Assembly: GCA_026874595.1 (NCBI GenBank)
Contig: CM049309.1
Location: 95,564,723-95,628,722, forward strand
Reading direction: 5' to 3'
Source: Sipunculus nudus
Lineage: Eukaryota > Annelida > Sipuncula > Golfingiida > Sipunculidae
DNA: 64,000 bases
Shown here in pieces: positions 1 through 64,000 of the stretch; within the stretch, counting starts at the first letter, position 1; each line of letters begins with the position of its first letter. The position numbers and the translations under genes are program-made. The notes beneath the pieces are model-generated. The model saw nothing but the letters and a program-made list of their open reading frames with translations. It was not told the origin of the DNA and did no database searches.

Positions 1-3000
1 CAATATAGAACTACAAAGAACCTGACCCTGAATCCCAGTAGCTGAGGTCTGACAATATAGAACTACAAAGAACCTGACCCTGAATCTCAGTAGCGGAGGT
101 CTGACAATATAGAACTACAAAGAACCTGACTCTGAATCCCAGTAGCGGAGGTCTGACAATATAATCTACCCAGAACCTGACCCTGAATCCCAGTAGTGGA
201 GGTCTGACAATATAGAACTACAAAGAACCTGACCTTGAATACGAGTAGGGGAGGTCTGACAATATAATCTACCCAGAACCTGACCCTGAATCCCAGTAGC
301 GGAGGTCTGACAATAAAGAACTACAAAGAACCTGAACTACAAAGAACCTGACCTTGAATCCCGGTAGCGGAGGTCTGACAATATAGAACTACAAAGAACC
401 TGACCTTGAATCCCGGTAGCGGAGGTCTGACAATATAGAACTACAAAGATCCTGACCTTGAATCCCAGTAGCGGAGGTCTGACAATATAGAACTACAAAG
501 AACCTGACCTTGAATCCCAGTAGCAGAGGTCTGACAATATAGAACTACAAAGAACCTGACCTTGAATCCCAGTAGGGGAGGTCTGACAATATAGAACTAC
601 AAAGAACCTGACCCTGAATCCCAGTAGCGGAGGTCTGACAATATAGAACTACAAAGAACCTGACCTTGAATCCCAGTAGGGGAGGTCTGACAATATAGAA
701 CTACAAAGAACCTGACACTGAATCCCAGTAGCAGAGGTCTGACAATATAGAACTACCCAGAACCTGACCCTGAATCCCAGTAGCGGAGGTCTGACAATAA
801 AGAACTACAAAGAACCTGACCTTGAATCCCAGTAGCGGAGGTCTGACAATATAGAACTACAAAGAACCTGACCTTGAATCCCAGTAGGGGAGGTCTGACA
901 ATATAGAACTACAAAGAACCTGACCCTGAATCCAAGTAGCGGAGGTCTGACAATATAATCTACCCAGAACCTGACCCTGAATCCCAGTAGCGGAGGTCTG
1001 ACAATATAGAACTACAAAGAACCTGACCTTGAATACGAGTAGGGGAGGTCTGACAATATAATCTACCCAGAACCTGACCCTGAATCCCAGTAGCGGAGGT
1101 CTGACAATAAAGAACTACAAAGAACCTGAACTACAAAGAACCTGACCTTGAATCCCGGTAGCGGAGGTCTGACAATATAGAACTACAAAGAACCTGACCT
1201 TGAATCCCGGTAGCGGAGGTCTGACAATATAGAACTACAAAGATCCTGACCTTGAATCCCAGTAGCGGAGGTCTGACAATATAGAACTACAAAGAACCTG
1301 ACCTTGAATCCCAGTAGCAGAGGTCTGACAATATAGAACTACAAAGAACCTGACCTTGAATCCCAGTAGGGGAGGTCTGACAATATAGAACTACAAAGAA
1401 CCTGACCCTGAATCCCAGTAGCGGAGGTCTGACAATATAGAACTACAAAGAACCTGACCTTGAATCCCAGTAGGGGAGGTCTGACAATATAGAACTACAA
1501 AGAACCTGACACTGAATCCCAGTAGCAGAGGTCTGACAATATAGAACTACCCAGAACCTGACCCTGAATCCCAGTAGCGGAGGTCTGACAATAAAGAACT
1601 ACAAAGAACCTGACCTTGAATCCCAGTAGCGGAGGTCTGACAATATAGAACTACAAAGAACCTGACGTTGAATCCCAGTAGGGGAGGTCTGACAATATAG
1701 AACTACAAAGAACCTGACCCTGAATCCAAGTAGCGGAGGTCTGACAATATAGAACTACAAAGAACCTGACCCTGAATCCCAATAGCGGAGGTCTGACAAT
1801 ATAGAACTACAAAGAACCTGACCTTGAATCCCAGTAGGGGAGGTCTGACAATATAGAACTACAAAGAACCTGACACTGAATCCCAGTAGCAGAGGTCTGA
1901 CAATATAGAACTACCCAGAACCTGACCCTGAATCCCAGTAGCGGAGGTCTGACAATAAAGAACTACAAAGAACCTGACCTTGAATCCCAGTAGCGGAGGT
2001 CTGACAATATAGAACTACAAAGAACCTGACCTTGAATCCCAGTAGGGGAGGTCTGACAATATAGAACTACAAAGAACCTGACCCTGAATCCCAGTAGGGG
2101 AGGTCTGACAATATAGAACTACAAAGAACCTGACCCTGAATCCCAGTAGGGGAGGTCTGACAATATAGAACTACAAAGAACCTGACCCTGAATCCCAGTA
2201 GCGGAGGTCTGACAATATAGAACTACAAAGAACCTGACCCTGAATCCCAGTAGCGGAGGTCTGACAATATAGAACTACAAAGAACCTGACCTTGAATCCC
2301 AGTAGGGGAGGTCTGACAATATAGAACTACAAAGAACCTGACCCTGAATCCCAGTAGCGGAGGTCTGACAATATAGAACTACAAAGAACCTGACCTTGAA
2401 TCCCGGTAGCGGAGGTCTGACAATATAGAACTACAAAGATCCTGACCTTGAATCCCAGTAGCGGAGGTCTGACAATATAGAACTACCCAGAACCTGACCC
2501 TGAATCCCAGTTGGGGAGGTCTGACAATATAGAACTACAAAGAACCTGACCTTGAATCCTAGTAGGGGAGGTCTGACAATATAGAACTACAAAGAACCTG
2601 ACACTGAATCCCAGTAGCAGAGGTCTGACAATATAGAACTACCCAGAACCTGACCCTGAATCCCAGTAGCGGAGGTCTGACAATAAAGAACTACAAAGAA
2701 CCTGACCTTGAATCCCAGTAGCGGAGGTCTGACAATATAGAACTACAAAGAACCTGACCTTGAATCCCAGTAGGGGAGGTCTGACAATATAGAACTACAA
2801 AGAACCTGACCCTGAATCCCAGTAGCGGAGGTCTGACAATATAGAACTACAAAGAACCTGACACTGAATCCCAATAGCGGAGGTCTGACAATAAAGAACT
2901 ACAAAGAACCTGACTCTGAATCCCAGTAGGGGAGGTCTGACAATATAGAACTACAAAGAACCTGACCTTGAATCCCAGTAGCAGAGGTCTGACAATATAG

Positions 3001-3434
3001 AACTACAAAGAACCTGACCCTTATTCCCAGTAGCGGAGGTCTGACAATATAGAACTACAAAGAACCTGACTCTGAATCCCAGTAGCGGAGGTCTGACAAT
3101 ATAGAACTACAAAGAACCTGACCTTGAATCCCAGTAGCAGAGGTCTGACAATATAGAACTACAAAGAACCTGACCCTTATTCCCAGTAGCGGAGGTCTGA
3201 CAATATAGAACTACAAAGAACCTGACCCTGAATCCCAATAGCGGAGGTCTGACAATATAGAACTACAAAGAACCTGACCATGAATCCCAGTAGGAGAGGT
3301 CTGACAATATAGAACTACAAAGAACCTGACCCTGAATCCCAGTAGCGGAGGTCTGACAATAAATAACTACCCAGAACCTGACCTTGCATCCAAGTAGTGG
3401 AGGTCTGACAATATAGGACAAGAAAGAACCTGAC
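1..3434 (-). repeat. 52-bp minisatellite containing the end of the adjacent exon plus its splice donor
   Basis: About 66 tandem units of 52 bp run from the window edge to the donor of the exon at 3435. On the minus strand each unit is a 22-nt copy of the exon end (cct ccg cta ctg gga ttc), the donor GTCAGG, and a spacer ending in tattgtcag. The 30-nt spacer therefore begins with GT and ends with AG. Variants include ttcaag versus ttcagg at the exon edge, aactacaaag versus aactaccca in the spacer, and an extra partial duplication near 320-350 and 1110-1140. A block of about 794 bp is repeated: gaatacgagtagggg occurs near 237 and again near 1031. The array continues past the window edge. Confidence 0.95.
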
Positions 3435-3565
3435 CTTGAATCCCAGTAGCGGAGGTCTTGAGCAGCTTGTAACAAACTTCAGCAGTTGACGTTTCTGTCG
3501 ATCAGAGAACTGAACCAGCACTCTCCAGAAAGACTGTATGACTGGGTGGTCTGACGCATAACCGC
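3435..3565 (-). CDS. UBE3C: UBE3C exon: start of HECT C-lobe (RPPLLGFK)
   Basis: This 131-nt exon has acceptor ttgcag and a weak donor, AAG|gtcagg. Two bases complete Gly, and 43 codons follow: [25 protein letters not shown] and [17 protein letters not shown]. This is the beginning of the C-lobe and matches UBE3C closely. The next family segment (ELYPAF...) and the catalytic cysteine should be on an exon left of base 1. If the intron were retained, 39 more residues would be read before a stop at 3315-3317, with loss of the catalytic cysteine. The last 22 nt of this exon and its donor are repeated dozens of times in the adjoining 52-bp array. Confidence 0.95.
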
Positions 3566-6500
3566 CTGCAAAATTTAAAAGTGGCTATAAATTCACTATT
3601 CTTTAGTTTACAAGAAATATCAAGGTGGCAAGGTATATAACTGGTTTGTTAAACAACCCTGACCCATGGGTCTAAATGCTCAGCTGACTAGTGTTGGGAC
3701 GATACAGGTTTTTGATATCATGATAATTATTCAAATTTTATCGCGATATACCGTGATATCGCGATATATTTAATTATATATAATGGCAATAATAAGCCAT
3801 CAATAATGATATTTATAACAACCACCTTTAAAGTCTTGACTTTATACAAGGGGTTAAGTATTAATATCATTTATACCTATTGTGCCAGTACCACAGAATG
3901 ACTCATTAAGTGATGTAAGTTGCATGAAGGTCCTGCAGGTGTGCAAGCTTGAGGCGCGGGAAGTCCTGCCCCCATCGTCGAATCACGCTTGTCAGAACTT
4001 TCCATCAGTTTCCTATAGCTACATTAGAGCCGGAGAATCCCGGCGAATTTTCGGAGAGCGTGTCATACCAATCATGGCTAAATATACCTTCCTAATTTTT
4101 TATGGCAAAATATGCAACCCGTATGGAATGTTCGATTCAGTTGTGACACTTTTATGTTGACATTTTCGTTCCATGTAATAAAAGCATAAATATGTGTATT
4201 TATTGCTCTTCAATTATAATGTTATTTTCTCCTGTAATTCTCAAGCTTTTGTCCTCTCTGATTCATCCTGCTACTTCCGGACATTTCCGACTAATCCCGA
4301 AGTCTGTAAGCACACTTTTCCACCTACACGCGGACATTTCCGACTAATCCCGAAGTCTGTAAGTACACGGTTCCACCCACGCGCGTGTATTCAGATACAT
4401 GTGATTCTTTGAAATAAATTTATTTTGAACCTAAAGGGCTTGCTTGTGAACCAAAATCGTGAACAAAAAATGATATCGTGGTATCGCGATAATAGGAAAG
4501 TTGACGGTATGATAACCGTAGCTGTCAGATATCATGATAATACCGTATACCGGTAACCGTCCCAACCCTACAGCTGACTAGCATGACATTCTAGATTAAG
4601 TGCAATTCAGATCTTTGAAAAACAGTGTAATGTTGTTCAGTCGTATGATGATCAGTGGAAAAAAGATCTGACAGAGGTCTTTAATCTGATATAAAGGACC
4701 TGGCTATGGATGAGAAAGCAGATATAAAGGACCTGACTATGGATGATTAAGCTTATATAAAGGATCTGACTGTAGATATTGTCAGACCTCTGCTACTGGG
4801 ATTCAGTGTCAGGTTCTGGGTAGTTCTATGTTGTCAGGCCTCCTCTACTGGGATTCAGGGTCAGGTTCTTTGCAGTAAAGCTTTATCTGGCTATGGTTTA
4901 TATCAGCTTTATCATCTATAGCCAGGTCCTTTAAATCAGCTTTATCATCTATAGTCAGGTCCTATAAGTTAGCTTTGTTATCTATAGTCAGGTCCTATAA
5001 ATTAGCTTTATCATCTACAATCAAGTCCTCCATATTAGCTTTATCATCCATAGTCAGGTCCATTATATCAGCTTTATCATCTATAGCCAGTTCCTTTATA
5101 TCAGCTTTATCATCCATAGCCAGGTCCTTTAAATCAGCTTTTTCATTTATAGTCAGGTCATTCTTATCAGCTTTATCAGTTATAGTCAGGCCTTTTATAT
5201 CAGCTTCATCATCTACATTGAAGTCCTCCATATAAGCTTTATCATCCACAGTCAGGTCCTTTATATAAGCTTTATCATCCACAGTCAGGTCCTTTATATT
5301 AGCTTTATCATTTATAGTCAGGTCCTTTATATCAGCTTTATCATCTATAGCCAGGTCCTTTATATCAGCTTTATCACCTATGGCCAGGTTCTTTAAATTA
5401 GTTTTATCATCCATAGCCAGGTCCTTTATATCAGCTTCATCATCTATGGGCAAGTCCTCCATATTAGTTTTATCATCCATAGTCAGGTCCTTTATATCAG
5501 CTTCATCATCTATAGTAAGGTCCTTTATATCAGCTTCATCAACTATAGTAAGGTCCTTTATATCAGCTTCATCATCTATGGGCAAGTCCTCCATATTAGT
5601 TTTATCATCCATAGCCAGGTCCTTTATTTCAGCTTCATCATCTAAAAACAGGTCCTTTAAATTAGCTTTATCATCTATAGTAAGGTCCTTTATATCAGCT
5701 TCATCATCTATGGGCAAGTCCTCCATATTAGTTTTATCATCTATAGTAAGGTCCTTTATTTCAGCTTCATCATCTACATTGAAGTCCTCCATATAAGCTT
5801 TATCATCCACAGTCAGGTCCTTTATATAAGCTTTATCATCCACAGTCAGGTCCTTTATATTAGCTTTATCATTTATAGTCAGGTCCTTTATATCAGCTTT
5901 ATCATCTATAGCCAGGTCCTTTATATCAGCTTTATCACCTATGGCCAGGTTCTTTAAATTAGTTTTATCATCCATAGCCAGGTCCTTTATATCAGCTTCA
6001 TCATCTATGGGCAAGTCCTCCATATTAGTTTTATCATCCATAGTCAGGTCCTTTATATCAGCTTCATCATCTATAGTAAGGTCCTTTATATCAGCTTCAT
6101 CAACTATAGTAAGGTCCTTTATATCAGCTTCATCATCTATGGGCAAGTCCTCCATATTAGTTTTATCATCCATAGCCAGGTCCTTTATTTCAGCTTCATC
6201 ATCTAAAAACAGGTCCTTTAAATTAGCTTTATCATCTATAGTAAGGTCCTTTATATCAGCTTCATCATCTATGGGCAAGTCCTCCATATTAGTTTTATCA
6301 TCTATAGTAAGGTCCTTTATTTCAGCTTCATCATCTATGGGCAAGTCCTCCATATTAGTTTTATCATCCATAGCCAGGTCCTTTATTTCAGCTTCATCAT
6401 CTAAAAACAGGTCCTTTAAATTAGCTTTATCATCTACAATCAAGTCCTCCATATTAGCTTTATCATCCATAGTCAGGTCCTTTATATCAGCTTTATCATC

Positions 6501-9500
6501 CATAGCCAGTTCCTTTATATCAGCTTTATCATCCATAGCCAGGTCCTTTAAATCAGCTTTCTCATTTATAGTCAGGTCATTCTTATCAGCTTTATCAGTT
6601 ACAGTCAGGCCTTTTATATCAGCTTCATCATCTACATTCAAGTCCTCCATATAACCTTTATCATCCGCAGTCAGGTCTTTTATATAACTTTTATCATCCG
6701 CAGTCAGGTCCTTTATATTAGCTTTATCATTTATAGTCAGGTCCTTTATATCAGCTTTATCATCTATAGCCAGGTCCTTTATATCAGCTTTATCACCTAT
6801 GACCAGGTTCTTTAAATTAGTTTCATCCATAGCCAGGTCCTTTATATCAGCTTCATCATCTATGGGCAAGTCCTCCATATTAGTTTTATCATCCATAGCC
6901 AGGTCCTTTATATCAGCTTCATCATCTATAGTAAGGTCCTTTATATCAGCTTCATCAACTATAGTAAGGTCCTTTATATCAGCTTCATCATCTATAGTAA
7001 GGTCCTTTATATCAGCTTCATCATCTATAGTAAGGTCCTTTATATCAGCTTCATCATCTATGGGCAAGTCCTCCATATTAGTTTTATCATCCATAGCCAG
7101 GTCCTTTATTTCAGCTTCATCATCTAAAAACAGGTCCTTTAAATTAGCTTTATCATCTATAGTAAGGTCCTTTATATCAGCTTCATCATCTATGGGCAAG
7201 TCCTTCATATTAGTTTATCATCTATAGTAAGGTCCTTTATTTCAGCTTCATCATCTATGGGCAAGTCCTCCATATTAGTTTTATCATCTATAGTAAGGTC
7301 CTTTATTTCAGCTTCATCATCTATGGGCAAGTCCTCCATATTAGTTTTATCATCCATAGCCAGGTCCTTTATATCAGCTTCATCATCTAAAGTCAGGTCC
7401 TTTAAATTAGCTTCATCATCTATAGTAAGGTCCTTTATATCAGCTTCATCATCTATGGGCGAGTCCTCCATATTAGTTTTATCATCCATAGCCAGGTCCT
7501 TTATTTCAGCTTCATCATCTAAAAACAGGTCCTTTAAATTAGCTTTATCATCTATAGTAAGGTCCTTTATATCAGCTTCATCATCTATGTGCAAGTCCTC
7601 CATATTAGTTTTATCATCTATAGTTAGGTCCTTTATTTCAGCTTCATCATCTAAAAACAGGTCCTTTATATCAGCTTCATCATCTATAGTCAGGTCCTTT
7701 ATATCAGCTTTATCATCCATAGCCAGGTCCTTTATATCAGCTTCATCATCTATAGTAAGGTCCTTTATATCAGCTTCATCATCTATAGTAAGGTCCTTTA
7801 TATCAGCTTCATCATCTATAGTAAGGTCCTTTATATCAGCTTCATCATCTATAGTAAGGTCCTTTATGTCAGCTTCATCATCTATGGGCAAGTCCTCCAT
7901 ATTAGTTTTATCATCCATAGCCAGGTCCTTTATATCAGCTTCATCATCTATAGTAAGGTCTTTTATATCAGCTTCATCATCTATAGTAAGGTCCTTTATA
8001 TCAGCTTCATCATCTATAGTAAGGTCCTTTATGTCAGCTTCATCATCTATAGTAAGGTCCTTTATATCAGCTTCATCATCTATGGGCAAGTCCTCCATAT
8101 TAGTTTTATCATCCATAGCCAGGTCCTTTATATCAGCTTCATCATCTAAAAACAGGTCCTTTAAATTAGCTTTATCATCTATAGTAAGGTCCTTTATATC
8201 AGCTTCATCATCTATGGGCAAGTCCTCCATATTAGTTTTATCATCCATAGCCAGGTCCTTTATATCAGCTTCATCATCTATGGGCAAGTCCTCCATATTA
8301 GTTTTATCATCCATAGCCAGGTCCTTTATATCAGCTTCATCATCTAAAAACAGGTCCTTTAAATTAGCTTTATCATCTATAGTAAGGTCCTTTATATCAG
8401 CTTCATCATCTATGGGCAAGTCCTCCATATTAGTTTTATCATCCATAGCCAGGTCCTTTATTTCAGCTTCATCATCTAAAAACAGGTCCTTTAAATTAGC
8501 TTTATCATCTATAGTAAGGTCATTTATATCAGCTTCTTCATCTATGGGCAAGTCCTCCATATTAGTTTTATCATCCATAGCCAGGTCCTTTATATCAGCT
8601 TCATCATCTATGGGCAAGTCCTCCATATTAGTTTTATCATCCTTAGCCAGGTCCTTTATATCAGCTTCATCATCTAAAAACAGATCCTTTAAATTAGCTT
8701 CATCATCTATAGTAAGGTCCTTTATATCAGCTTCATCATCTATGGGCAAGTCCTCCATATTAGTTTTATCATCCATAGCCAGGTCCTTTATTTCAGCTTC
8801 ATCATCTAAAAACAGGTCCTTTAAATTAGCTTTATCATCTATAGTAAGGTCCTTTATATCAGCTTCATCATCTATGGGCAAGTCCTCCATATTAGTTTTA
8901 TCATCCATAGCCAGGTCCTTTATATCAGCTTCATCATCTATAGTCAGGTCCTTTAAATTAGCTTTATCATCTAAAGTCAGCTCCTTTATATCAGCTTCAT
9001 CATCTAAAGTCAGGTCCTTTAAATTAGCTTTATCATCTAAAGTCAGGTCCTTTATATCAGCTTCATCATCTATGGGCAAGTCCTCCATATTAGTTTTATC
9101 ATCCATAGCCAGGTCCTTTATATAAGCTTCATCATCTAAAGTCAGGTCCTTTAAATTAGCTTTATCATCTAAAGTCAGGTCCTTTATATCAGCTTCATCA
9201 TCTATGGGCAAGTCCTCCATATTAGTTTTATCATCCATAGCCAGGTCCTTTATATTAGCTTTATCATTTATAGTCAGGTCCTTTATATCAGCTTCATCAT
9301 CTATAGTCAGGTCCTTTATATTAGCTTTATCATCCATAGCAAGGTCCAAGAATTTTGCATGCTAACAGGACTATAGTGAACCAGGGGTGCATTTATTCAA
9401 TGTTAAGGTTCAACTGTGAATTTGGGTTCACCAACCTTGAACACTCAGAGGGGCATGGGTGATCAAAAAGAAGACTCAAAATCATGTATTCACTGTGTAG

Positions 9501-12500
9501 CTTTAAATAGGTCAGTGAGACCTTACTTTTGGTTTGCCAGAGATTTCTGCATATTGAGCAAGAACCTTCTGACCTCATGGTTAAGATTTGTGCTGACAGA
9601 CTGACAGATGGACAGACAGAATAACAATGGACAGAGATCAATTGCTAAAGCTCATCATGACTTACAGTCAGCTGATTTAAAAAAAAACAAGGGACCCATG
9701 GGTCACAGCGCTCAGCTGAACTTTGCAAAATTTTAGCAAATGAAAACTCTACTTATTTCTATTTTTTTATATATTAGCATTTGTAAAGCTAAGAGGAAAT
9801 GGCTTTACTATTTGTAGAGCCCCATTTTTTCCGTTATAACAGAAAAACGGACAGAAAAACGGAATCAGGGTTCAAAAACGGAATTATATTAAATGCACTG
9901 AATATGGTGGAAAGTCGGATTTAGAGCAGATTTAAACTGCACATATGGAAATCCTCAGCAAATATCTTGCAAATAAAAATTTTTCAAACTGCGCCAGCCA
10001 TCTACATAACAAGCAAAGTCTGCCAATTTTGGCTCACAACCACCAAGCACCAAGGTTTGATGTTACAATTATTACACATGCCTAAAAAGCTGGTTCGATC
10101 ATTATGCGATATTTTACGATAATGCGGTTTTGCCGTGCGGTGGTAACAATTCAGAATTATTCCAGATTCACTTCTTCGGTCCATTAAACAAACGTTTTAC
10201 AAAGGTTAAAAGACATGATTACCGACCAACTACGCAAAAATTGTTTGGATGTGAGGGTACCAGTCACTGTCGTGGTCGCGCATAACCATATTAAAGAAGC
10301 AAACAGGTCAAAATCTTTTAGCGGGAAAGCCCCATCTTACCGCATATCATGGAGTCTCTGAGGCAAAATAGCTTTGAATATAATATTATCATACTTGTTT
10401 CAAATGTTTGAAATGATTGATGGTAAAACGCAGACAAAGCAGGTCCTTACTGATTTGTTTACAGATGAAGACCAACTGTCTTGCCGATTCAGTGAACTCA
10501 TGCGCTGGATTACTTATGTGTGGGCTTGACAAAGAACATTTCATGCGGAGGACCAAGTATGATTTTAAATATACTTAAGTAACTATAGCATCAATGATAG
10601 CAGTATTTAAATTAAAAACATATGAACAGCTTCTTGAACACATAATCCATTTAATCATCCTGATTTTACCAGATTTAACTCTTAAGGGTATGTAGCAATT
10701 ATATTACATAAATGGAACATTCCGGAATTTTGATTTTATTCAATTGGAAAATAAATAATTATTTAACGGAAAAAAGGGTTCTATATTTGGTGATAATCAA
10801 ATAATAAATATATGAATGCAAGACAAATACTACATGTGTACTTTTATTGACAACAAACATGCAGGAGCCTCTAATGCTCAAATATTTGAAAAACTATCTG
10901 TATTTCAACTATGTGAAAGTAATATGTGTTTAAAATACTAACTGGAAATATATGAAACCCTGTAAATTAGAGAGAAAAAAAAAGTGGAGATAAGCTGTTG
11001 TATAACAATACACATTTAATTAATTAACTGAAATAAAATGCTGTAAAAAATTAGAGTTGTACATTTTCATATGAGCATGAACTAAATCTAATTATCTAAG
11101 TATATACTAGCAATTACCCGTGCTACGCACGGTTTTGGGCGAGCATTTAGATCTGATGTCAAATAGTCTGTCATAGTTGAATGTCTTGGTTGTACAATGT
11201 TAACGTCACAAGATCTCTTTAAATCCAACAGTTGGTATAAGTGTATAGTCTTTGATTTGACCTTATGTAGGAGTCTGGTTGACTTGGACGAATACTTCCT
11301 GTACGAATGGTGGAATGTCTTCGGACAAACCCGGGGCATATGTTTGTAGAAAATCACGTGTTCTCTAAAATTGCATTCCCATTTTCACGCACAAAAACTG
11401 AGCACTCACGTGGTCCAGCAATCCCGCTGCGCAAAAGTTTGTGGTTTCATTATATTATATTGTACACTTAATGGCTTTATATATTTTTAAAGATCACGCA
11501 CTCCCAAAGACCTTTCCTGTTTGAAAGCTGAGCCAATGTTTCCAGTGAGACAGTCACTGCATTCAGGAAGTGTAAAACCCCTGATCCCAGTCCGGATCCT
11601 TGACCCAAGAACAAGGGACCCTTGGGTCACGGCGCTCAGCTGTTATATATGATAAAAAATATGATTTTGGAAAGAGGCACATGCTTGTTTTGTGTGGTAA
11701 TAAATATAAGCTTTATTATGAGTTGTTGGTGTTTAGCTTATGTATGATTTTGACAGTATCTTTAGAGACAGGGAAGAGGATTGATTTCATTTATTTTAAT
11801 AACAAATGGAGTGCTATTGTCACACAGATTTTGACTTGGCCATATAACTTATAAGCAGTACATATTATAAAAGAGTTTAACTATTTATTAAAGTTTAATA
11901 ACAAATATTGTGCCAATATAATTTTTATTTAAAAAAAATAATAAGAAAATCATATGATTTTTTTTTAATAAAATATAACTGAAAAGATTATTGAAATAAT
12001 ATCATAGAATATATTCATGAATGCATTCATGAATACATTTTAAAAGTATCTGCACTGGTATTCAAATACCTTCATTTTTACCTGAATTCCCATTCTTATG
12101 CAATAAAATTTTTTATTGGGAAATACACCAGGTATAATGCTTCAATGCTGGACCATTACTTCTCATGTATATGAACAATGCAAGTACTAAACATTTTGAA
12201 TAAGAAACAATTACACAAACATCACTGCTGAAATTCTGGCATGGGCGCACACAACACAAAAATGATTGTAGCTGGCACCATCAGTCTTGTATACAACAAA
12301 GCTATCAGAGATATATACATATGCCCAATTTCAGGCTGATATATCAAATTCCTCTGTAGAAATAAGCAGGCGCATACACTGCGCAAAAGTCATTGTAGGT
12401 GGCGACACCTGTCTTGTGAACAAGAAAACCATCAAAGACACATAGACAGGTCAAAATATCAGGCCAATACATCAAACTTACCTTGAGTCTGATGCATGGG

Positions 12501-15500
12501 GCTGACCAGGCTTTGGTGAGATAGGCAGTTGCCCCGAGTGAACTGTGACAAATTTGCTAGCTGGCTCAGGCAACTGCACTAAATGAACTCATGACCTGCA
12601 CCTGGCTAGACTGAGTGAACTTTCCACCTGTACCTGGCTGCACTGAGTGAACTCTTGACCTGTTGCATAATCTGACACAGTTGGTAGTCCACATGCAGCC
12701 CTGAGGGGCATGACACCCATGAGGTGATCACATGGTAGCCATGAGGTGTTCACATGTCACCCATGAGGTGATCACATGCCTTGTGCCTGGCTGCACTGAC
12801 TGAACTCTTGACCTATATCTGACTGCACTGAATGAACTCTTTATCTGTTGCCAAATCTGAAACAGTTGGCAGTTTCTCAACCTATTTAAAGATACAATCT
12901 TGGTCTGTTGGTAAATCTTTTACACATACTAAAAGACTTTGGCTAAAATGCTTTTTTTTTCAAGCCGACATATTCATAAACTTTTTATCAAAATATCTGA
13001 AATAACAAAAGATGCAGTTCTTTAATTGTTAAAGGTCCAATAATTCTGCCAAAAATCATTCAAGTAAACTTGAACAAAGGCCACCTAAGAATAATTTTTG
13101 TGCAATATTACAGAAGTTATAATTGAAACAATAATTTTGTAGAAGAACAGTTTTGCAGTCCTCAGTTTGAAATAGACATAATAATGGCCATAAGACCAAC
13201 TTAAGCTTTTCTGATATGATTGAAAGAACCATGTCTTAGGATAATTCTTTTGAAAAATTGAACGATTCAACTTGACAGTTTCATCATAAACATTTTAAGA
13301 TGAAAGAGGCTAAAATTATGAGGTTTTTTGCCCATAAAAAAACAGGTCAATGTAGGTGGCACCACAAAATCTGCAACTTCAAATATGAGTCATGTGACCA
13401 ACATTTGCACAATACTTGGTAATGCTAGCTTCTGTCATTTCTGAGATTACTATGTCAGTATGCTTAATTGGCAAAATGACTGTTCAAATTTGTGTAACAC
13501 CACTAAAATTCATCAAATGCAAACCATTTGAACAAACTTGAGAGGGCTTGCCTCTGGGATCATTTTTGTACAATAAGAAGACTTTTAAAGGATTTTCAGC
13601 TTTTCCCCTATAAAATCTTAAGTAAATGCAGATAGCAAATAAATAAGCTGAATCCCATAACATTTGATATGTGACAGATTATTGCATTAGATCTAGGGAT
13701 TGTAGCTCCTGCTATTCCTGAGAAATTATGGGTAAATGTACAGATGACCAATGACCCCCGTACAAAAAAAGGTCAATGCAGGTGGCACCACCAATAACTG
13801 AATTTCATATGTGACTCGTGACCAACACTGGCATAAAATTTGGTGATGATAGCTCCGGCCTTTCCTGAGATTGTCATTTTAGTATGCTTTTTTGGACAGT
13901 TAGCTAAGTTTAACATTTTGTAACTCAGCCAAAATTCACCGAACTTGAACCATTCGAACAAACTTGAGAGATATGGTATAAAAGATTATTTCTGTGAAAT
14001 ATTGAACAATTTGGCTTGACTGTTTCTGAGGAGAAGATTTTTAAAGATTTTTAGCTTTTTCTCTATAAAATCTCAGAAAATGCAGAGATTTTCAGATGGC
14101 TAATTTTTTGCATTAAATTTCATGATACTAGGTCCAGTTGTTTTTGAAATAGTATGGGTTAAGGACGACAACAGACGATGCCAAACCATCGCCTTAGCTC
14201 ACAGGTTCGCAAAAAATTACTACAGATGCATATTGAATGCAAAATTATAATACAGATACATCTCACTGATGGCAAAATCTTGAATAAAGCTGAGTATGGA
14301 TACCAATTATTTATAATCCATGTACAGCCATCTTTATACACCCTCAGAGAGCTGTATACCTGTGTTTGTAAACATTGCCTGGCATGAGGAATATCTAAAA
14401 TCATAAATCTACATTTTTTAAAAGCTTTTAAAAAACATTCTTGTCAATATTAACACTAGATAACCTGAAATCTAAATGTCTAGAGGCAAGATGTAACAGA
14501 TGCTAATAAACTGGTGCCAGGCTATATGTATCTGCTTCACACAGCTAACATATATGGTAAAATGACTCAATTCAATCTTTGTAATTCAACCAAAATTCAT
14601 TCTTTGGAACCATAAAAGACAATTATCATGAGAATTATTCAGGGGATTATTCCTGTAAAATATTAAACAAATTGGCCTCAGTGGCGTCAGTCAAAAAACG
14701 TTTTGCAGGTTTATAACTCATATGGGAAAATACAGCTAAATGGCTAAGTTAAGCTTCCCATATCTCAGCCAAAAATTAGTGAACCAAAACCATTTGAACA
14801 AACTTGACTTATCAACATCTAAGGATAATTTATGTGTGAGATTTAAGAATTTGGCCCAGTGGTTTTTGAGAAGAAGTTCTTTGTAGCCACGGAGCCAAAA
14901 TGGGCTGTTATGGCATATGACTAAATTCAGCTTCCCATAACTCAGCCAAAAGTCACTGAACTGAGACTATTTGAACAAACTTCAGAAAGCACTACCCTAG
15001 GATCATTTCTGTGCGATATTAAACAATTTGGCCATATGGCTTCAGAGAAGAAGTTTTTTGTAGCAGTCAGTATGATTGGGGCACTGATGACCCCAGTACA
15101 AAAAAGGCCGATGCAGGTGGTGCCACCAATACCTCAATTTCAGATATGACTCATGTGACCAACATTGGCATCAAATTTGGTGATGATAGCTCCAGCCATT
15201 TCAGAGACTGTAATTTTAGTATGCTTTTTTGGACAGATAACTAAGTTCAACTTCCTGTAACTTGGCCAAAAATCACCGAAATTAAACCATTCGAACAAAC
15301 TTGAGAGAGATTGTTCCAGGAATCATTTCTGTGAAGAATTGGACAATTTGGTTGAACAGTATGGAGAAGAAGATTTTTAAAGCTTTTTTAGCTTTTTCTC
15401 TATAAAATCTAAGAAAATGCAATTAGCCAAAAAATAAGCAAATCTGATAGTTTTTTAGATGACTAATTTTTGCATAAAATTTTGTGATGCTAACTCTTGT

Positions 15501-18500
15501 CGATTTTGAGATAGTATAGGTTAACGTACCGAAGACGGACAACGGACGACGCCACACCATCGCATAAGCTCACAGGTTCGCTAAAAAATAAATGTAATAT
15601 ATTCACTTTGGACTACTTTCACTTCAATCTACACACTAGACACAGTAGGAATCTAGATTAATATTATCAACTGCATCTTTGTCTATCATTAAATTCCTTC
15701 ATATGATCCCTAATGATTAGTAATGAATAATGATTTATTTTTTTTTATCATTAAAATTTCACTGAAAAATACCATAGGTGACTGCATGGTGTTATTTGGA
15801 ATAACATTGACATTGACATTCTATTCATCCATACAATATTCTTACATCATCAGTAACTGCAAGTTAATTTTCTGTTACTCAGCAACTAACAAATTCCTTT
15901 TCTATTAATTTTTTCTTTAATTTGTTATAAAAAAAAAATACAAAATTATTAATTTATTGTTTATTGTTATGTTGTTTTTCAAAACAACTACTGGATGAGT
16001 TGGGTTGGACACCTGGATCAACTGTGGCTGGGCATTAGCTGTCTGGCTGCCCCAGTGTATGCTTCCCTCAAGCATGCATAATCTGATGAAAGGACAACAA
16101 GGTCAACATACAGGTGACTGAAGAGGGGCTGGATTAAGCCTGGGTCTGACATGGTCTCATATAAACATTAATAAAAGCTACAATATTTGGCCAATTTCTT
16201 TCAGCTTTCTAAACTTCAAAGATGAAATCCTTATGTGTGCATGATATGAAAATTATATCAACAGTGCTCTCAGGAAACAAACGTGCCATGGTTCAAGTTG
16301 GGCAAAATTTAAGGTACTAATTTTATATTAATACAAATAACTTATAAAATTTGAAAAATTCAGAACTTATTTTTGGTATTCAATTGAATCTTGATTAAAT
16401 AATGTTACATCCCTGACCAAAAATCTTTAGCTTCAGCAATCCTCTTGTTAAAGGAGTTAATATACTTCTTTATTTTTAAAAAGTGCATTATGTTTGGGCC
16501 CATAACTTAAAACAATTACGCAATACTGACATCATTTCAGGCATGTGCATAGCAAATGTGTAGAAAAATATGTATATTATATATGATCAAAGTCAGATCA
16601 GTGGTTTTGATATTAGGCAGTCTTACAGTGTAACAATGGGGATTTAATTGAAAAATTAAGTTTTTCATTAATATTTCGAAGGAATTAAGTCCTAGTGATA
16701 AAATTCTTGGCATGGTAGGGGATTTTGGAGACATCTAACTGTATGCTAAATTTAAGGAACTTAGAGCTGAAGCTGGGGAGCTGAGCTCTAGCAAACTGCA
16801 TAACACCAGCTTGATGTAAACTTGATGTGACATGGTGCTTGAAAACTACAGTTTTTGATCAACTGGTTTCAAATGTTTGGTGTTAACAGACAAAATGCTA
16901 ACAAAAACATGCTGTCAAAATTAAATCCACAGTACTTACAGGAAAAAAACGTGCCATGGTCAAACTTGGGCAAAATTTATGTTACAAATTTTATATTTTT
17001 GCCAATATTAACAAAAATTTAACAGATTTTGATCTAATTTTTGGTATACAATTAAATTTTGATCAATTAAAGTTGTATTACTGAAAAAAAGTCCCTACCT
17101 TTTACACTTTTGGTCTTAAGTGACCAAATATCTTTCCTGATTTTTTTTACAAAGTCCATTATGTTTGGGCCCATAACTTTTTAAATTAAATAATACTGAC
17201 TTAATTTCTGGCAGGTTCATAGGAACTATATAGAGGAATATTTATGGTAAATATGAAGAAAACCAGATGAGTGGTTTTGATATTAGGCAGTCCAGAAGTG
17301 TGAAAATATATTTCTAATAAAAAATTGAGGTTTTTCCTTAATACCTCGAAGGAACGAAGTCCTATTGACCCAATTTTCCGCATGGTAGGAGATTTTTGGG
17401 ACATCTAACTGTGTGGCAAATTTCAGATTCGTAGGTCCAATGGTGTTGAAACGTGCCAGTCTTACGGACGGACATCTGGACAGACGGACGGACGGATGGA
17501 CAGACGGATGACGGACAATGGACCACTACTATAGCTCAGATGACTTATAGTCAGCTGAGCTAATAAAAGCTACAGTTTTTGTAAAATTCCTTTCAAATTT
17601 CAGAATTTAGAAACTTAAAATCCTTTCATATGCATGATATGAAAATAAAATCAACGGTGCTTACAGGGAAAAAATGTGCCAAGGCCAAAGTTAGGCAAAA
17701 TTTAAGGTACTGATTTTATATTTATGCAAAAAACTTATAAAATTTTTAATATTCAAATCTAATTTTTGGTTTAAAATTGAATCTTGATTAAATGAAGTTA
17801 TATCCCTAAAAAAACTCTAGCTTCAGCAATTCTTATGTAAAGTGAGTAAATATATTTCCTGATTTTTTACAAGGTGAATTATGTTTGGGCCAATAACTTC
17901 AACAAATTAAGCATAACTGACCTTATTTTTGGTATGTACATGTATATGTAATGTATCGAAGAATATGCGTACTAAATATGATCAAAAACAGATCAGTGGT
18001 TCTGATTTTAGGCAGTCCTGAAGTGTCACAATGGGTTTTAAATGGAAAACGGAGGTTTTTCCTTAATATCTCAAAGAAACAAAGTCCTAGTGACCCAATT
18101 TTAAGAATTTGTGTAATTTTCCCCAAAATGGACCTATTCAAGGTCAAGGTCACTCTCCTAGTAAAGGTGATGACCTCATTTAATAGGGTTTGTCCTCTCA
18201 CCCATATCTTTACATATACCAAGTTTGGTAAAGATCCGTGAAATATTTTTTGAGTTATCACACAGACAAGATTTATCTGCGGCGCAGTGGTGGCAGCGGT
18301 GAGACCGACATAAAACCATAGTATCCCCTGATTTTGTCTGGGGATACAATAACACAAATATAAAATGGAGTCTCATTATATAGGAGTGATACTGAGGGAG
18401 TAATACCGAGGGCATTTACCTGAGTATTTAGTGTGAACTCGGAGGTCGTCCAGGTCAACAGGAACCACAGCTCCTGATATCAACACCTGAAGCTCATGAT

Positions 18501-21500
18501 GATCAAACATACGCAGCCATTCTAAATTAATAACATCAGCCAGGCCATGTCTGAAAGCCTGACAGTGGGCACGGATCTGTAAAAAATACAAACAGTACAT
18601 CAAATATACACAGCCTCTCTAAATTAATAACATCAGCCAGGCCATGTCAGAGAGCCTGACAGTGGGTACAGATATGTAAAATATAAACAGTACATCAAAC
18701 ATACACAGCCTCCCCAAATTAATAACATCAACCAGGCCATGTCAGAAAGCCTGACAGTGTGTGCAGATATGTAAAATACAAACAGTACACCAAACATACG
18801 CAGCCTCTCTAAATTAATAACTTCAGCCAGGCCATGTCAGAAAGCCTGACAATGGGTACACATATGTAAAATACAAACAGTACACCAAACATACACAGCC
18901 TCCCTAAATTAAAAACATCAGCCAGGCCATGTCAGAAAGCCTGACAGTGGCTACAGATATGTGAAATACAAACAGTACATCAAACATACACAGCCTCCTT
19001 AAATTAATAACATCAGCCAGGCCATGTCAGAAAGCCTGACAGTGGGTTCAGATATGTGAAATACAAACAGTACATCAAACATACACAGCCTTTCTAAATT
19101 AATAACATCAGCCAGGCCGTGTCAGAAAGCCTGACAATGGGTACACATAAGTAAAATACAAACAGTACATCAAACAGACGCAGCCTCTCTAAATTAATAA
19201 CTTCAGCCAGGCCATGTCAGAAAGCCTGACAGCGGGTACAGATATGTAAAATACAAACAGTACACCAAACATACACAGCCTCCCTAAATTAAAAACATCA
19301 GCCAGGCCATGTCAGAAAGCCTGACAGCGGGTACAGATATGTAAAATACAAACAGTACACCAAACATACACAGCCTCCCTAAATTAAAAACATCAGCCAG
19401 GCCATGTCAGAAAGCCTGACAGTGGGTACAGATATGTGAAATACAAACAGTTCATCAAACATACACAGCCTCCCTAAATTAAAAACATCAGCCAGGCCAT
19501 GTCAGAAAGCCTGACAGTGGGTACAGATATGTAAAATACAAACAGTACATCAAACATACACAGCCTCTCTAAATAAATAACATCAGCCAGGCCGCGTCAG
19601 AAAGCCTGACAGCAGGTACAGATATGTAAAATACAAACAGTACATCAAACATACACAGCCTCCTTAAATTAAAAACATCAGCCAGGCCATGTCAGAAAGC
19701 CTGACAATGGGTACATATATGTAAAATACAAACAGTACATCAAACATACACAGCCTCTCTAAATTAATAACATCAGCCAGGCCGTGTCAGAAAGCCTAAG
19801 AGCGGGTACAGATATGTGAACTACAAACAGTACATCAAACATACCCAGCCTCTCTAAATTAATAACATCAGCCAGGCCATGTCAGAAAGCCTGACAGCGG
19901 GTACAGATATGTAAAATACAAACAGTTCATCAAACAGACACAGCCTCTCTAAATTATTAACATGATGAATATGAACATATGAATAATAGCTATGAGAAGG
20001 CCAGGCCGTGCTGATGGTTGTTTAAGCTATGAGAAGTTGCAATGTTTGGTCTGAATTGAAGAATAAGGGATTGGTGCTACTAATATCTTGTGATCTGACC
20101 ATGTGTTTTTATAATGTTGAAACTGAAGCGTTTAAACAGTAAGTAAAGACAAGATCTATGGTATTTCCATGGTCACTGGTTGGTTCTCTGACTAGTTGTT
20201 GACATTTAAAGAGTTGACATAATTGTGTCAATTTGGTGTCATATATTATATTAGAAATGTCAATATTGAAATCGCCCATGATCAATATAGGCAGGATGAG
20301 GTCAACCTGAGACTAAAACTGGGAGTTCAGAGAAGAAGTTACTGATGGGACATGCGGGTGACCTATAGAGGAAAACAATCTGAAGTGACTGAGTCTAAGT
20401 GTGAATATGGAGAAGAGATGACTAAAATCTGGTGTTGTGTGGTGGTGAAGGGTTACATGGGGACTCAGCTGTTCATGTAAATAAATGGCTAAACCATGAG
20501 GTGGTCTTTTGTTTGTTGTTCCTCTGACAGCTATATGATCATTTTTTGATAAGTTTGTAATGAGGTATTTCATACATTTCATTTTGGTCTCTAGAGCAAA
20601 GGCATGACCCTGCAAAAGCAATGATTTGGGCGTTTAGTATATGGCAATCAGATTTTACATCCTGATGATGCAAATGTAGGGACCGCGTGTTATGGTAGAT
20701 CACCTGTCATAATTCATTTGATTCAACTGATGGTTGTTTGAAATTCACTTTCAGAGGCATGTCATTGCGTAATCGGTTCATTTCATTTTTGACCCGAGGA
20801 TCAGTAGCAATTCTACGTTCAACTAAATTCAACTGGCATGTACATAGGAACTATATAGAGGAATATTTATGGTAAATATAAAGAAAATCAGATGAGTGGT
20901 TTTGATATATGGCAGTCCTGAAGTGTGTAAATAGATTTTTAATAAAAAAATTGAGGTTTTCCCTTAATTTCTCAAAGGAAAGAAGTTGCAAAGACCCAGT
21001 TTTCGGCTTGGTAGGAGATCTTGGGGACATCTAACATTATGCCAATTTAGGATTCCAAGGTCTTACAGTTACAAAACTTGCCACATCTACAGACGGACGG
21101 ACAGATGGACGGACGACAGACAATGGACCACGACTATAGCTCAGATGTCACCCTTGCAGTTACAAAAGAGCCAAGAGAAAGGGTATCCACAAGAAAAACG
21201 TACGTACTTATGGAAACAGTTTTTGCGGACTGCGCACTATGGAGCGTATGTACATCTTTTGCGGATACAATATTTGCGGATGCATGGAAACACAGCTTTA
21301 ATAATAGCCCAGCCTTGAGCTGACAATGTACATGATCTAAGGAGACTGAAATATCACTGGAAAGTCATCCTGTTACCTTGCAACAATAAATAGGCATTAT
21401 CATCACCTCATCATATACAACCTGAGGGAATGTGGCAGGTGTGAAAAACACCCTCTGGTTTTAACAAAAACATATGAACAAAAATAGCCTTTCAGAGCAC

Positions 21501-24500
21501 TGAAGTGCAGATCTTTATCTCAAATTATCACTCCATTAAACTGACATGTAACATCATGACATGTAACAACCCTCTGAAGAAGGGCCTAGAGGTATAAATA
21601 GTCCCCCGCTATGTGTAACAAGGACGGTGTGCCCTGTTATCTCCAAACCTTGGTTAAATTAAAATAAATGCAAAATACAAACCGTGGATGATTAACTTTC
21701 AAATTATCCAGATGCCCCTGTTTTTAACTTGGAGTGTTTGGGATGTAATTTAAGTAGCAGGGGTTTTACAGATAATTGGGTAAAACAAAGGGACAAACTG
21801 ACAGACAGTTGGACGGTTGTGGACCATGCCATTTAGTAGTCCTCCCTCTTAAAGCAGGGAACGAAAACATAGATGGTGTGAGGAAGTGTAACGAGCCTTC
21901 ATCAGTGTTAACATAACTGCTTATTAATGGCATCAAGGAGAAGGCCTCGCAATATTATTTAAATATATCTGTAGAAATCATGTTTAAACTTATATCTGCA
22001 AGTCTACAGTGATCAGCTGGAAGTGATCATGATCACATTAATGAAGTAATGAAACTGTGCCTTCAAACACAAACCTTGACTATTATGAAGGAATGAATTG
22101 TTGGTCATACAGTGGGCCCTGCTTTAACCTTTTCTGCCAAAGAAAAACAGTGGTTAATTGCAGGTGATTGCAAAACTAAGGAGCATGAAGAACAGGACCC
22201 AAGACAACAGTAATTGGGATACTGACAAGGATTCAGAATAAATCTGTTTTATATTTCTTTATGTGATGTGTACCGTAAAAATATCAATCGAATACGCGCA
22301 TTATATTAAGATAAAGTCATCAACAAATTGGGGAATTTCACATCTCTACCATGCATCTTATATTGGGAGCATCACCATGAACCTGATCTGGGGCGTCATG
22401 AAAATTGCCGAGAGTGAGCCATAAAAAGTGCATTTACAGGAATGTGTTTGCACTCTATAATTTACAAATATCATTCTAATATCTATATAAAAGTCTAAAA
22501 TTTATTTTTAAGCTACTTTAACAGTGTTTCCAGTGGAAGTTGTAAAATATATGATTATCTTATCATCACCAGCCAATCACATACTGCTTGATGTGTCATA
22601 TGTTCAGTAAGTCATGTAAGTCTTTTAAACAGACACAAGGTGGCACTACCCTAATGCTTCATTCACTACTTTCGGGAGCAAATTCTATTCATTAGCATTT
22701 ACTAATTACTGCACATTGTAAAAGAGTACCCACAATTAAATATTCATTTTGGCCCCAGTGGATGTCTTTAAGCTTGGCATACAAGTACTTCAGATATATC
22801 AGAAGTACTTGTCAAATTATTGTCAAACCACACACATATTATCCATGTGGAATTTCCTTTTCACCTAAATTCCTAGGATAACCTCTTTGTAACATATTGA
22901 ATGAGGATTGTAATATATATTAATTTTATTGGCTAATTTTTTATGTCAAACAGAATGGTGGCATTACAAAAGCAAGCGACATGATAATAAAATTAAGAGA
23001 GCCACAGGATGTTACAAAATCAAGCAAGCATGATAATAATATTACAAGGTTCACAGGACTGACCAATAACAAAAGACGACTGAAAAGGCACAAAAACTTC
23101 AAGACATTTTACAAGAAATAATTACTTTGGTTCTTTTTTTTACATTCGACATAGTACTACAATGGTAACAGATAACCACATGACTAAATATGATCCATGA
23201 TCAGCATAATGTGTCACACCAGCACAGAAACAGCCTATGCTCAGACCCCAGGACATTAATATTAGGTATACAAGAAAAGTGTACCAGAATTTAAGTGTGT
23301 AAAACTTCTTCAATTGTCTACTACACAGGGTTCACAGAAGTTATGTGCAAACAGAAATCTCCCCTACTACAACATGAACCACACCTGAAACATTAAATAG
23401 TACAAGTAGTGAGTTTACCTGTCTGTTGAGTTTATGGTGAGCCATCAGATGTATGTATTCTATCTTGTTATAGTTGTTGACTGTTATATCTTTACCTCCA
23501 GGCTTCAGTTCATCAACCTATACAAACATCAAAACACATCATTCACACTCACATTTTACACTGTCATGGTAATAGAAGAAACAGCTATTATTTCAGTTAT
23601 ATTATTTTTAACTGATGTATATTTACAGGGTTCATACACTTCGAAAAAAAAAATTTCATGACTTTTTCATGACTTTAACAGGGCCTGCAACAAAAAAATC
23701 CTGACTTTTTTCTCGCCACTTTGACATGTAAATGTGACTTAGGAAACTGGCAATACAGATCATCCTGGATCATTTAGATGTGAAGCTAAGAGAATACATA
23801 GTGACACAGCTACAATATGTCCTGAGAGGAGAAACATAAAAATAAGGATTTTTCATTTTCCTCTCGTTTGTAACAAGGCATACAGGCCTAATGCGAACCT
23901 GTGCAATGGTTTATACACCAGGTATAATGCTTCAATGCTGGGCCATTACTTTTCAAGTAGGCCTACATATCTTGTATACGATGAAGGTATCAGAGATGTA
24001 TACATATACCCAATTTCAGGCTGATATACCCTCCTGAGAAATAAGCTGGGACATACACTGTGCAAATATTATTGTAGGTAGCGCCACCAGTCTTGTATAC
24101 AACAAAGCTTTATGATATGTATAAATTTGCCCAATTTCAGGCTGTTATATCAAATTCCTCTGGAGAAATAAGCAGGCACATACACTGTGCAAAAGTCATT
24201 GTAGGTGGCGACACCTGTCTTGTGAACGAGAAAGCTATCAAAGACACAGACAGGCCAAATATCAGGCCAATACATCAAACTACTGGAGTTTGATGCACTA
24301 GCTGACCAGGCTTAGGTGAGAAAGGCAGTTTCCCTGAGTGAACTGTGACAAATTGCTGGCTCAAGCTACTGCACTGAGTGAACTCTTGACCTGCATCTGA
24401 CTAGACTGAGTGAACTTTTGACCTGAACCTAGCTGCACTGAGTAAACTCTTGACCTGTTGCATAATCTGACCAAGCTGGCAGTTTGCGAAAGCTATAGAT

Positions 24501-27500
24501 AGATCCAGGCTGACCTTTGGCTCCAAATCTGATACAGTGGGCAGTCTGCCAAAGCTATAAATAGAATGCAGCTACTGCACTGAGTGAACTCTTGACCTAT
24601 ACCTGGCTGCACTGAGTGAACTCTTGACCTGTTGCCTAATCTGTTACAGTTGCAAATCTGCCAAAGCTATAAACAGATCCAGGCTGACCTTTGGCCTGTT
24701 ACAAAATCTGAAATAGTTGGCAGTCTGCCAAGCTATTTAACCTGAAATCTAGTGGCATGATGTTATAGAAGCTGATAAAATGGTGCCAGGCTAGATGTAA
24801 CTGCTTCACACAGTTAACATATATGGTAAAATGACTCAATTCAGGCTCCATAATTCAGCCAAAAATCATTCATGTGGAACCATTAAAAACAATAATTATA
24901 AGAATTATTGTGGGGATTATTCTAATAAAATATCTAACAAATTTGCTTCAGGGGCATTAGTCGTAAAACGTTTTGCAGGTCTATCACTCATATAGGAAGA
25001 TACAGCAAACTGGCAAATAGCAAACAAAGTTCAGCTTCCTGTAACTCAGCCAAAAAGCACTGAACCAAAACCATTTGAACAAACTTGAATTATCAACATT
25101 TGAGGATAATTAATGTGTGAGATTTAAGAATTTGGCCCAGTGGTTTTTGAGAAGAAGATCTTTGTAGCCACTAAGCTGAAATGTGCTGTTATGGCATATG
25201 ACTAAATTCAGCTTCCCATTACTCAGCCAAAAGTCACTAAACAGAGACAATTTGAACAAACTTCAGAAAGTACTACCCTAGGATCATTTCCTTGCAATAT
25301 TAAACAATTTGGCCATATGGTTTCAGAGAAGAAGTTTTTTGTAGCCCTCAGTGTGATATAGGCACTGATGACCTCCGTACAAAAAAGGCCAATGCAGGTG
25401 GGGCCACCAACACCTCAATTTCAGATATGACTCATGTGACCAACATTGGCACAAAATTTGGTGATGTTGCTCCAGCCGTTTTTTTAGATTTAAATTTTAA
25501 TATGCCTTTTGGACAGATGACTAAGTTCAACTTCCTGTAACTTGGCAAAAAATTAACGAACTGGAACCATTTGAACAAATTTGAGAGAGATGGTATAAAA
25601 GATCATTTCTGTGAAATACTGAACAATTTGGCTGGACTGTTTCGTCGGAGAAGATTTTTAAATGTTTTTTAGCTCTTTCCCTATAAAATCTAAGAAAATG
25701 CAGTTATCCAAAAAATAAGCAAAATCTGATTGAGTTTTTCAGATGGCTAATTTTTTGCATAAAAATTTGTGATGCCAGCACCTGTTGTTTTCGAGATAGT
25801 ATATGGGTTAACGTACAGACGACGGATGACGCCACACAATCGCATTTGCTCACAGGTTCGCTTAAAAATATTTAACTATGCTTCATGTTTAACATCTCTG
25901 TATTATTATAATGTATATACATAGGATTTTAACTATTTTAACTATTCAGCTATGCTTACAGGATAAAGAAGTTCATTCCCAATTACTTAATATTTAAACA
26001 AGTGACCCATGGGTCATGACTCTCAGCTGACTGGGAAAAGATTCGCAAAAGGAAATTTTATCATCAGAATGGTAGTATATACCCATTCAGCTGAAGCATC
26101 AGACAGATTAACCAACAGGCCAAGATTTAGTCTGTATTTATATATCTCAAAAATTGAGAAAAATGTGTAAACTTTAAAAACTAGAATATGGGAAGCCGAC
26201 AAGTGACTACGTGTGTCAGCCAAAATCAGAGTGGAATGGGTGAAGTGAGGCATGGATTGAGTGGCAAGGGGAAACAGAGTGAAGTATGTTGCATATTAGC
26301 ATGGATGTCTGCAGCCTAAATGTGTAGGTAGGTTGTGCCACCTACCACAAATTCAGGAATCTGTCTAAGTTGTATACATATGCAAAATTTTAGGCAGAAA
26401 GGTCCAACCACTACATGTATATGAGTGATTTTAGCCCATGGCAGACAAACAGACAGACACTGTGCAAAAATGGTTGCAGGTGACCCCTCCAGTTTTGTGT
26501 ATGATAAAGACCTATGTGAGATCTAAACACATGCATAATTTTGGCCTAATCGGTCAAATGGTTCCTGAGATATGAGCTTGGATGTGTGCAGCGTTAACTA
26601 GAATGTAGGTGGCGCCACCTGTCATAAAATCAAGAAAGCTGTCCAGGATGTATAAACCTGCAAAATTTTAGGCAGTTATGTAAAACCACTAGAGAGAAAT
26701 GAGTGATTTTAGGCCACGGCAGACAAACATACAGACGCTGTGCAAAATGTGCAAAAATGGTTGCATGTGGCCCCTCCAGTTTTGCGTATGATAAAGAGCT
26801 ATGTGAGATCTATACACATGCAAAATTTGGCCCAATCGGTCAAACGGTTCCAGAGATATGAGCTTGGATGTCATCAGCGTGAACGTGAATGCCACCTGTC
26901 ATAAAATCAAGAAAGCCCTCCTGGATGAATACGCATGCCGAATTTCAGGTAAATTAGTCAATTAACTGCAGAGATATGAGTGATGTTAACCTAAGGCAGT
27001 TAACAGATGGTCATTGTGCAAACATGGTTACATGTGGCGCCACCATTTTTTGACCATTTTTTGTGTATGTTATAGAGCTATCCAAGGGCTACATTTGTAT
27101 AAATTTTATTTCCTGATCAGTCATTCGTTTCCTGAGATATGAGCTTGGATGTCATCAGCGTGAACGTGGATGTAGGTGGCGCCACCTATCATAAAATCAA
27201 GAAAGCTATCCAGGATGTATACGCATGACGAATTTCAGGTGAATTAGTCAATTCACTGTGAATTAGTCAATTCACTGCAGAGATATGAGTGATTTTAACC
27301 CAAGGCAGATGAACAGATGGACACTGTGAAAACATGGTTACAGGTGGCGCCACCATTTTTTGTGTATGTTATAAAGCAATCCAAGGGCTACATTTGTATA
27401 AATTTTATTTCCTGATCGGTCAAATGGTTCCCGAGATATGAGGGTTTATGTGGTGAAACAGATGCACAAATGGACGCTGGATAGAGAGGAAAGGTCAGAG

Positions 27501-30500
27501 GTCAACGCAAATTGGTTAGGCACCAGTTCACATTTGACCCGATAATTGGTGTAAGTTTCGGAATAATCGGTCCATTAGTCTCACAGGAGCTCTCTGGAAA
27601 TGAACGTGGCGGCGGCAGAGGAACCCGGTCAAAAACATAGTATCCGCAAAACTTCGTTTTGGCAGATACAAAAATACAGGTGGCTCCACCAGTCTGCAGA
27701 AACTAATAAAAACACTTAATGGTCAATATCAATGCAAAGAATCATTGTGATCTCCGCATTAATTGTTCAGATACTTCAGCTTTTGTATTAAATTGTCCAT
27801 TATTCTGAGGGATACTTCAGAATCCTATAGCTAGAAGGATATGGGTAACAGAGACCTAATTTCAAGTTTCCACAGGCACTTATCATGGGCCTCCTTGCAT
27901 GACAAGAATGAAGATTCTAGGTCCAGTTGTTGCGATTTGTACCCTGTTGACAGAAAACCACATCTTTACAGGTCTCAAAAAAAGAGAAAAAAATTTGTAA
28001 AAATTTGAAAAAAAATAGAGGTGGCACACCCAGTCTGCAGAAACTGAAGGAACAGCTCATGATCAATATGTATGCCGAAAATCATGACCATCAGTGTTGT
28101 AGTTATTGAGATACTGCAGTTTTTGTATCAAATTCTCCATTATTCTGGGGGGGTATTTTGGAGCCATACAGCTTAAAGAATATGGGTAACAGAGACCTAA
28201 TTTCAGGTTTCCATGGAGACTTTTCATGGGTCTCCCTGTGTGTCAAGAATGAAGATTCTAGGTCCAGTTTTTATGATTTGTGCCCTGTTAACAGATGTTA
28301 ATATCTTTAAAGGTCTCAAAAATAAAGAAAAAAATCGTAAAAAAACCCAAACAAATACAGGTGGTGCCACCAGTCTGCAGAAACTGATGAAACACTCCAT
28401 GATCAATATCCATGCAAACAATTATGGTGATCTCTGCATTAGCTGTTCAGATACTTCAGCTTTTGTATCAAATTTTCCATTATTCTGAGCTGTACTTTGG
28501 AGTGCCATAGCTCAAAGGATATGGGTAACAGAGACCTAATTTCTGGTTTCCATGGAGACTTTTCATAAGTCTCTCAGTGTGTGGAGAATGAAGATTCTAG
28601 GTCCAGTCGTTACGATTTGTGCCACGTTAACAGATGACAGCATCCTTAAAGGTCTCAAAAATAGAGGAAAACAATCATAAAAAACAAACAATACAGGTGG
28701 CGCCACCAGTCTGCATGAACTGATGGAACATCTCATTATCAATATGTATGCCAAAAATCATGACCATCAGTGATGTAGTTATTGAGATATTGAAGTTTTT
28801 GTATGAAATTTTTGACTATTCTGGGAGGTACTTTTGGGCCCCATAGCTTGAAGGATATGGGCAACAGAGCCCTAATTTCTGGTTTCCAAGGAGATTTTTC
28901 ATGGACCTCTCAGAATCCCAAGTTACAAGGTTCTGGGTCCAGCCGTTCAGTTTGTGCCTGGTTAACGGACGGACAGACGGACAGACAGACGGACGACGGA
29001 CAAAGAGTGATCGCTATAGCTCAGATGACTTTCAGTCAGCTGAGCTAACAATTACGCAATACTGATATCATTTCTGGCATGTGCATAGCGAATGTATAGA
29101 AAAATATATATATTATATATGATCAAAGTCAGATCAGTGGTTTTGATATTGGGCAGTCTGAAAGTGTAACAATTTTTTTTTTCATTAATATCTTGAAGGA
29201 ATTAAGTCCTAGTGCCCAAATTCTTGGCTTGGTAGGGGATTTTGGAGACATCTAACTGTATGCCAAATTTAAGGAACTTAGAGCTGAAGCTGGGGAGCTG
29301 AGCTCTAGCAAACTGCATAACACTAGCTTGATGTAAACAATATGTGACATGGTGCTTGAAAACTTGAATAAAATCTACAGTTTTTTATAAACTGGTTTCA
29401 AAGTTTTGGTGTTAACAGTTGAAATCCTATCAAAAACATGCTTTGAAAATTAAATCCACAGCAGTTACAGGAAAAAAACATGCCATGGTAAAAGTTGGGC
29501 AAAATTTAAGGTACCAATTTTTTATTTTTGCTAATATTTTAAAAAATTTTAAAGATTTTGATCTAATTTTGGGTATACAATTTAATTTTGATTAATAAAA
29601 GTTATATTACTGGAAAAAAGTGCTTAGCTTTGACAAGTTTTGTGTTAAGGGATCAAATTTCTTTCCTGATTATTTACAAAATGCATTATGTTTGGGCCCA
29701 TAACTTTTTTAAATTATAAAATACAGACCTAATTTCTGGCATGTACATAGGAACTATATAGAGGATTTTTTATGGTGAATACAAGGAAAAACAGATGAGT
29801 GGTTTTGATATTAGGCAGTCCTGAAGTGTGAAAATAGGTTTTGAATAAAAAATTGAGGTTTTTCCTTAATTTCTCAAAGGAACAAAGTCGCAAAGACCCA
29901 ATTTTTGGCTTGGTAGGAGATCTTGGGGACATCTAACATTATGCAATTTTGGATTCCTTGGTCTTACAGTTTCAAAACGTGCCACATCTATGGACAGACA
30001 GATGGACAGACAGACGGACAATGGACAACGACTATAGCTCAGATGACTTATAGTCAGCTGAGCTAAAAAATTTTTTAAAATCTAGGTGGCACCACCAGTG
30101 TGCAGGAACAGACGATACACTCCAACATCCATGCAAAGAACCATGGTGATCAATGCATTGGTTGTTCAAATACTGGAGCTTTTGTATCAAATTTTAAGTT
30201 AATCTGGGGGATATTTTGAGCCAAATAGTGTGGATAATATGGGTGACAGAGACCTAATGTCAGGTTTCCAAGGACTTTTAATGGGCCTCCCTGTATGTCA
30301 AGAAAGAAGATTCTAGGTCCAGTCGTTACGATTTGTGCCCTGTTAACAGATGACCACATCTTTTAAGGAGATATCGTGCGCGAAAGAAATTCAGCAACTG
30401 GGCTGTGGCGGCCATATTGGAATACCGACAGGTCTCTTATGCAAAAGGTCTGGAGCCCTCGTATGTACAAATCATCCCTGTGAATTTGGGAAAGTTGAAG

Positions 30501-33500
30501 TATGTTGTTGTTAAGTTATTGCATGCGAAAGAAAATCAGCTGTGGTGGCCATATTGGAATTCCAACAAGTCTGTAATTTGATAGGTCTGGAGCCCTCATA
30601 GGCACCAGTTATCCCTGTGAATTTGGGAAAGCTGCATTATATGTTGTTGTTGAGTTATCCCATGCAAAAGAAAATCAGCAATTAGGCTGTGGCAGCCATA
30701 TTCTAAATCTGACAAGTCTGTAATTCGATAGGTCTGGAGCCCTCATAAGTACCAGTCATCCCTGTGAATTTTGGAAAGCTCAGTTTGTTGTTGTTGAGTT
30801 ATCGTACTAAAAGAGAAAATCAGCGATTTGGCTGTGGCAGCCATATATGAAATGCGACAAGTCTGTTATTCGATAGGTCTGGAACCCACATAGGTACCAA
30901 TCATCCCTGTGAATTTTGGAAAGCTGCAGTATGTTGTTGTTGAGTTATTGCGTGCAAAAGAAAATCAGCGATTGGGCTTTGGCGGCCATATTGGAATTCT
31001 GACAAGTTTGTAATTGGAAAGGTCTTGAGCCCTCATAGGTACCAATCATCCCTGTGACTTTGGGAAACCTGCAGTGTGTTCTTGTTGAGTTATTGCGCGC
31101 GAAAGAAAGTGTCACTGAAGGAAGGACTGAAGGAAGGATGGACTGAAGGACGGACTGACATGGTGATCACTATAGGGCACTGCTTGTCAAGTGGGGCCCT
31201 AATTATTGTTTCATAAAATAACAGCAAAACTGTACCTATGTAGGTGTTTGGCTGGTGCTTAAGTCCTGTCATAATATTTCTTGCTATCAGCCATGAGGCA
31301 CAGTTGCACCTGTCTGAACATTAACAAGCTGTGTATAAGACATGGGGTTTAAGTAATGCGAGAAGTAAGAACATTTATTTCTCGAAAAAAGTATTGGATA
31401 TTACTGATTATTTTAACCTCCTCGCTAATTGCAGAAAGATTAATAATGCATTTCATTCAGAAGCCTGCAACAGATTTTTGTACCGGCAAAGTCAAAAGGC
31501 GGGAAAATGTTGGTGCCCTTGGTGTTGTTTACTCATTCTATTGAAGTAGACCGTAGCTATTTTCTTCTTAATCATTCAGGCCAATTTCTTGGCCAATTCT
31601 CCATTTTCGATATTTTGAAGACTTAAATTATTTTAACTCCTCATTTTTGCGATTTCCTGATTAGACCAGCAGACCGTGAGTTCAAGAAAACTTAAATGAA
31701 AGCTACCTTTTTTTTTCACAAATTCCTTTCAAATTTAAAATTTTATTAAATTAAAACCTCATCTGTCTATCATGTAAAAAGCAAATGTACATACAGGGAA
31801 CAAATGTGACATAATCAAACTTGAGCAAACTTTAAGGTAAAGATTTTACATTTATGCTTATAACTGAATAAAAATTAAAACTAAGTTGAATATAAATATA
31901 TGTTTGAAATAAGCTCTCTAGCTATACAATTTATCATATTAAGTGAGTAAACATATTTACTGATTTTTTGAAAAAGTGCAGTACGTTTTGGCCCATAATT
32001 TCAAATACTTATGCAATATTGACCTAAGTTCTGGCATGTACATAGGAAATATATGCAGAATGGTTATATCAAATATGAATAGATTAACAACAGCAGTTTT
32101 CATAGAAAGCAGTTTTGAATTGTAACAATATTTTTTACTGGAAAATCAGGGTTTTCCTTGTTCCCTCAAAGGAACAAAGTCACAGTGACCTAGTTTTGGG
32201 TTAGTGATGTCTAACTGTTGAATTTTTTTTATTTGTATGTCCAATGCTTCAAAATGTGCCTCGTTAAAGGTTAGACTACTGGATGGACGGTGGGATGACA
32301 GACAAAGGACCATCACTAGAGCTCAGATGACTTATAGTCAGCTGAGCTAAAAATTTCAAATGAAATATGTTTTTACATGTCACTAAAAGATTATGGCACT
32401 ATCTATTCCATTTAAACTTTCATCTTATGGATGACTTTCTGTTTCCTTTTAACCCTTCATTTAACCGATGACTTACTGGTTTCTTGAACACTTTTGATTT
32501 CCCTTTAAACTTTCCTTTTAATGGAAGCTTACTGCCTTCATGAATCTTAGTTGTATCCATCAGCAAGGTCAAAAAAGCATTAACTTTTTAAGTAATCTGT
32601 ATTTACACAGGCACTCAGTCCAGCCAGTCAGCCATACATACTTTTTAAGTAATCTGTACCTACACAGGTACTCAGTCCAGCCAGTCAGCCATACATACTT
32701 TTTAAGTAATCTGTATCTACACAGGCACTCAGTCCAGCCAGTCAGCCATACATACTTTTTAAGTAATCTGTATCTACACAGGCACTCAGTCCAGCCAGTC
32801 AGCCATACATACTTTTTAAGTATCTGTATCTACATAGGCACTCAGTCCAGCCAGTCAGCCATACATACTTTTTAAGTAATCTGTATCTACACAGGCACTC
32901 AGTCCAGCCAGTCAGCCATACATACTTTTTAAGTAATCTGTATCTACACAGGCACTCAGTCCAGCCAGTCAGCCATACATACTTTTTAAGTAATCTGTAT
33001 CTACACAGGCACTCAGTCCAGCCAGTCAGCCATACATACTTTTTAAGTAATCTGTATCTACACAGGCACTCAGTCCAGCCAGTCAGCCATACATACTTTT
33101 TAAGTAATCTGTATCTACACAGGCACTCAGTCCAGCCATACATACTTTTTAAGTAATCTGTATCTACACAGGCACTCAGTCCAGCCAGTCAGCCATACAT
33201 ACTTTTTAAGTAATCTGTATCTACACAGGCACTCAGTCCAGCCAGTCAGCCATACATACTTTTTAAGTAATCTGTATCTACACAGTCACTCAGTCCAGCC
33301 AGTCAGCCATACATACTTTTTAAGTAATCTGTATCTACACAGGCACTCAGTCCAGCCAGTCAGCCATACATACTTTTTAAGTAATCTGTATCTACACAGG
33401 CACTCAGTCCAGCCAGTCAGCCATACATACTTTTTAAGTAATCTGTATCTACACAGGCACTCAGTCCAGCCAGTCAGCCATACATACTTTTTAAGTAATC

Positions 33501-36500
33501 TGTATCTACACAGGCACTCAGTCCAGCCAGTCAGCCATACATACTTTTTAAGTAATCTGTATCTACACAGGCACTCAGTCCAGCCAGTCAGCCGTACATT
33601 CTTTTTAAGTAATCTGTATCTACACAGGCACTCAGTCCAGCCAGTCAGCCGTACATACTTTTTAAGTAATCTGTATCTACACAGGCACTCAGTCCAGCCA
33701 GTCAGCCGTACATACTTTTTAAGTAATCTGTATCAACACAGGCACTCAGTCCAGCCAGTCACCCATACATACTTTTTAAGTAATCTGTATCTACACAGGC
33801 ACTCAGTCCAGCCAGTCAGCCATACATACTTTTAAAGTAATCTGTATCTACACAGGCACTCAGTCCAGCCAGTCAGCCATACATACTTTTTAAGTAATCT
33901 GTATCTACACAGGCACTCAGTCCAGCCAGTCAGCCATACATACTTTTTAAGTAATCTGTAACTACACAGGCACTCAGTCCAGCCAGTCAGCCATACATAC
34001 TTTTTAAGTAATCTGTATCTACACAGGCACTCAGTCCAGCCAGTCACCCATACATACTTTTTAAGTAATCTGTATCTACACAGGCACTCAGTCCAGCCAG
34101 TCAGCCATACATACTTTTTAAGTAATCTGTATCTACACAGGCACTCAGTCCAGCCAGTCAGCCATACATACTTTTTAAGTAATCTGTATCTACACAGGCA
34201 CTCAGTCCAGCCAGTCAGCCATACATACTTTTTAAGTAATCTGTATCTACACAAGTACTCAGTCCAGCCAGTCAGCCATACATACTTTTTAAGTAATCTG
34301 TATCTACACAGGCACTCAGTCCAGCCAGTCAGACATACATACTTTTTAATTAATCTGTATCAACACAGGTACTCAGTCCAGCCAGTCAGCCATACATACT
34401 TACCGTGACCTCACCCAGCCTATCATTGGTAATCGTAAAGTCAAGACCAAGGTCAGACACATCACCATCATAATGCTTCAGGAACAACAAATTTCTACAA
34501 TCACAAACACAGAAGAACCAGTAACCCCAGTTAACAAGAAAACACACATACATTTATACTGTTTATACTGAAGAAGGGAAAAGATGGTTTTTGACCACCC
34601 TGTTGAGGGTGTCACATTTCCAGTTTCCTAACTTAGTCATGACTTTTAAAGCGAGAACAAATCCTGTTCAGGGGCAGGCCATGGAGGAGTGCTAGCTTAG
34701 GGCAAAAATAACACTTCAGCACTTTTGTCTCAAAGTTAGGTCCAAAAAATTAGAATGACAAGCTGAGATGGGGTACTTGCCTATAGTAGAAAAGGGCCAT
34801 AGATTAAATCTGCAGCCTCAAACATCCTGATAAATGCTAATACTGTAACAAAGAAGGAACACAAGATGATGGTTATTAAGCTTGAAACTTAGCATGAATT
34901 GCCTCTGTTATTTAGATTGTAACTTAGCATGAATTGAATCTGTTATTTAGCTTGTAACTTAGCATGAATTACCACCATTATTTAGATTGTAACTTAGCAT
35001 GAATTGCCAGTTTGTCTTTTACTTACTTGTACATTTCAGGGTCCAAGGAAGCCAAGTGATGGATATCAACTTCACCGCCATGACGACCGAGAATCTTGGA
35101 CAGGAAGAAGCTGGCAAATGGTAGCTCCACCAGCATGTTTTCATACAGTGCCTGTAAATAAAAATGCTCAGTCACTAAAAACAACTAATCTGAGGAAGAA
35201 CTGATTGGAAAAAATAAAGACCCTAAATTAGGGCCATGCTTGGTGAAGATCCTTGATCTGCTTGGTGAGGATCCTTGATCTGCTTGGTGAGGATCCTTGA
35301 TCTGCTTGGTGAGGATCCTTGATCTGCTTGGTGAGGATCCTTGATCTGCTTGGTGAGGATCCTTGATCTGCTTGGTGAGGATCCTTGATCTAATGCACTG
35401 GAAAGTAATGACAAGATGATTGCCTGGAGGACATCTACTATTTTTTAAGTCTGAAATTAGACAGAACACATCTTGTGAAAGGTACCATTCTTAAGTAAAG
35501 ATTCACTGCAGCTGCTCACAAGTTTCTTCAGATACTGGGCAGGAAAGAGTGTAACAAATGGATTGATTATCACATGACCAATAGAAACATGCTTACAAAT
35601 GCTCTTTTTGTTTTGAGTTTCTTCAGACACAGGACCCTTGCTGAGTGTGGATTGTCCTTTGGCTGACCTGAACTGTGAACCTGATGACCACAAACAGTAT
35701 TATCCTATCCTAACAATTCATACTGTTAGTGCCTACCTTTCCTAGAAGTCTTCCTATGAAGTAGTAATGGTTGGTCATGTTGTCCACCACTGCCTGGGCC
35801 TGGGGGTTTGGATACAACAACTGGTCACTGGTGAACCTGAAGAACCCTCGGTTTGGATCAAATGCAGTTTTAAGGACTTCTGATAAAAATTCCCGGAACA
35901 GCCCTCCTCCATCAATGCCTGCCTCGTTCAGACCCGCAAAGTTTGTCAGCTGAACTTGCATCCGAAGTTTCATGTTTGGTTCTGAATAAATAAAAAACCT
36001 GACTAGAGTTTATAAAGATTAACTTCCCTAAAACATAAAGGCTGTCTTCACTTAAAGTAACCATCATAACATTTCCTTCTGCTCAACCTTCAGGCAATAT
36101 GTTAATCATCAGCACCATGCCTAAATATTTGAATAGTATTTGGTAAATAGGCATTTTCATTAACAAAGGATATTGATAATCAATATTTATAAATTCATGT
36201 CTACTATCATAATCACTCTGTTTAGGGATTGAAGGTAGAGAAACCATTTCGAAACAATGCCATGGAGCTTCTAAATTTACTTATAGTCAAAAGTATTCAT
36301 GAATTTAATATGTAGGATCAGAATGGTTCAAGGCAAATTACAGGCACATGAACATTTTATGTTGAGGACATCAAGTCAGTTATATTTGGTAAGCTTGAAC
36401 ATGTGCAATTTGAATTTTCTTTTGTTGTGACAAATTTTAATTTTAAGTGTGATGGTTGAGTACAGTTGTCCAAGCTTTCCAACAATCCCTTACTGTCAGA

Positions 36501-39330
36501 GGTTTGAGTGATGTCATCCTAATGTTCTTTTGATCAAATAATATTATTGCACTTGACAAACAAGGCCTACAGGCCTAATGCGAACCTGTGCATATTGATA
36601 TACACCAGGTATAACACTTCAATGCTGAACCACTACTTTTCATATATATGAACAATGCAAGTACTAAACATTTTGAACAAGAAACAATACACAAACATCA
36701 CTGCTGAAATTCTGGCATGGGTGCACACATCACAAAAATTATTGTAGGTGGCACCACCAGTCTTGTATACGACGAAGCTATTTGACATGTATAAATATGC
36801 CCAATTTCAGGCTGATATATCAAATTCTTCCGTAGAATTAAGCAGGCACATACACTTTGCAAAAGTCATTGTAGATGGCAACACCATTCTTGTGAATGAG
36901 AAAGCCATTAGAGACACATAGACAGGTCAGAATATCAGCCCAATACATCAAACTTACCTTGAGTCTGATGCACGGGGCTGACCGGGCTTAGGTGAGAAAG
37001 GCTGTTGCCCCAAGTGTACTGTGACAAATTACTGGCTCAGGCTACTGCACTGAGTGAACTCTTGACCTGCACCTGGCTAGACTGAGTGAACTTTTGACCT
37101 GTACCTGGCTGCACTGAATGAACATGAGGTGATCACATGAAACTCATGAGGTGATCACATGCTACCCATGAAATGATCACATGCTGCCCATGAGGTGATC
37201 ACATGCCTTGTGCTTGGCTGCACTGATTGAACTCTTGACCTAAATCTGGCTGCACTGAATGAACTCTTGATCTGTTGCCAAATCTGAAACAGTTGGCAGT
37301 TTCTCAACCTATTTAAGAAACATACACAATCTTGGCCTGTTATGTAACTCTGCTAAAATTTATCCAACACAAACCATTTGAACAAACTTGAGAAGGCTCG
37401 CCTCTGGGATCATTTCTGTAAAATATTGAACAATTTGGCTGGACTCTTTACAAGAAGAAGAAGTTTTTTCAGCTTTTCCCCTGAAAAATCTAAGTAAATG
37501 CAGATAGCAAAAATAAGCTGAATCCATCAACATTTGATATGTGACTGATAATTGCATAAAATTTGGAGATGGTAGCTCCTGCTATTCCTGAGAAATTATA
37601 ATTATTGTATAGATATGTAATCATAAATCTACAATTTTTAAAAGCTTTTAAAAAACATTGTCAATATTTTCCATAGATATTCTGAAATCTAAATGTCTAG
37701 AGGCATGATGTAATGGATGCTGATAAAATGGTGCTAGGCTAGATGTATCTGCTTCACACAGCTAACATATATGGTAAAGCGACTCAATTCAATCTTTATA
37801 ATTCAGCCAAAATTCAATTTTTGGAACCATAAAAGACAATTATTATTAGAATGATTCAGGGAATTATTCTTGCAAAATATTAAACAAACTGGCCTCAGTA
37901 TCATCAGTCGAAAAACGTTTTGTAGGTTTATAACTCATATGGGAAAATAAAGCAAAATGGCAAAGTTCAGCTTCCCATAACTCAGCCAAAAATCATTGAA
38001 CTAAAACCATTTGAACAAACTTGAATTATCAACTTCTAAGGATAATCAATGTGTGAGATTTAAGAATTTGGCCCAGTGGTTTTTGAGAAGAAGATTTTTG
38101 TAGCCACTCAGCTAACATGGGCTGTTATGGCATATGACTAAATTCAGCTTCCCATAACTTAGCCAAAAGTCACTGAACTGAGACCATTTGAACAAACTTG
38201 AATTATCAACATCTAAGGATAATTAATGTGTGAGATTTAAGAATTTGGACCAGTGGTTTTTGAGAAGAAGATTTTTGTAGCCACTAAGCTTACATGGGCT
38301 GTTATGGCATATGACTAAATTCAGCTTCCCATAACTCAGCCAAAAGTCACTGAACTGAGACCATTTGAACAAACTTGAATTATCAACATCTAAGGATAAT
38401 CAATGTGTGAGATTTTAGAATTTGGCCCAGTGGTTTTTGAGAAGAAGATTTTTGTAGCCACTTAGCTAAAATGGGCTGTTATGGCATATGACTAAATTCA
38501 GCTTCCCATAACTTAGCCAAAAGTCACTGAACTGAGACCATTTGAACAAACTTCAGAAAGCACTACCCTAGGATCATTTCTGTGCGATATTAAACAATTT
38601 GGCCATATTGTTTCAGAGAAGAAGTTATTTGTAGCTGTCAGTATGATACAGGCACTGATGACCCCCGTACAAAAAAGGCCGATGCAGGTGGCGCTACCAA
38701 TACCTCAATTTCAGATATGACTCATGTGACCAATATTGGCATAAAATTTTGTGATGATAGCTCAAGCCATTTCTGAAATTGTAATTTTAGTATGTTTTTT
38801 TGGACAGATGACTAAGTTCAACATCCTGTAACTCGGCCAAAAATCACCGAACTTAAACCATTCAAACAAACTTGAGAGAGATTGTTCCAAGAATCATTTC
38901 TGTAAAATATTGGACAATTTGGCTGAACAGATTCGGAGAAGAAGATTATTTAAGCTTTTTTAGCTTTTTCCCTATTAAATCTAAGAAAATGCAGTTAGCC
39001 AAAAAATAAGCAAAATCCGATAGAGTTTTTTAGATGACTAATTTTATGCATAAGATTTCAAGATGCTAATTCTTGCCGTTTTCAAGATAGTATGGGTTAA
39101 CGTACAGACGACGGACGCTGGACGACGCCACACCATCGCATAAGCTCACAGGTTCGCTAAAAATAGATATGTGTATCTGAAAACTTACCATTTTCAGGAG
39201 AGAGTTTATCAAAAGCATCCTCATACAGGTAGTTTCTCCTGACTGATATCTGTATCATCTGACCACGGCCAAAGTGATGCAGCTCACCCTGGTTTTCCTT
39301 CTTGTCTTGTTCCACCAGCTTCTGGAAAAT
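3435..39330 (-). CDS. UBE3C: UBE3C-type HECT E3 ubiquitin ligase, spliced, partial at both ends
   Basis: Seven minus-strand exons (listed separately) splice in continuous phase to about 330 codons with no stop. The product covers most of a HECT domain: the N-lobe from an IFQKL start through AGIDGGG and [12 protein letters not shown], then the first part of the C-lobe with RPPLLGF. HECT ligases accept ubiquitin from an E2 onto a cysteine and pass it to a substrate. UBE3C is a proteasome-associated member (established knowledge). Residue choices follow UBE3C rather than UBE3B, for example [12 protein letters not shown] and LEWLRMFD. The catalytic cysteine and C-terminal tail are not in the window and must lie left of base 1. 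The N-terminal part (human UBE3C is about 1080 residues) lies to the right and was not found up to 64000. Introns range from about 0.5 to 14.9 kb and are filled with repeats. Open exons and intact splice sites indicate a functional gene, not a pseudogene. Confidence 0.93.
3566..3688. other. short unique intron segment with a family B-like remnant
   Basis: This intron sequence lies just upstream of the exon at 3435-3565. From about 3655 it reads gacccatgggtc...gctcagctgac, resembling the left end of the family B elements. This remnant is interrupted by the hAT-type insertion. Confidence 0.4.
3689..4570. mobile_element. hAT-type non-autonomous element, 882 bp
   Basis: The ends are TAGTGTTGGGACG on the left and CGTCCCAACCCTA on the right, which are inverted repeats with one mismatch in 13. 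They are flanked by the 8-bp direct repeat CAGCTGAC (3681-3688 and 4571-4578). An 8-bp target duplication and short TAG-starting inverted ends are typical of hAT transposons. Both subterminal regions are rich in ATCGCGATAT-like palindromes. No transposase is visible, so this looks like a MITE or internally deleted copy. Two copies of gacatttccgactaatcccgaa lie at about 4279-4350. Confidence 0.8.
4686..4874 (+). repeat. inverted junction joining 33-bp and 52-bp array units
   Basis: Positions 4686-4776 hold about 2.7 units of the 33-bp repeat in the opposite orientation to the main block, reading [16 protein letters not shown] on the plus strand, then a stop. Positions 4777-4874 hold two units of the 52-bp repeat (cctctgctactgggattcag), also inverted relative to array 1-3434. 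The main 33-bp array in minus orientation starts right after. Two otherwise separate arrays are therefore physically fused and flipped here. Confidence 0.85.
4875..9347 (-). repeat. 33-bp minisatellite, about 135 units, open in several frames
   Basis: Tandem 33-bp units (sense ggtcctttatatcagcttca...) encode an 11-residue repeat on the minus strand, of the type [11 protein letters not shown], with K/E, A/T and L/P variants. The minus-strand frame is open from 9349 to 7205 and from 7208 to 4995. The two parts are separated by a single-T deletion in a TTTT run near 7213. Long plus-strand frames of [11 protein letters not shown] type are open as well, as expected when a unit divisible by 3 lacks stops. 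Multi-unit blocks are repeated, for example a 561-bp offset between 5221 and 5782. The array lies wholly inside the intron between the exons at 18420 and 3435. I see no start, splice or promoter evidence for a separate gene. Confidence 0.93.
9348..11106. other. intronic DNA with two repeat-element ends, otherwise unrecognised
   Basis: About 9405-9685 resembles the right end of a dispersed element: it runs through a tgacagactgacagatggac stretch to ...gacttacagtcagctgattt. A family B left end (aacaagggacccatgggtca) starts at 9686. The remainder to 11106 is AT-rich, with a small aaaaacgg direct repeat near 9841-9885. No coding region was supported. Confidence 0.45.
11107..11132 (-). mobile_element. 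Helitron-like 3' terminus
   Basis: On the minus strand this reads CCGTGC-GTA-GCACGG (a 6-bp stem with a 3-nt loop), then GTAATTG, then CTAG followed by T. A GC-rich hairpin a few bases before CTRR and insertion before T is the standard 3' end of a Helitron. The element would extend to higher coordinates. Its TC-starting 5' end and any Rep/helicase coding were not identified. Confidence 0.45.
11610..12110 (+). mobile_element. family B element left end and body
   Basis: This begins aacaagggacccttgggtca and continues gcgctcagctgttatatatgat, shared with the copy at 59165. The right end is unclear. The DNA turns AT-rich and meets the truncated family A copy near 12115. Confidence 0.5.
12115..15585 (+). 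mobile_element. family A element, copy 1, 5'-truncated
   Basis: Starts at gggaaatacaccaggtataatgc, lacking the first bases found in other copies, and ends at gctcacaggttcgctaaa. It has an internal copy of the same terminus at about 14150-14212 (...agctcacaggttcgcaaaa), so the element is composite. The interior consists of diverged repeats around 'cagccaaaa.tca..gaac....accatttgaacaaactt'. No coding frame was recognised. Confidence 0.75.
15586..16147. other. AT-rich intron, no recognised feature
   Basis: The sequence has long A and T runs. The weak open frame at 15723-15908 is low-complexity and not supported as a gene. Confidence 0.5.
16148..17562 (+). mobile_element. family C dimeric element, copy I
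   Basis: Two related monomers are joined by a linker near 16745-16860 (gagctgaagctggggagctg). Each monomer carries 'cattatgtttgggcccataact', 'agtggttttgatattaggcagtc' and 'aaggaa..aagtcct'. The right end has a cggacagacggacggacgg-type simple stretch, then gactta..gtcagctgagctaa. The same dimer recurs at about 29049-30065 and 50560-51988. Confidence 0.7.
17563..18360 (+). mobile_element. chimeric repeat: family C body joined to family F tail
   Basis: The left part (to about 18105) is a family C monomer. From the 'ttaagaatttgtgtaattttcccc' region on, it matches family F ('attcaaggtcaaggtcactctcc', 'aaatattttttgagttat', then a TATCCCC...GGGGATA hairpin at 18322-18346). It ends about 60 bp from the donor of the exon at 18420. 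Confidence 0.6.
18420..18576 (-). CDS. UBE3C: UBE3C exon: LEWLRMFD segment, end of HECT N-lobe
   Basis: This 157-nt exon has acceptor tacag and donor TCAG|gtaaat. It encodes 52 codons plus one base: [36 protein letters not shown] and [10 protein letters not shown], ending in the middle of the YSGGY motif. In HECT domains this motif lies at the hinge between the N- and C-lobes. The leftover G joins GC of the next exon to give Gly. The intron upstream of this exon holds a 95-bp tandem array in which the first half of this exon, with its acceptor region, is repeated about 14 times in damaged form. Confidence 0.95.
18577..19965 (-). repeat. 95-bp minisatellite made from the adjacent exon's 5' half and acceptor region
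   Basis: About 14 units of 95 bp (first unit near 18611, cagcc starts spaced exactly 95) lie upstream of the acceptor at 18577. On the minus strand each unit holds cactgtcaggctttctgaca...ggctg.gtatgtttgat, a copy of about the first 73 nt of the exon, plus about 20 nt of intron (gtactgtttgtattttacat). The copies share differences from the real exon: acceptor AG changed to AT or TT, codon AGA changed to TGA (stop), and gaatgg changed to gagagg. Confidence 0.93.
20015..20640 (-). pseudogene. decayed LINE (non-LTR retrotransposon) AP-endonuclease fragment
   Basis: Minus-strand translations in shifting frames give the usual order of an APE-type endonuclease: [11 protein letters not shown], then [40 protein letters not shown] and, after a frameshift and stop, [14 protein letters not shown] and SDH are the catalytic motifs of the exonuclease-endonuclease-phosphatase fold. 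In-frame stops and frameshifts show it is dead. No reverse transcriptase was recognised nearby. The orientation is the same as the host gene. Confidence 0.8.
20838..21146 (+). mobile_element. family C fragment
   Basis: Contains catgtacataggaactatat, agtggttttgatat and the cggacggacagatggacgga stretch. It ends abruptly at ctcagatg, without the usual agctgagctaa terminus. Confidence 0.65.
21147..23418. other. intron between two UBE3C exons, no recognised element
   Basis: I see no tandem array, clear dispersed family or coding exon in this stretch. It is mildly AT-rich. This is the longest stretch of the gene region without a recognised repeat. Confidence 0.5.
23419..23517 (-). CDS. UBE3C: UBE3C exon: [14 protein letters not shown] segment
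   Basis: This 99-nt, phase 0-0 exon of 33 codons has acceptor gtatag and donor CAG|gtaaac. It encodes [18 protein letters not shown] and then [13 protein letters not shown], matching UBE3C 'ELK.GGKDI.V...N...YIHL.A...LNRQ'. It lies between two introns of about 10.9 kb (upstream) and 4.8 kb (downstream). It is the only exon here with a large intron on each side and no tandem array within 500 bp of either edge. Confidence 0.94.
23872..25862 (+). mobile_element. family A element, copy 2 (short form)
   Basis: Starts aacaaggcatacaggcctaa then tgcgaacctgtgc, and ends ctcacaggttcgct. The inverted terminal motif is GCGAACCTGTG / CACAGGTTCGC. It is about 2 kb and lacks the CCCATGAGGTGATCACATG sub-repeat present in the longer copies. 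Confidence 0.75.
25997..29048 (+). mobile_element. family B composite element with internal tandem blocks
   Basis: Left end aacaagtgacccatgggtca, right end gactttcagtcagctgagctaa after an acggacagacagacggacg stretch. Inside, about 26330-27640 repeats a roughly 270-bp block (aggtggcgccacct, ataaaatcaagaaagct, gagatatgag). About 27660-28950 repeats a roughly 340-bp block (gccaccagtctgcag, gggtaacagagacctaattt) four times. No coding frame was recognised. Confidence 0.6.
29049..30065 (+). mobile_element. family C dimeric element, copy II, 5'-truncated
   Basis: Picks up the family C sequence at acaattacgcaatactgat, runs through the gagctgaagctggggagctg linker and ends agtcagctgagctaa at 30065. 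Confidence 0.7.
30066..30360 (+). repeat. extra 340-bp-type block outside the composite element
   Basis: Repeats the motif order of 27660-28950 (aggtggcaccaccagt, gggtgacagagacctaat, gttaacagatgaccacatc). It is a diverged copy lying beyond the family C element. Confidence 0.6.
30361..31200 (+). repeat. tandem repeat, about 145-bp unit, 5 copies
   Basis: Units are marked by gcgaaagaaaatcagc, tgtggcggccatattggaat, gatctgg-like taggtctggagccctcat and atccctgtgaatttggg. Spacing is about 139-148 bp between 30371 and 31092. It ends in a gaaggaaggactgaaggaag simple stretch. Confidence 0.75.
31700..32350 (+). mobile_element. family C monomer, diverged
   Basis: Weakly conserved family C body (acatacagggaacaaatgtg, ggcatgtacataggaaatat, ctcaaaggaacaaagtc) with a clear right end: gacttatagtcagctgagct at 32330-32350. 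Confidence 0.65.
32575..34397 (-). repeat. 57-bp minisatellite starting at a UBE3C donor
   Basis: About 32 units of 57 bp. On the minus strand a unit reads aagtatgtatggctgactgg, then ctggactgagtgcctgtgta, then gatacagattacttaaa. The array starts directly at the donor of the exon at 34404, whose intron begins gtaagtatgtatggctgact. Array copies keep donor bases +3 to +9 (AAGTATG) but have AA instead of GT. Because 57 is divisible by 3 and the unit lacks stops, a 19-residue repeat (of [19 protein letters not shown] type) stays open, with no sign that it is coding. Confidence 0.95.
34404..34494 (-). CDS. UBE3C: UBE3C exon: NLLFLK segment of HECT N-lobe
   Basis: This 91-nt exon has acceptor attgtag and a consensus donor, ACG|gtaagt. 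The first base completes Lys, and 30 codons follow: [17 protein letters not shown], then [16 protein letters not shown]3C has NLLFLK.Y..DV.ELGLNFT at this place. A 57-bp tandem array starts in the intron directly at this donor, so the first intronic bases are also array sequence. Confidence 0.94.
34872..35010. repeat. 35-bp tandem repeat, 4 copies, next to a donor
   Basis: Units of aacttagcatgaattgcc plus ctgttatttagattgt, exactly 35 bp apart at 34886, 34921, 34956 and 34991. On the gene strand the array starts about 16 bp after the donor of the exon at 35027. Confidence 0.9.
35027..35151 (-). CDS. UBE3C: UBE3C exon: [12 protein letters not shown] segment of HECT N-lobe
   Basis: This 125-nt exon has acceptor tttacag and a strong donor, CAA|gtaagt. 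It is in phase 0 and encodes 41 codons plus two bases. It begins [17 protein letters not shown] and includes [14 protein letters not shown], which is nearly identical to vertebrate UBE3C and clearly different from UBE3B at the same place. In E6AP the region that follows forms the smaller N-lobe subdomain that contacts the E2; extending that role to this protein is by homology. A 35-bp tandem repeat starts about 16 bp beyond the donor, and a 22-bp tandem repeat lies about 85 bp upstream of the acceptor. Confidence 0.95.
35236..35395. repeat. 22-bp tandem repeat, about 7 copies
   Basis: Unit cttggtgaggatccttgatc plus tg, nearly perfect. It lies in the short intron between the exons at 35737 and 35027, about 85 bp upstream of the acceptor. 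The uniform units suggest recent expansion. Confidence 0.95.
35737..35981 (-). CDS. UBE3C: UBE3C exon: HECT N-lobe core (AGIDGGG)
   Basis: This 245-nt exon has acceptor attcag and a non-consensus donor, AAG|gtaggc. The first two bases complete Glu, and 81 codons follow. It carries the HECT hallmark [18 protein letters not shown], then LLYPNPQAQ and [11 protein letters not shown]. These match the conserved N-lobe of UBE3C (AGIDGGG.FREFL, LYPNP.AQ, HYYF.GR.LGK). An in-frame ATG at 35971-35973 is internal, not a translation start, because the reading frame continues through the acceptor into the previous exon. No tandem array touches this exon. Confidence 0.95.
35982..36558. other. intron, no recognised element
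   Basis: AT-rich sequence between the exon acceptor at 35982 and the family A insertion. Nothing recognised. Confidence 0.5.
36559..39158 (+). mobile_element. family A element, copy 3
   Basis: Starts aacaaggcctacaggcctaa and ends taagctcacaggttcgct. It contains a local tandem triplication of a 177-bp block (aattatcaac at about 38024, 38201 and 38378) that other copies carry once. Its right end lies 30 bp from the donor edge of the exon at 39189. Confidence 0.8.
39189..39330 (-). CDS. UBE3C: UBE3C exon: start of HECT N-lobe
   Basis: This 142-nt exon has acceptor ttgcag and donor ATG|gtaagt. It enters in phase 0 and leaves one base over. It encodes 47 codons beginning [15 protein letters not shown] and ending [17 protein letters not shown]. 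The second stretch is the conserved 'RRNY.YEDA.DKLSPEN' segment of UBE3C, which opens the HECT N-lobe. The leftover G pairs with AA of the next exon to give Glu, rebuilding the family sequence SPENEP. A 56-bp tandem array starts within about 30 bp upstream of the acceptor, and a family A element ends 30 bp downstream of the exon. The preceding exon was not found. Confidence 0.93.
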
Positions 39331-39490
39331 CTGCAAGATAAAATCATAGTAAAAAAATCATGAGGAATACAGCCAGAAAACATCTATGGTAAACTCTGAG
39401 AGATCTGATACAATAATGAACCATAAAGCCACAAAATATCTATGGTAAAATCTGTAAGATGTGATACAATAATGAAGAATACAGCCATAA
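39331..39490. repeat. 56-bp minisatellite, segment 1, next to a UBE3C acceptor
   Basis: Units of the type atctatggtaaactctg, aga.ctgatacaataatgaa and ccataaagccacaaaat. On the gene strand units contain cttacagagtttacca, which resembles the real acceptor and exon start, cttgcagattttcca. It is interrupted at 39491 by a family B element and resumes at 51989 and 58021. Confidence 0.8.
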
Positions 39491-40020
39491 AACAAGGGAC
39501 CCATGGGTCACGGCACTCAGCTGATCGTGCTTGGACTATAAATGTTTCTCCACTGTGATACTATATCGAGTCGATAAAGCTTATGAATATCATGGACATG
39601 TTGGGCTATTATAAAGGAATGTAATTTAATATGTGAGTAAATGATCAATGAAATTACCTGACTGATGGATTAATAGAGTCAAATAAAGTGGTTTATTTTT
39701 TATTTATTTAGGAGGGGTTGAAAACTGTGATATATTTGAGCAAATATGAATGCAATGACAGCAGTAATAAGCAGTAGTAGAATGATGATAAGGCTATTTG
39801 TTGAAGGATCTAAAGTGTATGGTAGTCTGCAAGCTTTCAATTTGACAGATATGATGTTATGATTAACTATGCTGATGAAGTGATTTATGAATTTGTGACT
39901 GTATGACACAATATCTCTTTAGTCTTGACAAGGTACATTATTGTGATGCCCACTATGTCTACATATTACACAATATTGACAATTTCTGGCATGTACATAG
40001 GTACCTATGGACGAATAGTT
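39491..40020 (+). mobile_element. family B element, copy close to that at 46425
   Basis: Starts aacaagggacccatgggtca, then gctgatcgtgcttggactat. It shares with 46425-46960 a series of motifs: gataaagctta, tcatgg.catgttgggct, ctgactgatggattaa and gcatgtacataggtacctat. The right end was not determined; similar sequence fades near 40020. Confidence 0.6.
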
Positions 40021-41338
40021 ATACATATATTAAAGTATGAATATATCTGATTCATCTTGTTCTTGCTTACTGAGGCTGACTTAGGGATGGGGTATGGAGA
40101 AGGAAAAAGTGAGGGCAGCACGAAGGTGGATGTAGAAATATTCTATTGTTATATTTTTCATTTATATAAGAATATGAAAAGCTAAGAGGAAAGGGGCCCT
40201 CCTACTTGGTTATAGTAAAGTTCTAAATATATGATTGCAAACTAATACTCTGACAAGACTGTCATGAAGAAAAACAGTAAAAGTTTTGAGATACTGTGAT
40301 GCATATGAAAATTTACAGATGGACAGGCAAGTGGACAGAATGGACTAATACCTTTATTTTACTTTCAAGGGAATAATGAATTTACGTTTATATATAATCC
40401 TATTTTTTTAAGCATATCCACTTTTTCCATTAAGAAGTTTTTATCTGAATCATTTTTTTACTTACAGGTTTTATAAATTTTTAATAAAAAAACCTGAAAA
40501 TATAAGTTAAAATATTAGAATTGTTGCAAAAAATGCAATCATTATATATACAGAGTAAAAAACTGAAACTATAAGTTAAAATATTAGAATTGTTGCAAAA
40601 GTTGCAATCATCATATATCCAGAGTGTAGCTCATATTGGGTCATATTATGCATATTTTATTATTTTTAAATCATAAATGTTTAAACTGAATCTAAAAGAA
40701 AATAATGCCACAACATGGCATCTACAAGAATATTCCTTGAATCACTATTTAAAAGTTTTGCACATGGAGTTTTCAGTACATGCTTAATTTTATTCACCAA
40801 ACTAAAATAAAAGATTCAGTAAATTTGATAAAATAAAACATCTTTTCAAATAAAGTATACACACTGTTGGTTGAATGAGGGACAAACAATATCATTGTGC
40901 TAATTACTATCCCCGTTTTAATTTATTACTGGAATTAATAGTCAATTTCACACCTGGTGAAGTTTTTACTCTTCTGAAGTAAGGAATTACTTATCTGATA
41001 AACATCTACACTTTCATAGCAATACACCACTTTGTGGACACAATTAAATGTACACTTTAATCATTGTAACCCTGGTGGTACAATACAAAATCTAAAATGT
41101 AGCATAGCCTAGAATAAGAATGAATCAAATACAGAAAATAATAACATTCATCTAGTTTATGCACCATCTGGGGAAGGGGGGGGGGGGGGTGCAGGGCAGA
41201 GGGGAAGCCTGCTGGTAGTGGCCAAGCTGACCCAAGGCAAGCTGCCTGGGGTGGGTTACATAATGCAAGTGAAGGCTGTACTACTAGGTGGGCTAGATGT
41301 AAACAACACTTGAGATGGTGAATGAAAACATGAATAAA
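40021..41338. other. AT-rich DNA with one short tandem duplication and a G-run
   Basis: About 40490-40625 holds two copies of a roughly 73-bp block (taagttaaaatattagaatt, gttgcaaaa, gcaatcat). A G-run lies at 41171-41189. No gene was recognised. Confidence 0.55.
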
Positions 41339-41554
41339 AGCTATTCTTTCCAATCAATTTCTTTGAAATTTCAGATTTTAAAAGATTAAATCCTTATGTA
41401 TATATGCTGTGAAAATTAAATCAACAGTGCCAAGGTTGGACAAAATTTAAGATATTGATTTTTTATTTATGCTAATAACTTGAAAAATTTGCAAAATTCA
41501 GATCTAATTTTGGGTAAACAATTGAATCTTGATTAATAAAGGTATTTTCCTGAA
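41339..41554 (+). mobile_element. family C element, left part, interrupted
   Basis: Family C body from ctattctttccaatcaattt to ggtattttcctgaaa. It continues at 45293 after the family A insertion. Confidence 0.65.
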
Positions 41555-44500
41555 AACAAGGCCTACAGGCCTAATGCGAACCTGTGCATTGGGAAATACA
41601 CCAGGTATAATGCTTCAATGCTGGACCATTACTTTTCATGTATATGAACAATGCAAGTACTAAACAATTCGAATAAGAAACAATTACACAAACTCTGCTG
41701 AAATTCTGGCATGAGTGCACAGAACACTAAAAAAATTGTAGCTGGCACCACAAGTCTTGTATACAATGAAGCTATCAGAGATATAGATACATATGCCCAA
41801 TTTCAGACTGATATATCTAACCCCTCATGAAAAAACGCAGGGACACACACTGTGCAAAAGTCATGGTAGGTGGCAACACCTGTCTTGTGAGCGAGAGAGC
41901 CATCAAAGACACATAGACAGGTCAAAATATTAGGCCAATACATCAAACTTACCTTAAGTCTGATGCATGGGGCTGACCAGGCTTAGGTGAGAAAGGCTGT
42001 TGCCCCGAGTGAACTGTGACAAATTGCTTGCTCAGGCTACTGCACTGAGTGAACTCATGACATGCACCTGGCTAGACTGAGGGAACTTTTGACCTGTACC
42101 TGGCTGCACAGAGTGAACTTTTGACCTGTTGCATAATCTGACACAGTTGGCAGTCTGCCAAAGCTATAAATAGTATGCAGCTCCTGCACTGAGTAAACTC
42201 CTGACCCATACCTTGCTGCACTGAGTGAACTCTTGACCTGTCGCCTAATCTGATACAGCTGGCAGTCTGCCAAAGCTATAAATAGATCCAGACTGACCTC
42301 TAGCCTGTTGCCAAATCTGTAATAGTAGCCACACCATTGCATAAGCTCATGCAGGGGCCCTGCCCTGAGGGGCTTGACACCCATGAAGTGATCACATGGT
42401 GCCCATGAGGTGTTCACATGTCACCCATTAGGTGATCACATGCCATGTGCTTGGCTGCACTGATTGAACTCTTGACCTATATCTGGCTGCACTGAATGAA
42501 CTCTTGATCTGTTCCCAAATCTGAAACAGTTGGCAGTTTCTCAGCCTATTTACAGATACGGATTCAGTCTTGGCTTGTTTGTATATCTGTTTACACATAC
42601 TGAAAGACTTTGGCTAAAATTTTTTTTTCAAGCCGACATATTCATAAACTTTTTATCAAAATATCTAGAATAATAAAAGATGCAGTATTTTCACTGTTAA
42701 AGGTCCAACAGTTCTGCCAAAAATCATTCTAGTAAACTTGAACAAAGGCCACCTATGAATAATTTTTGTGCAATGTTACAGAAGATATAATTGAAATAAT
42801 AATTATGTAGAAGAACACTACTGCAGTCCTCAGTTTGAAAAAGACATAATAATGGGCATAAGACCAACTTAAGCTTTTCACAACTCAACCAAAAATCAAC
42901 AAACTCAGTATATTCTGATATGATTGAAAGAACCATGTCCTAGGATAATTCTTTTGAAAAATTGAACAATTCAACTTAACAGTTTAATCATTAAGCTGAA
43001 AGAGACTAATATTAGGAGGTTTTTTGCCCATAAAAAACAGGTCAATGTAGGTGGCACCACAAAATCTGCAATTTCAAATATGAGTCATGTGACCAACATT
43101 TGCACAATACCTGGTAATGCTAGCTTCTGTCATTTCTGAGAGTACTATGTCAGTATGCTTACTTGGTCAAATGATTGTTCAAATTTGTGCAACTCCACTA
43201 AAATTCATCAAATGCAAACCATTTGAACAAACTTGAGAGGGCTTGGCTCTGGGATCATTTATGTGAAATATTGAACAATTTGGCTGGACCGTCTACAAGA
43301 AGCTTTTTCCCTATAAAATCTAAGTAAATGCAGATAGCAAAAAAATAAGCTGAATCCCACAAAATTTGATATGTGACAAGATTATTGCATAAAATCTGGG
43401 AATGGTAGCTCCGGCTATTCCTGAGAAATTATGGATTAATGTACAGATGACCAATGACCCCCGTACAAAAAAAGGTCATTTCAGGTGGCGCCACCAATAC
43501 CTGAATTTAATATATGACTCATGTGACCAACACTGGCAAAAATTTGGTGATGATAGCTCTGGACGTTTCTGAGACAGTCATTTTAGTATGCTTTTTTGGA
43601 CAGATGACTAAGTTCAATTCCTGTAACTCGGCCAAAATTCACCAAACTTGAACAATTGGAACAAAATTGAGGGAGATGGTATAAAAGATTATTCCTGTGA
43701 AATATTGAACAATTTGGCTTGAGTGTTTTGGAGGAGAAGATTTTTATAGGTTTTTTTAGCTTTTTCTCTATAAAATTTAAGAAAATTTTCAGATGGCTAA
43801 TTTTTTGCATTAAATTTCATGATGCTAGCTCCAATCATTTTCAAAATAGTATGGGTTAACGTACAGAAGACAAACGTTGCACACCATCGCATTAGCTCAT
43901 AGGTTAACTAAAAATTAATACAGATGCATATTGAATGCAAAATTGTAATACAGATACATCTCACTGATGACAAAATCTTGAATTAATTTGACTATGGATA
44001 CCAATTATTTATAATCCATGTACAGCCATCTTTATATACCCACAGAGAGCTGTATACCTGTGATTGTAAACATTGCCTGGCATGAGGAATATCTAAAAAT
44101 CATGAATCTACATTTTTTAAAAGCTTTTACTGAAAAAACATTCTTGTCAATATTAACTATAGATAACCTGAAATCTAAATGTCTAGAGGCATGATGTAAT
44201 AAATGCTGATAAACTGGTGCCAGTTTAGATGTATCTGCTTCACACAGCTAACATATATGGTAAAATGACTCAACTGAATCTTTATAATTCAGCCAAAATT
44301 CATTCTTTGGAACCATAAAAGACAATTATTATAAGAATTATTCAGGGGATTATTCTTGTAAAATATTAAACAAATTGGCCTAAGTAGCGTCAGTCAAAAA
44401 AATTTTTACAGGTTTTTAACTCATATGGGAAAATACAGCAAAATGGCCAAGTTAAGCTTCCCATAACTCAGCCAAAAGTCACTGAACCAAAACCATTTGA

Positions 44501-45292
44501 ACAAACTTAAATTATCAACATCTAAGGATAATTAATGTGTGAGATTTAAGAATTTGGCCCAGTGGTTTTTGAGGAGAAGATCCTTGTAGCCACTGAGCTA
44601 AAATGGGCTGTTACAGCATATGACTAAATTCAGCTTCCCATAACTCAGCCAAAAGTCACTGAACTGAGACCATTTGAACAAACTTCAGAAAGCACTACCC
44701 TAGGATCATTTATGTGCGATATTAAACTATTTGGCCATATGGTTTCAGAGAAGAAGTTTTTTGTAGCCGTCAGTATGATACCGACACTGATGACCCCTGT
44801 ACAAAAAAGGCCGATGCAGGTGACGCCACCAATACCTCAATTTCAGACATGTCTCATGTGAACAACATTGGCATAAAACTTGGTGATGATAGCTCGAGCC
44901 GTTTCTGAGATTGTAATTTTAGTATGCTTTTATGGACAGATGACTAAGTTCAACTTCCTCTAACTCGGCCAAAAATCACCAAACTTAAACCATTCGTACA
45001 AACTTGAGAAAGATTATTCCAGGAATCATTTCTGTGAAATATTGGACAATTTGGCTGAATGGTTTCGGAGAAGAAGATTTTTCAAGCTTTTTTAACTTTT
45101 TCCCTATAAAATCTAAGAAAATGCAGTTAGCCAAAAAATAAGCAAAATCCCATAGAGTTTTTTAGATGACTAATTTTTTGCATAAAATTTCGTGATGCTA
45201 CCTCTTGCCATTTTCAAGATAGTATGGGTTAACGTACAGACGACGGACCACGGCCGACGGACGCACCATCGCATAAGCTCACAGGTTCGCTA
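41555..45292 (+). mobile_element. family A element, copy 4, inserted into a family C element
   Basis: Full-length form of about 3.7 kb with both termini: aacaaggcctacaggcctaa at the left and taagctcacaggttcgct at the right. An internal terminus-like copy lies at about 43860-43915. It splits a family C element between 41554 and 45293, which dates it as younger than that element. Confidence 0.8.
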
Positions 45293-45625
45293 AAAAGTCT
45301 CTAGGTTCAGCAATTCTCATGTTAGGTGAGTAAATATATTTCCTGATTTTTTAATAAATTTGCCTTATGTTTTGGCCCGTAACTTCAAAATAATACCCAA
45401 TACTGACCTAATTTTTGGTATGTTCATAGAAAATGTATGAAAGAATGTGAATACTCAATACAATCAAAAACAGATCAGTGGTTTTGATATTAGGCAGCCT
45501 TGAAGTGTAACAATGGCTTTTTTTATGAAAAACAGAGGTTTTTTTCCTTAATATCTCAAAGGAACGAAGTCCTAATGACCCAACTTTCGGTGTGGTAGGA
45601 GATTTTGGGGACATCTAAAATTATG
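45293..45625 (+). mobile_element. family C element, right part
   Basis: Resumes at aagtctctaggttcagcaat, which directly continues the sequence broken at 41554 by comparison with intact copies. It ends near gccaacagcc without the usual terminus. Confidence 0.65.
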
Positions 45626-45749
45626 CCAACAGCCAGGGGAGCATAGAGATGTGCACTGAATGACCTACAGTCATCAAAGTGGACTGCTTGACAATGTAAG
45701 GGAATACAACAAGAGCCTCCAAAAAAATTCAATAACTAGCCTAATTTTG

Positions 45750-46424
45750 CAGCTTTTATTTTCAAATTTCAGATTTTAACAGATTAAATCCTTATGTATA
45801 CATGCTGTGAAAATTAAATCCACAGTACTTACAGGAAAAAAACGTGCCGTGGCCAAAGTTGGGCAAAATTTAAGGTACCAATTTTATATTTTTGATTTTG
45901 ATCTAATTTTTGGTATACAATTAAATTTTGATTTATTTAAGTTGTATTACTGGAAAAAAGTCCCTACCTTTAACATTTTTGGTCTTAAGTGACCAAATAT
46001 CTTCCTGATTTTTTTACAAAGTCCATTATGTTTGGGCCCATAACTTTTTTAAATTATATAATACTGACTTAATATCTGGCATGTACATAGGAACTATATA
46101 GAAGAATATTTATGGTAAATATTAAGAAAACCAGATGAGTGGTTTTGATATTAGGCAGTCCTGAAGTGTGAAAATAGATTTCTAATAAAAAAAATTGAGG
46201 TTTTCCCTTAATATCTCGAAGGAAAGAAGTCCTATTGACCCAATTTTCGGCATGGTAGCAGATTTTGGGAACATCTAACTGTATGCCGAATTTCAGATTC
46301 GTAGGTCCAACCGTGTCGAAACGTGGCAGTCTTACGGACGGACATCCGGACAGACGGACGGAAGGACGGACGACGGACAATGGACCAGGACTATAGCTCA
46401 GATGACTTATAGTCAGCTGAGCTA
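45750..46424 (+). mobile_element. family C monomer
   Basis: Complete right half with gtgccgtggccaaagttggg, tttgatattaggcagtcctg, an acggacggacatccggaca stretch and the terminus gacttatagtcagctgagct. It abuts the next family B element. Confidence 0.7.
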
Positions 46425-46960
46425 AACAAGGGACCCATGGGTCACGGCGCTCAGCTGATCATGACTGGACTATAAATGTATCACCATTGTGATACTATAT
46501 TGAGTAGATAAAGCTTAGAATATCATGGTCATGTTGGGCTTTTATAAAGGAATATAATGTAATATGTGAGTAAATAATATATGAAATAACCTGACTGATG
46601 GATTAATATGGAGTAAAATATAGTGGTTTATTTTTTCTTTATTTGGGAGGGGTCAAAAAAAGCAATTTATTTGAGCAAATATGAATGCAATGACAGTATG
46701 CCAAGCAGTGGTATAATGATGATAAGGCTATTTGTTGAAGGATCTATAGTGTATGGAAAACTGCAAGAGTTCAATTTGACAGATGAAAGGTTAAGATTAA
46801 CTATACTGATGAGGGGATTTATGAATTTGTGACTGTATGACATAACATCTTGACAAGATCGGTCTTGACAAGGTGCATTATTTTGATGCCCCTCACGTCT
46901 GCATATTACACAATATTGACATTATTTCTGGCATGTACATAGGTACCTATGGACAAATGG
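46425..46960 (+). mobile_element. family B element
   Basis: Starts aacaagggacccatgggtca immediately after a family C terminus. The body is parallel to 39491-40020. Confidence 0.6.
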
Positions 46961-47248
46961 TCAACAGTACTGAACCACCTGGAAGGTTAAAATCTTAAAA
47001 ATATGATGAAATGTAGATAATGTTTGAGAGATAGAGGTAATCTGGGCCATGGTTGGTTTATATGATTGAAGAAAATGTTGCAAATAATATTTGAGACCTG
47101 ACCATGCCTTTCCATTGGTTACCTTTTTGATAAGCTGTTGACAGTTCAACAGTTTACACATTTGTCTGATGAGATCCAATTTATTTGGTAAACCTTTTTT
47201 TATCAATTTTATGATATGTATACAGTTGCCATAACGTCCCCATTCCAC
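46961..47248 (-). pseudogene. possible LINE endonuclease fragment
   Basis: An open minus-strand frame includes LIRQMCKLLNCQQLIKK followed by VTNGKAW. This resembles the segment [18 protein letters not shown] of the LINE relic at 20015-20640. There is no catalytic motif in this piece. The frame has no start context or splice sites that would make it a gene. Tentative. Confidence 0.35.
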
Positions 47249-47264
47249 AGGTGCAATGACTTGA

Positions 47265-47290
47265 TGGGGGGGGGGGGGGGGGGGAGGGGT
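47265..47290 (+). repeat. poly-G tract
   Basis: A run of about 20 G followed by agggg. A similar run lies at 41171-41189. Both could form quadruplex structures. Confidence 0.8.
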
Positions 47291-48009
47291 GTTGTGTTAT
47301 AATCAGAGTTACAATGCCTCTGTCTCTCTGTAGATATTTTCTTTAATTATTAAATTTTATGCTATAGCCATAGAACTATTGTTCACAGTGCCAAGGAGCA
47401 AAGCCTCAGTGGGATAAAGAAGGGGATGGTGAGAGTTACAACACCCTTGCATATACATACAGGATATGAAATTTAATTCAACAGTGCTTATAAAAAAAGT
47501 TTATTCATGAACATTAAATATTTAAAACAGACAGAAAGATGGAGAAACAAAGCAAACTAGACAATTCTTGGCACCGCTGGTGCCATAGTATCGCCAGACA
47601 AATGAGGTTTTGTGGTATTTTGTTGATATAATGTGATGTATTTGTATTTTTGCAATGAATGTGAGAAACATTTGTACAAAATGTAGGAATATTTAAAGTG
47701 AAGGCAATTGTTATGTAAAAGGTTATGTATAAATAGAAGTATATATTTAATGATGTATTGAGTTGTATATGTATGTCTGGAGTAACTTGTTTGAGAATAA
47801 TATAGAGTAAAGCAGAAAGAAAGAGAAAGAGATGGATAGACAGGATTTCAGAGAGATGGAGAGATATGATAATGAGAATGAAATAATAATATCTGTTATA
47901 TTTTGTTTCACATCAAATTTTGTTCTTTGTAATAAATTGTTATATTGTCATAAAAATTGTCATTTGTTCCTTATCAATAGCATAAATTGTGGAAAAACAA
48001 GAAAATAGT

Positions 48010-49490
48010 GTAGGGGGTGCCACCATGCAGTTCCCAGCAAATGACTCATCACATTACCCATATCTATCTATATGCATAATATGAAAGATATCTGCCAATT
48101 AGTTTCTGTCAAGTCCCATATAGGCAACATTCATGAGCCATTTTAAATAGTCTTCGTCCAAAGGTCAAGACCACTCTCAAAGGAAAATGATCCAGTTGTG
48201 ACTCTGTGGTACACCCAGTGCACTAATTCATTTATCACTGACCATCATATCTATTTATAGAATCTGACCATGGCCCAGAACTGCTGATGTTTGGGCAAAA
48301 CATGATGCAACACCATGTGCAGACCACTAGCTGAAGCAATCCCCCAGGTTCACTGGAGATTTTCATGATTGTTGGTGATTTTTACCATAAATGGCAATAT
48401 TTAAAGTCAAGTCCACTCTCATATGCAAGGTCAGGACCCAAATTTAAATAAATCTCATCCCATAATCCAAATCTATGTATATGCATAATATAAAAGAAAT
48501 CTGTCCATTTGTTTTTGACTTATACTGCTCACAGTGCTGTCAAGTGGCCCTTTTTAAGATATTCGTGATTTTATGTTCTTCACCAAATATGGGAATATTC
48601 AAGGTCAAGGTCACTCTCATAGTCACGGTCATGACCCCAAATCAATAAACTGCATTCCAAAATATCCAACATTTGAATACCTCATTCCATAAACCATATC
48701 TATATACATGCATAACATGAAAGAAATCTGTCCATTACTGTTTGACTTATAATGCTCACAGTATTTACTGTCAAGTGGCAATGATGGGGTATTCAAAGGC
48801 GCAAAAAACAAGAAAAGGACAACAGGTGGCGCCACCTATCTTCTGCAAAAGACAACACTATCCAAGATCTTCCGTCAACTTGATTTTTGGACCAATCCAT
48901 GCATTCCTTTTAAAGATATTCATGATTTTATGTGATTTTCACCATATATGGTAATATTCAAGGTCAAAGCCACTCTCAAAGGAAAGGTCATGACCCCAAT
49001 TTTAATATACATCATCCCATAACCCATACCTATGTACATGCATAATATTGAAGAAATCTGTCAATCAGTTTTTGACTTGTGATGCTAAAAGTACTGTCAA
49101 GCGGCAATGATGGGGGTATTAAACGGCACAAAAACAAGAAAAGGATACTAGGTGGCACCACCAGTTTCCGGTACATGACATCACTATCCAAGATCTTTGT
49201 CCAACTTGATTTTTGGATAAATCCATGAAAGATTTCTTGAGATATTTAAGTATTTGTGTGATTTTCCCCAAAAATGGATCTATTCAAGGTCAAGGTCACT
49301 CTCCTAGTTGAGGTCATGACCCCATTTTAAATAGGCTTCGTCCTCTCACCTATATCTATAAATGTGTCAAGTTTGAAAAAGATCCTTGAAATATTTTTTG
49401 AGTTATTGTGTCCAAAAGAAATCTCTGCGTCGGCGGCGCAACCGTGCCTAAACCATAGTATCTCCAGACTATGTCTGGCGATACAATAAT
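48010..49490 (+). mobile_element. family F element
   Basis: Internal near-repeats of ttcaaggtcaaggtcactctc and catgacccc...cccata, with ggtggcgccacc at 48825. It ends in a hairpin at 49459-49483 (TATCTCCAGAC-tat-GTCTGGCGATA) followed by caataa. A related tail is at 17563-18360 and a fragment at 58540-58920. Confidence 0.6.
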
Positions 49491-49731
49491 TTTTTTCCCC
49501 ATTCTACTGAGCCAAGAAAAAATTAACAATATTTGCATTTATTCCTTTTTTTCATTACATAATTTTAATCCAAGTTTCTGAATGTTACTATAAATTTACA
49601 GTATAACATACATTTGATTGTGAATATTTCAGTTGATTCACATTTCTAAATTGCATCAACATTTATAGCTAATGTATCTAGTTTATAGTACCTGTCAACA
49701 GAATGGGATGGAGGGAGGAAGGGAGGCAATT

Positions 49732-49734
<3 letters not shown>

Positions 49735-49782
<48 letters not shown>

Positions 49783-49870
49783 AAGATGGAGAAAGAAAGA
49801 GAAAAAGCAGAGGAGAGAGAGAGAGAGAAAGAGAGACCTAGACTGCCAGAGAGAGAGAGAAAGAGAGGCT
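49735..49870 (+). repeat. (GA)n microsatellite and GA-rich tract
   Basis: A pure GA run at about 49735-49778, then interrupted GA-rich DNA. Frames open across it are low-complexity artefacts. Confidence 0.95.
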
Positions 49871-50559
49871 CTCTGGTAATTACTGCCTGACCCAGCCTGA
49901 CCCACTCACAGTGGCAGTAGGTCAGACCTGAAGGTGTTATGTAACTGCCCAGTACACTGCATTTAAATACTGATCTGATGCAAACAATGAAGACATGGTA
50001 CCTGGAAACTTAAATAAAATCTACAGTTTTTGATCAATTGGTTTCAAATTTCAGATTTTAACAGATGAAATGTTAATGTGTACATGCTGTGAAAATTATA
50101 TCCACAGCACTAACAGGAAAAATTTGAATATTTATATTTTTTTAAATGGTATCAGGAAAAAAAAGAAAAGTATTCTCAGCTATAAAACTAATACATGTGT
50201 TAAAATTAATCCAAGGATCAAAACACCCAATATATCATACCAGGAGCAAACTGAAGTTGGGAATGTTTAATTTTATGAACTGAAATAAAGGACCAGCAAT
50301 ATAAATTTTGATTATTTAGCCAGTCTCATGTAACAACTGATACAACCATGAGTTATAAGTCAAACAAATTAAAATCTTTAATGAACACTTGTCTGAGTAA
50401 TATTTTAAATTTTTGACATATTTATTTATTATTTTAATTTTGTAATAAATATAAACCAACAAGTTAAAGACCTGGAAAAGACCTGGAAATTTAGATTAAT
50501 TTAGTGCCTCGCTTCAAGCATGCATAATTGGCCTGAAAGGTCAATGTGGGGACATAAAA

Positions 50560-51988
50560 GAGGGGCTTCAGTACAGCTAAGGTGTGAAATGGTCTCATAA
50601 AAACTTTTATAAAAGCTAGTTTTTGACCAATTCCTTTTATAACTTCAGAATTTAGAAGCTAAAATCCTTATGTGTGCAAGATATGAAAATTAAATCAACA
50701 GTGCTTACAGGGAAAAACATGCCGTGGCCAAAGTCGGGCAAAATTTAAGGTACTGATTTTATATTTATGCTAATAACTGATAAAATTTGAAAAATTCAGA
50801 ACTAATTTTGGGAATACAATTGAATCTTGATTAAATAATGTTATATCCCTGGCAAAAAATGTCTACCTTCAGCAATTTTCATGTTAAGAGATTAAATATA
50901 TTTCTTGATTTTTTACAAAGTGCATTATGTTTGGGCCTAGAACTTAAAACAATTACACAATACTGACATCATTTCTGGCATATGCATAGCGAATGTATAG
51001 AAAAATATGTATATTATATATTATCTAAGTCAGATCAGTGGTTTTGATATTAGCAAACTTAAAAGTGTAACAATGGGTTTTTAATGGAAAAATGAAGATT
51101 TTCTTAATATCTCGAAGGAATGCAGTCCTAGTGACCAAACTTTTAGTATGGTAGAGGATTTGGGGGACATCTAACTGTATGCAAAATTTAAGGAACTTAG
51201 AGCTGAAGCTGGGAGCTGAGCTCTAGTAAACTGCATAACACTAGCTCGATGTAAACAATATGTGACATGGTGCTTGAAAACTTGAATACAATCCACAGTT
51301 TTTGATCAACTGGTTTCAAATTTTTTGTTTTAACAGTTGAAATGGTAACAAAAACATGCTTTGAAAATTAAATCCACAGCAGTTACAGGAAAAAAACTTG
51401 CCATGGTCAAACTTGGGCAAAATTTAAGGTACCAATTTTATATTTTTGCCAATATTTAAAAAAATTTAACAGATTTTAATCTAATTTTTGTATACAATTA
51501 AATTTTGATTATTTAAAGTAGTATTACTGAAAAAAAATTCCTACCTTTAACACTTTTGGTCTTAAGTGACAAAATATCTTTCCTCATTTTTTTACAAAGT
51601 CCATTATGTTTCGGCCCATAACTTTTTAAAATTAAATAATACTGACTTAATTTCTGGCATGTACATAGGAACCATATAGAGGAATATTTACGGTAAAAAT
51701 GAAGAAAACCAGATGAGTGGTTTTGATATTAGGCAGTCCTGAAGTGTGAAAATAGATTTCTAATAAAAATTTGAGGTTTTTCCTTAATATCTCGAAGGAA
51801 CGAAGTCATATTGACCCAATTTTTGGCATGGTAGGAGATTTTGGGGACATCTAACTGTATGCCGAATTTCAGATTCGTAGGTCCAATGGTGTCGAAACGT
51901 GCCAGACAGACGCATGGACAGACAGACCGACGGACAACGGACAATGGACCACGACTATAGCTCAGATGACTTATAGTCAGCTGAGCTA
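50560..51988 (+). mobile_element. family C dimeric element, copy III
   Basis: Same order as copy I: first monomer, linker gagctgaagctgggagctga, second monomer, then ggacagacagaccgacgga and the agctgagctaa terminus. It is inserted within the 56-bp minisatellite. Confidence 0.7.
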
Positions 51989-52085
51989 AAAACATGGTAA
52001 AATCTGTAAATGTAGTGTAATAAAATAATGAAGAATCGGCCACAAAACATCTATGTTAAACTCTGTAAGATGTAATAGAATAATG
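51989..52085. repeat. 56-bp minisatellite, segment 2
   Basis: About 1.7 units (atggtaaaatctgtaaatgt, aataatgaagaatc, gccacaaaacatctatg) between a family C and a family A element. Confidence 0.85.
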
Positions 52086-55000
52086 AACAAGGCCTACAGG
52101 CCTAATGCGAACCTGTGCATTGGGAAATACACCAGGTATAATGCTTCAATGCTGGACCATTACTTTTCATGTATATGAACCATGCAAGTACTAAACATTT
52201 TGAACAAGAAACAATTACACAACCATCACTGCTGAAATTCTGGCATAGGTGCACACAACACTAAAAAGATTGTAGCTGGCACCACCAGTCTTGTCTACAA
52301 CGAAGCAATCAAAGATATATACATAAGCCCAATTTCAGACTGATATAACAAACCCCTCCTGAGAAAAACGTGTGCAAAGGTCATGGTAGGTGGCGACACC
52401 TGTCTTGTGAGCGAGAAAGCCATCAAAGACACATAGACAGGTCAAAATATTAGGCCAATACATCAAACTTACCTTGAGTCTGATGCATGGGGCTGACCAG
52501 GCTTAGGTGAGAAAGACTGTTGCCCCGAGTGAACTGTGACAAATTGCTTGCTCAGACTACTGCACTGAGTGAACTCATGACCAGCACCTGGCTAGACTGA
52601 GTGAACTTTTGACCTGTACCTGGCTGCACTGAGTGAGCTCTTGACCTGTTGCATAATCTGACACAGTTGGCAGTCTGCCAAAGCTATAAATAGAATGCAG
52701 CTACTGCACTGAGTAAACTCCTGACCCATACCTGGCTGCACTGAGTGAACTCTTGACCTGTTGCCTAATCAGATTCAGTTGGCAGTCTGCCAAAGCTATA
52801 AATAGATCCAGACTGACCTCTAGCCTGTTGCCAAATCTGAAATAGTAGCCACACCATTGCGTAAGCTCATGCAGGGGCCCTACCCTGAGGGGCTTGACAC
52901 CCATGAAGTGATTACATGGTGCCCATGAGGTGTTCACATGTCACCCATGAGGTGATCACATGCCATGTGCTTGGCTGCACTGATTGAACTCTTGACCTAT
53001 ATCTGGCTGCACTGAATGAACTCTTGATCTGTTCCCAAATCTGAAACAGTTGGCAGTTTCTCATTCTATTTAAAGATACAGATTCAATCTTGGCCTGTTG
53101 GTATATCTGTTTACACATACTGAAAGACTTTGGTTAAAATTTCTTTTCTTAAGCCGACATATTCATAAACTTTTTATCAAAATATCTAGAATAATAAAAG
53201 ATGCAGTACTTTCATTGTTAAAGGTCCAATAGTTCTGCCAAAAATCATTCTAGTAAACTTGAACAAAGGCCACCTATGAATAATTTTTGTGCAATGTTAC
53301 AGAAGATATAATTGAAATAATAATTATGTAGAAGAACACTATTGCAGTCCTCAGTTTGAAAAAGACATAATAATGGCCATAAGACCAACTTAAGCTTTTC
53401 ACAACTCAACCAAAAATCAACAAACTCAGTATTTTCTGATATGATTGAAAGAACCATGTCCTAGGATAATTCTTTTGAAAAATTGAACAATTCAACTTGA
53501 CAGTTTACCGTAAATCTTGTTTTTATGGCCGCACGTCTATTTATAGCCGCACCCTGAAATTGCAACGTCTCCTAAAGGAGCTCCCACTGAGGTCCAAATA
53601 CCCAAAACCCCCCTTAAAGGCCGCACCCCGACTCCATCTCTGGCCTGAGGGTAAAATATTTAGTTGCACGTAGCAAAATAAATCACGACATAGCTGCTTT
53701 AATGAAGACTAGAATAAAAAAGTATTAATTACAGAGGTTAAATATGTTGCCAGATTACGTATATTAAATATATTTAACGCTCGAGATAGGGACAAAACAG
53801 ACATTTTGTTCCTAACGACTTTTGCACATGGATTGGCAGGCATTTATCAGAAAAAGAAAGATTCCCCGAACGATCGTTTCGTTTGAATGGTGGTTACGCA
53901 AAACGATTTTGGAATGCATCAACACGCTTCTTGCATGTAAAAGACCATAGTATGAACACTGAATTGAGGTTTATATGTACATTTATTGAAGCAAAAAGCC
54001 CGAATACTATCCACTATTACGCACCATCACGCAGTAGCGTTCAGGGGGCGACATGATGGCTAAGACTGCTGAGACTGTCAGATTTTCAACCTGCAGGAAC
54101 TTAATCACGGCTTGTGGTATACATATAAAAATTTATATGTAGAACCTTGACATGTATATCTTTCGTGCGATATATAACTTGTTATAAAAAATCTTGGTAA
54201 TTGTCACCAAATAATACGTTTAAAACACCCCAACTGTAACACAGCGGCCCCCTTCGTTGGGCATGGTCAAGCAATATTGAAATAAATGCCTATTTTAAAC
54301 TCATTTGCAGCATTATTTAGCAACGATTATTTGTTTAGAAAGTAAAATGAATAAAAAGCTGACATCATAAAGAGTCGCACAATGGCTGACGATTGTTTTA
54401 AAATCAAGTTTGAGTGCCGCCATGTGCTGAAACGCCCTGGTGTTCTGCTAAGAATATTTTGAACGGCTGTACGCGGTGGGTGGTAAACAGAACAGCCACC
54501 TATTTCGTCCCAGTGTGCCTTGCGCGAACGTTACCTTGACAAGATGGCTCCCCACACGGACACTTTCTTGAGGAAAAAACCTTGCTTACCTCGACCGGCC
54601 ATTTTAATTTCACTTCAAAATCACTCGTTTTCACGCGTCATGTTTGCTATACATGCGTATCTCGACAAGGTAACTTCAGTTATTTTAATATTTAGTTGAG
54701 TTGACCAGCGATGTTTTCAAACGCATCAGCAAATTGTGACATGGAGCGATGTCAACGAACGATGTGACGATGATAATACCGAAGTTACCGGTATGAAAAT
54801 GATTCGAATCTTCCGAGTAATTCAAGAAATGGAATTTTTCATCATAGATTAAGATTTCAAAATATTACTTTTAGAATTAAAATATACAGTGACTTTAAAT
54901 GAATCAGCAGAATGTTTCTGTCCAAAATATATTGAAAATCAGTAGCAAACAAGAATACGGCACGGCATGTAAAATCTGTATAATTCCATCGGCTGTAGTG

Positions 55001-58000
55001 ACATGTTCTACCATTTATATCTACAAGCGGGTTTCCCCTCCAACACTCTTTCCATTCATACAATATATTCGTGATTGTATAAAAAAAACAAAGATTAAAC
55101 AGAAGTAAATGACCGGGCTATACGCATTCAAGGATGAAGGTTTTCCAGAAACATGACATGGGGGCGAGAAGATGGGCTATTCAATATCGAGGTACATGTA
55201 TCAGACATTATAAAAAATGTCAGTAAGTAACCTGCTAAATTTGAACTTTTATAAAGATTTCATAGTGTACTCAATTACATATTTTGATTTTCTGAATTAT
55301 TTTTATTAACAACAGATTCCAAGGCAATTCAGCTCCGTCAAAGGTATGACCGGTAATACCGATTTTTTCCAACAGACGTCACCACTAGTCCTCACCATGA
55401 ATAATCTCATTCATTTTAATCTCTTAATAAGTGTTGTTATTGTTCAATGTTTATTATTATTGTTTAATTGATTGCATATAATTATATTTTAAATGAACAT
55501 TTAGACTATACAATTTTATACAATAAATCTGTGACTACAAAGAGTATTTCCTCTGTGGTGTGCTTGATCTCCTTTTATCGCCCAAAGGAGCGCCATGTCC
55601 GGGAGAGAGTTCTTCTCACAGTTCATTTCTGATAAACCATCTATTTATGGCCGCATCCCGAGTTCAGAAAAAAAGTCGAGATTTTCGATTTTGAGTTTGT
55701 TTTTAAGGCCGCGGCGATAAAAACAGGATTTACGGTATTTATTAAGCTGAAAGAGGCAAAAATTATGAAGATTTTTGCCCATAAAAAAGGTCAATGTAGG
55801 TGGCACCACTAAATCTAAAACTTCAAATATGAGCTATGTGACCAACATTTGCACAATACCTGGTAATGCTAGCTTCTGTCATTTCTGAGAGTACTATGTC
55901 AGTATGCTTACTTTGCCGAATGACTGTTCAAATTTGTGTAACTCCACTAAAATTCATCAAATGCAAACCATTTGAACAAACTTGAGAGGGCTTGCCTCTG
56001 GGATCATGTATGTAAAATATTTAACAATTTGGCTGGACAGTCTACAAGAAGACAACTTTTAAAATATTGTCAGCTTTTTCCTTATAAAATCTAAGTAAAT
56101 GCAGATAGCAAAAAAATAAGCTGAATCCCACAAAATTTGATATGTGACAGATTATTGCATAAAATCTGGGAATGGTAGCTCCTGCTATTCCTGAGAAATT
56201 ATGGATTAATGTACAGATGACCAATGACCCCCGTACAAAAATAAGTCAATTCAGGTGGTGCCACCAATACCTGAATTTCATATATGACTCATGTGACCAA
56301 CACTTGCAAAAAATTTGGTGATGATAGCTCTGGCTGTTTCTGAGACTGTCATTTTAGTATGCTTTTTTGGACAGATGACTAAGTTCAACTTCCTGAACAA
56401 AATTGAGGGAGATGGTATAAAAGATTATTTCTGTGAAATATTGAACAATTTGGCTTGAGTGTTTCGGAGGAGAAGATTTTTAAAGGGTTTTTTAGCTTTT
56501 TCTCTATAAAATTTAAGAAAATTTTCAGATGGCTAATTTTTTGCATTAAATTTCATGATGCTAGCTCCAATCATTTTTAAAATAGTATGGGTAAACGTAC
56601 AGAAGACAAACGCCGCCACACCATCGCATTAGTTCACAGGTTCACTAAAAATTAATACAGATGCATATTGAATGCAAAATTAAAATACAGATATATCTCA
56701 CTGATGGCAAATTCTTGAATTAAGTTGAGTAGGGAAACCAATAATTTATAATCCACGTACAGTTGTCTTTATATAGCCACAGAGAGCTGAATATCCATGA
56801 TTGTAACATTGCCTGGTATGATGAATAACTTAAATCATAAATCAAGCTTTTAAAAAAACTTTCTTGTCAATATTAACCAAAGATAACCTGAAATCTAAAT
56901 GTATAGTGGCATGATGTAATAGATGCAGATAAACTGGTGCCAGGCTACATGTAACAGCATCACACAGCTAACATATATGGTAAAATGACTCAATTCAAGC
57001 TCCATAATTCAGCCAAAAGTCATTCATGTGGCACCATTAATGACAATTATTATAAGAATAATTGTAGGGATTATTCTTGTAAAATATTTAACAAACTGGC
57101 TTCAGTGGCATCAGTCGAAAAACGTTTTGCAGGTTTACAACTCATATAGGAAGATACAGCAAACTGGCTAAGTTCAGCTTCCCGTAACTCAGCCAAAAAG
57201 CACTGAACCAAAACCATTTAAAAAAACTTGAATTATCAACATCTGAGGATAATTAATGTGTGAGATTTAAGAATTTGGCCCAGTGGTTTTTGAGAAGAAG
57301 ATCTTTGTAGCCACTGAGCTAAAATGGGCTGTTATGGCATATGACTAAATTCAGCTTCCCATAACTTAGCCAAAAGTCACTGAACTGAGACCATTTGAAC
57401 AAACTTCAGAAAACACTACCCTAGGATCATTTCTGTGCGATATTAAACATTTTGGCCATATGGTTTCAGAGAAGAAGTCGTTTGTAGCCCTCAGTGTGAT
57501 ACAGGCACTGATGACCCCGTACAAAAAAGGCCGATGCAGGTGTCGCCACCAATACCTCAATTTCAGATATGACTTATGTGACCAACATTGGCATAAAATT
57601 TGGTGATGATAGCTCCAGCCATTTCTGAGATTTAAATTTTAATATGCTTTTTTGCACAGGTAACAAAGTTCAACCTCCTGTAACTCGGCCAAAAATCTCC
57701 GAACTGGAACCATTCGAACAAACTTGAGATAGATTGTTCCAGGGATCATTTCTGTGAAATATTGGACAATTTTGCTGGACAGTTTCGGAGAAGAAGTTTT
57801 TAAAGCTTTTTTTAGCTTTTCCCCTATAAAATCTAAGAAAATGCAGTTAGAAAAAAAATAAAATCCGATATAGTTTTTTGGATGACTGATTATTTGCGAA
57901 TATTTGGTGATGCTAGCTTCAGCCATTTTTGAGATAGCTATGGTTAACGTACAGACGACGCACCACGCACGACACACGACGGATGACGCCACACCATCGC

Positions 58001-58020
58001 ATAAGCTCACAGGTTCGCTA
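52086..58020 (+). mobile_element. family A element, copy 5, host of a nested transposon
   Basis: Both termini are present (aacaaggcctacaggcctaa and taagctcacaggttcgct). The 2228-bp element at 53508-55735 interrupts it; without that, the copy is about 3.7 kb, matching copy 4. An internal terminus-like segment lies at about 56590-56650. It is flanked on both sides by 56-bp minisatellite units, so it inserted into that array. Confidence 0.85.
53508..55735. mobile_element. non-autonomous DNA transposon with TA target duplication, 2228 bp
   Basis: The left end CCGTAAATCTTGTTTTTATG and right end (inverted) CCGTAAATCCTGTTTTTATC form terminal inverted repeats of about 20 bp with two mismatches. TA flanks both sides (53506-53507 and 55736-55737). 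Comparison with family A copy 4 (cagtttaatcattaagctga) shows one TA at the empty site. GGCCGC and CTATTTATxGCCGCA motifs recur inside both ends. No transposase frame was seen. The TA duplication fits the Tc1/mariner-like superfamilies, but the ends do not identify a known family to me. Confidence 0.8.
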
Positions 58021-58528
58021 AAAATACAGCCACAAAACATCTATGTTAAACTCTGTAAGATGTAATAAAATCATGAGGAATACAGCAAGAAACCATCTAT
58101 GGTAAACTCTGTAAGATCTGATACAATAATGAACCATAAAGCCACAAAATATCTATGGTAAAATCTGTAAGATGTGAAACAATAATGAAGAATACAGCCA
58201 CAAAAAAAAACATGGTAAAATCTGTAAATGTAGTGTAATAAAATAATGAAGAATACAGCCACAAAAAATCTATGTTAATCTCTGTAAGATGTAATAGAAT
58301 AATGAAGAATACAGCCACAAAACATCTATTTTAACTCTGTAAGATGTAACAAAATAATGATCAAAACAGCAACAAAATATCTATGGTAAGCTCTGTAAGA
58401 CGTTATAAAATAATGAACAATACAGCCACAAAACATCTATGGTAAACTCTGTCAGATGTAATAAAATAATAAAGAATACAGCTACAAAACATATATGGTA
58501 AACTATGTAAGATGTAATAAAATAACTA
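58021..58528. repeat. 56-bp minisatellite, segment 3
   Basis: About 9 units of atctatggtaaactctgtaa, gatgtaataaaataatgaa and gaatacagccacaaaac. Together with 39331-39490 and 51989-52085 it forms one original array broken by later insertions. Confidence 0.9.
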
Positions 58529-59164
58529 GATATTTCTTGGCCCCGCAGGTGCCATAGTATCCCCAGACAGTTAACCCCCACTCCTCCCCCAGCCTCGAAG
58601 AATAGGATCCCATCTTGAATTCAGATGCAGAGACTGACACTTGGCAAGCCACCATGGTTTCTTATAAGTATGGGCATATTTAAGGTAAAGGTCACTCTAC
58701 AGGAGAGGTCATGAACCAAACTGAAATATATCTCATTCTGTAACCCATGTCTATATACATCATATGAAAGAAATCTGTCCATTAGTTTTCAACTTATCAT
58801 GCTCACAGTGCTGTGAAGTGGCAATGGTGGGGTATTACAAGGTGCGAAAGCAAGAAAACGACACAAGGTGGTGCCACCTGTATTCTGCAGAAGACAAAAC
58901 AATCCAAGATTAAAAAAAAAATTATTTAAAGATTAAAAAAAAAAATTGTTTTTTTAACTTAAAATATATATATGCATGATATGAAAGAAATCTCAGCGTT
59001 ATCGCCTCTGTGACCTTGAAAAATGCATCAAGGTCATCCATATTTGAACTTGGCCTAGCCCTTGATAAGATGCATCTAAACTTTAGGTTTGGTGACTGTA
59101 CCACAAATTCTTTTTGAGTTATTGCCCTAATAACATTTTAGCATAATCGCTGCTGTGACCTTGA
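58529..59164 (+). mobile_element. family F-like fragment and AT-rich DNA
   Basis: Starts with the half-hairpin gccatagtatccccagaca, also seen at about 47581. Later motifs ggtcactct, catgaaagaaatctgtcca and ggtggtgccacctgt match family F. No gene was seen. Confidence 0.5.
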
Positions 59165-59558
59165 AACAAGGTACCCATGGGTCACGGCGCTCAGCTGTTA
59201 TATATGATAAAACTAGATGTGTCGGAACGACACGAATGCCCCCGCCTGGGGCAAATTAGAAACATTTGTAAAATTTTGAAAATTTTTTTAAGTTCAGGAG
59301 GTGTCGTATGGTCAAAAGTAGGTCAACTAGGGCAATATGCAAACTCGATCTGTAACGGGTCATTATCAAGCAACACACCAAAAATCATGCCAGTATATGC
59401 AGGTATTGTGAAAAAAAGTCCATACATGTGCATTTTCCATAAAAATTTCTGTCTTTAATGAAATTTTCTATGTTTAGGAGCCGTAAAACAATCAAAAGTA
59501 GGTCAACCGGGACAAAATGCGATCTCGATCTGTAACTGTCATTATCTGCCCACACATA
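59165..59558 (+). mobile_element. family B left end with a duplicated inner block
   Basis: Starts aacaaggtacccatgggtca and shares gctgttatatatgataaaa with 11610. Two copies of a block with atcaaaagtaggtcaac and cgatctgtaac lie at about 59281-59370 and 59461-59545. Confidence 0.5.
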
Positions 59559-61065
59559 AACAAGGCCTACAGGCCTAATGCGAACCTGTGCATATGGATA
59601 TACACCAGGTATAATGCTTCAATGCTGAACCACTACTTTTCATATATATGAACAATGCAAGTACTAAACATCTGAACAAGAAACAATACACAAACATCAC
59701 AGCTGAAATTCTCGCATGGGTGCACACAACACAAAAATTATTGTAGGTGGCACCACCAGTCTTGTATACAACAAAGCTATTTGACATGTATAAATATGCC
59801 CAATTTAAGGCTGATATATCAAATTCCTCGGTAGAATTAAGCAGGCACATACACTTTGCAATAGTAATTGCAGATGGCGACACCTGTCTTGTGAACGAGA
59901 AAGGCATTAAAGACACATAAACAGGTCAGAATAACAGGCCAATACATCAAACTTACCTTGAGTCTGATGCATGGGGCTGACCAGGCTTAGGTGAGAAAGG
60001 CTGTTGCCCCGAGTGTACTGTGACAAATTACTGGCTCAGGCTACTGCACTGAGTGAACTCTTGACCTGCACCTGGGTAGACTGAATGAACTTCTGACCTG
60101 AACCTGGCTGCACTGAGTGAATTCTTGACCTGTTGCATAATCTGACACAGTTGGCAGTCTGCTAAAGCTATAAATAAATCCAGACTGACCTTTTGCCTGT
60201 TGCAAAATCTGAAATAGTAGCCACACAATTGCATAAGCTCACAGATTGGCTCCATATGCAGCCCTGAGGGGCATGACACCCATGTGGTGATCACATGATA
60301 CTCATGATGTGATCACATGCTACCCATGAGATGATCACATGCTGCCCATGAGGTGCTCACATGATACCCATGAGGTGATCACATGCCTTGTGCTTGGCTG
60401 CACTGATTGAACTGTTGACCTATATTTGGCTGCACTGAATGAACTCTTGATCTGTTGCCAAATCTGAAACAGTTGGCAGTTTCTCAACCTATTCAAGAAA
60501 CATACACAATCTTGGCCTGTTATGTAACTCTGCTAAAATTTATCAAACACAAACCATTTGAACAAACTTGAGAGGGCTCGCCTCTTGGATCATTTCTGTA
60601 AATTTCTGACCGTTTAGTAGAATAAGACTTTTAAAGTTTTTTTCAGCTTTTTCCCTGTAAAATCTAAGTAAATACAGATAGCAAAAATAAGCTGAATCTA
60701 TCAACATTTATTTTGTGACAGATAATTGCATAAAATTTGGGGATGGTAGCTCCTGCTATTCCTGAGAAATTATGAGTTAGTGTACAGATGATATCTAATA
60801 TCATAAATCTACATTTTTAAAAGCTTTTAAAAAACATTCTTGTCAATATTTTCCATAGATAACCTGAAATCTAAATGTCTAGAGGCATGATGTAATGGAT
60901 GCTGATAAACTGGTGCTAGGCTAGATGTATCTGCTTCACACAGCTAACATATATGGTAAAATGACTCAATTCAATCTTTATAAATCAGCCAAAATTCATT
61001 CTTTGGAACCATAAAAGACAATTATTATAAGAATTATTCAGGGAATTATTCTTGCAAAATATTAA
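59559..61065 (+). mobile_element. family A element, copy 6, 3'-truncated
   Basis: Left terminus aacaaggcctacaggcctaa. It carries the longest run of the CCCATGAGGTGATCACATG sub-repeat (about 60270-60385). It stops abruptly at cttgcaaaatattaa, where other copies continue into acaaactggcctcag. Confidence 0.75.
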
Positions 61066-61160
61066 GGCTTTAAACTCCAATAACGCCCGCCAGGGCGCGC
61101 GTTTGTCACGGGCCTGTAGTTCAAAAGCGCCCGCCCGGGCGCGCTAAAGCCCATTTTACA
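61066..61160. other. GC-rich hairpin pair
   Basis: Two similar palindromic motifs, CGCCCGCCAGGGCG at about 61084-61097 and GCGCCCGCCCGGGCGC at about 61127-61142, lie where the dispersed repeats end. They could be the end of an unidentified element. Confidence 0.5.
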
Positions 61161-64000
61161 TACCCGTAATTGGGGCAAGTTTTGGGGGTAATGGTCTATT
61201 GTCATCCATCATATTTGTACTTAAATGAAAGAGAAAAACGTCAAGTGTTGTTCTAACATGTGACCAAGATCCAAACTGGCGCGAACGCAGACTTGTTGGA
61301 AAAATATAAAAATGATTGACTTTCACTCACGTGGCCTTGTTACGTGGGCCCTGGTAACATGTCGGCTGCGAGAGTAAAATCAGACTCCTACGCTAAATTC
61401 ATCAGAAATCGGGAAATTACCAAATGTTGGCAATCAATCCTGGTGACAAAATCAAGTGCAGTGTGTTTTACAGATTTAACTTCCGTTAAACATTTCCAAG
61501 ATCATATATTATCCCCTTTTTTATTGGTTTAACTTGTGACCAATGATCGCCGTCCGACTGACTGACGCACCTGACAGACACCACGCACGTGATCTGCGTG
61601 ACCTCCTTACTGTGTCATGTACTGGCACTGGAAAACCATTTTTAACCGATATCATATAATAAAATGAGTATTTATTTTAAATATTAACATATTTTCTTAA
61701 CTAAAAATCGAAGATACTGTCATATATCATGTCGTATATATATGTGATGTCTGATTGTTTACTAGTGATCATTTCTGTGCCAAACATGTTATGTACAATC
61801 GTAATCGGGCACAAGAACTGTCAATCATTCTAAGAGGCTTTTTGGATTGAAAATAAAATTAATACCGTCTTAAATTAGAAACAGCCAGATATTATAGAGA
61901 TATAGTTAATTTTCCAGTGTAAAATATAAAGATAACTTTATACTCCATGAAATATTGAAGTAATTATTTTACGACGTACGTGAAACTGTACGCCTATACA
62001 CCCAGTTCCTTGAATATGTAAAACAAGACAGTAAGTGACTTATACGCTTGAACAAATATGTATTAATACGGTTTTAACACATACTGAACAGATTTTACAA
62101 ATTTTTATATGTGTAGTACTTCCTTTATATGTATAGGCTACATGTGTACGTGCACGTGTGCGCGCTTTTGTGTGTGTGTGTGTATGTATATATATAGGCC
62201 TATGTGCGTATTATAATTTTCATTAGTGATTGATAAAAGCACCAGTAGTTGTCACTGCCAGTGAAACAGATTTTGGGCGGAGCTGCAAAACATCTTTAAA
62301 TATATATTGCACATAGCAAACTAAATTTTAAAAATATAACCTATTATTTAATGAATTGAAGTAAATATTTTTTTTTTTGTAATACGTTTGCCTATAACAG
62401 GCTATTCATTGTTGTAAGGAATAGTACTGCGTTATAAATGTTTGTACCTTTTAAACATAAAATCTGATCACTAATACCAGAACTTATAACTCCTTTTTAA
62501 TATTTCATCCATGAAAGTTTCTCAAATCGGTTTCATTCGCCGCCTATATTCATAAAAAATACATAACGTATACCGCAGACTGCATATATATCGCATATAC
62601 CGTACATGCACCCGGTATAAACGCCGCTTTATATTGATATCGCTCTCAAAACCCAGTCAACGCTTGCATGCATGGCCCAGGATTAAATATGGAAAATGTG
62701 TCGTGGTCATGATAATCCTTTAAAGTCATACGGCGGAGTCAGTCTCAGTCATGATACATGCAAGAAAATGAATAAAATGCATTCGCCAATCTTAAATTAG
62801 AAGCTATAGCGTATATATATAGTGATGGTGACACAGTGAAAGTAAAATATTAAGACCAAAGATGCGGACTTTCGATATGCATGCGCATGGTGTATTCAAA
62901 ATGACGATCGAGAAACCATGCAGGTGGACAAATTAGACTGAAATCTAATTGTACCTTTCCATTGCTGTAAAATAAGATTTAAAAGACGCAGGTATACAAA
63001 TATATCTATATTGCAAAATGTTTGATGGCTTTGTCTCAAACTTGCCCCTTTCGAAGACCTAAAATACCACAGGGTGTCGGCTTCTATTTTTACCCACCGA
63101 CCTTGTCATTTTCACGTTTGATTGACAGTTTTATTAGCACAAGGAAATTTTCCTATCACACAGAAGATTTTAGCGGAAAGACAGCACACAACATGTGGCC
63201 AACCAGACGGGGATTCGGAGTGAAAATTACTAATTTAAATTGGCATCTATTACATTAATCATCAAAGGATAATGACATCATTTACAATGTTCGGGAACCG
63301 AACGACATGTATAATTGCCAGGTGTAGGTCATGGTCCGCGTCTCTACAGCTGACGGGACTGGTGAATACAAAATAAATAAATTAACAAACACCCAAGAGA
63401 TCATAACTTATTAGAAGTTTTTGGAACATTCCAGGTGCTTCTTAAGAATTATTGAATTGTTGCTGCATATTGTTTTATAATTAACTGGAACTCTGCCTCT
63501 CCGTGAAATCACCATGCACCTTGCAGCCTGGGGAGACCGCATGCTTTCCTGCTAAAGCTGAAGTTTTATCAGCAGTGCACGATTTCTGACTATATGAGGG
63601 CCTAACTGTACAAAGTTGCATACGGAAGTTACCAGATTAGCTATATGATTTGAAGTTAGGTCTCGTGTATACATCTAGTTAACCAAGGAATTGTGCATCT
63701 CAAAATTATTAAATAAATTTCCTACTTTTCTTCAAGTGAAGTTGAATTAAATAAATGTAATTATATATTATATTTCCATTTTATATTAATTTCATATGAC
63801 GTAATTATGCTTCATTTAAATGTCACTGAAATAAAGTGCAAATTGAAGACCTGGATAAGTAAGTGCATGAAGATATGTAAGCCTACGTGCAATTTTCCTC
63901 TAAGACACCAGAATATATACTGCTATGAAATCATAGTAACTAGGCATGATTTTGATAAGCATTGTTGGACTTACGTAGGCCTATATATTTGAATAACATA
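61161..64000. other. DNA without recognised repeats or supported genes
   Basis: None of the dispersed families from the rest of the window appear. A short GT-rich microsatellite lies at about 62168-62192. Plus-strand frames at 61344-61532 (62 codons, with a second ATG in it) and 63022-63258 (78 codons) look like no family I know and lack supporting splice or promoter signals. The segment may be upstream intron or the flank of another gene. Confidence 0.4.

Follow-up and report, generated by a model that had tools for sequence, protein, structure and literature searches.

Boundary-spanning tandem arrays in UBE3C and other genes of Sipunculus nudus, a largely known kind of repeat in another animal group

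Repeats that span exon-intron boundaries have been described in lancelets under the name "mirages" (PMC3087553, PMC3902484). According to the accessible parts of these two papers, mirages are present in Adh3, TnC, the globin genes BflGb6 and BflGb9, and PGBD5, of which TnC and PGBD5 were added by PMC3902484. Haplotypes differ in the length of these repeats, and splicing was undisturbed by RT-PCR. The original mirage paper is Canestro et al. 2002 (doi 10.1093/nar/gkf386), cited here through the accessible part of PMC3087553. The same text names the Rogers model, in which introns are gained via tandem duplication of sequence containing AG/GT; PMC4974935 appears to deal with the same kind of intron gain. 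A literature search over titles and the openings of abstracts, with few subscription journals covered, found among the papers listed neither a report of boundary-spanning arrays outside lancelets nor a count of how common junction arrays are in a genome. A sequence-only reading of the DNA treated here had regarded arrays at splice junctions as undescribed, a claim that the lancelet mirages already named in the accessible text of those two papers contradict.

The window, i.e., the whole 64,000-bp stretch of DNA that was analyzed, is C4:95564723-95628722 of the Sipunculus nudus assembly (1.43 Gb, 153 contigs) and contains no N bases. Of 24 innexin matches in this genome, 15 have E below 1e-75, which points to a protostome and not a lancelet; no haemocyanin beta-sandwich was hit. 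Exon limits were set from splice sites and the reading frame, and arrays were called by TRF. Seven minus-strand exons joined in frame encode 330 residues, for which the match to UBE3C (6k2c, 487 bits) is full-length and the next-best relative is HUWE1, with 165 bits. The predicted exons represent the HECT end of UBE3C, on the minus strand. The last coding exon starts at C4:95534351 and runs downwards, its acceptor being ...ttacag followed by GACTTGTATCC, and thus the intron after exon A is approximately 33.8 kb long. The exons and repeats are as follows.

1-3434, minus strand: 52-bp array, intron part (TRF and unit columns), extending to the left of the window
3435-3565, minus strand: UBE3C exon A, ending in 24 bp that form the exon-side copy of the 52-bp unit
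4784-4887, plus strand: two inverted 52-bp units, within the intron preceding exon A
18420-18576, minus strand: UBE3C exon B, whose first 75 bp recur in the 95-bp array
18577-19963, minus strand: 95-bp array, intron part, 14 copies, at the acceptor of exon B
23419-23517, minus strand: UBE3C exon C, with no array nearby
32583-34401, minus strand: 57-bp array at the donor side of exon D, 2 bp from the exon end
34404-34494, minus strand: UBE3C exon D
34872-35008, minus strand: 35-bp array, 18 bp downstream of the donor of exon E
35027-35151, minus strand: UBE3C exon E
35237-35391, no strand: 22-bp array, 85 bp upstream of the acceptor of exon E
35737-35981, minus strand: UBE3C exon G, without an array within 40 bp
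39189-39330, minus strand: UBE3C exon F
39366-39494, minus strand: 56-bp array, 2.3 copies, 35 bp upstream of the acceptor of exon F
58023-58525, minus strand: second array of the 56-bp unit, 8.9 copies, 19 kb upstream, with no adjoining exon recognized
12574-12778, 24368-24736, 37048-37206, 42040-42442, 52560-52962, and 60047-60385: dispersed element with an internal 32-bp repeat, at six sites of the window, five of which also contain a 22-bp repeat

TRF confirms the earlier claim that five of the seven UBE3C exons have an array near an edge: the arrays overlap one edge or lie 2-35 bp away, and the positions first reported are right within a few bases. In two of these five edge arrays, the 52-bp and the 95-bp array, the junction itself is copied. 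Comparison of the units bears out that both contain copied exon sequence together with the splice junction.

The TRF span of the 52-bp array, 1-3458, takes in the 24 bp of exon A next to its donor. The unit is composed of 24 exon-derived bases, the donor GTCAGG, and 22 more intron bases. L004, an 8-kb stretch that overlaps the start of the window by 1 kb, is 52-bp array throughout. In the window and L004 together, the donor +1 G is seen in 195 of 197 units and the +2 T in all 197; 72 of the 197 contain the exact 9-mer of the true donor, and 74 are off by one exon base. The array was read unbroken over 10.4 kb. Of six probes farther left, four, reaching down to C4:95545500, are 52-bp array, and the two nearest to the last exon are not. 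If the array is continuous, this sampling gives approximately 22.7 kb within the 33.8-kb intron. There are 75 distinct variants among 199 units, and two runs of consecutive units, one of 14 and one of 12, are repeated without change 40 and 15 units away, respectively. These patterns support growth and homogenization through unequal exchange in which whole blocks of units are copied. Selection keeping the decoy splice sites was considered and rejected: the donor bases are near-invariant, yet many other columns are likewise. Reading exon A on into the array leads to a stop approximately 117 nt into the intron, and failure to use the first donor would therefore presumably be harmful.

The inverted units at 4784-4887 show 5 and 10 mismatches to the consensus. 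Exon A is flanked by inverted copies, and pairing within the pre-mRNA is therefore possible and could lead to circularization or skipping of the exon. A search with the 52-bp unit returned only the inverted copy and missed even the array itself, as very common words are skipped, so it says nothing on whether the unit is private to this locus. Next to the inverted copies, a 4.45-kb array of a 66-bp (2 x 33) unit occupies 4897-9347, with inverted 33-bp units just before it at 4688-4771. This array is open over 739 and 718 codons in minus-strand frames, apparently through the composition of its unit.

The 95-bp array (TRF span 18502-19963) overlaps exon B by 75 bp at the acceptor, and its unit joins the last 20 intron bases to the first 75 exon bases. 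The acceptor AG is missing in all 14 copies, and the copies have in common changes that are absent from the exon, indicating that the array grew from one decayed duplicate. The 57-bp unit, which had been said to contain donor-flanking bases, indeed starts inside the donor of exon D, at approximately +3; GT is gone in the copies displayed. No exon sequence was seen in this unit, and it does not span the exon-intron boundary as a mirage does. An origin of the 95- and 57-bp arrays from a dispersed element is not supported, since both units matched only the UBE3C locus. The 35-bp array starts at intron position +19; its unit does not span the boundary either, and no exon sequence was seen in it by eye.

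The 56-bp unit, atcttacagATTTTACCATAG, resembles the junction of exon F, atcttgcagATTTTCCAGAAG. The acceptor-like stretch attributed to this unit is present; the unit may descend from the exon F junction, or the likeness may be that of the acceptor consensus alone. The unit matched two places, both inside the window (39366-39494 and 58023-58525). A common sequence (gcgaacctgtgagcttatgcgatggtgtggcg...) follows the 56-bp array at 58020-57920 and lies just past exon F at 39160-39060. Judging from this sequence common to 39 and 58 kb, the region around exon F may have been copied ectopically without the exon.

An array lies within 40 bp of 5 of the 14 UBE3C edges. When the seven exons were re-placed randomly in positions 1-39490, with exon bodies kept free of arrays, the mean of 20,000 placements was 0.71 edges (P = 0.0005). 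This P value overstates the case, because it is post hoc for a cluster chosen as striking and because dispersed repeats make up much of the intron. If arrays are restricted to non-dispersed sequence, P is approximately 0.002 by a rough binomial in which five of nine private arrays are at edges. The inputs of this binomial were set by hand: the nine arrays were judged private by eye, some of them having been flagged as dispersed via their own second or inverted copies, and the edge zone was estimated at 12%.

Are such arrays present in other genes? The controls were 235 exons of kinesin, myosin, and HECT genes, corresponding to 470 edges in 69 gene clusters, with approximately 500 bp fetched on each side. 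They comprise 126 kinesin-motor matches listed (122 of 225 candidates scored), 75 myosin-head matches listed (65 of 198 candidates scored), and 34 of the 64 HECT matches outside UBE3C. An array overlaps or lies within 40 bp of 22 of the 470 control edges; for UBE3C, the figure is 5 of 14, and a post hoc Fisher test of the difference gives P 0.0005. Six of the control arrays, each in a gene cluster of its own, contain at least four junction copies, counted as 30-mers across the junction with at most 8 mismatches and with the true junction included; five remain by a stricter 30-mer test. They are:

L088, kinesin acceptor: 16 junction copies
L124, myosin donor: 14 junction copies
L028, kinesin donor: 8 junction copies
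L070, kinesin acceptor: 6 junction copies
L106, myosin acceptor: 5 junction copies
L140, myosin donor: 4 junction copies

The repeat unit spans the exon-intron boundary in all six, as in mirages. The pattern is not that of a single gene, as had been proposed, since unrelated kinesin and myosin genes carry like arrays. A myosin gene on C9 (L129, L147, and L148; C9:48047479-48063382) has arrays 22-42 bp from four exon edges and is comparable with UBE3C; an array lies within 40 bp of three of its six sampled edges. The reported length of open frames was tried as a proxy for exon-adjacent arrays and discarded, as very long frames (e.g., at C2:44848559) occur without an array within 40 bp. In a muscle-type myosin gene of the same contig (L120-L122; C2:44848059-44854698), four neighboring exons match positions of approximately 109-153 of the motor-domain model, as in mutually exclusive exons. 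A muscle myosin exon is about as similar to the myosin of squid as to those of scallop and human.

Two tests of enrichment at exon edges were made on the control sample. Both rest on exon edges predicted with splice-site frequencies; for one of the nine straddling arrays (L131), which is without a predicted donor, the end of the HMM match was used as the edge. Array ends fall in [-50,+50) at 25 edges and in [50,300) at 24, against 9.6 expected in the former, a ratio of 2.6 (gene-bootstrap 95% interval 1.35-4.4). Other score cut-offs give ratios of 2.5-4.3, with lower bounds of 0.86-1.47. The excess is alike at donors and acceptors. Arrays that straddle an edge with at least 14 bp of exon are present at 9 of the 470 edges, versus 3.8-5 expected (P 0.02-0.07). 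In the window, the dispersed share of non-array bases is 0.09 at 0-50 bp and 0.23 at 100-300 bp from exons, and 0.53 at 300-1000 bp and 0.65 beyond 3 kb. After a rough correction for dispersed repeats, approximately 11 edges with an array in [-50,+50) are expected, and 25 are seen. The excess of array ends thus comes partly from the scarcity of dispersed repeats near exons, and about twofold remains.

The second test gives a different picture. At 5 of 310 edges (1.6%), the junction 30-mer recurs within 200 bp, whereas 124 of 2780 intron 30-mers 60-300 bp away are repeated (4.5%, with a range of 2.9-7.1% by position); inside exons, the figure is approximately 0.3%. Compared per position, the ratio of junction to intron is 0.52 (bootstrap 0.15-0.91). 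The 310 junctions stand against 193-233 sites per intron position because low-complexity 30-mers, more abundant in introns, were excluded. What this test captures is the extent of array cover, not the rate of array birth, and the intron value is increased by arrays that started elsewhere. The cover itself is nearly flat over 0-500 bp: 3.9% at 0-49 bp and 4.7-6.5% beyond. The two tests agree with each other if arrays tend to start near exons while the junction itself is not specially prone. Array ends gather near exons; junctions are not supported as preferred repeat material. Of the enrichment at exon edges that the sequence-only reading had put forward for checking, the gathering of array ends (25 versus 9.6) is found in the control sample, while the junction sequence is less repeated than the intron. 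A mechanism acting on splice junctions themselves, also suggested there, draws no support from the 1.6% at junctions versus 4.5% in introns, with the reservation that both are measures of cover.

The arrays are probably mirage-type minisatellites, made by random tandem duplication, tolerance of duplications that straddle a junction, and unequal exchange; as part of the same reading, UBE3C probably just happens to hold two junction arrays and three near-junction arrays in an array-rich genome. A short tandem duplication would arise at an essentially random place. A duplication straddling a junction would be tolerated, the copy beside the exon body supplying the exon end and the splice site and the extra copy becoming intron, and a duplication wholly inside an exon would be removed by selection. 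Unequal exchange would then enlarge and homogenize the array, several units being copied at a time, and the unit patterns seen in the 52-bp array support this step. The extra splice sites would die before or during expansion, as seen in the 95-bp array, or persist as decoys; this varies among the other arrays. The order of repetition, 0.3% in exons, 1.6% at junctions, and 4.5% in introns, fits removal in exons and tolerance of straddling duplications. Random duplication, tolerance, and unequal exchange together are the simplest account, although the twofold gathering of array ends near exons is not fully explained by this neutral reading. It might be explained if exon edges are preferred birthplaces of minisatellites, through breaks at junctions linked to transcription or R-loops or through replication slippage at the conserved junction sequence. 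The 2.6-fold enrichment of array ends, seen at both donors and acceptors, the straddling arrays (9 of 470), and the clusters in UBE3C (5 of 14 edges) and the C9 myosin gene (3 of 6 sampled) speak for this. We consider it rather unlikely: junctions are repeated less (5/310) than the intron 60-300 bp away (124/2780), array cover is near-flat (3.9-6.5%) over 0-500 bp, and the thinning of dispersed repeats close to exons (9% at 0-50 bp, 23% at 100-300 bp) inflates the contrast. Its widest form is doubtful to the same degree: throughout the genome, minisatellites would arise or survive preferentially at exon edges, and thousands of introns would contain junction-anchored or junction-made arrays, in some of which the spliceosome would have to pass over hundreds of intact decoy sites.

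That thinning is the basis of another reading, in which the anchoring at exons is mostly apparent: introns would be mainly young transposon DNA, and the old single-copy sequence available for private arrays would survive beside exons. The rise of the dispersed share from 0.09 at 0-50 bp to 0.65 beyond 3 kb agrees with this, as do 10 of the 21 merged arrays in positions 1-39490, which are at least 95% dispersed and none of which is at an exon edge (two further arrays that match nearby copies of themselves are not counted among the ten). For 0-50 versus 50-300 bp, however, the correction is only approximately 1.2-fold with detectable repeats, so that a roughly twofold excess stays, and transposons alone do not explain the exon sequence in the units. 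This reading is a real possibility, though we lean against it. Templating by RNA, with transcripts reverse-transcribed back into the gene, was another suggestion of the sequence-only reading. Nothing speaks for it beyond the exon sequence in the units, which, in exons A and B of UBE3C and in the six control arrays displayed, is joined to its own intron with no exon-exon join; spliced mRNA is therefore not the template. Unspliced pre-mRNA is a possible template, and RNA templating as a whole is extremely improbable. Long tandem arrays are error-prone in assembly, so that the arrays or their lengths could be artefacts. The divergence of the units (75 variants among 199), the similar shorter arrays in other genes, and the lack of N in the window make this very improbable. 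Splicing around the arrays of S. nudus is presumably normal, and the arrays are presumably unstable in length.

These observations suggest that mirage repeats are no oddity of lancelets and can reach numbers that allow a count within a single genome. An intron of 33.8 kb in which the upstream donor recurs in some hundreds of near-perfect copies provides a natural test of how the spliceosome holds to the first site. New exons, and alleles of differing length in conserved genes, could plausibly stem from junction arrays as well. Taken as a claim of mechanism, the finding is mostly met by ordinary tandem duplication.

The 52-bp array of exon A and the 95-bp array of exon B resemble lancelet mirages, as far as these are described in the accessible text, in that the unit spans the exon-intron boundary. 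As in lancelets, many units keep AG/GT in the 52-bp array, in contrast to the 95-bp array, where AG is kept in 0 of 14, and several unrelated genes of one genome are affected. The differences are the animal, S. nudus being no lancelet, and the size: 199 units of the 52-bp array were read and approximately 22.7 kb sampled, versus the 2-7 units given for lancelets in the same accessible text. The boundary units of mirages are excluded from homogenization; here, in one array, the 52-bp array, the first, second, and third exon-side units show 4, 8, and 0 mismatches to the consensus, the mean being 2.6. Intron gain under the Rogers model, as named in the accessible part of PMC3087553, likewise starts from a short tandem duplication with splice signals, but here an existing intron edge is duplicated without a new intron or exon. 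No new intron inside a former exon, as in the AGGT duplication model, was seen within the duplicated exon sequence, and the seven exons are collinear with human UBE3C. Unit lengths of 22-95 bp and the signs of block duplication within an array are shared with ordinary intronic minisatellites, from which the exon sequence in two of the five units differs. The junction arrays are real but of a largely known kind of repeat and not a proven new mechanism; the new elements are the group of animals, the length reached by the 52-bp array, and a small count of the frequency of such arrays.
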